From Bacteroidia bacterium (lineage in GTDB: Bacteria; Bacteroidota; Bacteroidia; B-17B0; Aurantibacillaceae), in NCBI GenBank assembly GCA_022841465.1, contig JALHRL010000001.1, positions 186,001 to 250,000 on the forward strand: a stretch of DNA of 64,000 nucleotides, in the 5' to 3' direction. Shown here one piece after another: positions 1 through 64,000 of the stretch. Position 1 is the stretch's first letter. Each line of letters starts with the position of its first letter. The notes beneath the pieces are model-generated. The model was not told the DNA's origin. It saw only the letters and a program-made list of their open reading frames with translations, and made no database searches. The position numbers were made by a program, and so were the translations under genes.

Positions 1-494
1 CATTTAAAGTGAAAGGTTTAAATGTACAGTTAGAGTATAATGAAGTAAGACCATATACTTACACCCATGGTCTAATTGCACAAAACTATGCACACAACGG
101 CTTTGCCTTAGCACATCCTATGGGTGCAAATTTTAGAGAATTTGTTGGGTTAATTAATTATAGAAAGAGCAATTATCAATTTTCCGCAAAAGGAATTGCT
201 GTTAATGTTGGGAAAGATACTATTGGAAGCAATAGTAATATAGGGCAAAATATTTTTAAGAGTTATGTTACGCGCCCTTATGAATTTGGACATAAAACAA
301 CACAAGGAGACAAGCACACCGTTTTGCATGGCGAAATTAAATTTACTTATTGGGTGTTGCCAAACATTAATGGAAGATTAGAAATAGGATATATTCAACG
401 AAGTGTTGTAAGCAGTGCGGGGTATAAATTAGAAAACCCTTTTGTGTTTATTGGAATTAAAACAAGTTTTTGGAATATTTATAATGATTATTAA
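1..494 (+). CDS. RemB-like outer membrane beta-barrel protein, C-terminal part
   Basis: Only the last ~164 codons are in the window; the frame is open at the left edge, so the first in-window GTG is not taken as a start. The fragment contains HGLIAQNYAHNGFALAHPMG, then a GANFREF motif and alternating aromatic/hydrophobic strands ending in an aromatic-rich tail (SFWNIYNDY), as in outer membrane barrels. The NYAH..LAHPxGANF signature resembles gliding-motility protein RemB / Wzi-like capsule assembly barrels of Bacteroidota. The gene converges on recO and their ends overlap by 4 bases. Assignment rests on motif memory, not an alignment. Confidence 0.6.
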   Translation, partial: FKVKGLNVQLEYNEVRPYTYTHGLIAQNYAHNGFALAHPMGANFREFVGLINYRKSNYQFSAKGIAVNVGKDTIGSNSNIGQNIFKSYVTRPYEFGHKTTQGDKHTVLHGEIKFTYWVLPNINGRLEIGYIQRSVVSSAGYKLENPFVFIGIKTSFWNIYNDY

Positions 495-1207
495 ATAGTA
501 ACCTCTTTAAGTACCTCAATGCTTTTAAGCTCAGTAAAACCCGGAACATGAAATCTGTAATAAGCCAATAAACTTTCCAGTAATTCCTTACGCTCTGTAT
601 TACTTAAAGTTTGTTCAATTATATTATTGCTTAACGAATTATATAGTAATTGAGATTGTACCTCGTTTAATCCTAAAGGAAATGCCAGTTGATGTTCGCA
701 AAATCTTCCTTCTCTGCAATCAAAATATTTATTTAAAGCAGAATAATTATTGATAGGCTCAATACCTAAGTGCGATAATAATTCGATAATAAAGTAATGA
801 TGGAAATTAATAAAATTGTTTTCAGTTTCATTAAGAAATCTTAAACTATTAATTATAAATTCAAACAGATGCGCATTACCGGCATGTTCTTTTAAAGTTT
901 TATTCAGAATTTCATTTATAAATTGTGCAATACTAATTTTTTTGATGTTTTTGTTTAAGTCAGTATAAATATAATTGCAACTTATTTCATTCAACTGTTG
1001 AATGTCTTTGTTTTGTTTTACAATTAATTCTACATCAATTTGTGTTAATGGTAAAATAGCTGCTTTTTTAATTTTTGAGCTATATTTTGAAGAAACCCGT
1101 GCATAACATGTAACTATTCCATGTAATTCAGTAAAAAGTTTTATAATGTACTTTTTATCATCATACTTAGTGCATTGAAGCACTATAGCTTTATCTTTAA
1201 CTTGCAT
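491..1207 (-). CDS. recO: DNA repair protein RecO
   Basis: 238 residues, the usual length for RecO, the mediator that loads RecA onto SSB-coated single-stranded DNA in the RecFOR pathway. The N-terminus (KDKAIVLQCTKYDDKKYIIK, then LFTELHG) matches the OB-fold start of Bacteroidota RecO; the remainder is the helical zinc-domain region with a degenerate cysteine motif (FDCREGRFCEHQ), where other RecO proteins often have a CxxC/CxxC set. Its ATG overlaps the porZ stop by one base (TAATG), so the two genes are probably translated together. Confidence 0.9.
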   Translation of the reverse strand: MQVKDKAIVLQCTKYDDKKYIIKLFTELHGIVTCYARVSSKYSSKIKKAAILPLTQIDVELIVKQNKDIQQLNEISCNYIYTDLNKNIKKISIAQFINEILNKTLKEHAGNAHLFEFIINSLRFLNETENNFINFHHYFIIELLSHLGIEPINNYSALNKYFDCREGRFCEHQLAFPLGLNEVQSQLLYNSLSNNIIEQTLSNTERKELLESLLAYYRFHVPGFTELKSIEVLKEVTI

Positions 1208-3534
1208 TAGTTAATTACCAAAACTTTTGAAACTACTTTTAATTCTGCTGTAGGAAGTGCAGCATATACAACATATACGCCGGATGTTACTTTGTTTCCG
1301 GCAAAAGTTTTTAGAGGCCATTCAATTCTACCACCTTGTGATTTTGTTTCCCAAACAAAGTTTCCGGATTCATCTGCTATTTTTACAATAGAATTATCTA
1401 ACAGTCCTGTAATATAAACATTACCGGCATACCCCGGTTTAACAGGATTTGGAAAAGTTTTTATACCACTGTAATCTTCTGCTCCTTCAATGGTAACACT
1501 TTTATAGGTTTGTATTCCTATGGTTGAACCAATGTAAACGTTTCCGGTTTTTCCATCACATTTTATATCTACAATTTCGTTGGAGTAAAGCGGACTATTA
1601 TCTTTTGTAAATCGGTGAATTTGTCGTTGTCCATCAGGACTAAAACAAAATACGCCTCCCGCTTGTGTACCTACCCATTTATTATTAGCATCATCTACAT
1701 CAATACAGGTTACAACTTCACTTTCTAATAAAAGCTCCACATTACCATCTTGAAATATTTTAATAGGTTCGCCATCAACAGGACCACCGGTAAAAATACT
1801 TCCGGGCGAATTAAACACTCTTAAGCCTAAGGCAGTACCCACCCAAATTTTTCCGTCTTTATCTTCAGCAATAGAAAATACGGAATTAGAACCTAAATTA
1901 CCATTACCTACATTTTTGTTCAGCACCTTATACGATTCAATAGAAAAATTGGAAGTATTTTTGTTTATTTTGCAAACGCTTAATCCCTGATCGCGTTCAT
2001 GTAACATCCAAATTTGATTGTTTCTGTCGCACATCAATTTTCGCACAAATCTTGCACTACCATCTATTGTGAAATTTTGAAATGCACCGTTTGTTTTTCT
2101 AACGCTTAAATATTTTATTACATCACTTACAGCAAACCATAAATTTCCGTCTTCATCCATATCCATTCCACTGCATCGCCACCAATTTGGTATTACAGGA
2201 GCAATGGAATTATTGGTATTATATTCATTATAAACTTTAATTAATGAATTATTTTTAAACTCTAATAAACCATTAATCCAACTTGATGCCCAAATTTTAC
2301 TGTCATCTTTTCTATCAATTAAAACAGAGCATATATCTATTATTGTATCACCCGTTGTCCCTTCTTTTCTAGTGTAACTCCATTCACCATTTTCAAAAAC
2401 ATTTAAACCTTCTTTAGAATAAGGGGAACCACCTGCGTTATTAACTAAAATGGGAGATAAAGCAATTTTCCCTTTATAAATATCAAAATTACTTACAGAG
2501 CTTTTATTTATTCCATTTATGTTTATGTAATTTGGACTGTAAAACGGATTACTTCCGCCTGTTTTTATTAGCCCATAAATTAAATCTGCAATCCAATAAT
2601 CTTGTCCGTCTATTATGGCATCAGAAGGGTAAGTGTTTTTATTATCGTATTGAGTAACATAAGCAGAAACAGTCCAACTAGAGTTAAAAAACAAACTTCC
2701 AAATTGATCTAGTATACATAAGCTGGAACCTAGACTTTTAATTTTTTTTACATGATAAGGAAAACCAATGTATGGAAATTTACTCCAGGTGTTGTTTGAA
2801 AATTGATAAAGCGTATCTTGATTTCCAATACCACTTTGTTTAAAGGGAGAGTAACCGGCAATTATTATTCCGTTATGATTAACAACGTGTCCGTAATAAC
2901 CTTGCGCAATTCCGGATGTTATTTTCTCCCAGTTATTAAAATCGTTTAATAGTTTAGTTTTATGATTGCAGCGTAATAAACCGTTGGGTGTAGCTGCATA
3001 AATAAATGAATCGGTAAAGGCTACTTGAAAAACCTCTAAATTACTTCCGCCCGGTCCAATAATGTATGTGTCTTTTATTTCTAATTTGTCGGTATCAAAA
3101 AGCGCTATTCCAAATCCACAAGATAGATAAGCCATTTTTCCTACGTATAAAACTTCGTTTATATTTTTTTTGCCACTAAAGTTTTTCCTGAATAAATCAG
3201 AATAATTAGCAACACTTTCATCTCCCGAAATAAAATCAATGTTAGAGTTTTCATAAACCACCATTACTTTATTATTGTAAGGGTTTTCTCTAAGTAATTT
3301 AATACCAACGTCGCTTAATCCATTAATTTTATTTAATTTTTCTATTTCGTTATCTGTTTTGTTGTAAATAAGTACACTGGAATAATTACAGGCATATATT
3401 TTATTCCCCATTTTACAAACAGAAATACAATTGCTAAAACCAACATGATCGGCCCAACTCCCGATGGCAGATTGGCTAATAGAATTGGAAATTAAACCAG
3501 TAAATAAAATTAGAAAAGCAAAAAGATGTTTCAT
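1207..3534 (-). CDS. porZ: Type IX secretion accessory protein PorZ (two propellers plus sorting domain)
   Basis: 775 residues from the ATG at 3534; the longer reading needs a TTG and is not preferred. A signal peptide (KHLFAFLILFTGLISNSISQ) precedes repeated beta-propeller blades of the two-component-regulator-propeller type (for example KIWVGTALGLRVFN, NKWVGTQAGGVFCFS). The C-terminus is a T9SS type A sorting region (IKTFPNPVKPGYAGNVYITG ... VYVVYA). In Porphyromonas PorZ is a surface member of the T9SS attachment complex that delivers A-LPS to the PorU sortase. SAIGSWADHVGF near the mature N-terminus is typical. Coupled to recO. Confidence 0.88.
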   Translation of the reverse strand: MKHLFAFLILFTGLISNSISQSAIGSWADHVGFSNCISVCKMGNKIYACNYSSVLIYNKTDNEIEKLNKINGLSDVGIKLLRENPYNNKVMVVYENSNIDFISGDESVANYSDLFRKNFSGKKNINEVLYVGKMAYLSCGFGIALFDTDKLEIKDTYIIGPGGSNLEVFQVAFTDSFIYAATPNGLLRCNHKTKLLNDFNNWEKITSGIAQGYYGHVVNHNGIIIAGYSPFKQSGIGNQDTLYQFSNNTWSKFPYIGFPYHVKKIKSLGSSLCILDQFGSLFFNSSWTVSAYVTQYDNKNTYPSDAIIDGQDYWIADLIYGLIKTGGSNPFYSPNYININGINKSSVSNFDIYKGKIALSPILVNNAGGSPYSKEGLNVFENGEWSYTRKEGTTGDTIIDICSVLIDRKDDSKIWASSWINGLLEFKNNSLIKVYNEYNTNNSIAPVIPNWWRCSGMDMDEDGNLWFAVSDVIKYLSVRKTNGAFQNFTIDGSARFVRKLMCDRNNQIWMLHERDQGLSVCKINKNTSNFSIESYKVLNKNVGNGNLGSNSVFSIAEDKDGKIWVGTALGLRVFNSPGSIFTGGPVDGEPIKIFQDGNVELLLESEVVTCIDVDDANNKWVGTQAGGVFCFSPDGQRQIHRFTKDNSPLYSNEIVDIKCDGKTGNVYIGSTIGIQTYKSVTIEGAEDYSGIKTFPNPVKPGYAGNVYITGLLDNSIVKIADESGNFVWETKSQGGRIEWPLKTFAGNKVTSGVYVVYAALPTAELKVVSKVLVIN

Positions 3535-3631
3535 ACGCTTAAACAACGCTAAATTTACGAGAATATTGCTATAAATAAACCTGCTAAAGGGTTTTTAACT
3601 AGGTATAAAAGAAGCAATTGAGTACAATATG

Positions 3632-3780
3632 GTATAAAAGAAAAAATTCCACTTTTTAAATGGAATTTTTCATAAGTATCGGTGAACCTAGCTGAGCAAA
3701 ACCCGAACCAAGAATTAGAGGAATTGAAGGTGTTATACTCACTCAAAGCCTTGATAGATAAGGTTTAGTGGCGCTAAAAT
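3632..3780 (-). ncRNA. Candidate structured small RNA upstream of porZ
   Basis: The 288-base gap between porZ and the methyltransferase has no credible protein. Read on the minus strand it starts near GCGCCACTAAACC, can fold AACCU with a distal AGGUU and GGCUuuGAG with CUCAGC into a long interrupted hairpin, and ends in an intrinsic terminator at 3642-3670. This layout resembles 6S-like RNAs of Bacteroidota, but I could not match a consensus and the promoter upstream (TATTTTAG) is imperfect. It could instead be the 5' leader of porZ. Confidence 0.35.
3642..3670 (-). terminator. Intrinsic terminator before porZ
   Basis: On the minus strand a ten-base stem AAAAATTCCA pairs with TGGAATTTTT around an AT loop and is followed by more T. 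It lies between the candidate small RNA and porZ, so it would end the RNA rather than porZ mRNA. Confidence 0.65.
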
Positions 3781-3834
3781 ATTTGCCGTTTTTGAAATTA
3801 TTAGGTTAATCAACGGTAACTAAAGGAGCTGACT

Positions 3835-4443
3835 TTATTTTCTTTTAAAACTACAAAACTGGAAATTTTGTACAGTGTTAAATGGGGTAATGTGGTCTTC
3901 AGTAAAACACTTAATTCTTTCAAATTTCACTTCAAATCTCGCAGACATAGATGCTTCGGTATATTGTTTAATTTCTAAACCGCTGCATTTTTTTGGGCCT
4001 TGTTCGGAAAAAGTACCTAAAACAAAATAACCGTCCTCTTTTACTGAATTTTCGGCTATATCTACGTATTTATAAATTTTTTCTTCCGTAGTTAAAAAAT
4101 GGAAAGCAGCTCTATCGTGCCAAAAATCAAATTTTTCGGTTGGATTAAAATCTGTAATATCAGAAACCACCCATTTAACCATTTTTGATTTATTGCCAAG
4201 TCGCAACTTAGCTCTACTAATCGCATTTTCAGAAATATCTAAAACCGTTATGTCTTTATATCCTTTATCTAATAGCGCATCAACAAAATGACTATCACCA
4301 CCACCAATATCAATAATTTTGGCTTCTAATGGTAGGTTAAACAATTCTATAAATGACATAGATGTCTTAGGGTAGGTTTGAAACCAACTTACTTCTTTTT
4401 CCGTTTTAGTGGAAAACACGTTTTCCCAATGTTGTTTTTGCAT
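3835..4443 (-). CDS. Class I SAM-dependent methyltransferase
   Basis: 202 residues with the seven-beta-strand methyltransferase fold. Motif I is IIDIGGGDSHFVDAL (about residues 43-57), followed by the acidic motif II strand VLDIS, then VSDITDF and the post-motif FDFWHDRAAFHFL. The N-terminal HWENVFSTKTEKEVSWFQ is shared with a widespread group of small methyltransferases annotated near thiopurine or TehB-like enzymes. The substrate is unknown. It stands alone, downstream of the GHKL gene on the same strand; a repeat/terminator lies in the gap. Confidence 0.85.
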   Translation of the reverse strand: MQKQHWENVFSTKTEKEVSWFQTYPKTSMSFIELFNLPLEAKIIDIGGGDSHFVDALLDKGYKDITVLDISENAISRAKLRLGNKSKMVKWVVSDITDFNPTEKFDFWHDRAAFHFLTTEEKIYKYVDIAENSVKEDGYFVLGTFSEQGPKKCSGLEIKQYTEASMSARFEVKFERIKCFTEDHITPFNTVQNFQFCSFKRK

Positions 4444-4460
4444 ATTTCAAAAATAGAAAA

Positions 4461-4500
4461 AATCCGTAGTTTTTGCGAATTCTTGTTGTTAAACTACTAT
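4461..4500. repeat. Left copy of a direct repeat flanking the GHKL gene
   Basis: ATTCTTGTTGTTAAACTAC at 4479-4497 matches ATTCTTGCTGTTAAACTAC at 6522-6540 with one mismatch. The similarity extends outward through an AATCC...GTTTTT stretch. On the minus strand this is a weak terminator (AATTCG pairs with CGGATT, then T-run) just after the GHKL stop codon. See the right copy and the finding on island junctions. Confidence 0.7.
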
Positions 4501-4505
4501 TAAAA

Positions 4506-6473
4506 CTAAAAATTATCAGGCAAATACTCTTTGTATCGACTTCTTAAATAATTTATGCCCTCCTCATTATCTTTAAGGTTGATATTTAATTTTTCTTTTA
4601 AGAACTCATGTCTAATTTTAGCTTCAGAAATTATTTCTCCCCAATCTAAAACATATACATCGTAATTATCGCCTTTTACAATATGTCCCTTCTTCCTGTC
4701 CGCTTGTTTTAAAAGCGGTTTTATATCATTTGAAAAATCTTTAGTTATCAATAGAAATTGCCATTTCGTGTTTTCTTTGGGAAACCTATTATCGTTAGCA
4801 ACAATACTGGCATAAGTTTCAATTTGATTTTTCTCCTTAATACCAGCGTTTAAACTTGGTTTTTTTAATTCTATTACCAAGTTTTTCTTTCCAGCACTCC
4901 CCATACTATGTTGCTGCCACAAACAAACATCAGGAATAAGATTATGCTGTTCAGTATTTTCATCACTAGCCATCACTTCCTCAAAATCTTCTCGACCCAA
5001 GTAGTCCTTTAAGTAAGTTTTAAGAACATTTTTTAGAGTAATGTCGTCTGCACCATAAGAATATTCCTCGCCGAAAATCCAAGTTTCTTTTAATATTATT
5101 TTATGCAAATGTTTTCTTTCTTTGATATTCTTATTTAGCTCTTTGTCATAAATAATTTGCTCCAAGCCATTTAAAAATGCTAAACGATTTTTAATGTCCG
5201 TCATCGTATCAATAATACTTGAAAGCGATGTGTTTTCTAGTAAATCTGATAGCTCCTCACGCTTGGTTTCTGGCAATTCAATAACCTCTGTTAGAATCTT
5301 TCTTAAACTATCAGCATCATTTTCAAGAGCTTCGCTAATTAATTTTAATGTCAGCTTTTTATTTTTGTCGTCTTGACTATCAAAGTTTGGTAAATGCTCG
5401 TGGACATGAAGAGCAACTATATCGAAAACCTGTCTTTTTGATTCTTCAACAATATTATCGGGCTTGCCACTATAAGGGTAAATACCCTTCTTCTTCAATT
5501 CATTTATAAACTCCTTAGAGGATTCATGCAATCGTTGCTTTAAATAGTCCTTAGCGAATTTCCGCGCTTCTTTTAAAACTAGCTCAACATTCGTATTAAG
5601 CTCACTTAATACAAGTTGATTTTCTCGATGTAATAACTCAATATAATTTGATTGAACAAATAACGATATAGGTAAAGAACTCCTAAAGCCTAAATTTTCC
5701 TCTTTAAATGGTATTCCGTCAATATTACACAAATATAATTTCTTCTTATTCTCAATATTCCATTCAATTACTTTAAAAATAAATGGATATACTTCGTTAT
5801 CTATGTTAAAAATGGTTTCTAAATTCTTTTGAAATTTTATTAGAGAAGAAAAGTTTAATTCTACATTGTTAAAATAAATTTTAAACTTTGGATAGCTTAT
5901 CCAGTATGATGCAAATTTTTCTTCAAGCTCTTTTCTATTTTCAAAAAGCAAAGCTTCATTAGCTAATTCATCATTAATGTTGGTAATATCAACTTTAAAC
6001 CCTATCTCGGCATTACTCCCTTGAGGCAATGTCATTAAATCAGAAATCTCCGTTTGCGTCAAACTATTCCTGTCAATTTTAATAGAGAACTTAAATTTTG
6101 TCTTTTTATCAGTACCAAGATAAACACTTGTAAATAGTACGCTATTTCCTAAAGCTAAAGACTTATAACGCCCTTTACCTTCCTTTCCATGATAAGCTCT
6201 ACCACTGGGACTTATTGACCTCTTTTTTTTCTCTGAACCACCAATGCTGCCAAATATTTCCTTTGCTTTTTCATGTGTTAATCCATGTCCATCATCACTT
6301 ATGGATAGCTTTGTAAAAAAGCCAACCTGGTTTTTCTCATACTCAATTTTAATAGCTTCTGAATCCGCATCTAAAGCGTTCCAAATTAATTCACTCAGCG
6401 CATTAATACCACTCGCTCTTGTCAAAGATTCGACATGGTCTTTTTCAACTCCTACATTTAAAATGGTGTTCAT
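4506..6473 (-). CDS. GHKL ATPase with C-terminal PD-(D/E)xK-like nuclease domain
   Basis: 655 residues from the ATG at 6473 (a TTG nine codons upstream is rejected because it runs toward the terminator). The N-terminus is a Hsp90/MutL/MORC-type ATP-binding Bergerat fold: N-box ELIWNALDAD (28-37), G1 SDDGHGL (59-65), lid GKEGKGRYKSLALG (96-109). The middle is helical. The C-terminal ~130 residues contain PDVCLW followed by LVIELKKP, the spacing and ExK signature of PD-(D/E)xK nucleases. Stand-alone ATPase-nuclease proteins of this kind occur in anti-phage islands, so defence is inferred. Flanked by direct repeats. It is not a housekeeping MutL or gyrase, whose other domains are missing. Confidence 0.75.
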   Translation of the reverse strand: MNTILNVGVEKDHVESLTRASGINALSELIWNALDADSEAIKIEYEKNQVGFFTKLSISDDGHGLTHEKAKEIFGSIGGSEKKKRSISPSGRAYHGKEGKGRYKSLALGNSVLFTSVYLGTDKKTKFKFSIKIDRNSLTQTEISDLMTLPQGSNAEIGFKVDITNINDELANEALLFENRKELEEKFASYWISYPKFKIYFNNVELNFSSLIKFQKNLETIFNIDNEVYPFIFKVIEWNIENKKKLYLCNIDGIPFKEENLGFRSSLPISLFVQSNYIELLHRENQLVLSELNTNVELVLKEARKFAKDYLKQRLHESSKEFINELKKKGIYPYSGKPDNIVEESKRQVFDIVALHVHEHLPNFDSQDDKNKKLTLKLISEALENDADSLRKILTEVIELPETKREELSDLLENTSLSSIIDTMTDIKNRLAFLNGLEQIIYDKELNKNIKERKHLHKIILKETWIFGEEYSYGADDITLKNVLKTYLKDYLGREDFEEVMASDENTEQHNLIPDVCLWQQHSMGSAGKKNLVIELKKPSLNAGIKEKNQIETYASIVANDNRFPKENTKWQFLLITKDFSNDIKPLLKQADRKKGHIVKGDNYDVYVLDWGEIISEAKIRHEFLKEKLNINLKDNEEGINYLRSRYKEYLPDNF

Positions 6474-6499
6474 TATAAAATCGTTTTCGTAAAAATACA

Positions 6500-6524
6500 A
6501 AAATCCACCGTTTTTCGGTGGATT
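6500..6524 (-). terminator. Intrinsic terminator of the virus-like operon
   Basis: Read on the minus strand ATCCACCG, five-base loop, CGGTGGAT, then TTTTTGTATTTTT. A perfect eight-base stem and T-run immediately after the last gene (stop at 6537). Confidence 0.8.
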
Positions 6525-6540
6525 CTTGCTGTTAAACTAC
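6501..6540. repeat. Right copy of the direct repeat, with terminator
   Basis: Second copy of the repeat described at 4461-4500. It overlaps the stop codon of the last gene of the virus-like operon and precedes the GHKL start. No third copy was found by eye at 25.3-26.5, 27.9, 33, 46.1-46.6 or 48.5 kb. Confidence 0.7.
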
Positions 6541-8120
6541 GCTGCTTGTTTAAAACTTTCATCCTCAAATATCCTCATCTCTCCCCCTTGATTAAACCTG
6601 CCGTTTTGAACTGCCAAGCCTTTTTCGGGGACTTGGATAACTACGTCCACATCATGCTGGAACTCATTAGCACCTCTGAAATTTCCCTCTTTAGTAGTTT
6701 GAAACACATAGATAAAGGACTTGTTAGGATTAGCTTGTTTAAGCGTTTCTAAATCACTTGCCGATAAGCCTAATTTGTTTACGCTATCAAAAAAGATAAA
6801 ATCAAAGTAGGACAAATCTTCGGGAATAGTATCGGACACAAACAAATTAGGATGCTTTACATCTTTTGCGTTTAGTTTTTCTTGCAAAGTCATATCTAAG
6901 CCCTCCTCACGAGCAATGTATAACACTTTACCGTGATTACGAGCTAAATAACCAGCAAAATCAACACATAAGAAAGATTTACCCATTTTTGGTTTACCAT
7001 AAACCATTACTGTAAAACCTTTACTTGGGTCGCCAATGAGTTTACGGTACTTGCCCACAAAACCAAGAGTTTTAAATTGTACGTTGCTAAATTCCATACT
7101 GGACATTACTCCTTTTGGTAATTGTGTATTGTGAGTAGGTAAAGAAATTACAGGTGTTTCCTTTGTATCGGGTTCTAAACAAGTAATTCCGTTCAAATCT
7201 TCTTCTATTCCCGATAGTTCACAATGGCAACCTAATATCCCATTCAATCCGTTTAATTCGGGTTGAGGGATGCTCAGTATTTTTTGCGTTTTGCTCCGGG
7301 TGTAAGTTAAAAGGCTTTCACGCATTTGGTCAAGCAATTTGTTGTACTTATCATTCTTGGTTAATTTTTTTAAGGCATAAGCACGTTCCATTGCTTTTAT
7401 TAAGTTTTGTGCTTTTTCTTTTACACCAAATTTTCCATTCAACGTAATGTAACGTTTAATCAACATAACCGATGGCATTACACGTTCTTGTGAAACAAGA
7501 TTTTTAAACTCATTAAAGGTTTTTGGATTAATCTCAACTACTTCAGGTTTTTCAATTTCATTGTAGCGAAGTATTAATTTATCTTGTATGTATCGTATTT
7601 GTTTAGCATAAGGCGAAGCCTTAGTTACCTTGCGTTCTGTAATTGCTCTATGTAATGAATTAATAAAACGCAAAAAATCATCTTTCGTTTTTTTCTTTCC
7701 ATTCCAAGATAAAAATCGTTTGATAAATTTTAATTCTTCGGGAATACGCTCCACAAAAGTTAAATCAAAATCTTCTTCGTTTTTATTTTCTGCATTTACT
7801 TTTACGGTTTGTGAAGTTGTAGTTTTACTTTCTTTAATTTGTTTTGCTTTCGGCTCACTCTCAACTAAATTGGCTGTATTAGTTTTGCCTTCGTTTGTTG
7901 GTGTTACCATTTCTTTAGGATGCTTTTGTAAAAACTTATCCAAATTTTCAAAATGGTCATTCATTAATCGCTTAATAGCATCGTTGGTATTGTAGGCATT
8001 CCAGTTGGTATAATCCAGTGTGGCTTTTTTTACAAATTGAAAGGGCTTCCACATGGTTGCTGGTAGGGTTGAATAATCGAGGTTTTGTACGGTTTCTTTA
8101 TAGTTATTTACGTTTATCAT
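6537..8120 (-). CDS. RecA/RadA-fold ATPase, last gene of the virus-like operon
   Basis: 527 residues. The C-terminal third is a RecA-fold ATPase: Walker A VYGKPKMGKSFL at about 371-382, a downstream glutamate in YIAREEG, Walker B-like DFIFFDSVN, and the end ...GANEFQHDVDVVIQVPE, typical of KaiC/RadA/DnaB-like enzymes. The first ~280 residues are helical and basic with no recognised domain. A linker near 287-297 contains LNGLNGILG, similar to Gly-rich motifs in other proteins of the block. The FtsK/HerA (A32-type) packaging signature was not recognised, so a DNA replication or recombination role is more likely. The next gene upstream ends 24 bases away. Confidence 0.75.
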   Translation of the reverse strand: MINVNNYKETVQNLDYSTLPATMWKPFQFVKKATLDYTNWNAYNTNDAIKRLMNDHFENLDKFLQKHPKEMVTPTNEGKTNTANLVESEPKAKQIKESKTTTSQTVKVNAENKNEEDFDLTFVERIPEELKFIKRFLSWNGKKKTKDDFLRFINSLHRAITERKVTKASPYAKQIRYIQDKLILRYNEIEKPEVVEINPKTFNEFKNLVSQERVMPSVMLIKRYITLNGKFGVKEKAQNLIKAMERAYALKKLTKNDKYNKLLDQMRESLLTYTRSKTQKILSIPQPELNGLNGILGCHCELSGIEEDLNGITCLEPDTKETPVISLPTHNTQLPKGVMSSMEFSNVQFKTLGFVGKYRKLIGDPSKGFTVMVYGKPKMGKSFLCVDFAGYLARNHGKVLYIAREEGLDMTLQEKLNAKDVKHPNLFVSDTIPEDLSYFDFIFFDSVNKLGLSASDLETLKQANPNKSFIYVFQTTKEGNFRGANEFQHDVDVVIQVPEKGLAVQNGRFNQGGEMRIFEDESFKQAA

Positions 8121-8144
8121 TTTTCTTTCTTTAAAGGTTTAACA

Positions 8145-11100
8145 TTAAGCTGCCATTAGTTCCATTTCAATTAAGAGGGCTTCGGCTTCTAATTCTAAAA
8201 TGCGGATGCGTTCTACTTCTGCATCATCTTCGTTAGGTGGTAATAAAATTGGTTTACGGTTACTAATTTTAACGGTATCGGTTTTTATTAAACTCAACTG
8301 ATTCGGTTGTATAGAAACACTCACACCAAATTTGTTTTGTAGAATGGTTGCAAAGGCAACAACATTTTCTTTTGGTAAGTATGAAGCCATTTTATCCGAT
8401 GCTTTTTCAAATAAGCCTTTGTCCACCAATGCCATTAAATCTCTATCGGTGTAAATATCGCCGCCACGAGAACGAGCTAAAGGCACTATTACTCTGAACT
8501 TATTTCCGGCATTAAAAAAAGCAATTTCGTTAGAAGCATATAGAGCCGAACCATTAGTTAAGGATTGTAAAATTGGTAGTGCTTTAATAATAGGGACAGT
8601 AATTTTCATTTCGCCATTGGCTTTTGGTTGCCATTCTTCGGGCATCAATATTCCTTTTTTAGTTTGCCCTTCCATTGTGGTATAGCTAACTAATTTCCCG
8701 CTATCCGAACCAAATGCTTGTAACAAATTACCAGTAATCATGTAACGGAATGAACGGTCTTTGGTACGTTGCTTAATTTCTTCATTCCATTCGTTTAGTA
8801 ATTCTGATTGTTCCACTTCTTTAATATCCATACTGGCTGCAATAATTTTAGAAATGTTATCATTAAAACTCGCTGGAATATCAATGTACTTATTACTGTT
8901 TGCAATAGCTACTTTTACTTTAATGGCACTTGGGGCATACGGATTTTTCTTTCGCTTATCAATTAAAATTCCTAAGCATACTGCTAATACCGTTTCTTGT
9001 CCGTTGTCAAATGAAAATATAGGATAAGATAATTTTCTGCCGATGGTAAAGAAATTTAAAATGCGTTGTAAATATTCCTGTTTGTATTTATAGGACTTTT
9101 GAATCATTACAACATTTGCTTTGTGCGTTTCTCTTAATTCCTTTTCACGTTCACGTATAGCGTGTTGGTAAGTAGGAGAACCAGCGAGTTTCATTATTTT
9201 TTTCTCGGTAGGTATTTCTTCAATCAGTTTTTCGTATTTGGTTTCTGATTTTTTTATTTCCTCTTCCAAATTTGTTTCCATTGTATTGGTAAAATCATCC
9301 AACAACTCTTTTTTGTGTTGCTCTGCGTATTTTCCGTTTAAAGTTTCAACCAACATCTGTTCTAAGTCTGTTTTAGAATAAGGCTTTTTAAGCACGTTGG
9401 CTTTTACTTTTTCTAAAATGCTATCTTCGCCAAATGCACTCTCGCCACCTTTTCCCATTTTAATAATGCTTTGCTCTATGGTTTCCGTTTTGAGGTCAAG
9501 GGCTTCTACTTCTAAATCGTACTCGCCAATTTGCTTTAAATAACCCACATAATCATTGTAGCGTTCGGTTATCTCATTGTAAAAATCGGCTTGTTGTTGT
9601 GTGGATAATACCGCCACACGCCCCGATACTTTATGCGCTGCATCTTCTAAACCCTCATTACTTTCGCTGCCTTTCTTTTCTAAACCTAATGGGTCGTTTA
9701 GTTGTTTATTTACTTCTAAATTTTCAAGCAAATATTCTTTCACTACTTTATCGCCGTATTTATTTAAGAAGTCAGGCACATCTAAAATCTTTGTGCTTTG
9801 TTTTTGGTTAGAAGTTGTATTGGCATCTAATGATTTTAATTTCTTTTGTAACATCATCATTAATCGCTTTTCGGCTGGTATAGACGAAATCATGTAATCG
9901 TAAATCGGTTTTAAGATTTGCCCAGTACGATTAATACGCCCACGCTTTTGAACTTCTGTATTAATATCTAACTCCGCTTGTAATACAATCATTGCACGTT
10001 GTCTTACTTCTTCTTTTGGTACTTTAGGTGTAACAATGGCGTGAGCTGATGCGCCAGTACTGCCCGATTGGTTTATCATTAATACATCTACTTCGTTATT
10101 ATTAAACTGTCTAAAAGCATCGTTGGTATTTAATTTTTTGCGATTGCTTACCAAACCTTTTGAACCATCGGCATTTAATTGTACGCTGAATTTTCTACCT
10201 GTTACTTCGGCTACTTTGTAACCTGTCTTCTCTAATTTTTGAATAATCACATCAATTGGACTGATAGATAAACCTACACTTAAATTATCTATGGCTTTAG
10301 ATATACGGTTATATTCCATGCGTGCTTCTTCTTCAAAATCACTCACTTCAAAATGTTTAAACACCGATTTTCCAGTAATGTCTTTTTCGGTGTAACGCAT
10401 AATGCCCTCTAAACCTTTTCTTAAAACAGCCGAGAAGTTTGTATCAATCAAATCGCCATCACTTACCAAAAGCCCTTTGTCGGTTTCCATTTGCTCAATA
10501 AAACTGCCCATTGTAGAGGCAAATGCAATTACAGTTTTTTTGCCTTCTTTCAATCGCTGTATGGTTCTATCGGCAACCGCTTCTGCTTTTAATGAAAACA
10601 ACATTTGATTTATCACATTAAATACTTTAGAGAAGTAGGGCAAATTATCTACACCTGCTTGTGATGTTCCCTCACGTAATTCCATTTCTTTGCCCTCTTT
10701 AGAAGCTATCTCATCCAGTTCCTCTACTTTCTTATCAACGTGATTAGTTTGGAAACCGATTATATCTCGTAAAATACCGGTAACACCATCTGCTAATTGT
10801 TTATGCTTTTCGGAGTACTCATCTAATGAAATATAATTAACCTCCACACCTTCAAATGAACGCTCTCGGCGTATCATTTGCCCCTCTGCTACTAACTGAC
10901 TAGATAAAATTTCTTGTAAGGCTACACCGCCTTTATTAATCGCCTCTACCAATTCATCTTTGGTCATGTTGGCTTCGCTAATAGATGTTTTCATGGCGTA
11001 GATTGGCATATTGTCGGGACGTTTGGCAAAAGTCGCTGAAAGAAATACCACGCCTTTTGTTTGGCTTACTACTCGTTGCATAAACTCACCTGTATTGCTT

Positions 11101-12884
11101 GAACCGCTTGAGTTATGCGCTTCGTCCATAATCAACATATTGCCATTCGATATTTGCAATAAGTAGTTTGGTTTTTCGGGTTTCTTTTCGGGCGAATTAA
11201 ATTGTGAGTATGTGCCTAAAACAAAATCATAGGAAGCTGGAATTTCGCCAGTATTAAAAATAGTTTGCTGTTCGCTTGGCGCAAGTACTTGATGTACGAT
11301 GTTACCATCTTCATCTTTCACATCAGTTTTTGGTTCTCTGCCATTAATGATAAAGGGCTTTAAATCGGCTGAACCTATGGCGGATAAATCACGATAGATG
11401 TCGGAAAATAAATTAGCTTTCTCGGTTACAAAGATGGGTTTCATGCCTTGTTTTACTCCGTAGCGTATCATTGCTGCTGCTATACGCCCTTTGCCAATGC
11501 CTGTTTGGTCGCCAATTATCATGCCTTGTCCACGAGCTTCGATATTGTAGATACTCATTGCAACCGCATCAATTTGTTCGGCAGATAAGGCTTTGCATAA
11601 ATCGTTATGTGATAAATAACCTAAACGATGCCTCACAAAATTATCCATACTACCACCAACTTCATTTTTAACTCTTGTTAAAGCCGCTTGTGTTTCAAAA
11701 CCCATCGAATCGGGTACTTGTGTATCTAATACCACACAGGCTTGTGAGGCTGGTTTATATGGCATCCCTAATTCCTCGCTATTCATTTCTTTTAAAAGCT
11801 CTAAGGCTTCTTGTTCTAATTCCAATATGTTCATGTTTATTTTTTCTTTTACGGGTGCTTGTGTTTCAGTAGGTGCGTTTTCTGTTATGCCAATTACACG
11901 TTCAAATAATTCTTCAAATGATTTTATGACTTTACTGTTGTAACTATCCTTTAAAGGAGCTGCACCATTGCTTTCCCATTTTTTACCGTTAATTAAAATC
12001 AAACGTACTGGAAAGCCTGTACCTTGTCGTGTGTAGAGTTTACCTCCATCTATTTGTATAACATCTTCTACGTTGTAATGATGGTAGAGGTAATTAAAAA
12101 AGATACGGTTCTTGCCACGCTCAATTCTATTCTTATCGTCCCAGCGTGTATGACCACCAATGATAATAGCGGCTTTACCATTTGGTAGCATGGTTTCTAA
12201 AGCCTTTAAGGACATTAGATGGTCTAGGTCTGTAATGGTAAATTCGCCAAACTCGGCTGGAGTTTTTAATCTACCGAATGGAGGGTTTGTGATGACTGCT
12301 TGGAATGTCTGTTTTAAATCTACATACGAAAAGTAATTGGTAGCATCCCTGCTGAATACATTCGCAAAACCTTGTGTTCGTAAATTACGATTTCGGGTTA
12401 CATCAATTTCATTTACATATACTCTTGAGGGTTCGGCTGCAATGGTTAATAATCCATTACCTGCACTTGGTTCATAGGCATACCCACCTTGTGTATGCAA
12501 ATGAGGTAAGCCACAATACACACCCATTAAATAGGCTATGGGTGCTGGAGTAGAGTATTGTTGCAGAAGAATGGATTGAGATGTGCGGTGTGATAAAATC
12601 ATTTGATTGTTATACAACTCAACAATACGGTAATATTTTTCTTCTACTGTTCCTTTTCCTTGTGCAATTCCACGAGCTACGTTCACAATGGCTAACTCAG
12701 TTAGTTCTTTTATTTCTGTCAGGTCATCTATTTGTAATTCATTGGCAATGGCTTCTACACTTCGTTTATTGTGTTTTACTCCTTTTTGTAAATCACTTTG
12801 CATTTGATTTACAAAAGACAAAAAGTTTGGGGCAAGTGTGCTTTGCCCCAAACCTAATAGTTCATGTGTGCTGCCTTGTTCCAT
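8145..12884 (-). CDS. N6-adenine methylase fused to Strawberry-notch-type SF2 helicase
   Basis: 1,579 residues. Residues ~100-300 form an adenine methyltransferase: EPSAGNG (138-144, SAM motif I) and catalytic NPPFG (200-204). Residues ~440-1000 are a superfamily 2 helicase: Walker A QTGIGKGR near 460, DEAH near 586, SAT motif (LSATFA), and motif VI QKRGRINRTGQ near 980, as in Strawberry-notch proteins. The rest is helical with a beta-rich end. Such methylase-helicase giants occur on phages and large mobile elements. Activity is inferred: self-methylation against host restriction plus remodelling of element DNA. Its ATG overlaps the previous stop (TAATG). Confidence 0.85.
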   Translation of the reverse strand: MEQGSTHELLGLGQSTLAPNFLSFVNQMQSDLQKGVKHNKRSVEAIANELQIDDLTEIKELTELAIVNVARGIAQGKGTVEEKYYRIVELYNNQMILSHRTSQSILLQQYSTPAPIAYLMGVYCGLPHLHTQGGYAYEPSAGNGLLTIAAEPSRVYVNEIDVTRNRNLRTQGFANVFSRDATNYFSYVDLKQTFQAVITNPPFGRLKTPAEFGEFTITDLDHLMSLKALETMLPNGKAAIIIGGHTRWDDKNRIERGKNRIFFNYLYHHYNVEDVIQIDGGKLYTRQGTGFPVRLILINGKKWESNGAAPLKDSYNSKVIKSFEELFERVIGITENAPTETQAPVKEKINMNILELEQEALELLKEMNSEELGMPYKPASQACVVLDTQVPDSMGFETQAALTRVKNEVGGSMDNFVRHRLGYLSHNDLCKALSAEQIDAVAMSIYNIEARGQGMIIGDQTGIGKGRIAAAMIRYGVKQGMKPIFVTEKANLFSDIYRDLSAIGSADLKPFIINGREPKTDVKDEDGNIVHQVLAPSEQQTIFNTGEIPASYDFVLGTYSQFNSPEKKPEKPNYLLQISNGNMLIMDEAHNSSGSSNTGEFMQRVVSQTKGVVFLSATFAKRPDNMPIYAMKTSISEANMTKDELVEAINKGGVALQEILSSQLVAEGQMIRRERSFEGVEVNYISLDEYSEKHKQLADGVTGILRDIIGFQTNHVDKKVEELDEIASKEGKEMELREGTSQAGVDNLPYFSKVFNVINQMLFSLKAEAVADRTIQRLKEGKKTVIAFASTMGSFIEQMETDKGLLVSDGDLIDTNFSAVLRKGLEGIMRYTEKDITGKSVFKHFEVSDFEEEARMEYNRISKAIDNLSVGLSISPIDVIIQKLEKTGYKVAEVTGRKFSVQLNADGSKGLVSNRKKLNTNDAFRQFNNNEVDVLMINQSGSTGASAHAIVTPKVPKEEVRQRAMIVLQAELDINTEVQKRGRINRTGQILKPIYDYMISSIPAEKRLMMMLQKKLKSLDANTTSNQKQSTKILDVPDFLNKYGDKVVKEYLLENLEVNKQLNDPLGLEKKGSESNEGLEDAAHKVSGRVAVLSTQQQADFYNEITERYNDYVGYLKQIGEYDLEVEALDLKTETIEQSIIKMGKGGESAFGEDSILEKVKANVLKKPYSKTDLEQMLVETLNGKYAEQHKKELLDDFTNTMETNLEEEIKKSETKYEKLIEEIPTEKKIMKLAGSPTYQHAIREREKELRETHKANVVMIQKSYKYKQEYLQRILNFFTIGRKLSYPIFSFDNGQETVLAVCLGILIDKRKKNPYAPSAIKVKVAIANSNKYIDIPASFNDNISKIIAASMDIKEVEQSELLNEWNEEIKQRTKDRSFRYMITGNLLQAFGSDSGKLVSYTTMEGQTKKGILMPEEWQPKANGEMKITVPIIKALPILQSLTNGSALYASNEIAFFNAGNKFRVIVPLARSRGGDIYTDRDLMALVDKGLFEKASDKMASYLPKENVVAFATILQNKFGVSVSIQPNQLSLIKTDTVKISNRKPILLPPNEDDAEVERIRILELEAEALLIEMELMAA

Positions 12885-13405
12885 TATGCAGCTAATAGTT
12901 TTAACGTTATTGTTGCTCCTCGTAGGTAAACAAATTTGTTAGATGCTCCCGATTCTTTGCGAATAGCTATGGCATAACTTTTTCCAGCTTCCACATTAAA
13001 TACATTGGTACTAATGGTTGCATAAGTTGCATTTGTAAACTGCACCGTTGTATTGGGTACTATGCTGTTGTTTCCTAAATCCACCAAGCAAATTTCTCCT
13101 CTTAATCCGGTATCTGCATTTACACTTGCAAATAGTTGGGCTTGTATGGTATTGCTTCGGTTTTGGTAAAAAAATGAATTGGTTGGAATAACTATGGTTT
13201 GATTGCTTACCACAAACAATGCGCTCTTTGTACTTAATACACTTGCATAAACGATTGGTAAACCAACGTTGCAATAGCTTTGGCTTTTTGCTAATGCTAA
13301 AGGTGTAACAATTAGTTTATCAGATGTACCTGCATTAATATCAGAACCTTTTGCGTTTCTAAAATTAAATAGCCTACCTGTGAATAAATCTAAATAACGT
13401 GCCAT
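12884..13405 (-). CDS. Beta-rich candidate virion surface protein
   Basis: 173 residues from the ATG at 13405 (MARYLDLFTGRLFNFRN). A longer upstream frame exists but would overlap the next gene by 180 bases and is rejected. The sequence is Thr/Val/Asn-rich with alternating hydrophobics (TNATYATISTNVFNVEAGKS, FVYLRGATITLKL), suggesting an all-beta domain such as a spike or fibre tip. The stop of the upstream gene is one base away. No family recognised; virion function is inferred from the neighbouring lysis and structural genes. Confidence 0.55.
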   Translation of the reverse strand: MARYLDLFTGRLFNFRNAKGSDINAGTSDKLIVTPLALAKSQSYCNVGLPIVYASVLSTKSALFVVSNQTIVIPTNSFFYQNRSNTIQAQLFASVNADTGLRGEICLVDLGNNSIVPNTTVQFTNATYATISTNVFNVEAGKSYAIAIRKESGASNKFVYLRGATITLKLLAA

Positions 13406-13406
13406 A

Positions 13407-13967
13407 TTATGCGTATGATAGATTAATGCGGTTATTCCAGATGTTATCAAAATTTTTGTTTCCGTCTGCCCACTGATAAGTGCAAACATCTCCTGAATTA
13501 TTAATTCTTTGTATCGCCCAAACCGCATCTTCCACATTCGCCGACGGGCTGGCGAAACCTTTGTAAATAACATTCGGGTTGCTTTCATCTATAATTACAG
13601 GTTCAAAAAATATTTTGTTGTCTAAAGCGTTTACTGCATTTTTAATAGTGTCAGCAGTTGTATTGAGGGATGTTAGCCTTTCAATTTCAATGTTTTGTTT
13701 GGCTTCGGTGGCAGTTCCAGCAATCGCACCAGCCGCTAACATTTCATTAATCGCTTCTTTTAGGGCTTCAGCATCTGCCACAACCGGGCTTGTTACATCT
13801 GCAAAGGGTACAAACACATTATACAATGCGCCCTTGCCAATGTCTATTTTTATAATGTTTGTTTTTACAACCACAATTTCAATGATTTGATTTTTTGTTA
13901 GGTTGCGGATTTGTGTACCATTTATGATTTTGATACTCGCTCCATTATTAATTATTTGTATAGCCAT
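13407..13967 (-). CDS. Candidate virion spike or base protein
   Basis: 186 residues, start MAIQIINNGASIKIING. The N-terminal ~60 residues are short beta strands (IEIVVVKTNIIKIDIG), the middle is helical (DAEALKEAINEMLAAG, then heptad-like ERLTSLNTTADTIKNAVNAL), and the end has beta strands with NPNVIYKGFASPS. A beta-helix-beta plan suits a trimeric receptor-binding or spike protein. No database family recalled. One base separates it from the next gene. Confidence 0.55.
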   Translation of the reverse strand: MAIQIINNGASIKIINGTQIRNLTKNQIIEIVVVKTNIIKIDIGKGALYNVFVPFADVTSPVVADAEALKEAINEMLAAGAIAGTATEAKQNIEIERLTSLNTTADTIKNAVNALDNKIFFEPVIIDESNPNVIYKGFASPSANVEDAVWAIQRINNSGDVCTYQWADGNKNFDNIWNNRINLSYA

Positions 13968-13978
13968 AGTTCTTAGTT

Positions 13979-14161
13979 TTAATTGTTTTTATCTTCGTTT
14001 TTATTCTTAATTGTGCTTGATATTATTTCTCCAATCCACGCTCCTATAAATCCGCCTATCATTACATAAGGCACTACATCTTTGTCGTGCGTTTTTCCAT
14101 AGTAGTAAGAAGCCAATGAACCAATAAGTGTGAATGTGGACACCAATGTTTTTTCCTTCAT
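13979..14161 (-). CDS. Small membrane protein, holin-like
   Basis: 60 residues with two hydrophobic segments (TLVSTFTLIGSLASYYYG and YVMIGGFIGAWIGEIISS) separated by KTHDKD, and a charged tail. Size, two-span topology and its place two bases after the spanin-like gene suggest a holin. Function is inferred from context only. Confidence 0.5.
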   Translation of the reverse strand: MKEKTLVSTFTLIGSLASYYYGKTHDKDVVPYVMIGGFIGAWIGEIISSTIKNKNEDKNN

Positions 14162-14163
14162 AC

Positions 14164-14805
14164 CTATTTTAATGTTTGATTAATGATTAATGCACTTGAT
14201 ACACCTGTTAGCAAAATCGCCATGCCTTTAAATAATTTTGCTTTTAAAAGAACCTTTCGTTGCGATTTGTATGCTGTATTTAATTCTTCGGTCAGTATTT
14301 GCTCTCGTTGCTGATAAAATCTAGTGAGGTCATATTGATTTAATAGCTCTTTATTTTTTAAACTGATAATGCTATCTTGCTTTGTACTTACTAATTGCAA
14401 AGTGTTAATACTTTCGTTGCATATCGAATCCTTTTCTAGTTGTAATGCGATGTAATTTGTTAATGCAGGTTTAATACTATCGTTTACAAATTGTGAAGTA
14501 TCACTATCTAATTGCTTCACTAACTTCTGTTCTGATAGTTTAGTTGCTGTCCGTAATTTGAAAAGTGCTTTTTGTGATTTAGTAAAATGTACTTTTAAAC
14601 TATCCTTACTTAGTTCAAGGCTCTTGATTTGTTGCTGATAAAAGTTTTGGATGTGGCTTACTTTTTCTTTTACCAAATGAATTAATGTAGTATCTGTTCT
14701 TGGTACTTCTTTTGGCTTCAATTGTTTTACACCACACGTGCCCAAAATGAATACGAGACTGAATACGGTAAACGCTAATGCGAAATTTTTAAATATACTT
14801 TTCAT
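14164..14805 (-). CDS. u-spanin-like lipoprotein with coiled coil and C-terminal membrane segment
   Basis: 213 residues. The N-terminus is a lipoprotein-type signal (ALAFTVFSLVFILGTC) with a candidate acylated Cys at about 24. A long coiled coil rich in Gln/Lys/Leu fills residues ~40-185 (FYQQQIKSLELSKDSLK ... QREQILTEEL), and a hydrophobic segment (LFKGMAILLTGVSSALII) ends the protein. An outer-membrane lipid anchor, a periplasm-spanning coil and an inner-membrane C-anchor are the unimolecular spanin plan, used to fuse the two membranes at lysis. The lipobox position -1 is Thr, not the usual Gly/Ala. Confidence 0.5.
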   Translation of the reverse strand: MKSIFKNFALAFTVFSLVFILGTCGVKQLKPKEVPRTDTTLIHLVKEKVSHIQNFYQQQIKSLELSKDSLKVHFTKSQKALFKLRTATKLSEQKLVKQLDSDTSQFVNDSIKPALTNYIALQLEKDSICNESINTLQLVSTKQDSIISLKNKELLNQYDLTRFYQQREQILTEELNTAYKSQRKVLLKAKLFKGMAILLTGVSSALIINQTLK

Positions 14806-14844
14806 AAATACTGTTTTTTTTAAGGATTAATTTTTACTTCTTTT

Positions 14845-15063
14845 TTAGGATTTGTTTTTCTCGATGCTATATCCAAAGCATCCTGTGGCAATTAAACTGA
14901 TAATGGCATAAAACATATATTCGGGAATGTCCTTGCCAAAAAAGAGATTAGCGAACCAGCTTATGACAATCAGTAATAAACAAATGGCTATCACTAATTC
15001 ACGCATACTGTAATTATTGCTTTTGTCTTTTAAAAGTTGTTTTAGATAATTCATTAGGCTCAT
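14845..15063 (-). CDS. Small two-span membrane protein, holin-like
   Basis: 72 residues with two membrane segments (LVIAICLLLIVISWFANLFF and YMFYAIISLIATGCFGYS) and a basic N-terminus. The start overlaps the end of the glucosaminidase gene by about 50 bases, a packing common in lysis cassettes. Holin function is inferred. Confidence 0.55.
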   Translation of the reverse strand: MSLMNYLKQLLKDKSNNYSMRELVIAICLLLIVISWFANLFFGKDIPEYMFYAIISLIATGCFGYSIEKNKS

Positions 15064-15655
15064 TTTTTCTTTTGTTAAATTGTTGTTTGATTTGATTTCT
15101 AAAGGCGTAAGCGGTGGCAGCTAATACAACGGTGCTTCCTAATACATACCAAATCGTAAAATCATCGTTTGGTTTTTTCTTATCTAGTTCTTTCAATCGG
15201 TAGGCATTGATTAAACCAATAAGAGCCTTGCTGTATCTTGGACTTTCGGAATAACCAGCACGTTGTAAGGCTTCGGCTTGAGCTTCGGGTGTTTTTGCCG
15301 CAAATACACCATTTGCTTTATACCTGCCATTTACCAATAAGAACGTGGTGTGGTCTTTCATACTATCCAATGGCATAGGATATACTCTGAAATAACTAAC
15401 GGGCTTTCCATCTCTCGGCGTAGCAAGGGCTACTTTTTTCCCTTTCCATCTGCTATCTGCCTTTATGCCGAAATAGTTGTTTGCCTTTCTTACTGCTAAT
15501 CCTTTACCTATTCCAAATTTTCCGTTGGCATCTTTGCCACTACTTTCAATTATCATTTGAGCCATTTTTACTGAAGGAAAAAAGGACGTGTTTTGTACGC
15601 TGCGAATTACATCGGCAGCATTGCGTTTAATAAAGTCCTCTACTTCTTTGCTCAT
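15014..15655 (-). CDS. GH73-type endo-beta-N-acetylglucosaminidase with membrane anchor
   Basis: 213 residues. The N-terminal ~150 residues match the FlgJ/LytG glucosaminidase fold: PSVKMAQMIIESSGK with the general-acid Glu (about residue 37), NNYFGIKADSRWKGK, YFRVYP, and LQRAGYSESPRYSKALIGLI at the end of the domain. It cleaves the glycan strand of peptidoglycan. A single membrane segment (WYVLGSTVVLAATAYAF) and a basic tail follow, so it is probably membrane- or virion-bound rather than freely secreted. Together with the amidase it would cut both peptidoglycan bond types. Confidence 0.85.
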   Translation of the reverse strand: MSKEVEDFIKRNAADVIRSVQNTSFFPSVKMAQMIIESSGKDANGKFGIGKGLAVRKANNYFGIKADSRWKGKKVALATPRDGKPVSYFRVYPMPLDSMKDHTTFLLVNGRYKANGVFAAKTPEAQAEALQRAGYSESPRYSKALIGLINAYRLKELDKKKPNDDFTIWYVLGSTVVLAATAYAFRNQIKQQFNKRKNEPNELSKTTFKRQKQ

Positions 15656-15679
15656 TTGATTTTTACCTTTTGTTTTTTC

Positions 15680-16114
15680 TTAATCTAATTTTGGTGTGTA
15701 ATTCGCTAACCATGTTTTTACATCGAAACTCGGACAAGCCTTTTTTACTCCAGCAAAATCTCTATGGCCGAGAGGCTCGGCTCCCATATACCTCTCTGTT
15801 AAGTCCACTATTAAATTGAACATGGCATCTTCTTGAGCTTTGGTTCTTGTGTCTTTTGGTTTGCCCTGCTTATCAATACCACCGATGTAAGCAATATTGA
15901 TGCACCCGCTGTTATGCTGATATACGCCATTGCTATTTTTATTTTCGGGAGTTAATTGTGTTACTTCTCCATTGGCTTCTATGATGTAATGATAACCTGC
16001 CGTATCGCCCCAGCCTCTTTGTTCTTTCCAGTATTTTTTGATACTGCTTATCGTTGTATTGCTCGGTGTTGCGGTGCAATGGATAACGATGTATTTGATG
16101 TTTCTTTTATTCAT
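15680..16114 (-). CDS. N-acetylmuramoyl-L-alanine amidase (Amidase_2)
   Basis: 144 residues, the length of a phage-type endolysin. Zinc ligands are visible: IHCTAT (first His), GHRDF and ACPSFDV (His and Cys), with the mid-domain YHYIIEANGEV. It cleaves the bond between muramic acid and the stem peptide. There is no signal peptide, so export would need a holin or virion delivery, which fits the neighbouring holin-like genes. Confidence 0.9.
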   Translation of the reverse strand: MNKRNIKYIVIHCTATPSNTTISSIKKYWKEQRGWGDTAGYHYIIEANGEVTQLTPENKNSNGVYQHNSGCINIAYIGGIDKQGKPKDTRTKAQEDAMFNLIVDLTERYMGAEPLGHRDFAGVKKACPSFDVKTWLANYTPKLD

Positions 16115-16137
16115 TTTTTTGTTAGTTTAGTTGTTTC

Positions 16138-17112
16138 TTATTTGTTGTGTTGCTTTACGTGTTGGGTTTCTACTAAGTAATAAAGTCCGTCGTTTTGAAA
16201 TAATGTAAACTCACCTCTGTTTGTGATGTACTTTCCTAGTACCATGTTTGCAGGGACATTAACCGATGTGCGAGGGTTTTTCCAAACTTTTGTGTTTTGT
16301 AGCGTGATGATTTGGTATGAATTATCAATACCACTTAACGACCACTTGTTACCATCGTATTTTAAGCCCATATTGGAGAAAACTAAGCGAATAGCATCTT
16401 TTTGTTTGGCATCTGTAAAACTGTTTAGCATACCATTTACTAAGGTTTGGCGAACTGCACCAATACGGTAGTTTTTAAAAGTGTCGCTTACTATTTTGTA
16501 GTCCTCTACATTGCGAAGTGTTTTTAATAAACTAATAGCTTTATTAAAATCTTTCTTTACGGCAGCAGCAAATAAATCTTTTGCAACGTTGCTATGGTCG
16601 GGACTTGCTCCTTTAGTGTAGAGATTAAACGTGGTTTCAGTAATTGTTTCGCCTAATCCTAATTTCTTTAGGGCAGCTAACATCTCACTTCCAAAATCTC
16701 CGTCTGCACCATACTTCGGTAAAATAATTTTACCATGTTTGGCAATTAACGCCTCTTGAAAAGTTTTAACCAATTCGCCTTTACTACCTTTAATCATAGG
16801 AAAGCCAACTGTATTTTTAGGTTCAGCTTGTTTGGGTGGTTTAGGTGTGTACTTTGGTGGCGTGTAATTACTTGGGCTTTCGGTTTCTTTGTTATCGTTA
16901 TTCGTTGTGTCCGTTTGCTCGTTTTTCTTTTCCTTTTGTTTTTTCCAGTATTGATACCCAAAATAACTTAACGCTCCTGTGGCTGTTAATCCTAACCCCA
17001 GTAATACCCAGCCACCAGCATTGCTTTTTTTGGTTGTTGGTAGGTTGCCTTTCTTTTTTTCTGCCAAACCAAACAAGGATTTTTTCTTATTGTGTTTTTC
17101 TTTTTTACTCAT
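16138..17112 (-). CDS. Membrane-anchored peptidoglycan-binding protein
   Basis: 324 residues: a basic N-terminus, a Gly-rich membrane segment (GGWVLLGLGLTATGALSYFG, ~33-52), a charged Pro-rich stretch, then a PG_binding_1-like repeat (KGSKGELVKTFQEALI ... YGADGDFGSEMLAALKKLG, about 108-155). The C-terminal half has Lys-rich helices and a short beta domain (LQNTKVWKNPRTSVNVP). It probably attaches a membrane, viral or cellular, to the cell wall. It starts two bases from the previous gene. Confidence 0.65.
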   Translation of the reverse strand: MSKKEKHNKKKSLFGLAEKKKGNLPTTKKSNAGGWVLLGLGLTATGALSYFGYQYWKKQKEKKNEQTDTTNNDNKETESPSNYTPPKYTPKPPKQAEPKNTVGFPMIKGSKGELVKTFQEALIAKHGKIILPKYGADGDFGSEMLAALKKLGLGETITETTFNLYTKGASPDHSNVAKDLFAAAVKKDFNKAISLLKTLRNVEDYKIVSDTFKNYRIGAVRQTLVNGMLNSFTDAKQKDAIRLVFSNMGLKYDGNKWSLSGIDNSYQIITLQNTKVWKNPRTSVNVPANMVLGKYITNRGEFTLFQNDGLYYLVETQHVKQHNK

Positions 17113-17113
17113 G

Positions 17114-17833
17114 TTACTTTTTTGGTTTTGATAAAATGATTTTTAAATAATCTCCAATCTCCCAGTATTCCAATTCACTTTTCAGAGTCTCCATTAAATC
17201 GGTGGCATACATCCGTTTGAATTCCATTCCTGTTTTTACAAAATCAAGTTGCGTTGGAATTTCAGCAAACACAGCTTTAATAGCAGGTTCATCTGTGCCG
17301 GGAATAAAGGAGTAAGTTTTATCAAAGGCTGCTTTTAATCGTTTTGCCCAAGCGGTGTAAAAACTCTGTGTTGGTTTTGCTCCTTTCTTTTCGGGTTTAG
17401 TAGCAATGATTTGTAATAGCTCATTGTATTGACTGGCTTGTAATTCATCGCTCATATCTAAATACATATTGCGGTGGTATTCTTTTTTATATGCCTTGAA
17501 TACTTTGTTGAGTTGTTCTTTACTTTCAATGCTAATGATTGTTGCCCTTAATTTTTCCATGTCCGTTCCCCAATAACCATCGTTTTCAAAAGCCATTTTT
17601 ATTTGCTTGGCAAGGGTTTCGGGATTTCCGTCATCAAAACTTTTGGCATGGGCTTTATCTTCCACTTTGTTTTTAATTGACGTAGTTCCCCACCAAATCA
17701 AACCTCCCAGCCCAGCGATAGAAAGCAACGTCAAACCTATTTTTTCTTTTAGGCTCAAACCTTCGCTTTTGTTCGCTTGTTCGTGTTTATATGGAACAAT
17801 GGCTGGTTTACGATTATGGTTGTTGTTATTCAT
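17114..17833 (-). CDS. Single-span membrane protein, function unknown
   Basis: 239 residues: basic cytoplasmic N-terminus, one membrane segment (IGLTLLSIAGLGGLIWWG, ~32-49) and a soluble helical domain rich in Lys, Glu and aromatic residues (ESKEQLNKVFKAYKKEYH). It shares the basic-TM-helical plan of the downstream peptidoglycan-binding protein, suggesting related virion-membrane proteins. No family recognised. Confidence 0.6.
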   Translation of the reverse strand: MNNNNHNRKPAIVPYKHEQANKSEGLSLKEKIGLTLLSIAGLGGLIWWGTTSIKNKVEDKAHAKSFDDGNPETLAKQIKMAFENDGYWGTDMEKLRATIISIESKEQLNKVFKAYKKEYHRNMYLDMSDELQASQYNELLQIIATKPEKKGAKPTQSFYTAWAKRLKAAFDKTYSFIPGTDEPAIKAVFAEIPTQLDFVKTGMEFKRMYATDLMETLKSELEYWEIGDYLKIILSKPKK

Positions 17834-17840
17834 GTTTATA

Positions 17841-18023
17841 CTACACGCCTAATGCGGTTTTTGCCATTGCGGTTTTGATTGGGTCGTTTTGAATGATGTA
17901 GGCTAACTTCTCCAGTTCTTTATCTTTTAGTTTACTGGCTAATACGGTTAAGGCTTTCATTTTTGTAATCGCTTCTTTTTCTGAAGCTGCGCTGATGTCT
18001 ATTTTATAACTGAATTTTTGCAT
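17841..18023 (-). CDS. Small helical protein
   Basis: 60 residues from the ATG at 18023 (MQKFSYKIDISAASEKEA). A longer reading starts at 18071 inside a hairpin and is rejected. The protein is Lys/Ala-rich and helical (ITKMKALTVLASKLKDKEL). No family recognised. Confidence 0.5.
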   Translation of the reverse strand: MQKFSYKIDISAASEKEAITKMKALTVLASKLKDKELEKLAYIIQNDPIKTAMAKTALGV

Positions 18024-18036
18024 ACGTTTTTGTTTT

Positions 18037-18081
18037 AAAAGGCAAGGCTTCGCCACGCTAAGTGTTTCCACCTTTGCCTTT
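18037..18081 (-). terminator. Stem-loop between operon genes
   Basis: On the minus strand AAAGGCAaAGG pairs with CCTTGCCTTT (one bulged A) and is followed by TTTTAAAAC. It could partly terminate after the coiled-coil gene and tune expression of downstream genes. Confidence 0.5.
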
Positions 18082-18107
18082 GTTTGTTTTAAATTGATTT
18101 TAATGAA

Positions 18108-18965
18108 CTACTCTTTACCTGCTTCGAGGGCTTTTGCAATGAGTGTTTTATCATTGGCAAATAAATCCAACACATCTAAAATTTGATTAAACTCTTCTTC
18201 ATTAAAATGTGCTTGTATTTTTTTAATGATTTCTAACATCGCTTGGTCTTGTTCGCTAAGTGTTGCAGAGTTCTCCGTATTTTCTTTTACACTTGCAAAA
18301 CTTACTTCGGCATTTTCGTTTGTGTTGTTTACTGTTCCTAAAGCTGGATTAGTAGTGTCTCGCTTTAATCCCATTAAACCATCAAGTAATGGAAACTTAC
18401 CATCCATAGCACTTTTTACAAGTCCTTCTACTGCAACAGTTGCAATATCTCCTAAATGATAACCTGCTATTTTATTTCCATTACGTTTGGCTTGTTCAAT
18501 GATTTGATTTTGCTGATGAATAACATTATCCTTTTCATTAATGGTTTCTTCCAGCTCACGTATTTCCGATTTAAGGCTACGGATTTCAATTTCTTGTTCG
18601 CTACGCTCGTGGTTTGTTTTTCTCCAATCACTAATGCTACGTTTTGAAAATTTTGCAAACGGTAATCCACTTAAACCAAAGGTTTGTGCATCTTCTCTTG
18701 TTTTGGCTTTTAGGATAAACACGTATTGGTCATTGCGTGGCGATAGCGTAGAGTTGTAAATAACGATTTTGATTTGTTCGGTATCTACTGTCATATAATC
18801 TTCATAAGCATCAAAGTCGCTGATTTCATCAGTCTTTGGAACCGCTTTTAAATTATCTACAAAGATTTCGTAAAACTTGGCTTTTTGTTTTTCAGCCATG
18901 TTGTTTAAATGTGTTTTTAAGCGGTCAATTTTATTTTGGTCGAAGTTGTCGAATTGAATGGGCAT
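18108..18965 (-). CDS. Coiled-coil protein of the virus-like block
   Basis: 285 residues. Residues ~1-120 are mixed alpha/beta (EQIKIVIYNSTLSPRNDQYV), ~120-165 a strong coiled coil (EIEIRSLKSEIRELEETINE), then a hydrophobic stretch and an acidic helical end. It contains DGKFPLLDGLMGLK, similar in style to Gly/Leu motifs elsewhere in the block. A scaffold or internal virion role is possible but not shown. Confidence 0.55.
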   Translation of the reverse strand: MPIQFDNFDQNKIDRLKTHLNNMAEKQKAKFYEIFVDNLKAVPKTDEISDFDAYEDYMTVDTEQIKIVIYNSTLSPRNDQYVFILKAKTREDAQTFGLSGLPFAKFSKRSISDWRKTNHERSEQEIEIRSLKSEIRELEETINEKDNVIHQQNQIIEQAKRNGNKIAGYHLGDIATVAVEGLVKSAMDGKFPLLDGLMGLKRDTTNPALGTVNNTNENAEVSFASVKENTENSATLSEQDQAMLEIIKKIQAHFNEEEFNQILDVLDLFANDKTLIAKALEAGKE

Positions 18966-18978
18966 AAATTTTCTTTTT

Positions 18979-19314
18979 TTATTTGTTAGTTTTTAATGAT
19001 TGATGTTTTGGAATAACTTGTATAAACCGAACATGGTTAATACTGTTACGATTATTACTGATAAGTATATCCCCTTGATGTTCGTAGCTTTGTTCGTTTA
19101 TTTTATCTTCTGCTATATCATACACGCCAAACTCAGATTGTATGCTGACATCACACTTTTCCTCTACTAAAATGAAAAACTGATTAAAAGCGTTTATCTC
19201 TAATTGTTCGTTTGCTTGTAACACAAAGTGTCTGAAACGGATATAATAATCGCTGTTAAAACCCAATTCTTTCATTCGGCGTGGGATATATTCTAAAGCA
19301 AGGACTACGTTCAT
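18979..19314 (-). CDS. Hypothetical protein, virus-like block
   Basis: 111 residues, start MNVVLALEYIPRRMKELGF. A helical first half and beta-rich second half (ISNNRNSINHVRFIQVIPK). No recognised motif. Its place next to the candidate capsid genes suggests a minor structural role. Confidence 0.5.
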   Translation of the reverse strand: MNVVLALEYIPRRMKELGFNSDYYIRFRHFVLQANEQLEINAFNQFFILVEEKCDVSIQSEFGVYDIAEDKINEQSYEHQGDILISNNRNSINHVRFIQVIPKHQSLKTNK

Positions 19315-19365
19315 TTTTTCTTTTTATTTTTTTTGTCTTGGTTCTTGTGTCTTATATCTTGCATC

Positions 19366-19827
19366 TTATTTTGAATACCACAGATAAACATTCAATAGAT
19401 AACTTACACTTTGTTGGTTTTGCAATCCGATGTTGTCTTTATACATTCCATTGATGACCGTGCTATCTGCATTAGTTATGACTACGTCTTCAAACGTTTG
19501 CATTTGATGTGTAAATACTTCGGGTATCCATTGCGTATTTTTAGTATAATCGCCATACGCCATATTACTGTCCAATCGAAGTTCGCCAGCAAAAAACACA
19601 TTCGCTTCTTCGCAACTTTGTAGTTTTAATTCGCCTACTAATTGATTGCGCTTAAATAGAGCATCTGAATTTATGTTTGGCACAAGTTTACTTCCATTCA
19701 AAAACCGCCCACCAATTTCAACACCAATTACTTTCTTTGCTGTTTTTGGTAATCTGATTTGAAAGTGTTTTACTTGACCGGCTTTATTGATGGCTAACGG
19801 TGTTATACAAACTTGTTCCTGCATCAT
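19366..19827 (-). CDS. Candidate beta-sandwich structural protein A
   Basis: 153 residues. Opens with strands around KHFQIRLPKTAKKVIGVEI and continues with FLNGSKLVPNIN and VFFAGELRL, a pattern of alternating strands and loops resembling a single jelly roll. It appears related in layout to the next upstream gene (LPKTAKKVIGVEI versus LDKTVKRIKGVLV). The two genes overlap by 4 bases (ATGA), so they are probably made in fixed ratio, as expected for capsid or vertex partners. Capsid identity is inference. Confidence 0.5.
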   Translation of the reverse strand: MMQEQVCITPLAINKAGQVKHFQIRLPKTAKKVIGVEIGGRFLNGSKLVPNINSDALFKRNQLVGELKLQSCEEANVFFAGELRLDSNMAYGDYTKNTQWIPEVFTHQMQTFEDVVITNADSTVINGMYKDNIGLQNQQSVSYLLNVYLWYSK

Positions 19828-20207
19828 AACTCGTCCTCCGTTTCACAATCTACATACAAGGACACTCGGTAAGCTGCAAAGGTTGTTCTACCATCATCGG
19901 CATCGGTATAACTTAATTTAATAATACCATTACCTATGTTAGTTGTATCAATTTTATAATAGCGTTCGTTTGGTGATACATTAATACCCGACATCAACAA
20001 TTTACTTTCATAATTTTCGGGGAAGTATTCTTGATTATTTATTTCAATTTTTTGTGAACCCCTGTAATACAACAAGTCGTCTTTATCCGAAGTAACTAAT
20101 ACGCCTTTGATACGCTTGACGGTTTTATCCAACTCAAATGTTTTGCTTACACTTTTGTTTGCTTCTGCAATTTGTATGTCGTATCTTTTTTTTACTATCT
20201 TTAGCAT
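19824..20207 (-). CDS. Candidate beta-sandwich structural protein B
   Basis: 127 residues, nearly all beta: KTFELDKTVKRIKGVLVTSD, IEINNQEYFPENYESKLL, then GIIKLSYTDAD and AYRVSLYVDCE. The strand-FP-loop-strand pattern is seen in small jelly-roll capsid proteins of non-tailed viruses, but I have no alignment. Paired with protein A by ATGA overlap. A terminator-like hairpin separates it from the gene upstream. Confidence 0.5.
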   Translation of the reverse strand: MLKIVKKRYDIQIAEANKSVSKTFELDKTVKRIKGVLVTSDKDDLLYYRGSQKIEINNQEYFPENYESKLLMSGINVSPNERYYKIDTTNIGNGIIKLSYTDADDGRTTFAAYRVSLYVDCETEDEL

Positions 20208-20237
20208 AGTTTTTCATATTAAAGTTTTTAATGTCTT

Positions 20238-20271
20238 AAAAGTCCGCTGCCACTTACAGCGGACTTTTTTG
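20238..20271 (-). terminator. Strong stem-loop downstream of the candidate capsid gene
   Basis: AAAGTCCGCTG and CAGCGGACTTT form a perfect eleven-base stem with a seven-base loop. T-runs lie on both sides (longer on the plus strand). Read on the minus strand it would partly end transcripts after the 20285-21007 gene, a usual way to raise capsid mRNA over downstream genes. Confidence 0.7.
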
Positions 20272-20284
20272 ATTTCAGAATTAA

Positions 20285-21007
20285 CTATGGAGTTGTTATA
20301 GTTCCATGTAAGCCCACAAACAAATGGGTCTTTTGGTCTAAACCATCCATTGTTCCTAATTCAATAGTCATCTCCATTAAGATGTCATCGTGAATTAAAC
20401 GTGGATTTGCTAACTTGTAATAGCCTAATGGTACGTTGTGCATATTACTTGTTTTAAACACGTTGTTGCTGGTTTCGGGAACGATTTGTTTTTTGTTGCT
20501 CTTTAGAGAGAATTCCCCATTTACGATTGGTGCAAAATTTTCTAATGCGCCAAATTGTGTAGCCATTACTTTATCCTTTGTCATATCAGCAGCTACACCA
20601 GCTAATAAAACAATACCACTCACTAAAAACGCTTGGTTCTTTGGTAACTTAGCATTTGATACATTACGCAATCCGATTTCTTTGTCGTCTTGTGTTTCAA
20701 ACATCTTGATTGTTTTTGAGCTTACAGGTTTGATACTGTAAATCACGTTATCCGCTAGACGTAAATCACCTTTTGATAATCCTTCTTTGATGTGTACCGG
20801 TAATTCGCCAAAGTGTTTTTCCATTTCGGCACGAGAGCCTTTGCTCGATGCGCCAGTACTTGCCATTTTGTTTATGGCTCGTAATCGGCTAATCGGATTC
20901 ATACGGCGCAAAGCACCTAACAACTCATCGCTGCCCTCTAAACCTTCTAAACCCAACAAAGCTCCTACGTTGTTGTATTCTTCTACTCCTTCTAATAATT
21001 CTAACAT
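20285..21007 (-). CDS. Candidate major structural (capsid) protein
   Basis: 240 residues. The N-terminal ~60 are low in charge and Leu/Gly-rich (NNVGALLGLEGLEGSDELLG), followed by a basic helix (RRMNPISRLRAINKMAS). Residues ~75-240 are a beta-rich domain (QAFLVSGIVLLAGVAAD, FVGLHGTITTP). A small soluble body after an arm-like N-terminus, high predicted expression (own terminator) and a central position suggest the major coat protein. No family recognised; this is inference from context and composition. Confidence 0.5.
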   Translation of the reverse strand: MLELLEGVEEYNNVGALLGLEGLEGSDELLGALRRMNPISRLRAINKMASTGASSKGSRAEMEKHFGELPVHIKEGLSKGDLRLADNVIYSIKPVSSKTIKMFETQDDKEIGLRNVSNAKLPKNQAFLVSGIVLLAGVAADMTKDKVMATQFGALENFAPIVNGEFSLKSNKKQIVPETSNNVFKTSNMHNVPLGYYKLANPRLIHDDILMEMTIELGTMDGLDQKTHLFVGLHGTITTP

Positions 21008-21173
21008 AATTTTTTGTTTTTAATTTTTTTTATATTTCGTTTATTGGTTGTATTATTTTGCTTCACTAAAGACAAGGCGTTGCCATTACACTAATTTTTT
21101 ATCATTAGGGTTTGCGTTTACTGCAATGCGTTTTTAGGAACGGAAAGGCTCTATGCCTTTTGTGAAGCGAGGA

Positions 21174-21764
21174 CTAATACAATTTATCCTCTATGCCATT
21201 CATGTCATCATTCATGCCTGTCATTTGTTTACGTTCGTATTGTTCTCCTAACCGAGCTATTTCACGCTCGATGTTATCCAGCGAACCCATATCGAGTTCT
21301 TTGTTTTCGGTGTTGGGATATTTAAAGTATTGAACGCTTCCCATACCGTTTGCCCCTTCGTCTTCTTTCTTTTTAGGCTTGATGATTTTGTCTAAATACA
21401 ATCGCTGTTTTAAGCTTTCCTTAAACAGTTGTACTCTTTCTTTTACGCCTTCAAGACCACTTACACCATTTACTGAACCCGTAGCCATTTGATATGTGCC
21501 TGATGCCATCATACCAAACCCGAAACTGGTCATTAGCGGAACACCGACATAATGCCCGATGAGTGATGTTCCGATACCTGTTAGCAAGGAAGGTTTACCA
21601 ATGGCTGCTCCCGCCAAGCCTCCACCAATAACACCAACTGCTATGTCTTTTAAAGTTTCAATAGCCGTGTTTTTGCCATTGCCTTTGGTTTCTAATGGTT
21701 GTGTAAGTGTCATCACTTTGGACTGATTTTTCTTACTGGATTTTTTGTTTTTCTTTTTACTCAT
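21174..21764 (-). CDS. Gly-rich membrane protein with basic N-terminus
   Basis: 196 residues. The first ~17 residues are almost all Lys/Ser/Asn, then a long Gly/Ala-rich hydrophobic region (IAVGVIGGGLAGAAIG through FGFGMMASGTYQMATG) that could cross a membrane twice, and a charged helical tail. It contains VNGVSGLEG and MNGIEDKLY. A membrane-vesicle or virion-membrane protein is likely. A 166-base gap without a gene lies downstream (21008-21173). Confidence 0.55.
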   Translation of the reverse strand: MSKKKNKKSSKKNQSKVMTLTQPLETKGNGKNTAIETLKDIAVGVIGGGLAGAAIGKPSLLTGIGTSLIGHYVGVPLMTSFGFGMMASGTYQMATGSVNGVSGLEGVKERVQLFKESLKQRLYLDKIIKPKKKEDEGANGMGSVQYFKYPNTENKELDMGSLDNIEREIARLGEQYERKQMTGMNDDMNGIEDKLY

Positions 21765-21792
21765 TGTTTTGTTTTTTTAAAGGGTTTATTAT

Positions 21793-23625
21793 TTACAACT
21801 CTATTTTGTGTATGGGTTTGTGTTGTTGTTTTTTGCGCCCTTTTCGCTTTCCTTTTTTATTTTTAGGTACACCATTTAATCCACCACTCGATTTTTTTGC
21901 ACTTCCCTTTGAATCATCTTTTTTTAAGGCTTTGTAACCTGCAAACAAAATCCCTGCAACACCTAAACCAATACCCACAGGTTTCATCCACTTTTTATTA
22001 TTTTCCCAAAACTCTTTAAAGCCACCTTTTTTAGTGTCATCTGTTTTAGTGTCCATATTTGTGTTTGCTGTTCTCGCATTTGCGCCATTATTTTGGTTGT
22101 CTTCGTTTGTGCCTGCTTCGCTATGAGTGTTTTGATTAGCTGGTACATTTTCGCTATTACTGTTACCTTCGTTACTGCTACTGCTTTTGTTTCCTTCAGG
22201 GCTGCTTGTTGAACTGTTACTTGCGTTTGAATTGCTTGAAGAGTTGTTACTATTTTCGCTATTCGCATTCTCCGATGTAGGATTATCTCTATTTGCATTG
22301 CCACTTTCTGCATCACTTGCAGCCCCTTTGTTTTCTTCGGGTACATTAAAATCTTGGCTTTGTTTTTTATTCGGAAAAACATTACCGATTGATTTTAATA
22401 AGGCTGCAATAGATGCCATAACTGTCGTTGCCGCTGTAATGGCTGCACTTGTGGTTACGGCTGCACCTAATCCTTCTGTACCTTCTAAACCATTTACAAA
22501 TTCATCTTGATAAATGTTTGTACCTAGTAGTGTAGAAACATTGGTGTATTCACTCATGCCTGATACGTTTCCATCCATACTTTCAGCATAACCAAATCCA
22601 TTTACTTCTTTGTTGCGATTTCCTCTACCTTCTAAGATTGCCTTTTTAAGATTTTCGGGCTTACCTCCAGCGGTGTAAAATATTTGTTCTATTCGGTATA
22701 GCACATTTTTTAGCTTTCCGAATTTCGCCATGTCAGCACCCTTTTGTTGTGCTTCACTTTCTGTTAAGTAAGCCCATTTTAATCGTTGTGGTACTTTCAT
22801 TACATTAAGTTTCATCGAAGCTAATATACCTGCTCGTAATAACGCAGTAGCCGGATTCGCTTTGTTAGCAATGTTTAAGCCTTTTTTGGCAATCGTTTTA
22901 AATTTTTGAAAGCCTTTGTTTTTAATTAATGTTTTTTTGTTGCCCTGATTTTGCAAGGGCATGGCGGATGTGCTTTGGTTCTTACGAAATATCTTGGCTT
23001 TCCCTAATTCGCCCATTTCGCCGTCCCATCCAAACAGGTCTTGTACATCTACACCTCCGTTTAGTTTCTCATCATCTATGCCATCTAAAAATTGTAAATC
23101 CATTTTGTAATCTTTTTTTTCGCTGTAAGGTTCTTCATAATTAAATCTGTCCACTACACAATCCATCACGATATACTGTCCATTGCTCATGGGTACTATG
23201 GGGTAAATGTGTTGAAAGTGGTTTTCCTTGTACTTTGTTATTCTGTTAATGGTTGGAATATTTAGCTCTGCTAAACACGTATCTATGAATGTTGTAAAAC
23301 AATCGCAATCGCCTTTTGCGTCATGAATTAATCGGCGTGGGCTGCGTACCTGTTCCAAGCCTCTTTCGTCTTTTTCATATTCGACGTGTTGTTTTACAAA
23401 GTGCCATAATTTTTCGCAAGCCTCATATATTCCTAATCCTCTTAATTCGGCATCCACATAATTTTTCACTTGCCATCTGCATTTTGCAACTACCTTTGGT
23501 ATAAACGCTACCGTATCACTTACACCTGCACCCTTTTTTATAGTTTTATCTATTACCAATGCTGCTGGAAATAAATGCCTGTATGGGTCGAGGCTTTTAA
23601 GTTTTATTTTTGTAGTTGCTTCCAT
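21793..23625 (-). CDS. Transglutaminase-like (papain-fold) protein with C-terminal membrane anchor
   Basis: 610 residues from the ATG at 23625, which overlaps the upstream stop (TAATG); a longer reading to 23682 is rejected. Residues ~60-190 form a transglutaminase-like core: Cys in GDCDCFTTF, His in HFQHIYP, Asp in MDCVVDRF. A Gly/Asn motif region follows (NGFGYAESMDGNVSG, FVNGLEGTEGLG), then a hydrophobic Ala/Thr segment, ~100 residues of Ser/Asn/Glu low complexity, a membrane segment (VGIGLGVAGILFAGYKAL) and a Lys/Arg-rich tail. It may be a virion maturation protease or a cross-linking or host-wall enzyme. Confidence 0.65.
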   Translation of the reverse strand: MEATTKIKLKSLDPYRHLFPAALVIDKTIKKGAGVSDTVAFIPKVVAKCRWQVKNYVDAELRGLGIYEACEKLWHFVKQHVEYEKDERGLEQVRSPRRLIHDAKGDCDCFTTFIDTCLAELNIPTINRITKYKENHFQHIYPIVPMSNGQYIVMDCVVDRFNYEEPYSEKKDYKMDLQFLDGIDDEKLNGGVDVQDLFGWDGEMGELGKAKIFRKNQSTSAMPLQNQGNKKTLIKNKGFQKFKTIAKKGLNIANKANPATALLRAGILASMKLNVMKVPQRLKWAYLTESEAQQKGADMAKFGKLKNVLYRIEQIFYTAGGKPENLKKAILEGRGNRNKEVNGFGYAESMDGNVSGMSEYTNVSTLLGTNIYQDEFVNGLEGTEGLGAAVTTSAAITAATTVMASIAALLKSIGNVFPNKKQSQDFNVPEENKGAASDAESGNANRDNPTSENANSENSNNSSSNSNASNSSTSSPEGNKSSSSNEGNSNSENVPANQNTHSEAGTNEDNQNNGANARTANTNMDTKTDDTKKGGFKEFWENNKKWMKPVGIGLGVAGILFAGYKALKKDDSKGSAKKSSGGLNGVPKNKKGKRKGRKKQQHKPIHKIEL

Positions 23626-24113
23626 TAGGCTTTGTTTCTTAATGTGATGTCGTTTGTTTTTTCGTAGGGTAATTTTCTCCAACCTAAGTCCACTTGACTA
23701 ATGGTTTTAACTGTAATGATTGCGGCTTCATTCATGGTTAAGGCTTTCATTAGTCCAGCACCTACTGAAAATAATCCTGTGTAGGGTACAAGTATCATAA
23801 TGCCCTCTATGTTTACTTCTCCGTTCTTTGGTATCTCTATGTTTTTGTCAATTACTTGAGATGTGCCAATCACGCTATCCTTATATTGGGCTTTAACAAA
23901 GGGGTATTTAATTTTGAATTTTACATTGCTTGGGTTTTTTAATTTTACATCTATCCGAATGGTTATCCCTTCTAATTTTATGGAGTGAATGTTTGCTTTA
24001 ATATTCGTTTCTATTCTACTACTGGCTTTGGATAATCTACTAGCATAGCTATACACGCCTACCAAACCTGCACCTATGCCTGATATAATTCCTATTTTTT
24101 TCCAGTTAGCCAT
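23625..24113 (-). CDS. LEA2-like membrane-anchored protein
   Basis: 162 residues with an N-terminal membrane segment (IGIISGIGAGLVGVYSYASR) and a beta-sandwich resembling LEA type 2 domains (IRIDVKLKNPSNVKFKIKYP, then IEIPKNGEVNIEGIMILVPY). Such domains bind membranes or serve as structural modules. Coupled to the transglutaminase-like gene, so the two probably act together in one membrane structure. Confidence 0.55.
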   Translation of the reverse strand: MANWKKIGIISGIGAGLVGVYSYASRLSKASSRIETNIKANIHSIKLEGITIRIDVKLKNPSNVKFKIKYPFVKAQYKDSVIGTSQVIDKNIEIPKNGEVNIEGIMILVPYTGLFSVGAGLMKALTMNEAAIITVKTISQVDLGWRKLPYEKTNDITLRNKA

Positions 24114-24154
24114 TTTGCTTTTTCTCCTTTCTATATTTTATTTTTTTATTGTTC

Positions 24155-24358
24155 TTAATTCTCTTTTGTGTTTTTCTTTCGTAGTCTAATGGATAAATAA
24201 TCGCCTGCCAGTTTAAAACTCATCCATATTGCTCCGCCTATAACCGCCTTTACTGCATAATCCAACAAGCCCGAATAATCTAAGTTGGCAAACAGTATTG
24301 CTCCAGTTAAAAAGGTATGCGAAGCGGTGCTGTCGTTTGTGATTTCATTTGTTTTCAT
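24155..24358 (-). CDS. Small membrane protein
   Basis: 67 residues with two hydrophobic stretches (HTFLTGAILFANLDYSGLL and AVKAVIGGAIWMSFKLAG) and a basic tail. No family recognised. The 116 bases upstream contain a weak TAATCTTTG promoter-like element. Confidence 0.5.
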   Translation of the reverse strand: MKTNEITNDSTASHTFLTGAILFANLDYSGLLDYAVKAVIGGAIWMSFKLAGDYLSIRLRKKNTKEN

Positions 24359-24474
24359 TTTCTGCTTTTTTAATTGTTGATGTTGTTTGCGAGTACAAAG
24401 ATTAGCAAGGGTTTTGGCTCACTAAGCGGATTTTGGTTCTTACTGGTTTTTCGTTTACCTCCGTTTACTTTGCT

Positions 24475-24708
24475 TTACGCTGCTTCATTTACAATCTGAC
24501 AAGGTGTGCCGTATGTTTCGATGATAAACAATACTTGTTTTACACTATACAAACCACCAATGGGTTTTCCGAGTTGTGGCTCTATGGCTTTTATCCAACG
24601 GTTGAAAATGTGTTTACTCACTTTGAAATGATTATACAATTCTTTTTTGTTGCAGGGTCTTACTTTAAATGGTTGTTCCATTACTACTACTTTTGCTGTG
24701 TTACTCAT
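24475..24708 (-). CDS. Small HTH DNA-binding protein (paralogue of 26524-26757)
   Basis: 77 residues with a predicted helix-turn-helix (NKKELYNHFKVSKHIFNRWI) and a conserved end (YSVKQVLFIIETYGTP). It aligns along its length with the gene at 26524-26757 (NKDLARLFGKSESTWRREV ... WSIKQVEQIMSLLGRP). It is probably a regulator or small DNA-binding protein of the element, and the decamer array at 25390-25469 is a plausible target. Confidence 0.65.
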   Translation of the reverse strand: MSNTAKVVVMEQPFKVRPCNKKELYNHFKVSKHIFNRWIKAIEPQLGKPIGGLYSVKQVLFIIETYGTPCQIVNEAA

Positions 24709-24754
24709 GTTTTTATTTTTTTTGATTGTTTTTAATTGATTTGATTTTTTGTTT

Positions 24755-25321
24755 TTAGAAATTGAGGTACTGAATGTGCATGATACTGTTCATGTAGAGT
24801 TGCACTAAATCATGTTGTTTTAATTCTATCAACTCTCTGCGGTAGTTTAAGAGGTCAATAATGTTGCGGCTGTCGGCGTACTTTAAAAGTGCTTTTGCAA
24901 ATAATGCAATACCCTCGTTGTAATGTGGTACGGTTGCTCTTTGGTTTTCTACATCTTTGTACCATTTGGCTGTTCCTGATAAACCGTTTTTGTAATTTAC
25001 ATTTAACCAATCTATCGGTTTTGAAATGTAACGTCCTTTCCTGCGTGTTAAATATCGCTTAACAAGGCACACACGCTCTACTAATTGTTTAAAGGTTACA
25101 TCTAAGTTTCTGCTTCCCTTAAAGTGTTCTGCAATTAATAGTTTAAAATTTGCCTCTTCTTCGTGTGTAAATAGTTGTGTGTTCCAAAATGCAGCTTTAC
25201 AGATTAACCACAAATTTTCGCTGGCAGTTTCTTTTTTTGTGCGTGGGTACAAACCGCCTTTTAGTAATTGTAATTTTAATTGTGTACTTGCTTTTTGATT
25301 AGTTTTTTTTGCTGTTTCCAT
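24755..25321 (-). CDS. First gene of the virus-like operon, basic protein of unknown function
   Basis: 188 residues, Lys/Arg-rich (RRKGRYISKPIDWLNV, VKRYLTRRKGR), mostly helical. No recognised domain; replication-initiation or early DNA-binding roles are possible. It lies directly downstream of the decamer array and a TACTTTG promoter-like element. Confidence 0.55.
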   Translation of the reverse strand: METAKKTNQKASTQLKLQLLKGGLYPRTKKETASENLWLICKAAFWNTQLFTHEEEANFKLLIAEHFKGSRNLDVTFKQLVERVCLVKRYLTRRKGRYISKPIDWLNVNYKNGLSGTAKWYKDVENQRATVPHYNEGIALFAKALLKYADSRNIIDLLNYRRELIELKQHDLVQLYMNSIMHIQYLNF

Positions 25322-25389
25322 ATTGCTGTTTTTTATTGATTACTTGTTTTCTTTTTACAGGACAAAGTAACGGCAACAAAAAACGGCAC

Positions 25390-25469
25390 TGACTGGATTT
25401 GACTGGAAAGTGAACGTCAATCAATTTAATGACTGGAATTGGTTGGATTTGACTGGAATTGATTGGAAA
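25390..25469. repeat. Helically phased decamer array at the head of the virus-like operon
   Basis: Ten-base units TGACTGGATT, TGACTGGAAA (25390-25409), then after exactly 20 bases TGACTGGAAT, TGGTTGGATT, TGACTGGAAT, TGATTGGAAA (25430-25469). The 20-base gap keeps the 10-bp register. The array lies just upstream of a minus-strand TACTTTG element (25363-25369) and the first gene. It could be an activator/repressor array or an iteron-type replication origin. Confidence 0.8.
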
Positions 25470-25521
25470 TTATTTACGCAATTTTAGACGTAATTACGGA
25501 AAACACTATGGAAATCGGCAT

Positions 25522-25555
25522 AAAAAAACCGATAGAGTGTTTCTATCGGCTTTTT
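25522..25555 (-). terminator. Bidirectional intrinsic terminator after the CDF gene
   Basis: CCGATAGA and TCTATCGG form an eight-base stem with a six-base loop, flanked by AAAAAAA and TTTTT. It ends CDF transporter transcription from the right and isolates the operon head. Confidence 0.8.
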
Positions 25556-25580
25556 AGTATTTACTTTCTCTATTTGTTGC

Positions 25581-26378
25581 TCACTTAGATAGTTTAAGGA
25601 TTTTGAATGCACCCTGCCCAACTATAAAAAACACAACCGTTCCAATAACAAGGTCGGGATATTTGGAGTTTGTAAAGTAAACAAGCCCACCTGCTACTAT
25701 TACACCGAGATTTACAATTACATCATTAGATGTGAAAATCATACTTGCTTGCATATGTGCTTCTTTGCTTTTACTTTTTTGTAGTAGGTACAAACAAAGT
25801 CCATTTCCGATAAGTGCAAAAATTGAAATAACTATCATTGTTTGAAAAGCAGGAACCGTTTCAGTTCCTACAAATCGTCTGATTACTTCCATGAACCCGA
25901 AAACGGCAAGTAACAACTGGAAATAACCCGCTGATTTTGCAATGTTCCTTTTTCGTGTCATTGTCCCACCAACTGCAAAAAGCGCAAGTCCATATACAAT
26001 ACTATCGGCAAGCATATCCAAGCTGTCTGCAACTAATCCCATTGAATTTGAAATAAATCCAGTTGTAAGTTCAATTGCAAAAAAGAAAAAGTTAATAGCT
26101 AAAACTTGCCAAAGTAATTTTCTTTCTTGGCTGGTGTTATTAAATTCAATTTCTGTATTATCAACCGAAATACTTTCGATAATTGTAGTGTCAAACTTTA
26201 AGCTATCAAGCCGTTGGAAAATTTGGTCAGGATTATTAGAATGAAAAACGGTTAATTTTCTATTAGGAATATCAAATGCTAATGAACTAATCTCTTTAAG
26301 GTCAGCAAGTGACATTTTTATCATTTGCTCTTCAGATGGACAGTCCATTTTGGATATTTTAAATGTCGTTTTTTGCAT
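25581..26378 (-). CDS. CDF-family cation efflux transporter with degenerate HMA domain
   Basis: 265 residues from the ATG at 26378 (an upstream TTG is rejected). The first ~70 residues are HMA-like (TTFKISKMDCPSEEQMIKM), but the usual MxCxxC is MDCPSEE, so one metal Cys is lost. Then a CDF core follows: MGLVADSLDMLADSIVYG with the Asp pairs of the transport site, and a second half with FTSNDVIVNLGV. The length is short for a CDF protein; the C-terminal cytoplasmic domain is missing. It probably exports divalent metal, as cargo of the metal island. Confidence 0.8.
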   Translation of the reverse strand: MQKTTFKISKMDCPSEEQMIKMSLADLKEISSLAFDIPNRKLTVFHSNNPDQIFQRLDSLKFDTTIIESISVDNTEIEFNNTSQERKLLWQVLAINFFFFAIELTTGFISNSMGLVADSLDMLADSIVYGLALFAVGGTMTRKRNIAKSAGYFQLLLAVFGFMEVIRRFVGTETVPAFQTMIVISIFALIGNGLCLYLLQKSKSKEAHMQASMIFTSNDVIVNLGVIVAGGLVYFTNSKYPDLVIGTVVFFIVGQGAFKILKLSK

Positions 26379-26468
26379 TACTTTAAATATTTTCAATTAA
26401 TTTATTATCCGTGAACAAATACTGCAACTCAAATATATTAATTTTAAAAGTCGATTAGTGGCTTTAAA

Positions 26469-26499
26469 TAAAAATTGCCAGCTTATTTCAGACTGGCAT
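26469..26499 (-). terminator. Intrinsic terminator of the HTH gene
   Basis: On the minus strand TGCCAG and CTGGCA pair around an eleven-base loop, followed by ATTTTTATTT. It lies 25 bases after the stop of the 26524 gene. Confidence 0.7.
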
Positions 26500-26523
26500 T
26501 CCTAAATTTTTATGAAATAATTG

Positions 26524-26757
26524 TTATCCTAATTCTTCTATTACCTCGTAAGGTCTGCCAAGTAAACTCATTATCTGTTCTACTTGTTTAATACTCCAAC
26601 TATGCCCAATACGTTCAGTTGGTACAATTTGATGCCTGATACGAGCTACTTCTCTTCGCCATGTACTTTCGCTTTTACCAAATAATCTTGCTAAATCCTT
26701 GTTTGTGTAAGGTCTAATTGCAATTTTTGTTACGGTTATTGTTCCTCCTGATTTCAT
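26524..26757 (-). CDS. Small HTH DNA-binding protein (paralogue of 24475-24708)
   Basis: 77 residues with NKDLARLFGKSESTWRREV as helix-turn-helix and WSIKQVEQIMSLLGRP at the end. Shares length, spacing and many residues with the operon's second gene. It lies 34 bases downstream of the XRE-ImmA-like gene and is probably co-transcribed with it. Confidence 0.65.
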   Translation of the reverse strand: MKSGGTITVTKIAIRPYTNKDLARLFGKSESTWRREVARIRHQIVPTERIGHSWSIKQVEQIMSLLGRPYEVIEELG

Positions 26758-26791
26758 ACTATCTACCTCCTATATATCTATTTAATTGTTA

Positions 26792-27826
26792 CTAATCATT
26801 GTAGCGGCTTAAAAAATCTTCGGGAGTTAAGTGTAAAAATGCCGCCATTTTTACCACACTTAATTTTTGTTTGCTTCTGTAAGTAGTTAATAAATCTCTT
26901 ACCAATTTGTATTGCTCAGTTTTCACATCCAGTTCTACTGGCTCTCTGCGCCTTATATTTTGTGAGTTAAACTGCTTTACTAAATAATGCTTTTGGTTAG
27001 GTGTAATTACTTCTAAGTCTGATGCTCTATATAATAAAGCCTGCATAGATACTTTCCATTTTCGCTTTAAATCGCCCAATTTAGCAAGAGTTAAATCTTC
27101 TAAATCTTTTTTTATTTCCTTTTCAGGCATTAAAAATTCGGCTGCAAACAAATTTGCCTCATGTGATAAATCTCTATCAAACTTAGGTTGTGTATATAAG
27201 TGCATCACTAAATGCCCAAGCTCGTAGGCTAAAGTAAATCGTTGCCTATCTCCTAACAAACTTTTATTTGTTACAATTATTGGGTTTTTATCCTTAGCAA
27301 TGGTACAACGACCATCTACACGCTCAGTTTTAAAATCAAGATTTAAAAGCATTATATTTTGATTTTCTAATACTTCTGATAGATTTTCAATTACGCCTCT
27401 TTCTACTCGCCATAATTTTTTTAGTTGTTTAGCACATTCTTGGGGCGTATTGAATTTAATAACATCTAACACCGGAACGTTCGCTTCTTTCAATTTTATG
27501 GTATTTAACAATACCTCCATGTTTAGGCGAGATATATTAATGTTAGCCTCTATTTGGTTGATGATTTTTGTAGCAACTATATTGCGTTTGCGGTAACTTA
27601 AAGCCAATGGTAATAACTCGCCTTTTTGATAAAAAAAACTTTCAGGGTACTGTAAATGATTGCTCATTTCTTTTATGGTTTCTTTAGATACAGCCATCCC
27701 TTCATTTTCCCAGCGTGAAATGCTTGAACTATTTACCTCCATTATTTCTGCCAACTCTTTATTTTCAAGCTCTCTCGATTCCCTTGCTATCGAAATCATT
27801 TTTTGGTTTACAGTTTCATTTATCAT
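26792..27826 (-). CDS. XRE repressor fused to ImmA/IrrE-like domain lacking the first zinc His
   Basis: 344 residues: HTH_XRE at ~10-60 (ELAEIMEVNSSSISRWENEG) and an ImmA/IrrE (M78-like) domain at ~120-300. The metallopeptidase motif reads FTLAYELGHLVMHLY; Tyr201 replaces the first His of HExxH, while Glu202, His205 and the later EANLFAAEFLMP are kept. The codon is TAC on the coding strand. It is probably a regulator without protease activity, or one using another metal geometry. It may control the metal island or the neighbouring element. Confidence 0.8.
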   Translation of the reverse strand: MINETVNQKMISIARESRELENKELAEIMEVNSSSISRWENEGMAVSKETIKEMSNHLQYPESFFYQKGELLPLALSYRKRNIVATKIINQIEANINISRLNMEVLLNTIKLKEANVPVLDVIKFNTPQECAKQLKKLWRVERGVIENLSEVLENQNIMLLNLDFKTERVDGRCTIAKDKNPIIVTNKSLLGDRQRFTLAYELGHLVMHLYTQPKFDRDLSHEANLFAAEFLMPEKEIKKDLEDLTLAKLGDLKRKWKVSMQALLYRASDLEVITPNQKHYLVKQFNSQNIRRREPVELDVKTEQYKLVRDLLTTYRSKQKLSVVKMAAFLHLTPEDFLSRYND

Positions 27827-27974
27827 CTAGTTTTTTATTTGGTTTAGCAAACATATATATAATTTCCAATATTGCGTAAATAATTGTTTCAAATATTGTT
27901 TAATGTTGATTTTCAACAAGATAAAGTTTAGGGGTTAATCTAAAACTTTAAGAAAAAAAGGTGTTAGGATTGGA

Positions 27975-29018
27975 TTAATTTAGTTTATCAGGTTCGGTAG
28001 GTTTAACTTTTCTTTTCACGAAAAACCTGTAAGAAATTCCTGCCGTAAATTGCTGTTGAGATGCTACTTGCGTTCCGTTTAAATATTGATATAATGGAAT
28101 TTCACTCATAGCGTAAATCGTAAAATCATTTTGAGTAAAACTTAATTGAGGAGCAAAGAACACTTTTTTACTACCTGTTGATTTTACGTCAATATTGTAG
28201 AGAGCAAGCATATCTATATTTTTATCATACTTCATAGAATCTACCCATTCCCCACGAATTTGGAGCGTGATTCCAAGTTTTTTAAGAACAGTTTTACTTG
28301 CAAATAAACCAACACTTGCGTAGTCGCCAAACTTTTGTCCTAATGAATTCCATCCGTTTTTTATGTAAAGGATATTTGTAAAAACTCTAAACTTGGTTTC
28401 AGGATAACCTCTATATACAAAGCTATAAAAAATAAAATCGTTAGCCCCAGTAGTTGTTTGAACTGTGGGCGGGGAAGTAGTATAATATTTTTGCCCCGTG
28501 TTTTGGTCAGTAAACACGAGTGTAGAATCGTTATGCTTACCCAACGGTATTTTCATTCCCATTCCTAATGTAATTTCAGTTCTTGTCTTTTCTGTGTTAC
28601 GAGTATAAACGCTATAACGAGGGAAAATAATCAAATCTCCAATACCCGAAGATTTAATCGTATCGGATTTTTGGAAGCCGTATTGTGTTTTATTAAAGAA
28701 ATATCCTGATTCGATTGACATTGTGAATCTATCAGTAACTCCATAAGCAAAACGCATATATAAATAGTTTGAAAAAAGATAATCGAATAATTTTGTTGTG
28801 TCTTTATCTCCTACCATGAACTTGTTTGTGCCAGTGTACTGATAATTAGGAGCAATTTCAAATTGCCTTTCTTGTAAAACTCCCTGTGAAGCACCGCCTG
28901 CTATGGGACTGCCACTACCACCTGAACAGCAACCTTGCGAATATAATTTTAGTAATGGTAAATTGAGTATAGTAAGTAGTGTTAATGTTCGCATTTGATT
29001 TAGCATTTGATAGTCCAT
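27975..29018 (-). CDS. Outer membrane transporter-like barrel, metal cluster
   Basis: About 347 residues from the ATG at 29018. A longer frame runs back through the terminator at 29022-29048 and is rejected. The signal peptide is followed by a Cys/Gly motif (QGCCSGGSGSPIAGG), then a ~300-residue barrel of amphipathic strands (ITLGMGMKIPLGKH, FTAGISYRFFVKRK). Proteins with this CCSGG start accompany MbnP/peroxidase and copper genes in Bacteroidota. Export or sensing of metal is inferred. Confidence 0.65.
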   Translation of the reverse strand: MDYQMLNQMRTLTLLTILNLPLLKLYSQGCCSGGSGSPIAGGASQGVLQERQFEIAPNYQYTGTNKFMVGDKDTTKLFDYLFSNYLYMRFAYGVTDRFTMSIESGYFFNKTQYGFQKSDTIKSSGIGDLIIFPRYSVYTRNTEKTRTEITLGMGMKIPLGKHNDSTLVFTDQNTGQKYYTTSPPTVQTTTGANDFIFYSFVYRGYPETKFRVFTNILYIKNGWNSLGQKFGDYASVGLFASKTVLKKLGITLQIRGEWVDSMKYDKNIDMLALYNIDVKSTGSKKVFFAPQLSFTQNDFTIYAMSEIPLYQYLNGTQVASQQQFTAGISYRFFVKRKVKPTEPDKLN

Positions 29019-29021
29019 AAA

Positions 29022-29048
29022 AAAGCCAACAAATGATTTGTTGGCTTT
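29022..29048 (-). terminator. Intrinsic terminator between barrel and thioredoxin-like genes
   Basis: AAAGCCAACAAA and TTTGTTGGCTTT form a twelve-base stem with a three-base loop, followed on the minus strand by T's. It ends the 29069-29857 transcript or cuts read-through. Confidence 0.75.
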
Positions 29049-29068
29049 ATAATACAAGATTTTGAAAA

Positions 29069-29857
29069 TTACTTAGCTACTATCATTTTAATTTTCTTTG
29101 ATGTACCATCATTAGAAATGTTAATGAAATAGTTACCACTACTTAATTCAGAGGTATTAATTGTTAAAGTGTTATCTCCTTTTTTTAAATCACCGCTAAA
29201 TGCGTCTGAAATTTTTTGTCCTAATACATTTTGAACTTCAATTTTAACTTTGGATTCCTTTACTAGATTGAAAGAAAGAGAACAAGATAAATTAGAAGGG
29301 TTAGGGTATATGTTGGCTGACACAAAATCACTATTTTCAATTTCTTTTACATCGGTTGTGATAGCTGATAAGGCATTATTTATTGCACCTTGTACCCCTG
29401 ACTGAGTAACGGTATTATTATTTTGGTTATAATAAACCGTATGGCTTGTTCCGCCACCTATAACAACAACTTTAGGCATTCCAGCAGTTCCATAATTTGT
29501 CATATTAATAGCAGAGTTTGAAAACTTTGCAGTAGTATTAGTTACTCCGTTAGAGGAACACCAATTTGAAAGTGTAGTACAATTAGTGTTCGCTACATCA
29601 TCTACACAATAGTAATAAACTTGTCCGGGATTTGATGTAGAAAAACTTTGACAGGCTGCTTGAGCTGCAAGCGCACCGCCTACACAAGAGCCACATGGCA
29701 TAACCCAACATATTACTACAACTTTACCAGCGTTAAGCTCAGTAAATAAATCGTGATTAACGGATGCACAATCATTACAATTAAAATTTGTTGCTGTTTG
29801 TGAAGAAACAGATAGGCTCATAAACAAAGCCAAAATTAAGTAGGTTAGGTTTTTCAT
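29069..29857 (-). CDS. Secreted thioredoxin-like protein with T9SS sorting domain
   Basis: 262 residues: signal peptide, a thioredoxin-like domain with the redox motif VMPCGSCVGG (CxxC), and a C-terminal type A sorting domain (SANIYPNPSNLSCSLSFNL ... GNYFINISNDG) routing it through the type IX system to the cell surface. Several extra cysteines suggest disulfides. It probably maintains redox state of surface copper/haem proteins encoded next to it. Confidence 0.8.
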   Translation of the reverse strand: MKNLTYLILALFMSLSVSSQTATNFNCNDCASVNHDLFTELNAGKVVVICWVMPCGSCVGGALAAQAACQSFSTSNPGQVYYYCVDDVANTNCTTLSNWCSSNGVTNTTAKFSNSAINMTNYGTAGMPKVVVIGGGTSHTVYYNQNNNTVTQSGVQGAINNALSAITTDVKEIENSDFVSANIYPNPSNLSCSLSFNLVKESKVKIEVQNVLGQKISDAFSGDLKKGDNTLTINTSELSSGNYFINISNDGTSKKIKMIVAK

Positions 29858-29887
29858 ATTTTACTTTTTTATTTTTTAGGTTGTTAA

Positions 29888-30994
29888 TTAAAATGGACTT
29901 TTATATTTCGGGTTATTTACTAATGAATAATCAGTAAGTGTTTTAAGAAAATTCACTAAATCTGCTTTTTGTTGAGCGTTTAACATTAAACCTGTTCCTC
30001 TTGTATTTTCTAAAGCTGGGTCAATATAGGTGGATGCCTTTAATCCACTATTATAATGGTCTACTACATCTTCTAATGTCTTAAATCGCCCATCGTGCAT
30101 ATAAGGTGCTGTAAGTGCAATGTTTCTTAGACTAGGCACTTTAAATTTAGCTTTATCTGCTACGTTATTTGTAACCTTCTCTCTTCCAATATCCGTAATA
30201 GAGGCATCTGTATCCATGCCGTTATTCATGTAATCATTATTTGTAAAATTAAACCCACTATGGCAATGCGAACATTCAGCCCCTGATTGCGAAGGAAAGA
30301 ATTGATTGTATTCTTGAAAGAATAATTTACGTCCATTATCTTCACTTGCAGTTAAAGTAGTACTACCAGCTAAATATCTATCGTATTTAGAATCGTTTGA
30401 AACAATCGAATTCATAAACTGTTCCATAGCCTTAGATATTTTTTCGGAAGTAACTTCGCTTGAGCCAAATGCCTTTATGAATTGAATTTGATACATGGGG
30501 TTATTGGAAATCTTAGTTACTATACTTGGTAGTGTTTCAAACATTTCCAAAGTATCTTGTATTGGTAACAAAGATTGGTGGCGTAACAAATTCGCTCTAC
30601 CATCCCAAAAAAACTGATTGGTATGCCATGCTGTATTAAAAATAGCCATTGCTTGTCGTTTACCTTTAAGACCAAGTACGCCAATTGAAAATCTTGCTGT
30701 ATCATCAAAAGCAAACTCTTGTTTATGGCAACTGGCACAGGAAATAGAATTATCTTTCGACAGCGATTTTTCATAAAACAACATTCTGCCTAATTGTACC
30801 CCTTGTTCGGTTAAAACGTTATCGTTTGCTAGATTAGGCGCAGGAAAACTACCACTATTAAACGAATAGGGTGTACCATCGTATTTGGCTTCCTCGCCAT
30901 CAGGAGTTGTTGTTTTTGTATCTTTCTTACAAGCAATTAATGCCAGTAATAAAGTAGTTGTTATAGAAAATGTTACTATTATATTTCTTTTCAT
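29888..30994 (-). CDS. MauG/MbnH-type dihaem cytochrome c peroxidase, copy 1
   Basis: 368 residues with a lipoprotein-type signal (LLLALIACKKD) and two CxxCH haem sites: CASCHKQEFAFDD and CSHCHSGFNF, each with the family's distal residues. The C-terminus has FKVPSLRNIALTAPYMHDGR, the signature of bacterial dihaem peroxidases. Closest functional model is MbnH, which oxidises a tryptophan of its partner MbnP; the MbnP-like gene lies two genes upstream. One base before the next copy. Confidence 0.88.
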   Translation of the reverse strand: MKRNIIVTFSITTTLLLALIACKKDTKTTTPDGEEAKYDGTPYSFNSGSFPAPNLANDNVLTEQGVQLGRMLFYEKSLSKDNSISCASCHKQEFAFDDTARFSIGVLGLKGKRQAMAIFNTAWHTNQFFWDGRANLLRHQSLLPIQDTLEMFETLPSIVTKISNNPMYQIQFIKAFGSSEVTSEKISKAMEQFMNSIVSNDSKYDRYLAGSTTLTASEDNGRKLFFQEYNQFFPSQSGAECSHCHSGFNFTNNDYMNNGMDTDASITDIGREKVTNNVADKAKFKVPSLRNIALTAPYMHDGRFKTLEDVVDHYNSGLKASTYIDPALENTRGTGLMLNAQQKADLVNFLKTLTDYSLVNNPKYKSPF

Positions 30995-32020
30995 TTAATT
31001 AAAGTATTTATTGGTACAAAATTTTTTATCTGTTAGTGTTTTTAAAAATGCAATCAAATTTTGTTGTTCAATTGTTGTTAGGTTTAAGGGCTTAACTAAA
31101 ATGTTTTTTTGTTTGTTGTTTTTACCACCACTATTGTAATGCTTAACAACATCTTCTAAAGTTTTCATAGAGCCGTTGTGCATATAAGGTGCTGTTAATT
31201 CGATGTTTCGCAACGTTGGTACTTTAAACTTTTCCAAATCTTCTTCCTTCTCTGTCAATCTTTTTCTACCAATATCTTTGTAAGTTTCGTAGAGACCATT
31301 ATTTTCAAACATATAATTTGAAAAATTAAATCCTGAATGACACTCACTACAATTTGTTTTTTTGCTAAAAAACAAATCCATCCCCTTCATTTCATTCTCT
31401 GATAATTTAACCCCTCCTTGCTTATACTTATCGTACTTACTTTCGCCACTAATTAAACTTCTTTCAAAATTTGCTAATGCTCGTGTAATCACATAATAAT
31501 CAAACTCACGATTATAAGCCTTTCTACTGAGTTGCAAATATTCCTGATTGACCTGCAAGCGTTTCGCTATTTCAACAATATTGAAGTTAAACTCATTATG
31601 TTCTTGAATAGGAACAAGGATTTGCTTCTCTAAAGTTGAAACGCCACCTAACCTTGTGTAGTATGGATGATAAGCTACGTTTGCAAGTGTAGGTGCATTT
31701 TGAGTGCCTTGTAAATTTTTTACACCCAAGCTAAGTGCAATACTATCACTAAAGGCTAATGCAGGTTTATGACATGAAGAACAACTTATAGAACTATCTA
31801 ATGATAGAGACGTATCATAAAAAAGTTTTTTACCTAACAACCATCTTTCTTTTGTAAAATGATTATCGTCGGGAAAACTAATTTCAGGAAAGCCTTTAGG
31901 TACAACAATTTTATTTAGAACAGTTGAACCTGAAAACAAAGAACGGTTTAAGCAAGCAGTAAAAAGAACAGCAATAAAGAAAAAAAGCAGTAATCTATTC
32001 TTTTTATTATTTATACGCAC
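30995..32020 (-). CDS. MauG/MbnH-type dihaem cytochrome c peroxidase, copy 2
   Basis: 341 residues, GTG start (the only start that fits the spacing, 5 bases after the MbnP stop). Haem motifs CSSCHKPALAFSD and CSECHSGFNF, and FKVPTLRNIELTAPYMHNGS. A paralogue of the next gene (30-40% by eye). Two tandem peroxidases with one MbnP may give a two-step modification or act on different substrates. Confidence 0.88.
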   Translation of the reverse strand: MRINNKKNRLLLFFFIAVLFTACLNRSLFSGSTVLNKIVVPKGFPEISFPDDNHFTKERWLLGKKLFYDTSLSLDSSISCSSCHKPALAFSDSIALSLGVKNLQGTQNAPTLANVAYHPYYTRLGGVSTLEKQILVPIQEHNEFNFNIVEIAKRLQVNQEYLQLSRKAYNREFDYYVITRALANFERSLISGESKYDKYKQGGVKLSENEMKGMDLFFSKKTNCSECHSGFNFSNYMFENNGLYETYKDIGRKRLTEKEEDLEKFKVPTLRNIELTAPYMHNGSMKTLEDVVKHYNSGGKNNKQKNILVKPLNLTTIEQQNLIAFLKTLTDKKFCTNKYFN

Positions 32021-32025
32021 TTGTG

Positions 32026-33000
32026 TTATTGCACAATTAATTTTTGAGTTGCAACATTAGTTTTTCCTTCATAAAAGGACACAAAATACATTCCTTTGTT
32101 TTGGATTGTAATTTGCTCTCCACTCTTATTGCTTACTTCGCCAAATTCAATTAGTTTCCCGGTAATATCAGTAATTTGGTAACTGTATTTTTCTTCAACA
32201 TTATTTGGCGATAAGAATGTAAAAACACCATTGTTAGATGGATTAGGGTAAACAACAATTCCGTTTTTAAAATCTGCATTTTCATTAATTCCAACACCAC
32301 TTAAATTAGAAGCTGTGAATACAAAATCTCTAAAGTTAGTTACCATAGTAGCGTTTGCTCCGCTGGAGCCATGCAATACAAGTCCGCTTGATATAGGGAT
32401 ATTTTTAAGTGCCATTTCATAATCAGCATTAAGATTAATAATTTTTTCTCCGCCAACTACGGTTGCAGTTGCCACAATAGTTTGACTAAAATAATTTGCA
32501 TTACCTAAAGCGTGTAACTCCAATTGCTGAGTTAATGAAGGGCTTGAATTACCACCCAAAGCGATAAAAAAGTAACCTGAAGCCCAACCCCAGTGCATTG
32601 ACGGGGATTTTGGAGCTAGTGCATGAGTAGAAGGCCACAAAGTAGGGTCTGCATTATTTTCAGGCGTATTAACACCAACCGAAAATTTAATTGCTTCAAT
32701 ATTGGTTATACTTGGAAAGTTTCCTAAATCAATTTGAGCAGGGGCTGCCGCATCAACAAGTGCGTAAACACCTGATACTGTGGTTGTTTGTGCGCCATCG
32801 TGAGTAATTACAAACCCTGATAAATAGTACTGCATTCTATTAAGGTTGAATGAATGCCCCAAATTATTAGTAGCTGTTTGGTTTACAGCAAACGTGCTAT
32901 TTCCTAATTTATGATTAATGTTTAATTTAATAGTGTTTTGACCCAATAATGCTGTAAAAGCACCAATAAATAGTAAAGTTAAAGTGTAGAGTTGTTTCAT
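32026..33000 (-). CDS. MbnP-like copper-binding protein with T9SS sorting domain
   Basis: 324 residues: signal peptide, then the MbnP domain (GHSFNLNRMQYYLSGFVITH, and FSVGVNTPENNADPTLWPS, MHWGWASGYFFIALGG). A C-terminal T9SS type A tail (IVVYPNPSNNGVFTFLSPN ... YFVSFYEG) is fused on. In methanobactin clusters MbnP binds copper after its partner MbnH converts a Trp to kynurenine. The Trp-rich HWGWASGYF region here is a candidate site. T9SS fusion implies surface display, unlike the periplasmic relatives. Confidence 0.82.
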   Translation of the reverse strand: MKQLYTLTLLFIGAFTALLGQNTIKLNINHKLGNSTFAVNQTATNNLGHSFNLNRMQYYLSGFVITHDGAQTTTVSGVYALVDAAAPAQIDLGNFPSITNIEAIKFSVGVNTPENNADPTLWPSTHALAPKSPSMHWGWASGYFFIALGGNSSPSLTQQLELHALGNANYFSQTIVATATVVGGEKIINLNADYEMALKNIPISSGLVLHGSSGANATMVTNFRDFVFTASNLSGVGINENADFKNGIVVYPNPSNNGVFTFLSPNNVEEKYSYQITDITGKLIEFGEVSNKSGEQITIQNKGMYFVSFYEGKTNVATQKLIVQ

Positions 33001-33118
33001 GATACAGAATTTTCAGCTAATGTAATTCTTATGTTAAATTATTCATTTACATAATTTTAAGAATTAATGTGTTAAAATGCAATAAGTTGATGTTTTATTT
33101 GTTAATTTGTATAGTTGA

Positions 33119-33517
33119 ATGATTAAACTAATTCACATATTATTTACTATCTATTTTACCCTTGTTTCATCAGGGGTTCTGTACAGTAAACACTATTGCG
33201 GCACTAGAGTCTCTCATTCGGTATATGGTATAAGTTTAGGTTCAGGCAGTAAGTGCGGTTGTAGTCATGAAAGTGAAGCGCATAACAAAGGCTGTTGTAA
33301 ATCTGAAACAAAAATCTTGAAAGCAGAAACACAAAAAGTTTTCTCTGCATCACAATGTAAGATTAGCAAACCTTTTGAATTAAGTTTACTATTTGCTCAT
33401 ACATTTGAATTTTATCTTACAGAAAACAGGTCGTGGAATCATGTTATTGATTTTGTTCATCCACCTCCTAAACCACCAAACCCTCTCTTTATTCTTAATA
33501 GAAATTTATTGATTTGA
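33119..33517 (+). CDS. HYC_CC_PP family small secreted protein
   Basis: 132 residues with a signal peptide and the family's signatures: HYCG near the mature N-terminus, paired cysteines (KGCCKSE, after KCGCSHE), and HPPPKPP near the end. Present next to copper genes in many Bacteroidota; its biochemical role is unknown. The cysteines and histidines suggest metal binding. It starts the plus-strand copper gene series, divergent from MbnP. Confidence 0.8.
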   Translation: MIKLIHILFTIYFTLVSSGVLYSKHYCGTRVSHSVYGISLGSGSKCGCSHESEAHNKGCCKSETKILKAETQKVFSASQCKISKPFELSLLFAHTFEFYLTENRSWNHVIDFVHPPPKPPNPLFILNRNLLI

Positions 33518-33583
33518 TTTTGCTTTAATCTACTATTGGTTTTTGCTGATAGTTTTTTAATTGTATTAATCAAATAATAAATT

Positions 33584-34132
33584 ATGTCGTATTTTTTGTA
33601 CATCAAAAATATGATTAACGCCGAATCTTATGAGGTCGTTAATCGCTTGTTTAGAGATGCAGGTTTGCATCCAAAAGAAATCTCGTATAGTAGGGTTACG
33701 CTTCTATCTGTACCTGAAAAAGAAACTTTAACCAAATTGAACGAACTTCTTTTGCCATTTGGCTATTCAATCATTGATGACAATGCAGAAAAAATAACCT
33801 CAAGAATAAAATCGGCATTAACAGAATTATTATATAATAAGGAACTTAATCTAAAAACTAATTTGAGCGTTTATTTAAGTAACAAGGTTCATTACGAATA
33901 TCATTATTTAAGCACATTATTTTCTGATTTTGAAAAAGTAAGTATAGAAAAATACTTTATAAAACTTAAAATAGACAAGGCAAAAGAATTAATACAAGAA
34001 GGTAATTTAACCTTTAGTGAAATTGCTTTTCAATTAGGATATAGTAGTCCAGCACATTTTACAAACCAATTTAAACAAGTTGAGGGAAAATCTCCAACCG
34101 AATTCAAATCATTATTAACCGATAAAACATAA
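33584..34132 (+). CDS. AraC-type regulator with HMA-like N-domain (Cys-less)
   Basis: 182 residues: residues 1-65 align with the HMA-like N-domain of the regulator at 38884 (YIKNM ... FGYSIIDD), but the CxxC is absent (NMINAES). Residues ~85-180 are an AraC HTH domain (LTFSEIAFQLGYSSPAHFTN). It is probably a metal-island activator; loss of the Cys suggests that copper is not sensed directly, or the domain dimerises. 67 bases after the HYC gene. Confidence 0.75.
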   Translation: MSYFLYIKNMINAESYEVVNRLFRDAGLHPKEISYSRVTLLSVPEKETLTKLNELLLPFGYSIIDDNAEKITSRIKSALTELLYNKELNLKTNLSVYLSNKVHYEYHYLSTLFSDFEKVSIEKYFIKLKIDKAKELIQEGNLTFSEIAFQLGYSSPAHFTNQFKQVEGKSPTEFKSLLTDKT

Positions 34133-34135
34133 ACA

Positions 34136-34471
34136 ATGAAAAAAATAACATTCATAATATTAATCAGTATTTTTCTAATGGCGTGTAACCAATCCGTTAA
34201 TTCAAATGCTACTGCTAATTTTAAAGTTTGGGGCAATTGTAATATGTGTAAAGAAACCATTGAAGGCTCACTTAAAGTTGATGGTATTTCAAAAGCCGAA
34301 TGGAACACAGAATCAAAACAAATGGAAGTAAATTATGATTCAACAAAAATCAACTTAGATGCTATTCAAAAACATATTGCTAATGTAGGTTACGATAACG
34401 ATAAATATAAAGGAGATGAAACCGCATATAATAATTTACATGAGTGTTGTAAATACGAAAGAAAACCTTAA
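34136..34471 (+). CDS. HMA-domain copper-binding lipoprotein
   Basis: 111 residues: lipobox FLMACNQ, then one HMA domain with GNCNMCKETIE and an EWNTESKQMEVNYDS strand, ending in ECCKYERKP. Binds a single copper ion by the CxxC; the terminal CC may help. Starts three bases after the AraC gene. Relatives at 41671 and 42514. Confidence 0.8.
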   Translation: MKKITFIILISIFLMACNQSVNSNATANFKVWGNCNMCKETIEGSLKVDGISKAEWNTESKQMEVNYDSTKINLDAIQKHIANVGYDNDKYKGDETAYNNLHECCKYERKP

Positions 34472-34482
34472 ATCTAAAAAAT

Positions 34483-35343
34483 ATGAAAAAACTAAGTGTA
34501 ATATTCGGGCTATTTGTTATCGTTATTGTATTAGCAAGTTGGACTATTTTAAATACCAATAGTTCGCCATGCGATGCTCCTTTGGTTGGCGGACATACTG
34601 GCGCACCGGGAGAAACCAGTTGTTCGGGCTGCCATGCAGGAACGGATAATAGTGGGACAGCTAACATAACATTTAGCATTGCAGGAGGTGTAACTCAATA
34701 CACTCCCGGTCAAGTGTATTCTGTAACAGTTTCAATAACCCAAACTGGAATAGATAAAATGGGGTTTTCCTGTTTAGCATTAAAAAACTCTAACAATACA
34801 ACGATAGGTAACTTTCAATTAACCGATGCTATAAGAACTAGAACATACGTAGATGGAGCAAGAAATTATGTAAGCCATAAACCTTGTGCCGCAGATGTAA
34901 TTTCATCAGGTTTTAATGAATGGACGTTTAACTGGCAAGCTCCATTAACTAATGAGGGAAATATCACTCTTTATTTGGGTGCGCTTACAACTAATCATAA
35001 TCATGCTACAACAGGAGATTTTCCATACACACGTTCGCTTGTTCTTATACCTGCCTCTGCTACTGGAATAAATGAAACAACTTATGAGAGCCAATTCATT
35101 AAAGTATTTCCTAATCCTACGCACGATAAGTTTGAAATTAAAGTAGAATCAGGCAACGAAATCAATGAAATTAAGATAATGGATTTACATGGTAAAGTTG
35201 TTAAAACATTAAACGTTACTGATAATTCTGAAAAAACTAATTATCACTACTCAGCTAAACAGCTTGGATTAAATGCTGGTGTATATTTCATTAAACTGAG
35301 TAGCGCAAATAATCAATTATATAAAAAAATAATTATTCAATAA
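34483..35343 (+). CDS. Secreted choice-of-anchor V protein with CxxCH motif and T9SS tail
   Basis: 286 residues: signal/TM, then a Cys-rich start with CSGCH (haem c binding motif) preceded by GGHTGAPGETSCSG, a beta-sandwich like the Reeler/anchor V domain (NITFSIAGGVTQYTPGQVYS), and a type A T9SS tail (KVFPNPTHDKFEIKVES). A surface monohaem protein is likely. It would be a partner of the peroxidases or oxidases. Confidence 0.75.
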   Translation: MKKLSVIFGLFVIVIVLASWTILNTNSSPCDAPLVGGHTGAPGETSCSGCHAGTDNSGTANITFSIAGGVTQYTPGQVYSVTVSITQTGIDKMGFSCLALKNSNNTTIGNFQLTDAIRTRTYVDGARNYVSHKPCAADVISSGFNEWTFNWQAPLTNEGNITLYLGALTTNHNHATTGDFPYTRSLVLIPASATGINETTYESQFIKVFPNPTHDKFEIKVESGNEINEIKIMDLHGKVVKTLNVTDNSEKTNYHYSAKQLGLNAGVYFIKLSSANNQLYKKIIIQ

Positions 35344-35349
35344 CTTGAA

Positions 35350-36234
35350 ATGAAAACAGTAGCAATTATAATAGCATTTATTGGGTTTGTAGATTTGAAG
35401 GCTCAAATTCCAAACAACGGATTTGAGTTATGGACAATTATAAATGGCTATAATTCGCCTAACAGTTGGGGCAATTTAAACGCTACTACAAAATCTTATT
35501 CGGTTTATACCTGTGCCAAATTATCACCGGGAAATCCCGGAAGTAATTATTTAGCGGTTATATCACAAAGTATAACCGGCAAAGGGGTTGTACCGGGCAG
35601 AGTAGTTTCGGGAAAAATAGATACCGTAACTTATAAACCTATTTCAGGTTTTCCTTTTAGTTCACGTCCAGCCAATATATCTTATAATATGCAATATATG
35701 GTTACGCTACCAAGTGATACCGCATACGTTTCAGTAACATTAACAAAATGGAACAGTATGTTAATGAAACGAGATACAGTAGCTTTTGGAAAAAGCATTT
35801 TTAATGCGATGGCTCATACATGGTTTACTAATTATACTTACTTAAATTATAAGAGTGGAGAAAATCCCGATTCAGCTTGTATAGTTATTTCAGCTAGTAG
35901 TAATAATCCTTTACACAATAGTTTTATGTATATAGACAACTTGCAATTTGTAGGAAATGTTATTGGAGTTAATGAATACGAAGTTTTAAAATCAGAACTG
36001 AGTTTATACCCCAACCCAACAAACGATAAATTTTATTTTAGTACTAAATCAGTAAGCACACAAATGGAATACTTTGAACTTAGAATTATTGACACTAAAG
36101 GTCTTTTACGCTACAAAGCCGATAAAGTAAATGGTACAGATGCTATAAACGTATCAAATTTAGACAAGGGTATATACTTTATTGAATTAAGAGACGAAAA
36201 AACAATTTACAGAAATAAAATAATAATAAACTAA
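35350..36234 (+). CDS. T9SS-sorted surface protein (PCMD-like)
   Basis: 294 residues: short signal peptide, a beta-rich body beginning IPNNGFELWTIINGYNSPNS, typical of PCMD-like carbohydrate- or metal-associated surface proteins, and a type A sorting tail (LYPNPTNDKFYFSTKS ... YFIELRDEKT). Function unknown. Seven bases after the gene before. Confidence 0.65.
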   Translation: MKTVAIIIAFIGFVDLKAQIPNNGFELWTIINGYNSPNSWGNLNATTKSYSVYTCAKLSPGNPGSNYLAVISQSITGKGVVPGRVVSGKIDTVTYKPISGFPFSSRPANISYNMQYMVTLPSDTAYVSVTLTKWNSMLMKRDTVAFGKSIFNAMAHTWFTNYTYLNYKSGENPDSACIVISASSNNPLHNSFMYIDNLQFVGNVIGVNEYEVLKSELSLYPNPTNDKFYFSTKSVSTQMEYFELRIIDTKGLLRYKADKVNGTDAINVSNLDKGIYFIELRDEKTIYRNKIIIN

Positions 36235-36235
36235 T

Positions 36236-36550
36236 ATGAAAACAAAATCAATCGTAGTTGCTACGGCAACATTAGCAGTATTAACTTTAAGTAGCTGCAT
36301 GAAAAAACCAATGGCTTGCGTAGATAGTGAGTCGAAATCAGGAACACAAGGACAAGCCATTTCATTTGATGCTGGTTGCTCGATGGATGCACATCACATT
36401 GAATGGGATTTTGGTGATGGGGCAATGGGGTCAGGTTCAAGCGTAACTCATGCTTATAACTCAAAAGGAACGTTTACTGCCAAAGTAAAAGCAATGGATA
36501 AAAAAATGAAAAAAGAAGATAGTAAATCTATTACAGTTACAGTAAATTAA
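36236..36550 (+). CDS. PKD-domain lipoprotein
   Basis: 104 residues: lipobox LTLSSCMKK and one PKD domain (GQAISFDAGCSMDAHHIEWD, FGDGAMGSGSSVTHAYNSKG). Contains two Cys and a Met-rich end. A small periplasmic or surface domain in the copper cluster; role unknown. Confidence 0.7.
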   Translation: MKTKSIVVATATLAVLTLSSCMKKPMACVDSESKSGTQGQAISFDAGCSMDAHHIEWDFGDGAMGSGSSVTHAYNSKGTFTAKVKAMDKKMKKEDSKSITVTVN

Positions 36551-36557
36551 ATCAAAA

Positions 36558-36583
36558 ACAGGGAAGGTGTAAATCTTCCCTGT
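36558..36583 (+). other. Intergenic stem-loop before the first multicopper oxidase
   Basis: CAGGGAAG pairs with CTTCCCTG around an eight-base loop. No T-run follows, so it is more likely an mRNA stabiliser or attenuator than a terminator. Confidence 0.5.
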
Positions 36584-36598
36584 AAATAAATTATAATA

Positions 36599-38092
36599 AT
36601 GGACAGAAAAAAATTTATACAACTTTCAAGTAGCGCAACCTTATTTACACTTTTTGGAGGCGTGAGTTGGCTTTTAGAAGGCTGTAAAAAAACAGCTATG
36701 AATATGGCTAAATCTATTTCTGTTAATAGTGGAAATTTTGATAATCCTTTACGCTTACTTCCCGTTTTAAATGGCGCATCGCCAATAAATTTTACTGCAA
36801 AACAAAATCAAACAACAATTATTAAGGGTAAAATATCTAACGCTTTAGGTTTTGCCAACGATATTCTAGCCCCAGTTATCAAAGTAAATAATGGGCAAAC
36901 GGTTTCTATTAATGTAACAAATCAGCTAGAAGAAAAAACTAACATTCATTGGCACGGTTTAATCATTCCTGAAAATATGGACGGGCATCCTCAATATACC
37001 ATTAATCAGGGTTCTTCATTTAATTATCAGTTTACAATTAATCAAAAGGCAGGTACAAATTGGTTTCACCCACACCCACATTTAACAACGGGTAAACAAG
37101 TAAATAAAGGTTTGGCTGGTATGTTTATTATTAATGATACCGAAGAGGCTGCTTTAAATTTACCATCAGGCGAATTTGAATTGCCATTAATTATTCAAGA
37201 CAGACGCATTTACTCTGATGGAAGTATAAATTATTCTCCCGAAGCAGAGGATGTAATGAGTGGTTATTTTGGGCAATACGTTTGTGTTAATGGTTCGTGG
37301 TCTGCTTACCATAATATTAAAACAAAAATTTATAGGCTTAGACTTTTGAATGGGTCTAATGCAAGGGTATATAATTTATCATTTAGCAATAACTTAGATT
37401 TTAATATCATTGGTTCAGATGGTGGTTTATTATCAGCTACACAAACTACAAATAGTTTATTGTTATCGCCCGGCGAAAGAGCAGATGTGTTAGTAGATTT
37501 TAGTGCTGTAACAGTAGGAACAGAAATTTATTTACAAAGCAATTCATTTAATGGTGGAGATTCGCAAGGTTCAGAATCATTTAAAATACTAAAGTTTAAA
37601 GTAACCGAACAAATTACCGAAACATTTACTATTCCAACCTCATTAGCAGTATTCAATCCAATCCCTTCATCACAAGCTATTAAAACACGTTCGTTTGACA
37701 TTGCCAATAATCATTCGGGTGGACATGGAGGAATGAACATGGGCAGTTCCTCATCTATACATAAAATTGGCGGTAAGAGTTTTGACATGGATAGAATAGA
37801 TGAAACCGTAACGGCTGGTACTACCGAAATTTGGGAGTTTGATAATTCTGCTGGAGCAGACTTACACCCTATGCACTTGCACGGTGTTCATTTTCAAGTA
37901 TTATCTCGTGTTGGAGGTAGAGGAATTATTTTACCACACGAAACTGGCTGGAAAGATACAGTATTATGTATGCCGAACGAGAAAGTAAAAATCATAATGA
38001 CCTTTCCAAACAATTTAGGAAAATTTGCTTTTCATTGTCATAATTTGGAACATGAAGATAGCGGCATGATGTTGAACTATAAAATTATATAA
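36599..38092 (+). CDS. Multicopper oxidase, periplasmic (CueO/CopA-like)
   Basis: 497 residues with an N-terminal signal ending in EGCKK (lipoprotein-like). Copper motifs: HWHGLIIP, WFHPHPH, HPMHLHGVHF and HCHNLEHEDSGMM, i.e. type 1, 2 and 3 ligands all present, including the axial Met. Oxidises Cu(I) or other substrates with oxygen. A Gly/Met/His stretch (NHSGGHGGMNMGSS) near residue 375 may help copper entry. Located after a PKD lipoprotein and before a small barrel protein. Confidence 0.9.
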   Translation: MDRKKFIQLSSSATLFTLFGGVSWLLEGCKKTAMNMAKSISVNSGNFDNPLRLLPVLNGASPINFTAKQNQTTIIKGKISNALGFANDILAPVIKVNNGQTVSINVTNQLEEKTNIHWHGLIIPENMDGHPQYTINQGSSFNYQFTINQKAGTNWFHPHPHLTTGKQVNKGLAGMFIINDTEEAALNLPSGEFELPLIIQDRRIYSDGSINYSPEAEDVMSGYFGQYVCVNGSWSAYHNIKTKIYRLRLLNGSNARVYNLSFSNNLDFNIIGSDGGLLSATQTTNSLLLSPGERADVLVDFSAVTVGTEIYLQSNSFNGGDSQGSESFKILKFKVTEQITETFTIPTSLAVFNPIPSSQAIKTRSFDIANNHSGGHGGMNMGSSSSIHKIGGKSFDMDRIDETVTAGTTEIWEFDNSAGADLHPMHLHGVHFQVLSRVGGRGIILPHETGWKDTVLCMPNEKVKIIMTFPNNLGKFAFHCHNLEHEDSGMMLNYKII

Positions 38093-38094
38093 TT

Positions 38095-38757
38095 ATGAAA
38101 AGCATTTTTTTAATACTCACAATAGCTTTTATAGCACAAGCAACTTCAGCACAATCCAAATTTAAAGCTGGAGTAAATTACAACATTGGTACTTCTACTT
38201 ATTATGGAAGTAAGATGAATAATATTCATGGTGCTGGACATGAAATGCCTGTTTACGCTGTGAAAATAAGTAATGGCATGGGCGTAAAGTTTTTATATAA
38301 CATTAATGACAAATTTGCGCTAACCTTAAATACTGCTTACCAACAGCGTGGGGCAATATTTGATAAAGGAATGTACGCTTACACCCCAGCGTATGAGTTT
38401 AATTACTTAGATGTGATGCTTGGCATTGCTTACCAAACCAAAGAGGTAATTAAAAAAAGCAAACTGTGTTTTAATATTTCGGGTGGATATAATAGGCTAC
38501 TAAATTCTCAACGTGTAAATAATTACGAATCGTATAACTTGGTTAATGATGCAATTGCAAATGATTTTAGCGCATTAGCAAATGTTGGTTTAAATATACC
38601 GAGAGTAGAAAAAGACGTTATACAACTATCGCTCTTTGCTAATGCAGGCTTTAAAACGGTATTTGGCGGTGTATTAGCAGACAATGGGCAAGTTGGAAAA
38701 AATTTAGTAATTGGATTACAAGTAGGTTATTTGTTTGGGTTTACTAAAAAAGAATAA
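38095..38757 (+). CDS. Outer membrane beta-barrel protein of the copper cluster
   Basis: 220 residues: signal peptide (IFLILTIAFIAQATSAQ) and a small barrel (FALTLNTAYQQRGAIF, LVIGLQVGYLFGFTKK end). No specific family. Starts two bases after the oxidase stop. Confidence 0.7.
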   Translation: MKSIFLILTIAFIAQATSAQSKFKAGVNYNIGTSTYYGSKMNNIHGAGHEMPVYAVKISNGMGVKFLYNINDKFALTLNTAYQQRGAIFDKGMYAYTPAYEFNYLDVMLGIAYQTKEVIKKSKLCFNISGGYNRLLNSQRVNNYESYNLVNDAIANDFSALANVGLNIPRVEKDVIQLSLFANAGFKTVFGGVLADNGQVGKNLVIGLQVGYLFGFTKKE

Positions 38758-38763
38758 AAAATA

Positions 38764-38846
38764 ATAGTGTAGTGAATCTGCTTTTGGTTTTAATGCGATT
38801 ATTCATAGCTGATTTTTACAAAAGTGGGTTCCTACACTATTTTTAA
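38764..38846 (+). terminator. Terminator-like long stem-loop after the barrel gene
   Basis: ATAGTGTAG at 38764-38772 pairs with CTACACTAT at 38832-38840, followed by TTTTAATTT. The 59-base loop is large; it may contain a regulatory structure. Confidence 0.55.
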
Positions 38847-38883
38847 TTTAAGAACATGAACATTATTAATATTAAAAGCAATC

Positions 38884-39459
38884 TTGAATAAATTAAAAAT
38901 ATTATACATTAAAAATATGGTCTGTAACCGTTGCATTATGGTCGTTGAGCAATTATTCGATAAAAACGGTTATAAACCAGTTAGTGTTTCTTTGGGCGAG
39001 GTACATTTGGTTAAAAGTCCTAGTGAAGAAGTAATTAGTGCTATTAAGAATGAACTTATTAGTTATGGGTTTAGCTTAATTGACGATAAAAAATCTTTAC
39101 TAATTAGTGGCATTAAGGCTGAAGTAATAAAATGGATTCAGGAGTACAATTTTAATAATACACCGCTTAAATTTTCGGTTTTTATAGAAAACAAATTAGG
39201 GAAAGATTATACTTATTTAAGTAATCTTTTTTCTGATGTTGAAGGGCAAACCTTAGAACAGTATTTGATTTTGCAGAGAATTGAAAAAGTTAAGGAATTA
39301 TTAGTGTATGACGAATTAAGTTTGAATGAAATAGCTATTAAAACAGGTTTTAGTAGTGGGGCACATTTAAGTACTCAATTTAAAAAAGTAACTGGATTAA
39401 CGCCATCACATTTTAAAAATATTAAAGAAAATAAAAGGCTGCCAATTGATGACCTGTGA
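38884..39459 (+). CDS. AraC-type regulator with HMA-like N-domain (CxxC intact)
   Basis: 191 residues starting at TTG; alignment with the regulator at 33584 (LYIKNM) supports it over the internal ATG. The N-domain has MVCNRCIMVV, a copper-binding type CxxC. AraC HTH at ~95-190 (LSLNEIAIKTGFSSGAHLST). Probably the copper-sensing activator of the cluster. Confidence 0.75.
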   Translation: MNKLKILYIKNMVCNRCIMVVEQLFDKNGYKPVSVSLGEVHLVKSPSEEVISAIKNELISYGFSLIDDKKSLLISGIKAEVIKWIQEYNFNNTPLKFSVFIENKLGKDYTYLSNLFSDVEGQTLEQYLILQRIEKVKELLVYDELSLNEIAIKTGFSSGAHLSTQFKKVTGLTPSHFKNIKENKRLPIDDL

Positions 39460-39547
39460 ATTATATAAACGGAATGAGTTATCCTATAACATTTTTGGAA
39501 TAGTTGAAAATACCTTTGTGTCAGTATTAACCATTAAACTATTTAAA

Positions 39548-40270
39548 ATGACACACGAATATAAAATAACAGGAATGACTTGTAGTAGCTGCGAAGCTAA
39601 AGTAAAGAACGCTCTACTCTTATTGCCCGATATAACTAATGTATTGGTATCAAAAGAAAGCAATACAGGAACAATAACTATGGATAAGCATATTTCATTA
39701 CATAACCTGCAAATAGCTTTAGGTGGAGATAATAGTAAGTATAGAATATCTGCTATGGAACATAATGAGACGTTGGAACAAACTAAAAGTTGGATTGAAA
39801 CCTATAAACCAATTTTAATCATTTTCAGTTTTATTATAGGCATCACTTTATTAATTCAAAGTTCCAACGTGGTTTTTAGTTGGATGCAATGGATGAGGCA
39901 TTTTATGGCAGGATTCTTTCTAATCTTTTCATTTTTTAAATTTTTAAACCTCAATGGCTTTGCAGAAAGCTATTCGATGTATGATATTGTGGCAAAAAAA
40001 TGGAAAGGCTACGGATATGTATATGCTTTTATTGAGTTAGGATTGGGGATTGCATATCTAACAGACATTAATCCTTTAATAACAAATTTAGTTACATCAA
40101 TCGTAATGAGTGTTAGTATTATTGGAGTATTACAAAGTGTATTAAACAAGAAAAAAATAAAATGTGCTTGTTTAGGAGCTGTATTTAATTTGCCAATGAG
40201 TACGATAACAATTATTGAAGATGCTTTAATGATAGCAATGAGTTTGATTATGTTAATTAATATGTTTTAA
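39548..40270 (+). CDS. HMA domain fused to MauE-like four-span membrane protein
   Basis: 240 residues from the ATG at 39548; a longer frame from 39446 overlaps the regulator and is rejected. Residues 1-70: HMA domain with GMTCSSCEAKV. Then four to five membrane spans (ILIIFSFIIGITLLIQ, FMAGFFLIFSFFKFLNL) of MauE/DoxX type with CACLG in a loop. Likely passes electrons or copper to periplasmic partners. The MauE-type helper fits the MauG-type peroxidases here. Confidence 0.75.
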   Translation: MTHEYKITGMTCSSCEAKVKNALLLLPDITNVLVSKESNTGTITMDKHISLHNLQIALGGDNSKYRISAMEHNETLEQTKSWIETYKPILIIFSFIIGITLLIQSSNVVFSWMQWMRHFMAGFFLIFSFFKFLNLNGFAESYSMYDIVAKKWKGYGYVYAFIELGLGIAYLTDINPLITNLVTSIVMSVSIIGVLQSVLNKKKIKCACLGAVFNLPMSTITIIEDALMIAMSLIMLINMF

Positions 40271-40280
40271 GAAATAAAAT

Positions 40281-40652
40281 ATGAGAGTTGTAGTATTAAT
40301 AATTTTTTTATTTATGGTTAAAGTTACCCATGCTCAAACCAATTCAATCGAGGGTAATTGGCTCACATCGGATGGGGGACGAAAAATAGCTGTTTATAAA
40401 AAAGATGATAAATATTTCGGTAAAATAGTTTGGGTTAAAGACCAAAATAAAAGCAATGAAGTTGGAAAAGTTGTAATTACAAACCTTGAAGTTGATGGAG
40501 ATGAATATGAGAACGGCACTTTTATTATGCCTTCTGATAAACATAGTGCAAGTTGTTCTGCGAAAATAAAATCAGGCAACGTTTTACGAGTTAGTATATA
40601 TCATGGATTAAAAATATTTGGACATGATTTATATTTATCAAAAGTAAATTAA
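40281..40652 (+). CDS. DUF2147 secreted protein
   Basis: 123 residues: signal peptide, then the DUF2147 beta domain (IEGNWLTSDGGRKIAVYKKD, YFGKIVWVKDQ). Usual family length. Role unknown. Two bases before the methyltransferase. Confidence 0.8.
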   Translation: MRVVVLIIFLFMVKVTHAQTNSIEGNWLTSDGGRKIAVYKKDDKYFGKIVWVKDQNKSNEVGKVVITNLEVDGDEYENGTFIMPSDKHSASCSAKIKSGNVLRVSIYHGLKIFGHDLYLSKVN

Positions 40653-40653
40653 T

Positions 40654-41307
40654 ATGGAAAAAACAAATTATATACCGGCTTTAAGATTCAATTGGCTAAC
40701 AAAACTATACAATCCGCTTATTGCATTTACAATGCCTGAGTTGAAGTTTAAATCAGCACTTATTGAACAAGCTAATATTTTACCTCATCATCATGTTCTC
40801 GATTTTGGGGTAGGTACTGCTACTCTTTCACTACTTGTAAGAAAAACTCAGCCCGAATGTGCAATTGATGGAGTAGATGTAGATGAAAAAATAGTAAAAA
40901 TAGCGAAAGAGAAAGTTGAAAAAGAAAAGGCACAAATTATGATAACTAAGTATGATGGTATTGTGTTGCCGTATGCAGACAATTCATTTGATAGAGTTAT
41001 TACAAGCCTCGTATTTCATCATTTAGATAAAGACCAAAAACTTAATTCTTTAAAGGAGATTAAAAGGGTGTTAAAGCCAAATGGAGAGCTTCATATAGCG
41101 GATTGGGGCAAGGCAGCAAACCCAATCATGCGTGGATTATTTTATCTCGTGCAATTATTGGATGGCTTTAAAACCACAACTGATAACGTGAAAGGATTTT
41201 TGCCAAGCTATATAGACACAACAGGTTTTTCTAACATAGCAAATACAACAAATTATTCAACCATTTTTGGAACATTATCACTTTACAAATCAATTGTTAA
41301 AAAGTAA
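40654..41307 (+). CDS. Class I SAM methyltransferase (UbiE/COQ5-like)
   Basis: 217 residues with motif I VLDFGVGTATLSLLV, motif II DGVDVDEKIVKIAK, post I LPYADNSFDRVITSLVFHHL, and LKEIKRVLKPNGELHIADWG. Substrate unknown; its presence in metal islands with HMA proteins suggests detoxification of metalloid or thiol compounds. Overlaps the next small gene. Confidence 0.82.
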   Translation: MEKTNYIPALRFNWLTKLYNPLIAFTMPELKFKSALIEQANILPHHHVLDFGVGTATLSLLVRKTQPECAIDGVDVDEKIVKIAKEKVEKEKAQIMITKYDGIVLPYADNSFDRVITSLVFHHLDKDQKLNSLKEIKRVLKPNGELHIADWGKAANPIMRGLFYLVQLLDGFKTTTDNVKGFLPSYIDTTGFSNIANTTNYSTIFGTLSLYKSIVKK

Positions 41308-41638
41308 AGTACATATTGTAGATATTAGCTCTTTGGCTTTGCACGAACTTGATTTGTTAGTAGAATGTTGTTTACGTGCTGATTCCTATTTTATTAAAGC
41401 TAATGATGACTTATCTGCTACTCTAATGCGAGACTGTGCGGACATCACAGTACTTTTAATAGTATTGATGAAACGAAAATCAACAGTTGAAGTCCTGTAT
41501 TTGAATTTCTGTATAGAAGTATGGCAGAAATGCAGAAAAACACTTTCCGATTATAAAAATCATTCTGAATTAGAAATTAACTACGAATGCTTCAATTCAT
41601 GTATTGCAAATTTCAGAAAATACTCATTAATAGAATAG
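41267..41638 (+). CDS. Cys-rich four-helix-bundle protein (Csp-like)
   Basis: Up to 123 residues from a TTG at 41267 (start uncertain because the first 41 bases overlap the methyltransferase). Helical with regularly spaced Cys: ECCLRADSYF, LMRDCADITVLL, NFCIEVWQKCRK, ECFNSCIANF. This resembles copper-storage proteins (Csp), which hold many Cu(I) ions inside a four-helix bundle, but it has fewer Cys than Methylosinus Csp1. Confidence 0.6.
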   Translation: MEHYHFTNQLLKSKVHIVDISSLALHELDLLVECCLRADSYFIKANDDLSATLMRDCADITVLLIVLMKRKSTVEVLYLNFCIEVWQKCRKTLSDYKNHSELEINYECFNSCIANFRKYSLIE

Positions 41639-41670
41639 AAAATAATAAATCAATAAAACAAACAATTAAA

Positions 41671-42507
41671 ATGAAAAAAATGAAAAAAACAGGATTAACT
41701 TTTATGGCATTATTATTATCATTTATAATTAGCCATGCACAAATTAAAAACGCTAAAACTGATACGCTTAAAGTGTCAGGTAATTGTGATATGTGTAAAA
41801 ACACAATAGAAAAATCAGGTAACAAAAAGAAAACTTCTAAAGTAGTATGGAATACAGATACCAAATTAGCTATTGTTACTTACGATACTAAAAAGACAAA
41901 CACGGATGCAATATTAAAGCGCATCGCTTTATCAGGATATGATAACGAAAAATACCTTGCCCCTGATAACGTCTACGCAAGTTTACATGGATGCTGTAAA
42001 TACGAAAGAAAACAAAGTAAAACAGTAAAAAGTGAAGCTAAAAATCAAACAGAAGTTAATGCAGGAACACAAGTAACAAATCAATTAGCAAAAGTATTTA
42101 GCAATTACTTTTCTTTAAAAGATGCGTTGGTTATTACGGATGGAAACTTGGCTTCGCAAAAAGCAAGTGAATTGGTAAAATCTATTAATGAAATTAAAAT
42201 GGATAAACTAACTACTGAAGAACATAACGTTTGGATGAAAGTAATGAAAGACTTGGTTTTTGATGTCGCACATATAAACGAAACAAAGGAAGCCAGTCAT
42301 CAAAGAGACCATTTTGTTACGCTTTCAAAAAATATTTATGAATTGATAAAAGTATCTAAGCAACCCGATACAATTTACTACCAACATTGCCCTATGTATA
42401 ACGATGGCAAAGGAGCAAATTGGTTGAGTAAAGAAAGTGCTATCAAAAATCCTTATTACGGTTCACAAATGTTAAGTTGTGGTAAAACAGTAGAGACAAT
42501 TAAATAA
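41671..42507 (+). CDS. HMA domain plus DUF3347 secreted protein
   Basis: 278 residues from the ATG at 41671 (upstream in-frame ATG at 41587 rejected). Signal peptide, HMA domain with SGNCDMCKNTIE, then LHGCCKYERKQ, then a DUF3347 domain (~residue 140 on: VFSNYFSLKDALVITDG ... YYQHCPMYNDGKGANWLSKE). DUF3347 regions with HCPM and CGK are found in CusB-type and copper-binding proteins. Binds Cu(I) in the periplasm. Confidence 0.8.
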   Translation: MKKMKKTGLTFMALLLSFIISHAQIKNAKTDTLKVSGNCDMCKNTIEKSGNKKKTSKVVWNTDTKLAIVTYDTKKTNTDAILKRIALSGYDNEKYLAPDNVYASLHGCCKYERKQSKTVKSEAKNQTEVNAGTQVTNQLAKVFSNYFSLKDALVITDGNLASQKASELVKSINEIKMDKLTTEEHNVWMKVMKDLVFDVAHINETKEASHQRDHFVTLSKNIYELIKVSKQPDTIYYQHCPMYNDGKGANWLSKESAIKNPYYGSQMLSCGKTVETIK

Positions 42508-42513
42508 AGTTGC

Positions 42514-43020
42514 ATGAAAAAATTAATGGTTCTAGTACTTGGTTTTGTATTAATTAATACTGCCAACGCACAGTTAAAAAAAGTTGATATTGTAGCAACA
42601 GGGCTTACTTGTTCTATGTGTAGTAATGCTATATACAAGCAACTTCAAGTAATAGATGGCGTAGATAAAGTGGAGATTGATTTGAATAAAAATTTGTTTA
42701 CTGTAATACTAAAAGCCGAACATAATTTAACGCCTCAAGATTTTAAGGATAGAGTAGAAAAGGCAGGATTCTTTATCGGCACAATGGTTCTCTACATTTC
42801 TTATTCAAACTTTGCTATTGAGGATGGTAAGCAAGAAAATAGCTACGTGTTTATTGATACTAATTCTCAAACTTTAAATGGAGTGAAACAATTTAGGGTA
42901 CTTGATAAAGGATATGTAACCGCAAAAGAATTTAAAAAGCTTTCTAAAAAGTATATTAAATATGCAACATATTCGGTTAATAATGAAAACGATTATCATA
43001 TAAAATTAGTTCAGGAATGA
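42514..43020 (+). CDS. Periplasmic HMA-domain protein
   Basis: 168 residues: signal peptide (KKLMVLVLGFVLINTANAQ), HMA domain with GLTCSMCSNAIYKQL, then an extra ~80-residue C-terminal region (YVFIDTNSQTLNGVKQFRVL). Six bases after the DUF3347 gene; its end overlaps the next start by 4 bases. Confidence 0.75.
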   Translation: MKKLMVLVLGFVLINTANAQLKKVDIVATGLTCSMCSNAIYKQLQVIDGVDKVEIDLNKNLFTVILKAEHNLTPQDFKDRVEKAGFFIGTMVLYISYSNFAIEDGKQENSYVFIDTNSQTLNGVKQFRVLDKGYVTAKEFKKLSKKYIKYATYSVNNENDYHIKLVQE

Positions 43021-43826
43021 AAAAGGGTATAATTATTTTAATACTCTTAATCCAGTTACAAACCAAAGCACAAGAACTTTTTGTAATGACCGAACCTGCT
43101 AGTAATATGCCAACGGGTTCAATAGGAGTTAGAACCATGAATAGTTTTATGTTTGGCAAAAACAACAAACTTAATTATCATTTAATGCCCGAAATAATGT
43201 GGGGCATTAATCAAAAATGGATGGTGCATTTACAAAGTTTTCAAAGTAATAGAGCTACGGGTGGGCTAAATTTAGAAGGAGGTAGTTTTTATGCTAAATA
43301 TAGATTTTACAGTAATGATGATATTCATAAACATTTTAGATTAGCTACCTATGGGCGTTTCAGTATAAATAGAGCGGATATTCACCAGGAAGAATTAGAA
43401 ACGATGGGTCATAATTCGGGAGGTGAATTGGGAATTGTTGCTACCCAGTTAGTGAGTAAGTTAGCTATTAGTGCTTCTATAAGTTATGAAAATGTAACAG
43501 ATAACACTTCTGCAAATAAATTTCCAAAATCACAGAGTAACGATGCAACTAATTATACTTTATCGTTCGGACGATTAATGTTTCCAAGAGTATATAAAAA
43601 CTTTAAACAAACGAACATTAATTTAATGGTTGAATTTTTAGGACAAACACTAAATCAAAATAGTAAATCAAATTTAGATATTGTTCCTTCAATTCAATTT
43701 ATAATCAGAAGTAGAGCAAGAATAGATTTAGCGTATCGAAAGGAATTGTATAGTAGTATGCTTCGTACTGCACCAAATGGCTTTCTTATAAAATTTGAAT
43801 ACACTTTTTTTAATGTAACTAAGTGA
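43017..43826 (+). CDS. Outer membrane barrel, copper-associated
   Basis: 269 residues: signal peptide, then a Met/aromatic barrel (MPEIMWGINQKWMVHLQSFQ, FYAKYRFYSNDDIHKHF, FLIKFEYTFF end). No family name. ATGA-coupled to the HMA gene, so the two act together, possibly as uptake or efflux outer-membrane part. Confidence 0.65.
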   Translation: MKKGIIILILLIQLQTKAQELFVMTEPASNMPTGSIGVRTMNSFMFGKNNKLNYHLMPEIMWGINQKWMVHLQSFQSNRATGGLNLEGGSFYAKYRFYSNDDIHKHFRLATYGRFSINRADIHQEELETMGHNSGGELGIVATQLVSKLAISASISYENVTDNTSANKFPKSQSNDATNYTLSFGRLMFPRVYKNFKQTNINLMVEFLGQTLNQNSKSNLDIVPSIQFIIRSRARIDLAYRKELYSSMLRTAPNGFLIKFEYTFFNVTK

Positions 43827-43848
43827 GTAAAATAGTAATTGTGATAAA

Positions 43849-46089
43849 ATGGATATTAAAAAAAGTAGTTACAAAAAACTGTTGCAAGTAATTATACTGT
43901 TAGTTACGACTAATATAGTTCAAGCACAAAAAACCATACGTTATGATTTGTTTGTTAAAGATACTCTTGTAAATTTTGCTGGGAAAGAAAAACGAGCCAT
44001 TGCAGTAAACGGACAAATACCAATGCCAACACTTACGTTTACTGAAGGAGATACCGCCGAAATATACGTGCATAATGAATTAAATGAAAGCACATCATTA
44101 CATTGGCACGGTTTATTTTTGCCAAATAAAGAAGATGGCGTACCTTATCTTACGCAAATGCCTATTAAACCACACACTACGCATTTGTATAAATTTCCTA
44201 TTATCCAAAACGGCACACATTGGTATCACAGTCATTCGGGCTTACAGGAACAAATAGGAATGTACGGTTCATTTATAATGAATAAGCGTGAAGACGATAA
44301 AACATTTAGAAAAGGGATTGATGATTTACCTACTATACCGGTTGTTTTAAGTGAGTGGACAAACTACAATCCTAATAATGTACACCGAATGCTACATAAC
44401 GCTACGGATTGGTTTGCTATAAAAAAAGGTACTACACAAAGTTATGCCGAAGCCATTAAGCAAAAGCATCTCAAAACCAAATTGAAGAACGAATGGAAGC
44501 GGATGTTGGCTATGGATGTAAGCGATGTTTACTACAATAAATTTTTAATGAACGGTATAAACGAACAACAACTTTCACAGTTTAAAGGCGGAGATAAGGT
44601 AAGATTAAGGGTTTCAAATGGAGGAGCGTCCACTTATTTTTGGCTAACATACGCAGGGGGAAAAATAACCGTTGTAGCTAACGATGGTAATGATGTAGAG
44701 CCAGTAGATGTAGATAGGCTAATTATAGCTGTTTCCGAAACGTATGATATAATTGTTACCATACCTAACGATAGTACCTCCTACGAATTTTTAGCCACCA
44801 GCGAAGACCGTATTAATTCCGCTTCGATGTATTTGGGTAATGGCATTAAGCAATTAACCGCACCCCTTCCAAAATTAAAATATTTTGAAGGAATGAAGAT
44901 GATGAACGGCATGATGAAAATGAATGGCAATTTAGATGATATGGGAATGCAAATGAGCCTTAATCAAATGGATATGAATGTAGTAATGTATCCTGAAATT
45001 ACTGGCGAAGATAAACACAAAATGAATGACATGAAGATGGGTAGCGAACAATACAACAGCAATAAACTTTCTGATATTGTTACACTAAACTATTCCATGT
45101 TAAAATCGCCAGTAAGTACAAGTCTCCCAAAAGAGGCAATAGTAAAAGAATTACGTTTTGAACTTACAGGGAACATGAATCGTTACGTTTGGAGTTTGAA
45201 TAACAAAGTAGTTTCTGAAACCGATAAAATATTAATTAAAAAAGGCGAAAATGTGAGAATGATAATTTACAATGGCTCTATGATGCGCCACCCCATGCAC
45301 TTGCATGGACACGATTTTAGATTACTAAACGGACACGGTAACAATTCGCCATTAAAAAACATCGTAGATATTATGCCAATGGAAACTGACACTTTAGAAT
45401 TTAATGCAAATGTAGAAGGTGATTGGTTTTTTCATTGTCATATTTTATATCACATGATGAGCGGTATGGGACGAGTTTTTACTTATGAAAATCAAGCGAA
45501 CAATCCATTAATTCCAAATCCAAAATATGCGTATCGTAAATTAAAAAGCGATGATAGAAAATTTCATTTAATGCTGGAAAATGATTTTGCTTCAAACGGA
45601 AATGATGGAATGGCAATGATACAAAACACACGTTGGAGTATTGGTACAGAGTGGCGATTAGGCTACCATGATAAACATGGGTATGAAACTGAAACTCATA
45701 TTGGGCGGTACATCGGCAAAATGCAATGGTTTATGCCATTTGTAGGGTTTGATTGGCGTTACCGTAAATTAGGAATAGACGAACAAGAAACAAATTTATT
45801 TTCTCAAACAAACACAAAAGACAACCGAGCGCAAATCAGTTTAGGAATTAATTACACATTGCCTATGCTAATAATTGCTCAAGCCGAAGTGTATCAAGAT
45901 GGTAATGTGAGGTTACAATTAATGCGAGAAGATATACCAATAACTAAAAGGTTACGGGCTGGATTTATGATAAATACTGATAAAGAATATATGGTTGACC
46001 TGCGATACATCTTAAATAAAAATCTTGGAGTTAGAACTCATTACGATAGCGATATGGGGTTTGGTGTAGGAGTTAGTTTGAATTATTAA
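43849..46089 (+). CDS. CopA-like multicopper oxidase fused to a CopB-like barrel region
   Basis: 746 residues: signal peptide, oxidase domains 1-3 with HWHGLFLP, HWYHSHSG, HPMHLHGHDF and HCHILYHMMSGMG. A Met-rich insert (MKMMNGMMKMNGNLDDMGMQ) near residue 345-365 likely binds Cu(I). The last ~190 residues (from about 555) are unlike an oxidase: ENDFASNGND, RWSIGTEWRLGYHDKHGYET, SLGINYTLPMLI, the strand pattern of CopB outer-membrane domains. A single protein therefore joins oxidase and barrel-like domains. Confidence 0.82.
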   Translation: MDIKKSSYKKLLQVIILLVTTNIVQAQKTIRYDLFVKDTLVNFAGKEKRAIAVNGQIPMPTLTFTEGDTAEIYVHNELNESTSLHWHGLFLPNKEDGVPYLTQMPIKPHTTHLYKFPIIQNGTHWYHSHSGLQEQIGMYGSFIMNKREDDKTFRKGIDDLPTIPVVLSEWTNYNPNNVHRMLHNATDWFAIKKGTTQSYAEAIKQKHLKTKLKNEWKRMLAMDVSDVYYNKFLMNGINEQQLSQFKGGDKVRLRVSNGGASTYFWLTYAGGKITVVANDGNDVEPVDVDRLIIAVSETYDIIVTIPNDSTSYEFLATSEDRINSASMYLGNGIKQLTAPLPKLKYFEGMKMMNGMMKMNGNLDDMGMQMSLNQMDMNVVMYPEITGEDKHKMNDMKMGSEQYNSNKLSDIVTLNYSMLKSPVSTSLPKEAIVKELRFELTGNMNRYVWSLNNKVVSETDKILIKKGENVRMIIYNGSMMRHPMHLHGHDFRLLNGHGNNSPLKNIVDIMPMETDTLEFNANVEGDWFFHCHILYHMMSGMGRVFTYENQANNPLIPNPKYAYRKLKSDDRKFHLMLENDFASNGNDGMAMIQNTRWSIGTEWRLGYHDKHGYETETHIGRYIGKMQWFMPFVGFDWRYRKLGIDEQETNLFSQTNTKDNRAQISLGINYTLPMLIIAQAEVYQDGNVRLQLMREDIPITKRLRAGFMINTDKEYMVDLRYILNKNLGVRTHYDSDMGFGVGVSLNY

Positions 46090-46641
46090 TGATTCTCTTT
46101 TAGTTTGCATTAGAAAAACCCAAAAAATGCAGATTTAATTGCTTTATTTTAACTTTGGTTAATTGCTCCATAACTGTATCTCAAACTTGAAATTTTGTCC
46201 CTAAATACCCCTTGAATACATCCTAATAAGTGAACCGATGTTTTCAATTACATCGTAAACTTTAAAATGATGTTTCTAACCTCATCGCAATTTTTAAAGA
46301 ACTTTTTTTAACTCTATCGTAGTATGCAAAAATCGCTCCGTAAAGTGAAAATAGAAGTTTATAAAAGTGAAAATAATGCTATCAAAACCTAAAAAATTCG
46401 ATAGATAATTTTATTACCAATAGAATTATTAAAAAGCAAAAATAATCTAAGAAATACAGTATCAATTAAAATTCAGTTACATTCATCGAGGTTAAATATC
46501 CGCTTAGTTGCGTTTTTTCTTAAATTAATTTTGTGTAAAAAAAAGCTAAAAATAGCAAACTTAATATATTGATAATCAATCATATAAGCGAATTATTTTG
46601 TATATTTGTTCTGTGCCATTTTTAGCAAAAAAAAATGGACT
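46090..46641. other. 552-base gap before the recombinase operon, with imperfect 32-bp repeats
   Basis: No gene is credible. Two and a half imperfect 32-base units start with CATCG at 46251 and 46283, and TATCG at 46315; the first two share about 21 of 32 bases. The right end holds the recombinase promoter. The repeats may be recombinase-binding or regulatory sites; the match is weak. Confidence 0.4.
46601..46608 (+). promoter_or_regulatory. -7 element of the recombinase operon
   Basis: TATATTTG fits the Bacteroidota -7 consensus TAnnTTTG, 34 bases before the first start codon. No -33 TTTG at ideal spacing was found. Confidence 0.5.
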
Positions 46642-46929
46642 ATGAAAAAGACAAATTTTAAACTGGAAGAAGCGAGGCAATTAATAAAACCAAAAATTAG
46701 TTTGGAGGAATTTAAAAAAATGCTCAATAAAAATGGAGATAATTTTAGTGATGATGATATAAAAGAAATTAGGGACTTCCTATACATCATTGCTGAAATT
46801 GATTTTATCATGTTTAGAGAATACATAAAAGATAAAGAAGAACAATATTTGGCAACGCAGGGAGAGGCAAATATTATTTCCATGTCTAAAAATAAAGAAG
46901 AAAATAATGACTATTTAAAATCAGCGTAA
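46642..46929 (+). CDS. Small acidic helical protein, partner of the serine recombinase
   Basis: 95 residues from the ATG at 46642 (an earlier in-frame start at 46606 overlaps the promoter). Helical, Lys/Glu-rich (ISLEEFKKMLNKNGDNFSDD, IKEIRDFLYIIAEIDF). Similar small genes precede serine recombinases in Bacteroidota. One base before the recombinase start. A directionality or accessory factor is possible. Confidence 0.6.
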   Translation: MKKTNFKLEEARQLIKPKISLEEFKKMLNKNGDNFSDDDIKEIRDFLYIIAEIDFIMFREYIKDKEEQYLATQGEANIISMSKNKEENNDYLKSA

Positions 46930-46930
46930 T

Positions 46931-48532
46931 ATGAAAAGAAGAGCAATTATTTACATTAGAGTATCAACCGATGAACAAGCCGATAAAGGTTACAGTTTAA
47001 AACATCAGTTAGAACGATTGGAAAAATATTGCGAACTACAAAATATTGAAGTAGTTGCAATTTATAAAGAGGACTACTCTGCAAAAACATTTAATCGCCC
47101 CGAATTCACAAAGTTATTAGCAACACTAAAGAAACATAAAAACTATGCCGACTTGTTGTTGTTTACAAAGTGGGATAGGTTTTCACGTAACGCTGGTGAT
47201 GCTTACAGCATGATTAGCCAATTAAACAGATTAGGAGTTGAGCCTCAAGCAATGGAACAGCCATTGGATTTAGCTATCCCTGAAAATAAAATTATGTTGG
47301 CATTCTATTTGGCAGCACCCGAAGTAGAAAACGATAGAAGGGCATTAAATGTTTTGGTTGGTATGCGCCGAGCAAGAAAAGAAGGACGCTGGATGGCAAC
47401 AGCACCAAAAGGCTATAAGAACACACGAGATGCGTTGAACAATAAAATTATTTTACCAAGTGATGATGCCATTTATATCAAATTCATTTTTGAAGAATTA
47501 GCAAATGGTATTTATAATATTGAACAAGTAAGAAAAATGGCAGCCGATAAAGGCTTTGATTGTAGCAAAAACAATATGTGGGTATTAGTTCGTAACCCTG
47601 TGTATTGTGGTAAGATTCAAGTACCTGCATACAAGGATGAGCCTTCGGATATTGTAAATGGAATGCACCCTCCTATTATTTCTGAAGAACTATTTTATAA
47701 AGTACAAGATATTTTAGATGGTCGTAAACGAAATGTACCCATGAAGAATACGGCAAAAGATGAATTGCCTTTAAGAGGCTTTTTGGTATGCAAAAGTTGT
47801 GGCGAAAAATTAACCGGGAGTGCATCAAAAGGGAGGACGGGTAATAGATACTTTTATTACCATTGCAAAAAGGGATGCGGAGAACGTTTTAAAGCCCCTG
47901 AAGCTAACCGTATATTTTTAAACGAGTTATTAAAGTTTGAGTTTAAACCACAAGTTATTGATGCTTACTATAAAATAATGCACGAAATGTTTAAGTCAAA
48001 CGGAGAGAATAAAAGTCAAGCCATAAAATCAATAAATACCGAAATTAACTTGAATAGGGAACGTATAAATAAAGCCCAACAAATGATGTTAGACGGTGAT
48101 TTAAGTTCGGCAGAGTTTAGGAACATCAAAGCTCAATTTCAGCCTGAAATAGATAGATTATCTCGTAAGGTTATTGAAGTTGCTAGTTTAGACGCTAACT
48201 ATAAAAGATATATGGATGGGGGTTTTAGTTTATTGAAACACTTTGCCAGTCAGTACGAAAGGGCAAATTTAGACACTAAGCAAAAACTAATTGGTTCGAT
48301 TTTTCCTGAGAAATTAGTTTTTGAAAATAATGAATATCGAACCAAAAATATGATGAGTGTTGTTTACAAAATATGTAGTAAAATCAATGCTTTTGGGGCA
48401 AATAAAAATGGGACTGATGTTGATTTCTCAACTCAGTCCCATCGGGTGAGCCCCATAACATTCATTTCGAACGAATTACTTGCCGATACTAAAGAAATGG
48501 CTGAATTATACGATTTGTTCTTTTCTGAGTAA
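46931..48532 (+). CDS. Large serine recombinase
   Basis: 533 residues. Resolvase-like catalytic domain with Ser12 in AIIYIRVSTDEQ, and arginines in TKWDRFSRNAGD. A recombinase domain (GYKNTRDALNN) and a zinc ribbon (CKSCGEKLTGSASKGR ... CKKGCGERF) follow, with coiled coil near 345-400. It integrates or excises DNA at att sites without repeats. It probably mobilises the neighbouring defence genes or the whole accessory region. The 3' end carries an unusual hairpin (48395-48454). Confidence 0.9.
   Translation: MKRRAIIYIRVSTDEQADKGYSLKHQLERLEKYCELQNIEVVAIYKEDYSAKTFNRPEFTKLLATLKKHKNYADLLLFTKWDRFSRNAGDAYSMISQLNRLGVEPQAMEQPLDLAIPENKIMLAFYLAAPEVENDRRALNVLVGMRRARKEGRWMATAPKGYKNTRDALNNKIILPSDDAIYIKFIFEELANGIYNIEQVRKMAADKGFDCSKNNMWVLVRNPVYCGKIQVPAYKDEPSDIVNGMHPPIISEELFYKVQDILDGRKRNVPMKNTAKDELPLRGFLVCKSCGEKLTGSASKGRTGNRYFYYHCKKGCGERFKAPEANRIFLNELLKFEFKPQVIDAYYKIMHEMFKSNGENKSQAIKSINTEINLNRERINKAQQMMLDGDLSSAEFRNIKAQFQPEIDRLSRKVIEVASLDANYKRYMDGGFSLLKHFASQYERANLDTKQKLIGSIFPEKLVFENNEYRTKNMMSVVYKICSKINAFGANKNGTDVDFSTQSHRVSPITFISNELLADTKEMAELYDLFFSE
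48395..48454. other. Nested hairpin in the 3' end of the recombinase gene
   Basis: TGGGACTGA (48409-48417) pairs with TCAGTCCCA (48433-48441), inner GTTGA with TCAAC around a TTTC loop; an outer GGGGC...GCCCC pair brackets it. This is a nearly continuous 14-bp stem inside coding sequence. It may be an attachment-site remnant, an RNA element or a processing site. Confidence 0.6.
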
Positions 48533-48613
48533 TAGAAAAACACACTAAAATATTTAATGAATTATCGAAATTATGGGTATTATAAAGACTTAGTATTTCA
48601 GGCAAATGTTTGG

Positions 48614-49498
48614 TTAACTCTTAACGATAATTCTAGTTCTCGTTTTCTTACTTTCTCCTTTAGGGAATATTAAAACAAAGCCATTGAAGGTATTATTAAA
48701 AAAGTGGTAATGAAAATCGTTTTTTCCATTTGCCGTATCAAGGTTAATGGTTCCGTCCAGTTTCATTCGCTTATTAATTGAATGATCCTTCATAAAAGCC
48801 CATTTATAACCAAATTTTTCCGGCCATGAAATGTGCCCAAATTCCTTTGCGAAAGGTGTTGAGTGAAAAGCATTTCTGAAATTACTATTAACAACCTGAC
48901 CTTTTTTATTTAAAGATTCTAAAACCAATAATGCACATCTATGCTTTGACGTTTCGACATATCTTCTTAAAGTGGCATGACCTGATGCACCAAAATGCTT
49001 AGAAACTTGAAGAGCAGATGGAATGCCAAGTTCATATTTTTTCACTTCGTTTACAAACCTATCATTTTGGAATAATGTAATAGAAGCAAAATAATTGGCT
49101 TCGGCCTCAAATTCCTCAGTAATATCTGGATCAAGGGTTTCATCATCATCTAAAAATTGTAATGTTTGTTTTTGCCACGGCAAAACGCTATGCCCGGTTT
49201 CGTGCAACTTAACAAAAGATTGCCTACTTTCTTTTTGCTCAAGGTCAAGATAAATAAGCTTTTCTGATCGATCTAAAAACCCTCTGACTTTTGATAAACC
49301 CGATTTTAATGCGTCTGAAAAAAAGAAAGTTTTATACTTTTTTTCTAAAGACTTTAAATCAATTCCTTCGGCAATTACTAAATCTGAATACTGAATAATT
49401 TTATCAATTGGGGTAGGGAAAACATCTAGTGATTTCGATCCCCTTAGTATTTCATGCGAAATATTTTCTATATCCTTTTTCGATTGTAATTGCTCCAC
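48614..49498 (-). CDS. capP: CapP-like ImmA/IrrE-family metalloprotease
   Basis: 294 residues, GTG start two bases after the capH stop. HExxH zinc motif KLHETGH (H99, E100, H103) and the third ligand in EEFEAEANYFAS (~129-139). The C-terminal ~110 residues are a separate beta-rich domain (FGYKWAFMKDHSINKRMKLD). In published CapH-CapP modules of CBASS operons, CapP cleaves CapH when single-stranded DNA signals damage, releasing transcription. Order, size and divergence from the CBASS operon fit that role. Confidence 0.8.
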   Translation of the reverse strand: MEQLQSKKDIENISHEILRGSKSLDVFPTPIDKIIQYSDLVIAEGIDLKSLEKKYKTFFFSDALKSGLSKVRGFLDRSEKLIYLDLEQKESRQSFVKLHETGHSVLPWQKQTLQFLDDDETLDPDITEEFEAEANYFASITLFQNDRFVNEVKKYELGIPSALQVSKHFGASGHATLRRYVETSKHRCALLVLESLNKKGQVVNSNFRNAFHSTPFAKEFGHISWPEKFGYKWAFMKDHSINKRMKLDGTINLDTANGKNDFHYHFFNNTFNGFVLIFPKGESKKTRTRIIVKS

Positions 49499-49500
49499 TC

Positions 49501-49848
49501 TTATTTCTTAGACTTTAAGAATTTAATAAAATTAACTATTTCTTTCTCTTCATCTGTAGATAATTTATCTTTATAAAAAGCAATTTCTTTTTCAAGAGTG
49601 CTTTGTGGTTTTTCTTCAGCTGATTGACTATTTTTTTCTATAATTCCAGCAGCAGTTAATAAAACATTAAGATTGATTTTATAAACGTTTGCTAATTTGT
49701 ATAAAACGTTTGCCGATGGTTTTTTTATTTTATCATTTTCAAGCTGACTTAAATAAGCATTAGAAATGCCTGTAGATTCTTCAACTTCTCTAAGAGTTAG
49801 GGAAACATTTTCTCTTGTACTCTTTAGAGTTTTACCTAGTGTTTCCAT
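49501..49848 (-). CDS. capH: CapH-like XRE repressor
   Basis: 115 residues: HTH_XRE at ~8-62 (LTLREVEESTGISNAYLSQL, ENDKIKKPSANVLYKLANVY), then a short linker and a C-terminal helix (EKEIVNFIKFLKSKK) probably for dimerisation. Small size and co-transcription with the protease suit the CapH type that CapP cleaves. Its promoter and that of the CBASS operon share a motif (see regulatory features). Confidence 0.8.
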   Translation of the reverse strand: METLGKTLKSTRENVSLTLREVEESTGISNAYLSQLENDKIKKPSANVLYKLANVYKINLNVLLTAAGIIEKNSQSAEEKPQSTLEKEIAFYKDKLSTDEEKEIVNFIKFLKSKK

Positions 49849-49862
49849 GATTTATTTTTTTA

Positions 49863-49892
49863 TAAAGGTACGAAATAATCTAAATCTATCAA
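49863..49892 (-). promoter_or_regulatory. capH promoter with candidate operator
   Basis: On the minus strand TTG (49890-49892), 19 bases, TACCTTTA (49863-49870), one base off the TAnnTTTG consensus. The spacer contains the inverted half of the shared motif (AATCTAAAT on the plus strand, 49877-49885). Confidence 0.65.
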
Positions 49893-49930
49893 GCCTTGAA
49901 ATAAATTTTAATAAAAATATATCGAAATGC

Positions 49931-49961
49931 TTGCGTAGTAAATTTAGATTTTGTATCTTTG
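49931..49961 (+). promoter_or_regulatory. Plus-strand promoter, probably of the CBASS operon, with candidate operator
   Basis: TTG (49931-49933), 20 bases, TATCTTTG (49954-49961), an exact -7 consensus. The spacer contains ATTTAGATT (49942-49950), the inverse of the capH-side motif. Aligned, the two promoters read GCTTG..TAG....TTTAGATT..GTA.CTTT. It would give a ~465-base leader before the CD-NTase gene; a nearer promoter cannot be excluded. Confidence 0.6.
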
Positions 49962-50107
49962 TACTGTTTTGATGAAATATGTCCTTTTACTACCGAAAAT
50001 CCAAAATGGCAGACTAAAACTAACAATTTGTCGGTAAACAACTAAATAAATAGTCAAATTAACAAAAATTAAGAATGGAATGGTTTATGAAAGTATAACA
50101 GTATGTA

Positions 50108-50201
50108 TATAAAAACAAAAGTGAGCCTACCTAGCTCACTGTATTGTTAAAAGTACATACGCTCTAAAAAATATTGATTGTAGGTAACTTTTTCGATTCG
50201 A
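50108..50201 (-). ncRNA. Candidate small RNA antisense to the CBASS leader
   Basis: A consensus promoter on the minus strand (50207-50237) is followed by ~95 bases without a reading frame of note and a terminator: GTGAGC pairs with GCTCAC (50121-50139), then TTTTGTTTTTATA. It would be antisense to the long 5' leader of the CBASS mRNA. I could not match it to a known RNA family; it does not resemble SRP RNA. Confidence 0.5.
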
Positions 50202-50206
50202 GACCG

Positions 50207-50237
50207 CAAAAGTAACAAAGCATTTGAATAAAACAAA
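50207..50237 (-). promoter_or_regulatory. Consensus promoter of the antisense small RNA
   Basis: On the minus strand TTTG (50234-50237), exactly 19 bases, TACTTTTG (50207-50214): a full match to the Bacteroidota consensus. Confidence 0.65.
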
Positions 50238-50431
50238 TTCTCCCCCCTATCAAAAAATTTCCCCGAGCACAACATAAATTATTTTACAAAAAAAGTAAAA
50301 GGTAAATAAATAGCATCCGGATTGTTGTGCAATCCCCAGTAGAAAAATAGTAAGGCATTTATGCTGAACAAATGTGTCGTAAAATTTTGCGGCATTAATA
50401 AATAACGTTTAATAAATAAAAATTATAATAA

Positions 50432-51463
50432 ATGAGTACAGTTATACAATCACAGTTTTATAAGTTTCATGATACAATAAAATTAGAAGCTATCGATAAT
50501 AAACAGGTTATTGAAAAGAGAGATATGCTAATCGAAGAGATTAAAGCGTATCTAAAAAAGAAATCAGAAGAAAGTGGCAAACCCCTAATTACTTTCTCAG
50601 TTTTTAATCAAGGTAGTTACCCTATGGGTACGGGTAATAAACCTGCGAATGATAAAGATGATTATGATATTGATGCGGGACTTTTGTTTAATTTATCGAA
50701 AGATGATTACACTCCTTTAGAAGTAAAGAAATGGGTATTTGAAGCATTGGACACAAAACAGTTTAGAACTGTTCAATGGAAAAAACCATGTATTCGTGTT
50801 CAATATATTGAAGATGGTTTTCCGAAATTTCACATCGATTTTGCTGTTTATTCCGATGGGAATACAGATACGAAAACGTATATCGCTAAAGGAACACCTA
50901 CTATTTCTAAAGACCAAGTTAAATGGGAGATTTCAGAACCAAAACGCCTGAAAGAGTTAATTAACGGGAAATATACAGACTCCCTTGATAAGAGTCAGTT
51001 TATCAGAACCATTCGTTATTTCAAAAGATGGAAGGACAATAAATTTGATTCTGTAAATGGGAAACCAACCGGAATAGCTTTAACCGCCCTTGCTTACAAT
51101 GGCTTTAAACCTTATACTAAGGAGTACTTTAATGGTCAGGAAAATATCCAGGATTTAAAAGCGCTGATTGATTTTACAAATTATATCATAGGTCAGTTCA
51201 GTTGGAAAAGGATTGAGGCTAAATTACCAGTACCTCCATACAATGACCTGTTTAAAAAAATGACTGATGACCAATGCACCGTTTTTAAAGAAAAACTTCA
51301 AAAATTAAAAGAGGTTTTAGTAGCCGCTCAAAACGAAGCCGATCCACACGAAGCTTGTAAAATTCTAAAGAAAGAGTTTGGAGATGATTTTCCAGTCCCC
51401 CCAAAAGAAGAGACTGCGCAAAACAGAAAAAGAGCTGTTGTAGGAACTAACGAATCTGCGTAA
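50432..51463 (+). CDS. CD-NTase, cyclic (oligo)nucleotide synthase of CBASS
   Basis: 343 residues. Nucleotidyltransferase motifs: GS of GSYPMGTGNKP (G61-S62), first metal ligands DYDIDAG (D79, D81), third Asp D136 in KFHIDFAVY. A helical OAS/cGAS-type C-terminal domain follows. It makes a cyclic nucleotide signal on phage infection. The C-terminus ends KRAVVGTNESA, a flexible tail; in type II systems Cap2 conjugates the CD-NTase C-terminus to targets. The product is unknown; SAVED effectors usually bind cyclic trinucleotides. The stop overlaps the next start (TAATG). Confidence 0.9.
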   Translation: MSTVIQSQFYKFHDTIKLEAIDNKQVIEKRDMLIEEIKAYLKKKSEESGKPLITFSVFNQGSYPMGTGNKPANDKDDYDIDAGLLFNLSKDDYTPLEVKKWVFEALDTKQFRTVQWKKPCIRVQYIEDGFPKFHIDFAVYSDGNTDTKTYIAKGTPTISKDQVKWEISEPKRLKELINGKYTDSLDKSQFIRTIRYFKRWKDNKFDSVNGKPTGIALTALAYNGFKPYTKEYFNGQENIQDLKALIDFTNYIIGQFSWKRIEAKLPVPPYNDLFKKMTDDQCTVFKEKLQKLKEVLVAAQNEADPHEACKILKKEFGDDFPVPPKEETAQNRKRAVVGTNESA

Positions 51464-53172
51464 TGGAAAAAAATAAAGTAGCCGAGGTGATTAATCACCT
51501 CGGCATATTTAAAAACATAAAGGAATTTACTGGTTCTCTTCTTAAAAAGAAGGAGCTGGATTTTGGTTTTTTCTTTTTGGATAAAATAGCAGAAAAAGAT
51601 GTGGAGGTTATTATTGGATTTAATAAAAATTTTCCGCTTTCTATGCCACAATATTTTATTAAGGATTATGACAACTTCGTTTTTATTCCACATATTGAGC
51701 GTGACGGAAAGGTTTGTTATACCCATGATGATTACGTTTATTTAAATGCCGAAGATCCTGAAGGGATTATTCAAGAAACATATAACCTGACTAAAGCAAC
51801 CATTGAAAAGGGGTTGTTAAAATCTAATTTTATAGATTTCATAAATGAGTTTGAAGCGTACTGGAATAGAATTGATGGTTGTGAAACTATATTTGGAAAT
51901 ATAATTATTCCGAATGAACCAACATTAATTAAAATAGGGTACAATGAAAATAAACGCTTTGCTGTTTCAGAAGAGAATGGATGCATTAATCAAATACACA
52001 GATTCACAAATTTAAATGATAAAGGGGTAACTTATAAGAATAGTATAATAATACCTTTTAGTGTTAGCAGTGACTTTATTCCACCGAGATATAATGAGCC
52101 TCTAACGATAGAGTATTTGAAAGCGATTATTGATTTACTCAATGATAAAGAGAAACAAAAATTAGCTAAGATAAGTAGTGGTTTAACTAGTTCCGAACTA
52201 TATGTTTTATTTTGCTTTAAACAAGTTAATGGTAACCACTCTTTGTTTGGCGTTAAGTTTTCTAATATAACATCAAGTGGTTTTGTATTAACTGCGGAGG
52301 AATTTAAAGGAAAAATAACGCCTATAAATATTCATAGGCTAGATAAAGAATACCTCTATAAGAGAGGTGGAAACGGGTTGTCCACATTTGATAAAAAAGG
52401 GCTCATTATAGGAGGAGGGTCTATTGGTGGCTTTATCTCAGAAGAACTTGTGAGAAATGGTTTTTTTGATTTAACTATTGTTGACGGAGATATTTTATCT
52501 AGTGACAACTGCTATAGGCATTTAACAGGTTATAATTACATTGGTAAAAGTAAAGCATTAGCGATAAAAGAAAAAGTTGAAAGGTACTTCCCTCACAGTA
52601 ACATTACTGAGGTATCTGATTCGATTGAAAACGCTATTGCTAAAAAGAAGATCAATTTCAATGATTATGATTTTATAATTATAGCTACGGGAAATGTTAC
52701 AATTAATACTTATTTGAACAGTCTACTTAATAAGAATCATTTAGGTATCCCTGTTTTTTATACATGGAATGATCCTTATGGTATTGGTGGACATTGCCTA
52801 GTAACAAACATAGAAAAAGCGGGCTGTTATTCTTGTATATACACTAATGAGAATTTTTACAATATGGCATCCTTTGCCCATCAAAATCAACCCAAGTCTT
52901 TTCTTAAAACGATATCAGGCTGCGGATCTATTTATACCCCTTATGGTTCAATGGATTCAATGCAAACATGTTTGATTGCCATAAAAAAAGTTATAGACGT
53001 AATGAATGATTCAACTGAAAAAAACGCAATATATTCATGGAAGGGAAAATCTAATATATTTTTAGCAGAAGGTTATAATTTATCTGCAAGATATAGTATG
53101 GCAGAATCTGAATTAGCAGAGCGCAGTTATGCGTTTGAGAATAAACAATGTAAAACCTGCCAAGTAATATGA
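51463..53172 (+). CDS. cap2: Cap2, E2-E1 fusion of type II CBASS
   Basis: 569 residues. The N-terminal E2-like domain has its candidate catalytic Cys at C85 (GKVCYTHDD). The middle is a linker; residues ~300-569 are a ThiF/E1 adenylation domain with IIGGGSIGGFISEELVRNG and the acidic TIVDGDILSSDNCYR. Candidate E1 catalytic Cys is C487 (SGCGSIYTP). Zinc cysteines C455/C458 and C563/C566 (QCKTC) are visible. Cap2 primes CD-NTase by ubiquitin-like conjugation. Overlaps cap3 by 4 bases (ATGA). Confidence 0.92.
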   Translation: MEKNKVAEVINHLGIFKNIKEFTGSLLKKKELDFGFFFLDKIAEKDVEVIIGFNKNFPLSMPQYFIKDYDNFVFIPHIERDGKVCYTHDDYVYLNAEDPEGIIQETYNLTKATIEKGLLKSNFIDFINEFEAYWNRIDGCETIFGNIIIPNEPTLIKIGYNENKRFAVSEENGCINQIHRFTNLNDKGVTYKNSIIIPFSVSSDFIPPRYNEPLTIEYLKAIIDLLNDKEKQKLAKISSGLTSSELYVLFCFKQVNGNHSLFGVKFSNITSSGFVLTAEEFKGKITPINIHRLDKEYLYKRGGNGLSTFDKKGLIIGGGSIGGFISEELVRNGFFDLTIVDGDILSSDNCYRHLTGYNYIGKSKALAIKEKVERYFPHSNITEVSDSIENAIAKKKINFNDYDFIIIATGNVTINTYLNSLLNKNHLGIPVFYTWNDPYGIGGHCLVTNIEKAGCYSCIYTNENFYNMASFAHQNQPKSFLKTISGCGSIYTPYGSMDSMQTCLIAIKKVIDVMNDSTEKNAIYSWKGKSNIFLAEGYNLSARYSMAESELAERSYAFENKQCKTCQVI

Positions 53173-53642
53173 TGTCATTTCTACTCTCAAATAAAGGCAA
53201 AATAAAAATTTCAGATTATGCGTTTGAAAGGATGTCCAACTTCCGCCAAAATAATTCTGAGGATACTGAAGCAGGTGGAGTTTTGCTTGGACGATTTATT
53301 GTTAACTCAAAAGACATAGTTATTGATGATGTTAGTATTCCAATGATCGGTGATAAAAGAAGCAGATATTCATTTGTAAGAAATGCAAAATCGCATCAGC
53401 GAATCATCGATAATCAATGGTTTAAAAGTAACGGTACTTGTAATTATTTAGGAGAATGGCATACACATCCTGAATCTTATCCAGATTATTCAGGAGTGGA
53501 TATTGATAACTGGAAGGATAGATTAAAAAAAGATAGCTATTCGAGCAGATACCTTTATTTTATTATTCTTGGAATAATAAAATTAGAGATATGGGAAGGC
53601 GATAGAAGAACATTAAAATTTAAAAAACTAGAAAAAATATAA
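53169..53642 (+). CDS. cap3: Cap3, JAB/JAMM isopeptidase of type II CBASS
   Basis: 157 residues with a complete JAMM zinc site: E34 (TEAGGVLLGR), H98 and H100 in EWHTHPESYP, and S108/D111 (SGVD) giving HxHPx6SxxD. Cap3 removes the CD-NTase conjugate made by Cap2. ATGA-coupled to cap2; the effector starts two bases later. Confidence 0.92.
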   Translation: MMSFLLSNKGKIKISDYAFERMSNFRQNNSEDTEAGGVLLGRFIVNSKDIVIDDVSIPMIGDKRSRYSFVRNAKSHQRIIDNQWFKSNGTCNYLGEWHTHPESYPDYSGVDIDNWKDRLKKDSYSSRYLYFIILGIIKLEIWEGDRRTLKFKKLEKI

Positions 53643-53644
53643 AT

Positions 53645-55423
53645 ATGGCACAAGGATACGTAATAATTAAACATCAAATTTTTACAGAGATTTCTGATGA
53701 AACAGTTTTGGAGTTTTTACCTACTGGTAAAACTCCTAAGTATAAAATATTTGATATAAAGAAGGATATCATTAGCATGGAGAATATTCATCAGTTGGAT
53801 TCCTTCGAGTTTAGGGTTTATCAAAAAAATATAATTGAAAATGAAATTAAACCCTTTTTAAACGCTAATCCAGATTATAAGGTTTTATACTTTGGAACTG
53901 CAAGTATTCCGTTAGCACTGCACCTAGGGTATTGCTTTGGGTCATGGAAAGAAGTCGATGTATATTTGCTTCATCGTGAAAAAATGATTTGGAATTGGCA
54001 AGATGAAACTGGAGCAAAGGAATTAAAATTTAGTTCCAATTTTGTAAAAGAAGAATTTACAGGCCCAATAGATGTAATTTATAGAGTTGAGGCAACTTAT
54101 CATAGCCAAGATACCGATTTAAAAGAAGTCGTAGAAAATCCTTCTAAAAAAATTGACCTTAAACTTGATGTAATCGGAAAGGATGTATTTGGAAACCAAG
54201 AACAGCTAAAACATTTTGCACACCAATTCGCTTTGGGGATAGATACGATTGCAAATTTTTTACCTAATACAGATAAAATCCATTTATTCCCAACAGTCCC
54301 AGTTGGACTAGCATTTTTAATGGGAACTAAGATAAATCCAATGGTAACCAAACCGATTGTTGCATACCAATACAATACTAATCATACCCCAAAATACGAA
54401 CAGATATTAATTTTACAAGAATCTGATCAACCTGAAGCAATTATAACTGAAGAAGATGAGAAATTTATATTAGAGATTAGGGCTGAATTAAAAAATGAAT
54501 TAGAAAATAAAATTGCTCCATTTGTAAAGTTAAAAATTGAAGATCAGAAAAAGCATACCGATAAATTAGGTTGGGTTAAAACTGTATTAAGTGAAGGTAG
54601 TTATAACGAAATAGAAAGAGGTTATTGGAAAAACATTCCTGATATTTCACAAACAATTCTTTCGAATTCAAAATTAGTTGACTCGACTGATCTTGCCGGA
54701 GAAGGTTTTCATATTTCTGAAAATGGTGAATGGCAATTAACAGATCGGTTTATTTTTAACATAAAAAATCGTTTAAATAATGATAAATCCAAAGTTCTTA
54801 AAGCACTTCGGTTATTTGTTTTTCATGAAGCAATACACATTCATCAAAAATTAACAAGCTATACAGCAGAGAACGTAGGAAGATTTCCTAGGGTATTAGA
54901 GGAAGCTGATTACATAGCCGATGTTTGGGCCATGGTGCATGAGTATGCATTTGCTAAACTATATTATGCATCTGAAACGAATGATTTAATTTCTTTTTTC
55001 AAAGAATTGATTGATGTAGCAACAAAAACAATGTGGGCATTTGATGATTTAGATCCAAATGTAGATGAAATGCAAATAAGACGAGTAAATCGCTATTTAA
55101 TTTGGTATTGGATATTTCTTCAAATAGATGATAAAAAATGTAAAACCATTGACGATGTAATTAATGTTTTTGCTATCAAACCAGTATTAGAGATTAGGGG
55201 ATTGGATATAAGAGCTCAATCACAAAGAACTATTTTTAGGCTAACGAATTACAAAACAGAAGATTTAGAAATAGGATACTTTGACAGAAATGCTAGAATT
55301 CTTCGTGCTTCTAATTCAGGGGGTATTCAGTTACCTGAGTTAATAAAAGGGTTTAAAGAACGAAACGGGGAAAAAATAATCAAGCAATTGAAAGCTTGGC
55401 ATGATCAAATAAGAGAAAATTAG
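53645..55423 (+). CDS. SAVED sensor fused to C-terminal HExxH zinc metallopeptidase, CBASS effector
   Basis: 592 residues. Residues ~75-265 are a SAVED domain: VLYFGTASIPLALHLGYCFG and VDVYLLHRE in one half, IHLFPTVPVGLAFLMGTKIN and a tyrosine/aromatic end (PIVAYQY) in the other; these are the two CARF-like lobes that bind cyclic nucleotides. Residues ~380-440 hold a gluzincin-like site: FVFHEAIHIHQ (H394, E395, H398) and RVLEEADYIADVWA (E419 or E420 as third ligand). No nuclease, TIR or membrane domain was seen. The usual order is effector then SAVED; here it is reversed. Predicted: cyclic nucleotide binding activates a protease that kills or arrests the cell. Target unknown. Confidence 0.85.
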   Translation: MAQGYVIIKHQIFTEISDETVLEFLPTGKTPKYKIFDIKKDIISMENIHQLDSFEFRVYQKNIIENEIKPFLNANPDYKVLYFGTASIPLALHLGYCFGSWKEVDVYLLHREKMIWNWQDETGAKELKFSSNFVKEEFTGPIDVIYRVEATYHSQDTDLKEVVENPSKKIDLKLDVIGKDVFGNQEQLKHFAHQFALGIDTIANFLPNTDKIHLFPTVPVGLAFLMGTKINPMVTKPIVAYQYNTNHTPKYEQILILQESDQPEAIITEEDEKFILEIRAELKNELENKIAPFVKLKIEDQKKHTDKLGWVKTVLSEGSYNEIERGYWKNIPDISQTILSNSKLVDSTDLAGEGFHISENGEWQLTDRFIFNIKNRLNNDKSKVLKALRLFVFHEAIHIHQKLTSYTAENVGRFPRVLEEADYIADVWAMVHEYAFAKLYYASETNDLISFFKELIDVATKTMWAFDDLDPNVDEMQIRRVNRYLIWYWIFLQIDDKKCKTIDDVINVFAIKPVLEIRGLDIRAQSQRTIFRLTNYKTEDLEIGYFDRNARILRASNSGGIQLPELIKGFKERNGEKIIKQLKAWHDQIREN

Positions 55424-55430
55424 TTTTAAT

Positions 55431-55458
55431 AAAAAAGGCGGAATTTTCCGCCTTTTTT
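55431..55458. terminator. Bidirectional terminator of the CBASS operon
   Basis: AAAAAAGGCGGAA and TTCCGCCTTTTTT form a perfect hairpin with a two-base loop, seven bases after the effector stop. Confidence 0.9.
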
Positions 55459-55462
55459 ATTC

Positions 55463-55690
55463 CTAATCTACCCGATGTGTCTTCTTAGCTTCTTCAAAAC
55501 TAACCCATTTACCTTTGCTATCTAGCCCTCAGTTAGCTAATTCTGTTCGAACCAAATAGATGATATCAAAATCTCCTTGTAATGCATCAACAAGGACTTC
55601 TGTATTGGTAAGACTGAATACGAACCCCGGATTCTCATCATCTTTTCGCTTAGCATAAAACTCGGAGTAAAATTTCTCCCTTAATTTTTA
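55463..55690 (-). pseudogene. Remnant of a small gene with in-frame stop
   Basis: A minus-strand frame reads FYSEFYAKRKDDENPGFVFS ... FDIIYLVRTELAN, then an in-frame TGA (near 55529), then GLDSKGKWVSFEEAKKTH and a stop. No start codon remains (the frame opens at a TAA). It seems to be a degraded protein of a mobile element, marking old damage at the island edge. Confidence 0.65.
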
Positions 55691-55727
55691 TGTCCACTCA
55701 AAGGTAGTAACTCCAAATTATATCTAC

Positions 55728-58169
55728 TTAAAATTTTAAACTAATCCCGCCAAGAAAATTCACTGATGCGGCTGGCGCAAGATAATTAGCAGAATTCAAG
55801 GTTGGGCCGGTATAGCTTTTCTCTGTAAATCCTGTAGTTTCATACCTTTGATCTAATATGTTATAAACAGTAAGCATAAAACTTATTTCTGATATAACGT
55901 TTGTTTTCACGGTGTAACCAATACGGATGTCCAAAACATTATAAGGGGTTATACTTCGGGTTGAATTACCGGTATTGTCCAGATATTGTCTCCCGACATA
56001 TTTATTAGTCAAGGCTATTTCCATACCTTTAAAAGGCTTTACTGCTAAAATGATAGCGGATACTATATTAGGAGAAAAAGAAATATCGGTATTTTTATAC
56101 TCTTTTTTATATTGCTTGGTGATAGTATTGTTGACGTCTGAGCTATCAATAAAATCATTAAAATTAACGATTTTGTTTTCTGATAAGGCGATATTACCAC
56201 CCAGAGAGACATATCTGCCTAACTTGTGATCCACTTCTATTTCAATCCCACGCCTGTAACTTGATTTTACATTGATACGGTTGTAAGCGCCTACATTATT
56301 GATTGTGCCGTTCAACACAAGCTGGTCTTTGTATTGCATATTGTAAATATTAACTCCAAAGTAAATCTTTTTTAGCTGATATTTAATACCCGCTTCAAGA
56401 TCAGTCATCTGTTCGGGGTTTGGTCTGCTCGTAGGAGTACTTTGAATAAAGTCTTTACGATTTGGTTCTTTATTCCCAACTGCCAGCGAAGCATAAACAT
56501 TCAGCTTCGAGTTGACATCGTAACTTATTCCTGCTTTAGGATTAAAAAATGTATAGGATTGCGTTTGAATCTCTTCGATTAAAAGATCATTGAACCCTAA
56601 AAAACGATGTTCAACTTTTCTCACCTGTAAATCAATAAAAATATTCAGATTTGAAACCGGCTTATAATTGGTTTTAAGATATACATTCGCATCATTTTTA
56701 TTGCCCGTATTGTAATCATAAATGTGGTTTACTTCGCTATTAGAAGCATATCTTGCCCATATTACACGGTCAATATGTTTTCCAAAATAGGTGCTATATC
56801 CTCCACCTAAAGTAAAAACTAATTTGGAGCCTGGAATAAAATTCATATTAAAAATACCGCCTGCAAAGTCATTGTCTAAACCTAAAGTCCGAATAAGATC
56901 GGTAGAACCTATGGTTAACGGTGTAGAATCATTTACATGCAAAACAGGTGTCTGCATATTATATTTACTAAAGCTTTGGTCTTCTTTATATTGCTCATAA
57001 TAGCCTACACCTTTTGTATAGTGGCCTGTAAGATTGAAATTGAATCTTGAGTTGACCTGGTGAATAAAATGCAGCTGAAAATTGTTTTGTTTGTAGTTGT
57101 CCGTTTCATTGACATAATACTGAATTTTTCCATTTGCATCATAATATTGACCGCATGAGTTGTACGTCCGGTTACCTTTTCTAATGGAATCTTCCGGTAC
57201 ATAATTCCATGCCTGATAGGTTTTTTCCTGCCCGTAGAAATTAATTAATTTCAATACACTTTTTTTTCCGTAGTAACCTGCTGAGATATAATAGGATTTA
57301 AGATCAGAACTAGCTCTGTCTATATACCCATCACTACTAATCTTGGATGCCCTTGCATCAAAAATGAATTTATCGTTTAACAATCCTGTTCCTACAGCCA
57401 CAGTATTACGGTAAGTATTAAAAGAGCCGGCAGTTGACATTATATTAGCGTAGGGTTTACTATTTAAAGAATTGGTTTGAAAATTAATACTTGCTCCAAA
57501 CGCTGGGGCTCCGTTGCTGGAGGCGCCCACACCACGTTGAACTTGTATATTATTGGTACTGGAAACTAGGTCAGGCATATTAACGAAGAACGTACCATGC
57601 GATTCAGCATCGTTAACAGGTACGCCATTGATAGTTACATTGATTCTGGTTCCATCTGAGCCACGAATGCGCAAGCCCGTATATCCAACTCCATTTCCTG
57701 CATCAGAGTTCACAACTACGCCAGCCAGATTATTGAGCATGTATGGAGCATCCTGTCCTAAGTTCTGTTTTTTTAAGGTTTCCGAATCAATGTTACTATA
57801 GGCCATGCCGTTGTCTTTATCAACCCGTGTAGCATTGACTACGATTTCATCCAATTGCTTGTTAGAAAGCGATAGTACCGGCTCATACTGCGTATCGTTG
57901 ATCACAGTAATGGTATCTACTTTATCACTGTAGCCCAAACATTTTGTAATAAGAACATAGGTGCTGTTTTTTAAATCTTTGAACTTAAACTCTCCCTGAG
58001 AATTTGAAGTTGCGGCGAGTTGAGTATTCATAATGCCGATGACTGCGAAAGGAATCGCTTCCCCTTTTTCAGATTTTACATTACCGGATAGCGTGTTTTG
58101 AGCATTGTACTTAGCTGTGCTTAACAATGCTGCTGCAAAGACGATCTTTGCGATGTTTTTTTTGCTCAA
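55728..58169 (-). CDS. TonB-dependent receptor, probable thiamine transporter
   Basis: 813 residues, TTG start (no ATG before an in-frame stop). Signal peptide, a carboxypeptidase-regulatory-like domain (LSGNVKSEKGEAIPFAVIGI), plug (GLRIRGSDGTRINVTINGVP), and a 22-strand barrel ending in a C-terminal aromatic (GGISLKF). A TPP riboswitch directly upstream ties it to thiamine or its precursors. Bacteroidota use such receptors for vitamin B1 uptake. Confidence 0.88.
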   Translation of the reverse strand: MSKKNIAKIVFAAALLSTAKYNAQNTLSGNVKSEKGEAIPFAVIGIMNTQLAATSNSQGEFKFKDLKNSTYVLITKCLGYSDKVDTITVINDTQYEPVLSLSNKQLDEIVVNATRVDKDNGMAYSNIDSETLKKQNLGQDAPYMLNNLAGVVVNSDAGNGVGYTGLRIRGSDGTRINVTINGVPVNDAESHGTFFVNMPDLVSSTNNIQVQRGVGASSNGAPAFGASINFQTNSLNSKPYANIMSTAGSFNTYRNTVAVGTGLLNDKFIFDARASKISSDGYIDRASSDLKSYYISAGYYGKKSVLKLINFYGQEKTYQAWNYVPEDSIRKGNRTYNSCGQYYDANGKIQYYVNETDNYKQNNFQLHFIHQVNSRFNFNLTGHYTKGVGYYEQYKEDQSFSKYNMQTPVLHVNDSTPLTIGSTDLIRTLGLDNDFAGGIFNMNFIPGSKLVFTLGGGYSTYFGKHIDRVIWARYASNSEVNHIYDYNTGNKNDANVYLKTNYKPVSNLNIFIDLQVRKVEHRFLGFNDLLIEEIQTQSYTFFNPKAGISYDVNSKLNVYASLAVGNKEPNRKDFIQSTPTSRPNPEQMTDLEAGIKYQLKKIYFGVNIYNMQYKDQLVLNGTINNVGAYNRINVKSSYRRGIEIEVDHKLGRYVSLGGNIALSENKIVNFNDFIDSSDVNNTITKQYKKEYKNTDISFSPNIVSAIILAVKPFKGMEIALTNKYVGRQYLDNTGNSTRSITPYNVLDIRIGYTVKTNVISEISFMLTVYNILDQRYETTGFTEKSYTGPTLNSANYLAPAASVNFLGGISLKF

Positions 58170-58225
58170 TTTTTTATTTTTATATAATTAAACATAACAA
58201 CACTTGGGGCGCATGTTATTTTAAT

Positions 58226-58335
58226 TAGTTTCCTACGCAGGCATTACCCTGATCAGGTGTATAGTAAAAAACGTTGGTCGTTTGTTTACTAACGGGTATA
58301 ATCTCAGCCTATAAAATATTTATAAGCACCCCTTA
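58226..58335 (-). promoter_or_regulatory. TPP (THI box) riboswitch
   Basis: On the minus strand the conserved parts occur in order: GGGGTGC, GGCTGAGAT, TATACCC, ACCTGATCAGG, TAATGCCTGCGTAGG. All main TPP-aptamer elements are present. It lies 57 bases before the receptor start, so thiamine pyrophosphate should repress it. Confidence 0.92.
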
Positions 58336-58665
58336 AGACGGAATAAAGGTATAATCGAAATATGAATTCGACAAATAGTATTGTGTATTGTTTCGTTTTC
58401 ATACTAATAAATAATTCCATATCCGATAGAAACCCCCTTAGCGTATAGGTTTTATGACATACAACGTTCGTCATTTTAAATAAATAGTTTTTTTATAGAC
58501 CCTAATCTATTTAAGCTAGTACTTGCTTAGAGTAACGCTAAGTTTAAAGTTGTAATAAATGATAAACGCTACTTGTCATATAATGGAGTGAGTTGCTCAT
58601 TTATTTTTGTTATTTAGAACAGCCTTAATTTTTTGCTTTAGTTCTAAACTGTAAATTTCTCATTA
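58336..58665. promoter_or_regulatory. Receptor intergenic region with LytTR-like motif
   Basis: 330 bases between the riboswitch and the next receptor. A motif ACGTTCGTCATTTT lies at 58464-58477, repeated at 61219-61232 (ACGTTCGTCATTTT) and in degenerate form near 62775-62790 (GTGTTTGTCATTTT). The direct-repeat look and position suit a LytTR-type or similar regulator. No other structure seen. Confidence 0.4.
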
Positions 58666-61095
58666 ATGTATAAGCCACAGTTCTTTTTCGCTCTCCTTTT
58701 AATAATTATACTTTTCAAGACTAACTTTTGTTACGCTCAAGGTATTTCGGGCCGATATATAATCAAAGGTATAGTAGTGGATTCATTGGCACAATCGCCA
58801 CTTGATTTTGTAACTATTGTTGTGATTTCTGAGAATGCCTCTTTGATAAAAACAACATATACAAATGAAGATGGTTCGTTTACATTTGATATATCAACCA
58901 AGGGAATTTATAGAGTTCAGTTATTATACGTTGGGTATAAGACTTATGAATCTGGAGCAATCATTATTGGCGATAAAGATTCGATTAATCTTGGCAAACT
59001 TAAAATGACAGCTCTTTCAAGTACGCTCGAGGAGATTGTTATTACAGGTAAAAAACCCATTGTTCTGAATAAAGGAGATAAAATTGTATACAATGCGTCA
59101 GATGATATCGGAAATAAATCTGGCTCTGCCGCGGATGTAATGCGAAAGGCGCCCTTGCTTACCGTCGAGCCCGATGGTGAAGTAAAAATGAGAGGTAATT
59201 CAAACATTAAGGTGTTGATCAATGGGATGCCTTCCGGTATTTTTACTAAAAATTTGAAGGAAGCGCTCAAGATGATACCCGCCAGTAGTATTGAATCTAT
59301 TGAAATAATCACCAATCCTTCAGCGAAATACGAAGCAGAGGGAGCGGCCGGAGTAATCAATATTATTACCAAAAAGAAAATGAAGGGCAGTAATGGCAGT
59401 TTAGATTTGTCCGCCGGAAATTTAGAACAATCCGGAAATCTCGTATTGAATACGACCACAAAGAAATTCAATTTTTCCCTGATGATCAATGCTAGTAACG
59501 ACCGGGAGCGCCAGACTTCGGAATTGCAAAGGAATTCAATGGTCGGTGGGAACAGCATTAGCAATCTATATCAGCAAAAAGATGCCACGCATAGTAACAG
59601 CGGAGGTTATGCAAGTTTTACCACAGAATATCGAATCGATTCGCTACAAAAAATGGAAGTGGCCATTTCATACTGGCGAGGCCAGTGGCCAGAAAAGAGT
59701 GGTCTTTATAACCGATATAGAAGTAATACTGACCTCACCGAATATAATCAGAAAAGCAATCTAAATGGGTTCTATAATTATTACGATCTTTCATTGAACT
59801 ACGGTAAAAAATTCAAAAGGTTGGGACAAGAACTTCAGTTTATTGGTCTTATCAGCAGATCGAATGACAAGTCGGAATACATTACCGATCAGTATCTCTT
59901 GGATGGCACACATGTATTCAGAGAGAATAGCCCGAATGTAGGTAATACCAATGAATGGACTTTGCAGGTTGATTACTCTCATCCACTCAATAAATCAGGC
60001 GAAAATACAATTGAAACAGGAGTAAAATACGTGGGAAGCAACTCTGAAAGCGATTACAAAGTGTTTAACAGTCAAAACCCGGTAAATGATTCAAGATCGG
60101 ATGTAATGAGTTATTTTCAGAATATTTTCTCAGCTTACGTAAGTGCTAATCTTAAAACAAAGAATGAATGGGGCTTCCGTCCTGGGGTGCGATTTGAGAG
60201 TACAACATTAGGTGCGGATTTTCAGAGAAACAGGCCATCATTTGATTCAAAGTTCAACAATTTTGTACCAAGTATTCTTATAACCAAAAAACTGAACGAA
60301 AAGCAGGAAATGAAGCTTAACTATACTGAACGGATACGCAGGCCATGGATTTGGGATTTGAATCCGTATGTAAATGCCAGCGATCCGCTTAATATTACTT
60401 CCGGAAACCCAAAATTAAGGCCTGAACTGACTCGAATGCTGGAATTAGGCCATGCCTACAATGTAAATTCAGACTTTTCACTAAACAGCAGTATATACAT
60501 TAATAACAATAGTAATGCCATTGAATCAATAACTACTGTTGACACTTCAGGTGTTTCCTTTACCATGTCTCAGAATATTGCCGCAAATAGGAGAATTGGT
60601 GCGAACATCAATGCTTTTCTACAGTTAAACTCAAAATGGACACTTAGTGCAGGAGGCGAATTATTTCATCTAAAATTCGAAAACAAGTCGATGAATATGA
60701 AGAACGAGGGGATGTTTTATACTATAAACCTTAACAGCACTTATTCACTTCCTAAAAATTTCGACATATCATTTTCGGGAGATTACGGAAATGGATACAT
60801 AACCTTGCAGGGAGAAAACTCTGCAAACTATTCCTACCGATTTACAATACAAAAAGAAATACTCAAAAAAAAGGGGAGTTTAACATTAAGCGTTAATAAC
60901 ATCTTCCAAAAGAACTTAATCCAAAAAAGTTCAGCAACAACTCCTTCATTCCAAAGTAATGCAACAAACGCATTTTATAATCGCTCTATTTCATTAACCT
61001 TCAGTTGGCAATTTGGGAGGATGGGTTCTTCGGATAATTCTGAAAAAAAATTCTCAGGTCAGGATGACAATAAACGAATAAGGAGTGGCAATTAA
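58666..61095 (+). CDS. Outer membrane beta-barrel receptor (TonB-like)
   Basis: 809 residues: signal peptide, carboxypeptidase-like domain (YIIKGIVVDSLAQSPLDFVT), TonB plug-like domain (VLINGMPSGIFTKNLKEALK, EIITNPSAKYEAEGAAGVIN) and a barrel of the OMP_b-brl_3 type with the FSWQFGRMG end followed by a short charged tail. The ligand is unknown. Divergent from the thiamine receptor. Confidence 0.85.
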   Translation: MYKPQFFFALLLIIILFKTNFCYAQGISGRYIIKGIVVDSLAQSPLDFVTIVVISENASLIKTTYTNEDGSFTFDISTKGIYRVQLLYVGYKTYESGAIIIGDKDSINLGKLKMTALSSTLEEIVITGKKPIVLNKGDKIVYNASDDIGNKSGSAADVMRKAPLLTVEPDGEVKMRGNSNIKVLINGMPSGIFTKNLKEALKMIPASSIESIEIITNPSAKYEAEGAAGVINIITKKKMKGSNGSLDLSAGNLEQSGNLVLNTTTKKFNFSLMINASNDRERQTSELQRNSMVGGNSISNLYQQKDATHSNSGGYASFTTEYRIDSLQKMEVAISYWRGQWPEKSGLYNRYRSNTDLTEYNQKSNLNGFYNYYDLSLNYGKKFKRLGQELQFIGLISRSNDKSEYITDQYLLDGTHVFRENSPNVGNTNEWTLQVDYSHPLNKSGENTIETGVKYVGSNSESDYKVFNSQNPVNDSRSDVMSYFQNIFSAYVSANLKTKNEWGFRPGVRFESTTLGADFQRNRPSFDSKFNNFVPSILITKKLNEKQEMKLNYTERIRRPWIWDLNPYVNASDPLNITSGNPKLRPELTRMLELGHAYNVNSDFSLNSSIYINNNSNAIESITTVDTSGVSFTMSQNIAANRRIGANINAFLQLNSKWTLSAGGELFHLKFENKSMNMKNEGMFYTINLNSTYSLPKNFDISFSGDYGNGYITLQGENSANYSYRFTIQKEILKKKGSLTLSVNNIFQKNLIQKSSATTPSFQSNATNAFYNRSISLTFSWQFGRMGSSDNSEKKFSGQDDNKRIRSGN

Positions 61096-61412
61096 TTCAG
61101 CTTAAAATGTATTAGAAACGGACTTTTATTTGCATCTAAATTTTTAGAACTACAAAAGATGATGTTTCCGATATTGTTGAATAAAATGCAACCGCAAATA
61201 TAAATGGATTAATGATATACAACGTTCGTCATTTTTACGTGCAACATCTTTTGTTTATTGCGACCTTTAAGGTGCTGAAAGTTTGAAGTTTTTTTATGAT
61301 TAACTGAATGTCATCTTTTAATGCTCCCTATGGAGGAATTGTATTTTCTCATCAATTTGTTTTTGTAGAAGGGTTAAAATTCAATTATCTTATAATAAAA
61401 GCTGGTTAATTG
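61096..61412. other. 317-base gap with one LytTR-like motif
   Basis: Apart from the ACGTTCGTCATTTT motif at 61219 I see no gene, hairpin or repeat. Confidence 0.4.
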
Positions 61413-61559
61413 ATGGGCCTTAAAAAGGAAATATTAGTTAAAGAAACACTTTTCGGATTAGAAGAATTATTAAGAAAGATCTTGCAGGTACATACGCAAA
61501 AAACACCATACTATCCGTGGGATCACAATAAAGCATTTCCCAAAAAAAGGAATAAATGA
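61413..61559 (+). CDS. Small 48-residue protein coupled to the next gene
   Basis: MGLKKEILVKETLFGLEELL then a Lys-rich end (TPYYPWDHNK, FPKKRNK). Its stop overlaps the next start (ATGA), which supports translation. Family not recognised. Confidence 0.5.
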   Translation: MGLKKEILVKETLFGLEELLRKILQVHTQKTPYYPWDHNKAFPKKRNK

Positions 61560-62035
61560 ATAGCGAAACCATAACTCCGCTTAAAATAATTGAAGATTGG
61601 ATATTTAGTTTAGAACCTGAAATAAGATTGAGGATACTTGCAATTGTTAAGAAATTTCACCCTGACCAATCTATTAAGGAAAGTTCAAATTCTGAGGCTT
61701 TTATCTGTTATATAAAAGAAGAAAATTTGGAATTGAATGAAATGATTCACAGAACTGCTAAAGCTATTAGATTAATTGACTTTGCTATTTACGATAGGAA
61801 AACAGAATGCACTTGGATACCAACATTAGACCCTGATATGAATTGTAAAAATTTTAATCTTGAAGACGAAAATGTTAAAAAGGCTTTGGATTGGATTTTT
61901 ACAGATGGTTCTTTACAAAAGGATAGTTGGTTTAATTTGGGTAAAAGCTGGAATAATTTATTAAAAAACTATTTTATTAATACGTCAATTTCAAATATGT
62001 ACTTTAGCGAAAGTAGAACTTATACAAAGGCTTAA
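61556..62035 (+). CDS. Hypothetical protein
   Basis: 159 residues, mixed alpha/beta (LKIIEDWIFSLEPEIRLRIL, ALDWIFTDGSLQKDSW). No recognised domain. Coupled to the small gene before it and 29 bases from a GNAT gene; the two may be cargo. Confidence 0.6.
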   Translation: MNSETITPLKIIEDWIFSLEPEIRLRILAIVKKFHPDQSIKESSNSEAFICYIKEENLELNEMIHRTAKAIRLIDFAIYDRKTECTWIPTLDPDMNCKNFNLEDENVKKALDWIFTDGSLQKDSWFNLGKSWNNLLKNYFINTSISNMYFSESRTYTKA

Positions 62036-62064
62036 TAAAATATTAACCCACTGAAACAAATCGT

Positions 62065-62586
62065 ATGGACAAGATTGAAATCAAAAAGGCATCATTGACG
62101 GACATTAAACAACTTCAGGTAATTGGCAGACAGACTTTTTTTGAAACGTTTGCGAACCATAATACCTCCGAAGACATGCAAAAGTATCTCGACAATAGTT
62201 TTAGCACCAATACACTTACTAGTGAATTAAGCAATCCAAATTCTGAATTTTACTTTGCACTGCTCGACAATAAAGTAATCGGTTACTTAAAAATTAATTA
62301 CGGACAAGCGCAAACCGAAATCAAAGACAAAAAATCAATTGAGATTGAACGCATTTATGTTCTCAAGGACTTTCAAGGGAAAAAAGTCGGGCAAGTTTTG
62401 TATGACAAAGCAATAAACATTGCTCGGCAGACAAAGTCTGAATATGTTTGGTTAGGTGTATGGGAGAAAAATCCAAGAGCAATTAAATTTTATCAGAAGA
62501 ACGGTTTCGTGGAATTTGACAAACATATTTTTAAGCTTGGCAATGACGAGCAAACGGACATAATGATGCATTTAAAATTAATATGA
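62065..62586 (+). CDS. GNAT-family N-acetyltransferase
   Basis: 173 residues with motif A/B: IEIERIYVLKDFQGKKVGQV (acetyl-CoA pyrophosphate loop GKKVGQVL) and VWLGVWEKNPRAIKFYQKNG. Typical length. Substrate unknown, possibly an amine antibiotic or polyamine. Confidence 0.88.
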   Translation: MDKIEIKKASLTDIKQLQVIGRQTFFETFANHNTSEDMQKYLDNSFSTNTLTSELSNPNSEFYFALLDNKVIGYLKINYGQAQTEIKDKKSIEIERIYVLKDFQGKKVGQVLYDKAINIARQTKSEYVWLGVWEKNPRAIKFYQKNGFVEFDKHIFKLGNDEQTDIMMHLKLI

Positions 62587-62870
62587 CAAAAATGGCGGGC
62601 ATGCAAGCAAAATGTACTGTATGCCGGCAACAAGTGTTAACATCATGTAAGCCCATTTTTGCGGGCTAAATACTCATACCCAACCGCATTTAGCAAAAAA
62701 ACGGAATCTCCTTGTGATGCAATAGCGGTTAAGCAATGGACTACAAGCAACGAACCCAAGTGGTAAAATGACGAACCGTGTTTGTCATTTTAGGTGGGTA
62801 GTTTTTTACTTTTTGCCAAACCTGATGTATCTTTAAAAAACGTATCCCTAATCACTTGAATACCCACAAA
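62587..62870. other. 284-base gap with two small stem-loops
   Basis: GGCGGGCAT pairs imperfectly with ATGCCGGC (62596-62625), and AGCCC with GGGCT (62650-62667). Near the end a degenerate copy of the CATTTT motif is followed by TAGTTTTTT. The stem-loops could be a terminator or a cassette-type recombination site; neither is proven. Confidence 0.35.
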
Positions 62871-64000
62871 ATGATGAGATTAAGTTGTCAAAGGTCATGC
62901 CTTTCTGTAAGATTATGCCGATATCTCATAATCATTTTATGTTTACTCATCGGAGTTTCTATGAATGCCCAGAAAGGAGTTATAAAAGGAAAAATAACCG
63001 ATGCTACTAATAATGAACCTATTCCCTTTTCGACCGTTTATTTCAAAGGAACTTCGTTTGCTACTACCACAAATTTTAACGGGGAATACGAAATTAAGAT
63101 GCAAAAAAGTTTTGATTCTATTACTGTACAATACATCGGCTACAAAACCAAATCGAAAGGCATTGATAAAAACAGTGCAGTTCAGGTAATTGATTTTCAG
63201 TTGGAATCTTTAACTAATGAATTAGATGAAATAGTAGTCATTGCCGGAGAAAACCCTGCATGGCGAATTTTAAGAAACGTCGTTAAAAATAAGACAAGTA
63301 ATAATGTAACAAAACAACAGAAGAGTATAGAATTTCACACTTATACACGTAGCGAGATATGCCTTGATAATATTTCTGAAAAACTAAAAAAAAGTTTCTT
63401 TTTGGGAAATGTGGCGACTATTTTAGATAATGCAAAAAAAGTCGCCGGTGAAGATGGAAAACTGGTTATCCCTATATTCGTAAGTGAGGTTATTTCAAAA
63501 AACTATCGAAAGACCTCTCCTCAAAAAAATAAAGAGGTTATTTTAAATTCTAAGATATCTGGTATAGGAATAGCGGACAATACTACAATTAGTCAGTTTG
63601 TCGGGTCAGGGTTATTAAACATTAATTTATACAACAATTACAGCACTATTCTTACCAAAGATCTCGTATCACCAATCTGCGATGAATGGCGTTTAAATTA
63701 CAAGTATTATTTGGTAGACAGTCAACAAATTAATAATCGCTTTTGTTATGAAATTAAATTTTATCCTAGAAGTAAATTTGACCTGGCATACACCGGGAAA
63801 ATATGGATCGACAAAATAGATTATGCATTAGTAAGAATTGATGCCCAAATAAATAAGGAAGCGAATATTAATTATGTTGACAAAATCAAGATTCAACAGG
63901 AGTTCATTAAAAAAGATTCCCTCTGGCTACCATCTAATACAAGATTACTAATTGACCTCACTGAGGTTGCGGATTATTCATCAGGAGTTTTAATAAAAAC
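62871..64000 (+). CDS. DUF5686-type outer membrane protein, partial
   Basis: Open to the right edge (more than 376 codons). The ATG at 62871 gives a signal peptide (YLIIILCLLIGVSMNAQ). Then a carboxypeptidase-regulatory-like domain (VIKGKITDATNNEPIPFSTV), a short linker (NPAWRILRNVVKNK), and a DUF5686 body (YEIKFYPRSKFDLAYTGKIW). Known as large outer membrane proteins of unknown role. Confidence 0.78.
   Translation, partial: MMRLSCQRSCLSVRLCRYLIIILCLLIGVSMNAQKGVIKGKITDATNNEPIPFSTVYFKGTSFATTTNFNGEYEIKMQKSFDSITVQYIGYKTKSKGIDKNSAVQVIDFQLESLTNELDEIVVIAGENPAWRILRNVVKNKTSNNVTKQQKSIEFHTYTRSEICLDNISEKLKKSFFLGNVATILDNAKKVAGEDGKLVIPIFVSEVISKNYRKTSPQKNKEVILNSKISGIGIADNTTISQFVGSGLLNINLYNNYSTILTKDLVSPICDEWRLNYKYYLVDSQQINNRFCYEIKFYPRSKFDLAYTGKIWIDKIDYALVRIDAQINKEANINYVDKIKIQQEFIKKDSLWLPSNTRLLIDLTEVADYSSGVLIK

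Follow-up and report, generated by a model that had tools for sequence, protein, structure and literature searches.

A probable temperate, tailless provirus of Bacteroidota with predicted jelly-roll coat proteins and two homologues of structural proteins of phage SSIP-1

The window analysed here, a stretch of 64,000 nucleotides from the genome of a Bacteroidia bacterium (contig JALHRL010000001.1, positions 186,001 to 250,000), contains at 6537–25321 a block of 23 closely spaced minus-strand ORFs, several of which overlap (Table 1; genes are named by their first coordinate). A first-pass annotation had counted about 24 tightly packed genes on this strand, which agrees well with our count. Apart from an amidase, a glucosaminidase, annexin repeats, a RecA-like ATPase and a fusion of methylase and helicase, the block contains little that Pfam or PHROGs recognise. 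Neither library finds a terminase, portal or tail gene in the block or among its core genes; the hallmarks of Caudoviricetes (terminase large subunit, portal, tail) are absent from the core by these searches. Relaxase and type IV secretion genes, the marks of conjugative elements, were likewise not found in the block, nor were a coupling protein or other secretion genes (the whole block by Pfam and PHROGs, part of it also by NCBIfam), so that the earlier statement that tail, portal, terminase and conjugation genes are missing holds for the block. No polymerase was recognised, and no Rep by Pfam or PHROGs. In composition, the block (GC 0.34–0.38) is close to its surroundings (0.30–0.36).

Table 1. 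Features of the element and their supporting evidence (positions in the window).
Feature	Position	Strand	Basis
Left end of element	3682..3685		core GTGA, element continues ACCTAGCTGAGC; G061 comparison
Cargo: methyltransferase (3835-4443) and GHKL-ATPase protein (4506-6500)	3835..6500	-	Pfam; weak PADLOC matches
RecA/RadA-type ATPase, SSIP-1 gp40 homologue	6537..8120	-	hmmsearch E 8.9e-18 over ATPase domain
1579-aa N6-methylase-like and Strawberry-notch SNF2-type helicase	8145..12884	-	Pfam
Likely head fibre/receptor-binding proteins (13407-13967; variable 12884-13588)	12884..13967	-	inferred from position, variability, fibre-like sequence
Small membrane proteins 13979, 14164, 14845 (holin-like)	13979..15063	-	hydropathy, conserved order
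Glucosaminidase, C-terminal membrane span and basic tail	15014..15655	-	Pfam E 2.7e-20; PHROG endolysin
N-acetylmuramoyl-L-alanine amidase	15680..16114	-	Pfam Amidase_2 E 4.5e-19; PHROG 822 E 8e-48
Membrane-anchored protein, endolysin-type cell-wall-binding similarity	16138..17112	-	PHROG endolysin E 4e-6
Membrane-anchored annexin-repeat protein	17114..17833	-	Pfam Annexin E 8e-8, above cut-off; PDB annexin VI E 9.5e-12
Three conserved proteins 17841, 18108 (coiled coil), 18979	17841..19314	-	core synteny
Third beta-rich structural candidate	19366..19827	-	alignment; overlapping stop/start couples to 19824
Second single jelly-roll protein (minor coat, second MCP or vertex)	19824..20207	-	AF2 pLDDT 83.7, 8 strands
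Stem-loop (terminator or 3' processing signal) after coat gene	20238..20268	-	12-bp perfect stem
Major capsid protein candidate, single jelly roll, helical N-terminal arm	20285..21007	-	conservation; AF2 and Foldseek/VIA
Glycine-rich hydrophobic (membrane) protein, conserved	21174..21764	-	core synteny
Transglutaminase-like cysteine protein, C-terminal span, SSIP-1 gp34 homologue	21793..23682	-	hmmsearch E 1.2e-12
LEA2-like 23625 and small span protein 24155	23625..24358	-	weak Pfam LEA_2 E 0.004; core synteny
Small DNA-binding regulator 24475 (resembles 26524) and conserved 188-aa protein 24755	24475..25321	-	
Regulator 26524 and XRE-ImmA repressor/peptidase 26792 (26792-27826)	26524..27826	-	Pfam HTH_3 and Peptidase_M78
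Cargo: copper/oxidative resistance island, ~18 kb	27975..46089		two multicopper oxidases, HMA, MauE, MauG peroxidases, secreted proteins
Large serine recombinase (integrase)	46931..48532	+	Pfam Resolvase E 2.7e-28, Recombinase, Zn ribbon
Right end of element	48446..48449		core GTGA after CCCATCGG; G061 comparison

The lysis functions proposed at first reading are supported by the Pfam matches of the amidase and the glucosaminidase, to which a holin-like protein of 72 residues at 14845, assigned by eye, can be added. Small membrane proteins with basic tails are present as described, some flagged by a strict hydropathy scan and others read by eye. The annexin repeats occur in a membrane-anchored, virus-type protein that is conserved in the core of the relatives. 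Outside the block, the two regulators at 26524–27826 are conserved together with the core and are likely a lysogeny switch, and the methyltransferase and GHKL-ATPase genes at 3835–6500, possibly a restriction or defence pair, are not conserved in relatives.

Comparison with G061, the genome of another species of the same genus (PorZ 51% identical), shows that the block is part of a larger unit. The two genomes share one unbroken alignment of 44.8 kb at 96.3% identity, from 3682 to 48449 of the window; no similarity between them was found in the flanks on either side, and the insertion sites differ. Because the unit could be compared at two insertion sites, its ends are defined, and the integrated element spans 3682–48449 (44,764 bp). 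The 19-kb extent given initially was hence too narrow and covers only the core of an element of about 45 kb. Similarly, the first-pass annotation was right that there is no integrase within 6537–25321, but a large serine recombinase at the element's right end had been missed because it lies outside that block. Its final codons run into the flank, and at least six other elements have related recombinases close to the core. The element thereby shows both an integrase and defined ends, the marks of a temperate integrating element. Direct repeats longer than about 13 bp were not found flanking the elements, as expected with a serine recombinase. In G061 the right end adjoins the 3' end of an apparent tRNA gene; the window itself holds no tRNA or Rfam gene. 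A second, diverged copy, whose coat protein is 72% identical, lies 60 kb away in the window genome, terminates at tRNA-Arg, measures about 25 kb from ATPase to integrase and carries different cargo. In one IMG/VR relative (G424, 36441–37721, locus L168), a recombinase judged by eye to be of the tyrosine type stands beside an otherwise common core; the integrase type has therefore been swapped between elements. That the window copy is a dead remnant of a provirus appears very unlikely: its recombinase C-terminus does differ at the junction, which is what integration is expected to produce, yet all core ORFs are open and G061 holds the unit at 96% identity with defined ends.

The resistance island at 27975–46089 is common to G061 at about 96–98% identity, inside the unit. 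The sizes of the elements (about 25–45 kb) speak for a capsid with room to spare or of variable size, or else for copies that their cargo makes too large for it. Adjoining the right end, outside the element, lies a type II CBASS with CapP/CapH-like regulators at 48614–55423 (CapP-like 48614, HTH 49501, cyclase 50432, E1-E2 51463, JAB 53169 and SAVED-type effector 53645).

The coat candidates lie in the middle of the block. 20285 is its most conserved gene (56–93% identity, 77% mean column identity). The coat gene has no match in Pfam, PHROGs (queried with 20 coat homologues) or NCBIfam, and sequence-profile searches of the coat alignments against the PDB also gave none. The AlphaFold model of 20285, built from 20 sequences, has a mean pLDDT of 71, the remaining four models reaching 48–60, and shows a helical arm followed by eight strands at residues 83–239, that is, a single barrel in a protein of 240 residues. 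Its best Foldseek matches (E 6.7e-7, probability 1.00) are viral: capsid proteins of an algal virus, SPV1 and an iridovirus, and the FLiP penton. With VIA, it aligns to the SPV1 coat at Z 8.8 over 150 residues (3.8 Å) and, with lower scores, to PBCV-1 (8.3), an iridovirus, PRD1 P3 (7.1), HHIV-2 (6.6), P23-77 VP17 (6.5) and SH1 (6.2). The cellular copper monooxygenase PHM scores similarly to the viral proteins (Z 7.2), and the fold is therefore by itself no proof of function. 19824, too, is modelled as a compact jelly roll with eight strands (Z 9.3 to PHM, 8.9 to SPV1, 7.6 to PRD1 P3). Of the three genes picked out for a fold check, these two were modelled, and both yield predicted jelly rolls with viral capsid matches; no pilus or conjugation protein is prominent among the matches, just as terminase and portal stay absent from the profile searches. 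Altogether, we regard 20285 as a candidate major capsid protein with a predicted upright single jelly roll.

The strong terminator noted earlier behind the likely coat gene is a stem-loop with a perfect 12-bp stem that recurs at this place in 18 of 20 elements (dG <= -15), compared with 0–4 at most other junctions, 13 of 19 after 13407 and 6 of 16 after 6537. Its position is kept while its sequence changes completely from element to element, which suits a highly expressed gene.

Related blocks, which the first-pass annotation had recommended searching for, are widespread. In about 20 elements whose wide flanks were read, the genes from 24155 to 13407 follow in the same order and define a core of about 18 genes that is kept in dozens of genomes; core genes occur together in most of 80 named genome loci taken from 149 loci found. 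Sampling 395 genomes of the class turned up the coat gene in 32, spread over 19 of 196 genera; in a phylum-wide sample, three of 395 genomes have it. Carriers include Puia dinghuensis, Sediminibacterium magnilacihabitans, Chitinophaga eiseniae, Niastella sp. OAS944 and Flavisolibacter nicotianae, and the named strains are mostly cultured, which makes the prediction testable by induction. Coat ORFs are open in nearly all relatives, and several genomes hold two copies at different sites. Most divergent loci retain 21793, 20285, 19824, 17841 and 17114; in the stretches read of the divergent relatives L172 and L174–L179, the 6537 ATPase is undetectable and the coat and transglutaminase-like genes are kept. 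A reduced module with the same gene order lies on the 53-kb plasmid pPP10 of Persicobacter psychrovividus (L164, 34052–49998), and some members may thus live as plasmids. Viral collections hold few relatives: phage records searched with the coat protein gave no match, and IMG/VR has only two contigs with the coat gene, neither with terminal repeats or circularity; the attP pattern was not found in IMG/VR viral contigs.

Among viruses whose particle is known, SSIP-1 is the sole relative detected; it is an isolated, unclassified phage with a circular dsDNA genome of 43,788 bp (NC_017983) that infects a member of Rhodothermota (Bacteroidota/Chlorobiota group). When core profiles were compared with the SSIP-1 proteins, only 21793 and 6537 matched clearly, to gp34 and gp40, both annotated as structural. 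21793, which probably starts at an ATG further downstream than the listed TTG, has the W, DCD and H of gp34 conserved, and a search from gp34 also finds homologues in divergent relatives. gp40 is a predicted packaging ATPase (PMC4124505). The SSIP-1 virion is reported to be tailless, with T=49, an internal membrane and two types of major capsid protein, possibly single jelly rolls (PMC6356626, PMC6260650). By hhalign, the coat proteins show no sequence link to SSIP-1 gp44–48, gp55 or gp1. The model of 20285 is matched by BFVD entry I1ZBH9 (E 1.7e-5), a possible gp46 by its length (211 residues). The element resembles SSIP-1 in host group, genome size and the homologues of gp34 and gp40, but differs in that the SSIP-1 integrase gp13 has no match to its recombinase, the 2319-residue methyltransferase gp43 has no detectable match to 8145, SSIP-1 has no annexin match, and the coats are not alignable by sequence. 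Furthermore, SSIP-1 is a free phage, whereas the element is integrated and carries cargo.

Taken together, the predicted capsid-like jelly rolls and the two homologues of SSIP-1 structural proteins favour the non-tailed virus of Bacteroidota that had been suggested from the block, and two readings with other particles or machines have to be weighed against it. A domesticated or satellite particle, which packages host DNA as a gene-transfer agent or needs a helper, would be in keeping with the 18 kb of resistance cargo in the window copy, the sizes of about 25–45 kb, the lack of a recognised polymerase, Rep or FtsK-HerA motor and the rarity in viral collections. We nevertheless consider it improbable, given that integrase, repressor and lysis genes are kept, that a 96% identical unit has moved between species, that the coat ORFs are open in nearly all relatives, with two copies at different sites in several genomes, and that an isolated phage of similar size has two virion proteins in common. 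Least probable of the readings is an element of the integrative or conjugative-like kind that builds no capsid but a new type of transfer machine across the envelope. The many proteins anchored in the membrane, the peptidoglycan hydrolases, the ATPase, the cargo and the integrase would fit such a machine as well, yet relaxase, coupling protein and type IV secretion genes are lacking by Pfam, PHROGs and, for part of the block, NCBIfam, two proteins are predicted jelly rolls, and there is the homology to SSIP-1 structural proteins. With high confidence, we therefore read the block as the core region of a temperate Bacteroidota provirus, tailless and with a jelly-roll shell, that encodes structure, entry and lysis. 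Weighing against this reading are the moderate quality of the 20285 model, the occurrence of jelly rolls in cellular proteins such as PHM, the missing sequence link between the coat and SSIP-1 coat candidates, an ATPase outside the FtsK-HerA type that is undetectable in the stretches read of divergent relatives, and the scarcity of relatives in viral collections.

Known groups of tailless viruses provide partial likenesses. Halopanivirales/Sphaerolipoviridae-type viruses (P23-77, SH1, HHIV-2, SNJ1) are tailless and some are temperate, and their upright single jelly roll is matched by 20285 (Z 6.2–6.6) and by 19824 at the fold level of predicted models. In these viruses, the ATPase is of the FtsK-HerA type (PMC8812541). 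Just one ATPase was recognised among the core genes, and it belongs to the RecA/RadA/AAA_25 type (PDB RadA E 2e-10; Pfam AAA_25/AAA_24), not FtsK-HerA, which sets the group apart from Halopanivirales as described in PMC8812541. Sulfolobus polyhedral virus 1 (SPV1, Portogloboviridae), one of the closest structural matches of 20285 (Z 8.8) and of 19824 (Z 8.9), is likewise without a genome packaging ATPase (PMC8812541) but has an archaeal host. FLiP and phiCjT23 (Finnlakeviridae), membrane phages of Flavobacterium, share the lack of a tail and a Bacteroidota host, and the FLiP penton is among the Foldseek matches; Finnlakeviridae, however, have a double jelly-roll major capsid protein and a circular ssDNA genome (PMC5894146), in contrast to the single jelly roll of 240 residues found here and the absence of a Rep recognised by Pfam or PHROGs. 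Double jelly-roll groups in general (PMC5894146) were rejected, the coat being too short, as were Charybdis elements (PMC12324425), which are small circular elements of marine archaea. By its predicted workings, the element is like a tailless single jelly-roll membrane virus; coat sequences and annexin repeats set it apart from SSIP-1, and its motor is distinct.

The motif LxG(L/V/I/F/M) occurs 35 times in the core proteins except the helicase, against 13.7 expected (about 2.5-fold; maximum 26 in 300 shuffles), and is not enriched outside the core (38 against 34 expected). The motifs sit in linkers of many core proteins, among them the N-terminus of 20285, 21174, 21793 and 6537, and are possible protease sites. 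Together with the transglutaminase-like 21793, this enrichment suggests, at the level of sequence, maturation cleavage at LxG sites by that protein.

We thus propose the following mechanism. XRE-ImmA 26792 and the small regulators would hold lysogeny. Upon induction, the minus-strand operon would produce a shell in which the single jelly-roll 20285 predominates and 19824, perhaps also 19366, serves as partner or vertex protein. By analogy with its relatives, and given the many small membrane proteins, the particle may contain a membrane, in which case the shell would enclose it together with the span proteins 24155, 23625, 21174, 16138, 15014, 14845, 14164 and 13979. At entry, membrane-anchored hydrolases would breach the peptidoglycan, and annexin-repeat 17114 could remodel the membrane. 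The gp40-type, RecA-like 6537, with 8145, would package or process DNA; the gp34-type 21793 would be a virion protein and possibly the maturation protease; amidase, glucosaminidase and holin would release the particles.

A broader reading, to which we assign an even chance, joins these points into a large lineage, at the rank of family or order and so far undescribed, of temperate membrane viruses without tails in Bacteroidota. It would give SSIP-1 a clade, use a RecA-type rather than an FtsK-HerA motor and employ an annexin-repeat membrane protein for entry or membrane shaping; its transglutaminase-like virion protein could cleave proteins of capsid and membrane at repeated LxG(L/V/I) sites, and the viruses would move resistance islands between species. 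The open PMC literature that we searched describes no such proviruses, a provisional novelty given that subscription papers and bioRxiv lay mostly outside the search.

Counts of tailless jelly-roll viruses in bacteria may be far too low, since profile libraries miss them; for the coat gene here, Pfam, PHROGs and NCBIfam all gave no match. The element ties the orphan phage SSIP-1 to proviruses across the class, and opens a test of whether DNA packaging into a jelly-roll capsid can be driven by a RecA-type ATPase. It also raises the questions why annexin repeats occur in a virus and whether metal resistance travels between species in such viruses. Finally, the methylase-helicase 8145–12884 shares 35% identity with a portion of a very large BS-TP4 protein; this Bacteroides phage carries a portal gene, and the likeness points to gene sharing between tailed and tailless viruses.

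Follow-up and report, generated by a model that had tools for sequence, protein, structure and literature searches.

Mirrored candidate CapH operators at the divergent promoters of a CapH-CapP-CBASS locus in a Bacteroidota genome

The intergenic gap between capH and a type II CBASS operon in a Bacteroidota genome probably carries two mirrored CapH operators, 54 bp apart, at which CapH dimers would repress both divergent promoters until CapH is cleaved by CapP, a reading drawn from sequence comparison. The locus lies in a 64-kb stretch of DNA (64,000 nucleotides; the window) from a 3.77-Mb genome (G000). The capH gene is directly upstream of capP on the minus strand, divergent from the plus-strand immune operon, and the gap from capH to the CD-NTase gene is 583 bp. 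The genes and the probable end of the operon are as follows:

48614-49498, minus strand: capP, a 294-aa M78/ImmA-IrrE peptidase (Pfam Peptidase_M78, 2.2e-7; PADLOC capP, 5.2e-19)
49501-49848, minus strand: capH, a 115-aa XRE-type repressor (Pfam HTH_19, 6e-15; PADLOC capH, 7.3e-12)
50432-51463, plus strand: CD-NTase (cyclase) of CBASS (PADLOC, 3.3e-112)
51463-53172, plus strand: Cap2-like E1-E2 protein (PADLOC, 6.2e-150)
53169-53642, plus strand: Cap3-like JAB protein (PADLOC, 3.8e-53)
53645-55423, plus strand: SAVED effector fused to a peptidase-like part (Pfam SAVED, 2.1e-35; PADLOC Effector/Peptidase, 3.9e-136)
55428-55461, no strand assigned: perfect 16-bp inverted repeat, the probable terminator of the CBASS operon

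The repressor is placed in the CapH family by its XRE-type HTH domain, its match to the capH model, the match to PDB entry 7t5u and its position beside CapP and the immune operon, with the reservation that the PADLOC HTH_VI model (3e-13) scores slightly above the capH model. The CapH family profile matches 7t5u at 1.3e-5, with other XRE structures scoring better, and also matches DdrO and ImmR structures; we take 7t5u to be the CapH HTH domain, CapH not being named in its PDB title. CapP has an M78/IrrE-like domain with an HExxH motif and is related to a solved CapP, as its profile matches PDB entry 7t5t, titled 'CapP toxin', and HE-GH is invariant in four of four CapP proteins (HETGH in the window). 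The plus-strand operon is assigned to type II CBASS on its CD-NTase, Cap2, Cap3 and effector, all four with PADLOC or Pfam matches. Bub operons are recognized by a multiubiquitin gene beside the E1 gene, and there was no multiubiquitin match among the eight window proteins scanned. The SAVED effector has an HEAIH motif in its C-terminal half, and its top PADLOC match is 'Effector/Peptidase'; it is a probable cyclic-nucleotide-activated metalloprotease. A large serine recombinase (46931-48532, plus strand) adjoins capP. It is possible that CapHP and CBASS form a mobile defence island; no att-like direct repeats were found within the two flanks examined, each flank being searched separately.

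The -33/-7 promoter consensus of Bacteroidota is TTG-N19..21-TAnnTTTG, and matches to it, together with the predicted operators, are arranged in the gap as follows:

49863-49892, minus strand: capH promoter, TTG(A)...TACCTTTA (TTG-N19), relaxed pattern match
49878-49895, plus strand: predicted operator A (capH side), ATCTAAATCTATCAAGCC, the minus strand reading GGCTTGATAGATTTAGAT, in which TTG forms the -33 element of capH
49931-49961, plus strand: operon-side promoter, TTG(C)...TATCTTTG (TTG-N20), strict pattern match
49932-49949, minus strand: predicted operator B, on the operon side, minus-strand sequence ATCTAAATTTACTACGCA, with a degenerate half, CTACGC
49962-50431, plus strand: predicted untranslated CBASS mRNA leader of ~470 nt, if transcription starts from the operon-side promoter

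The operon-side promoter is one of eight strict matches in 64 kb and the sole one of the TTG/TAnnTTTG type on the plus strand from capH to the CD-NTase gene; the capH promoter fits the relaxed form only (18 matches in 64 kb). A generic sigma-70 scan found neither divergent promoter, but this says little because Bacteroidota promoters use elements other than generic sigma-70. The original prediction described the two promoters as near copies, each with a 9-mer that together form an inverted repeat. Both 9-mers are present, one per promoter (AATCTAAAT at 49877 and ATTTAGATT at 49942), and the promoters align, albeit with a shift, the distance from TTTAGATT to the -7 box being 3 bp shorter on the operon side than on the capH side. 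The 9-bp inverted repeat is likewise real but by itself not beyond chance, since an inverted repeat of at least 9 bp arises in 16/300 shuffles of the 99-bp stretch and in 49/300 shuffles of the 124-bp gap. Compared with the motif described below, TTTAGATT is the predicted TTTAGA half-site plus two bases and not a whole operator.

The candidate operator was defined by comparison. An 18-bp near-dyad, TGCTTGA-n4-TCAAGCA, and its variants are common to six other Bacteroidota and ten alphaproteobacterial plasmid CapHP loci. Each operator would be a 16- to 18-bp imperfect dyad with the half-site GCTTGA or its variant TCTAAA, four bases and the complement, one end containing or abutting the -33 element and the remainder lying within the -33/-7 spacer. 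The -33 TTG of the capH promoter lies within the GCTTGA half-site, that of the operon promoter overlaps the site edge, and in both promoters the site occupies most of the spacer.

We scanned all 64 kb on both strands (127,966 positions) with motifs learned elsewhere. First, expectation-maximisation on the ten alphaproteobacterial gaps only, for which no alignability with the window gap was found, gave TGCTAAGTATGTCAAGCA (TGCTTGA.AT.TCAAGCA with symmetry imposed), and its top two positions within the gap are 49878-49895 (rank 19) and 49932-49949 (rank 403, which is not significant taken alone). Second, a motif learned from six Bacteroidota loci with the window withheld places operator B at rank 1 (49930 register) and operator A at rank 3 (49880 register). 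Operator A ranks first with both the pooled motif and a 10-site matrix, operator B ranking 6 and 3, respectively, and the mirrored 54-bp pair is unique within the window, at 15.7 bits versus 2.9 for the next best. Genome-wide, a degenerate operator pattern has five exact matches in 3.77 Mb, two of which are the window pair; two of the other three were looked at, and both are inside open reading frames. With up to one mismatch the loose pattern is hardly above control (77+102 matches versus 64+72). A near-perfect site at G000:C5:124336 was considered as a second target and rejected as a coding coincidence, because it is inside an open reading frame, where it codes for CLIYLDAF. A weak operator-like match at 46544-46561 (11.9 bits, rank 6 in 64 kb) is just upstream of the small gene preceding the serine recombinase.

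Relatives were gathered from several sources. A genome scan gave L002 (Flavobacterium, CapH 81%) and L003 (Crocinitomicaceae, CapH 69%), a family search of 87 genomes gave L007 (same genus as the window, CapH 60%), and 249 genomes of the genus of G240 gave three loci (L036/L072, L037/L073 and L038/L074). Plasmid records gave 26 matches, from which 15 regions were taken; the ten from Alphaproteobacteria served to build the motif, and L068, L059, L069, L070 and L071 were kept outside motif training and scanned afterwards. L004 and L005, with HTH proteins lacking CapP, were left out, as were weak CapP matches (G016 and G067 in the family, 13 in the phylum, and 18 places in 16 genomes in one further genome search). 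There were no CapP relatives in phages and viral contigs.

The search of related CapH-CapP loci that the original prediction called for finds that mirrored sites recur in relatives. The centre-to-centre offset is 54 bp in four of seven Bacteroidota loci (the window, L003, L073 and L074) and 50 bp in L007; L002 has a weak pair at 56 bp, L072 has none, and neither of these last two has a good mirrored capH-side site. L003 contains a perfect 22-bp inverted repeat, not reached in any of 300 shuffles. Among the ten alphaproteobacterial loci the offset is 29 bp in seven, 30 bp in one and 28 bp (weak) in one, with no pair in the remaining one. The predicted recognition region of CapH, ISNAYLSQLEN-x-KIK-x-PS, is nearly invariant among Bacteroidota CapH proteins. 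These loci are not all independent, as L073 and L074 are 81% alike and L058, L061, L062 and L064 are 80-85% alike; the window and L002 gaps are 73% alike, and conservation within Bacteroidota is partly common descent. The operator also precedes the HTH genes of the plasmid loci L068 and L059 (as TGCTTGACAAACTTAGCA in L068), which encode CapH-like regulators of Piwi/PD-(D/E)XK operons and have no CapP annotated beside them. A matrix scan of L069, L070 and L071 gave no convincing operator sites.

What survives of the proposal that one repressor shuts both promoters through a shared operator is therefore a site of common type at each divergent promoter beside capH, as indicated by the held-out scans and the mirrored layout in relatives; the 9-bp repeat is not itself the operator, and the arrangement is rather one of two mirrored copies. 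With paired sites on both promoters and in relatives of other phyla, one damage-cleaved repressor probably silences both. One CapH dimer per site would keep RNA polymerase off both promoters, and CapH would thereby repress the CBASS operon along with the capH-capP transcript that encodes CapH itself. Single-stranded DNA would then activate CapP, and cleavage of CapH by CapP would release both transcripts; passages of PMC13373217 describe ssDNA-activated cleavage of CapH by CapP for other CapHP pairs. We infer CapH binding, transcription starts and repression at the window sites from their sequences, and induction of the window CBASS by CapP cleavage by analogy with known CapH/CapP systems. A spacing of 54 bp is about five helical turns and puts both sites on the same face, so that cooperative binding or a loop may occur; the spacing may equally reflect promoter geometry.

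The alternative that best withstands these data, although we consider it unlikely, is that CapH only regulates itself, acting via operator A, with operator B decayed and CBASS constitutive or transcribed from elsewhere. The degenerate outer half of operator B (CTACGC) fits this, as does the ~470-nt leader between the operon-side promoter and the CD-NTase start, a length that makes another transcription start possible. However, it is the operon-side site that is better kept in relatives (7/7 Bacteroidota loci, versus a capH-side site missing or weak in three), and the plus strand has no further TTG/TAnnTTTG promoter from 49962 to 50432. Much less probable is a role of the conserved block as a promoter element or as the site of another host regulator: in all Bacteroidota loci the sites do overlap the -33 element and the spacer, but the motif also accompanies CapH in Alphaproteobacteria, whose promoter elements differ, precedes the two CapH-like regulators in L068 and L059, and is absent from the neighbouring RNA promoters of the same loci. 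Least probable of all is that the repeat arose by chance in A+T-rich DNA and regulates nothing, which would account for the shuffling result with the bare 9-bp repeat and the near-control counts of the loose pattern, but not for the held-out motif ranks, the unique mirrored pair, the conserved spacing, or the window pair being two of only five exact matches in the genome. Repression of both promoters through paired CapH operators is thus the reading we prefer.

The gap contains a further promoter that lacks the operator site, which is thus no general feature of promoters, and a candidate transcript:

50207-50236, minus strand: third promoter, a strict match in the pattern scan, pointing back to capH
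50108-50200, minus strand: candidate small RNA of ~93 nt, antisense to the CBASS leader, predicted from the promoter and a terminator-like hairpin

The terminator-like hairpin (50140-50120), with a T-rich tail, is 70-100 bp past the third promoter, and together with the strict promoter match makes a ~93-nt antisense small RNA possible. The candidate has no homologue in 50 related genomes. In six Bub-CapHP loci an RNA gene of 95-104 nt is at the matching position, but it is a different RNA. We found this conserved, structured small-RNA gene divergent from the multiubiquitin gene in 8/8 Bacteroidota Bub loci examined, with a Multi_ubiq gene beside it in each:

L002, 5733-5832: Bub RNA
L003, 5732-5828: Bub RNA
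L034, 9462-9562: Bub RNA
L035, 7681-7784: Bub RNA
L072, 5182-5285: Bub RNA
L073, 5384-5487: Bub RNA
L074, 2363-2463, minus strand: Bub RNA
L087, 4747-4841: Bub RNA

The Bub RNA is multibranched: besides its closing stem and a AGGUGAUAAGCCU hairpin that does not vary between loci, it has a third hairpin and a U-run terminator. Its stems vary with pairing kept (AGGG/CCCU versus GAGG/CCUC, and UUGAC/GUCAA versus AGAGG/CCUCU), as read from the alignment rather than by a formal count. A promoter of its own is found by the relaxed pattern in five of the six Bub-CapHP RNA loci, L003 giving no match. A covariance model trained on seven loci recovers L087, the eighth (62.2 bits, E 1e-11), and, at E up to 0.1, has no match in the window or among the alphaproteobacterial loci; the 93-nt candidate was accordingly rejected as a Bub RNA. 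An RNA-pattern search matched G240 alone among 395 genomes sampled across the phylum and seven of the 249 in the genus of G240, five of which (G240, G595, G615, G653 and G612) are real by promoter and terminator; G517 and G667 were rejected by the same check. The Bub operons of G240 and G612 lack CapHP at the locus and are preceded by an S8 peptidase and an ATPase, yet both have the RNA, which therefore tracks Bub rather than CapHP. Ten matches to the RNA pattern in viral contigs, none with a promoter or terminator by eye, were taken as chance. Rfam gave no gathering-score match in the window island or in L002, L003 and L007; at E up to 1 it returned L10_leader (26.8 bits, cut-off 44) and a snoRNA (17.2 bits, cut-off 40), also taken as chance. 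In the literature searched on bacterial ubiquitination-like operons and multiubiquitin domains we found no description of the Bub RNA.

CapHP faces a multiubiquitin operon in each of the six Bacteroidota relatives (Pfam Multi_ubiq, 6/6) and in the nine annotated loci of the ten on alphaproteobacterial plasmids, L061 carrying no annotation. A 17-row CapP tree groups the window, L002 and L072 (support 85/82) within the Bub clade of Bacteroidota (100/99); by this phylogeny the window CapHP is nested among Bub-operon controllers, yet it is placed on CBASS. A genome of the same genus (G033) has a CD-NTase 78% identical to that of the window and the same four-gene CBASS, 73.7% identical in DNA from 50417 onwards. 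In the G033 locus (L097, 3031-10120) the ~74% identity begins 15 bp before the CD-NTase start, the divergent HTH and M78 peptidase pair is a different one, and an extra 157-aa gene is at the operon head. Judged by this alignment the difference is a controller swap; with the same CBASS beside a different HTH and M78 pair, CBASS and controller are thus separate modules. A wider reading, which we put forward tentatively and regard as possible but doubtful, is that CapHP is a portable cassette that brings its own mirrored operator-promoter DNA at a spacing fixed for each lineage (54 bp for Bacteroidota and 29 bp for Alphaproteobacteria), a Bub-type cassette here being placed on CBASS. The Bacteroidota leader would host a divergent small-RNA gene (conserved and structured in Bub, unrelated in the window CBASS), so that the damage-induced mRNA would start as the antisense of a constitutive small RNA, a possible second lock.

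CapH-CapP control of CBASS was reportedly described by Lau et al. (EMBO J 2022). The passages on CapHP in PMC13373217, PMC10233336 and PMC10904395 contain no description of a CapH operator. The system is of a known kind, as these passages indicate; what is added is the operator pair and its fixed spacing, and novelty of the operator itself is not claimed. The window shares with known CapH-CapP systems of CBASS a gene pair divergent from the immune operon and an HTH repressor with an M78 peptidase (homologues of 7t5u and 7t5t), but its CapHP branch belongs to Bub controllers and its operator is a mirrored pair defined by comparison. According to passages of PMC13373217, 219/544 Bub operons carry CapW or CapHP; the nearest relatives of the window (L002, L003 and L007, CapH 60-81%) face multiubiquitin operons and have the same operator type, whereas the window has no multiubiquitin gene and the controlled operon is a type II CBASS. 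PprI/IrrE-DdrO of Deinococcus (passages of PMC10904395) and ImmA-ImmR of ICEBs1 (passages of PMC10233336) likewise pair a metallopeptidase with a cleaved XRE repressor in a DNA damage response, but differ in operator and regulon and, in those passages, have no CBASS adjacent. CapK-CapS and CapW, in passages of PMC13373217, are also swappable damage-responsive controllers beside CBASS or Bub, and CapS too has paired palindromes at two promoters; the proteins are unrelated and the operators unlike (TTAA half-sites).

Immune operons that kill the cell need silence until they are needed. A defined operator makes the model in which CapH shuts off two promoters directly testable, and would make CapH-controlled operons predictable from sequence alone and the exchange of controllers between CBASS and ubiquitin-like systems traceable.
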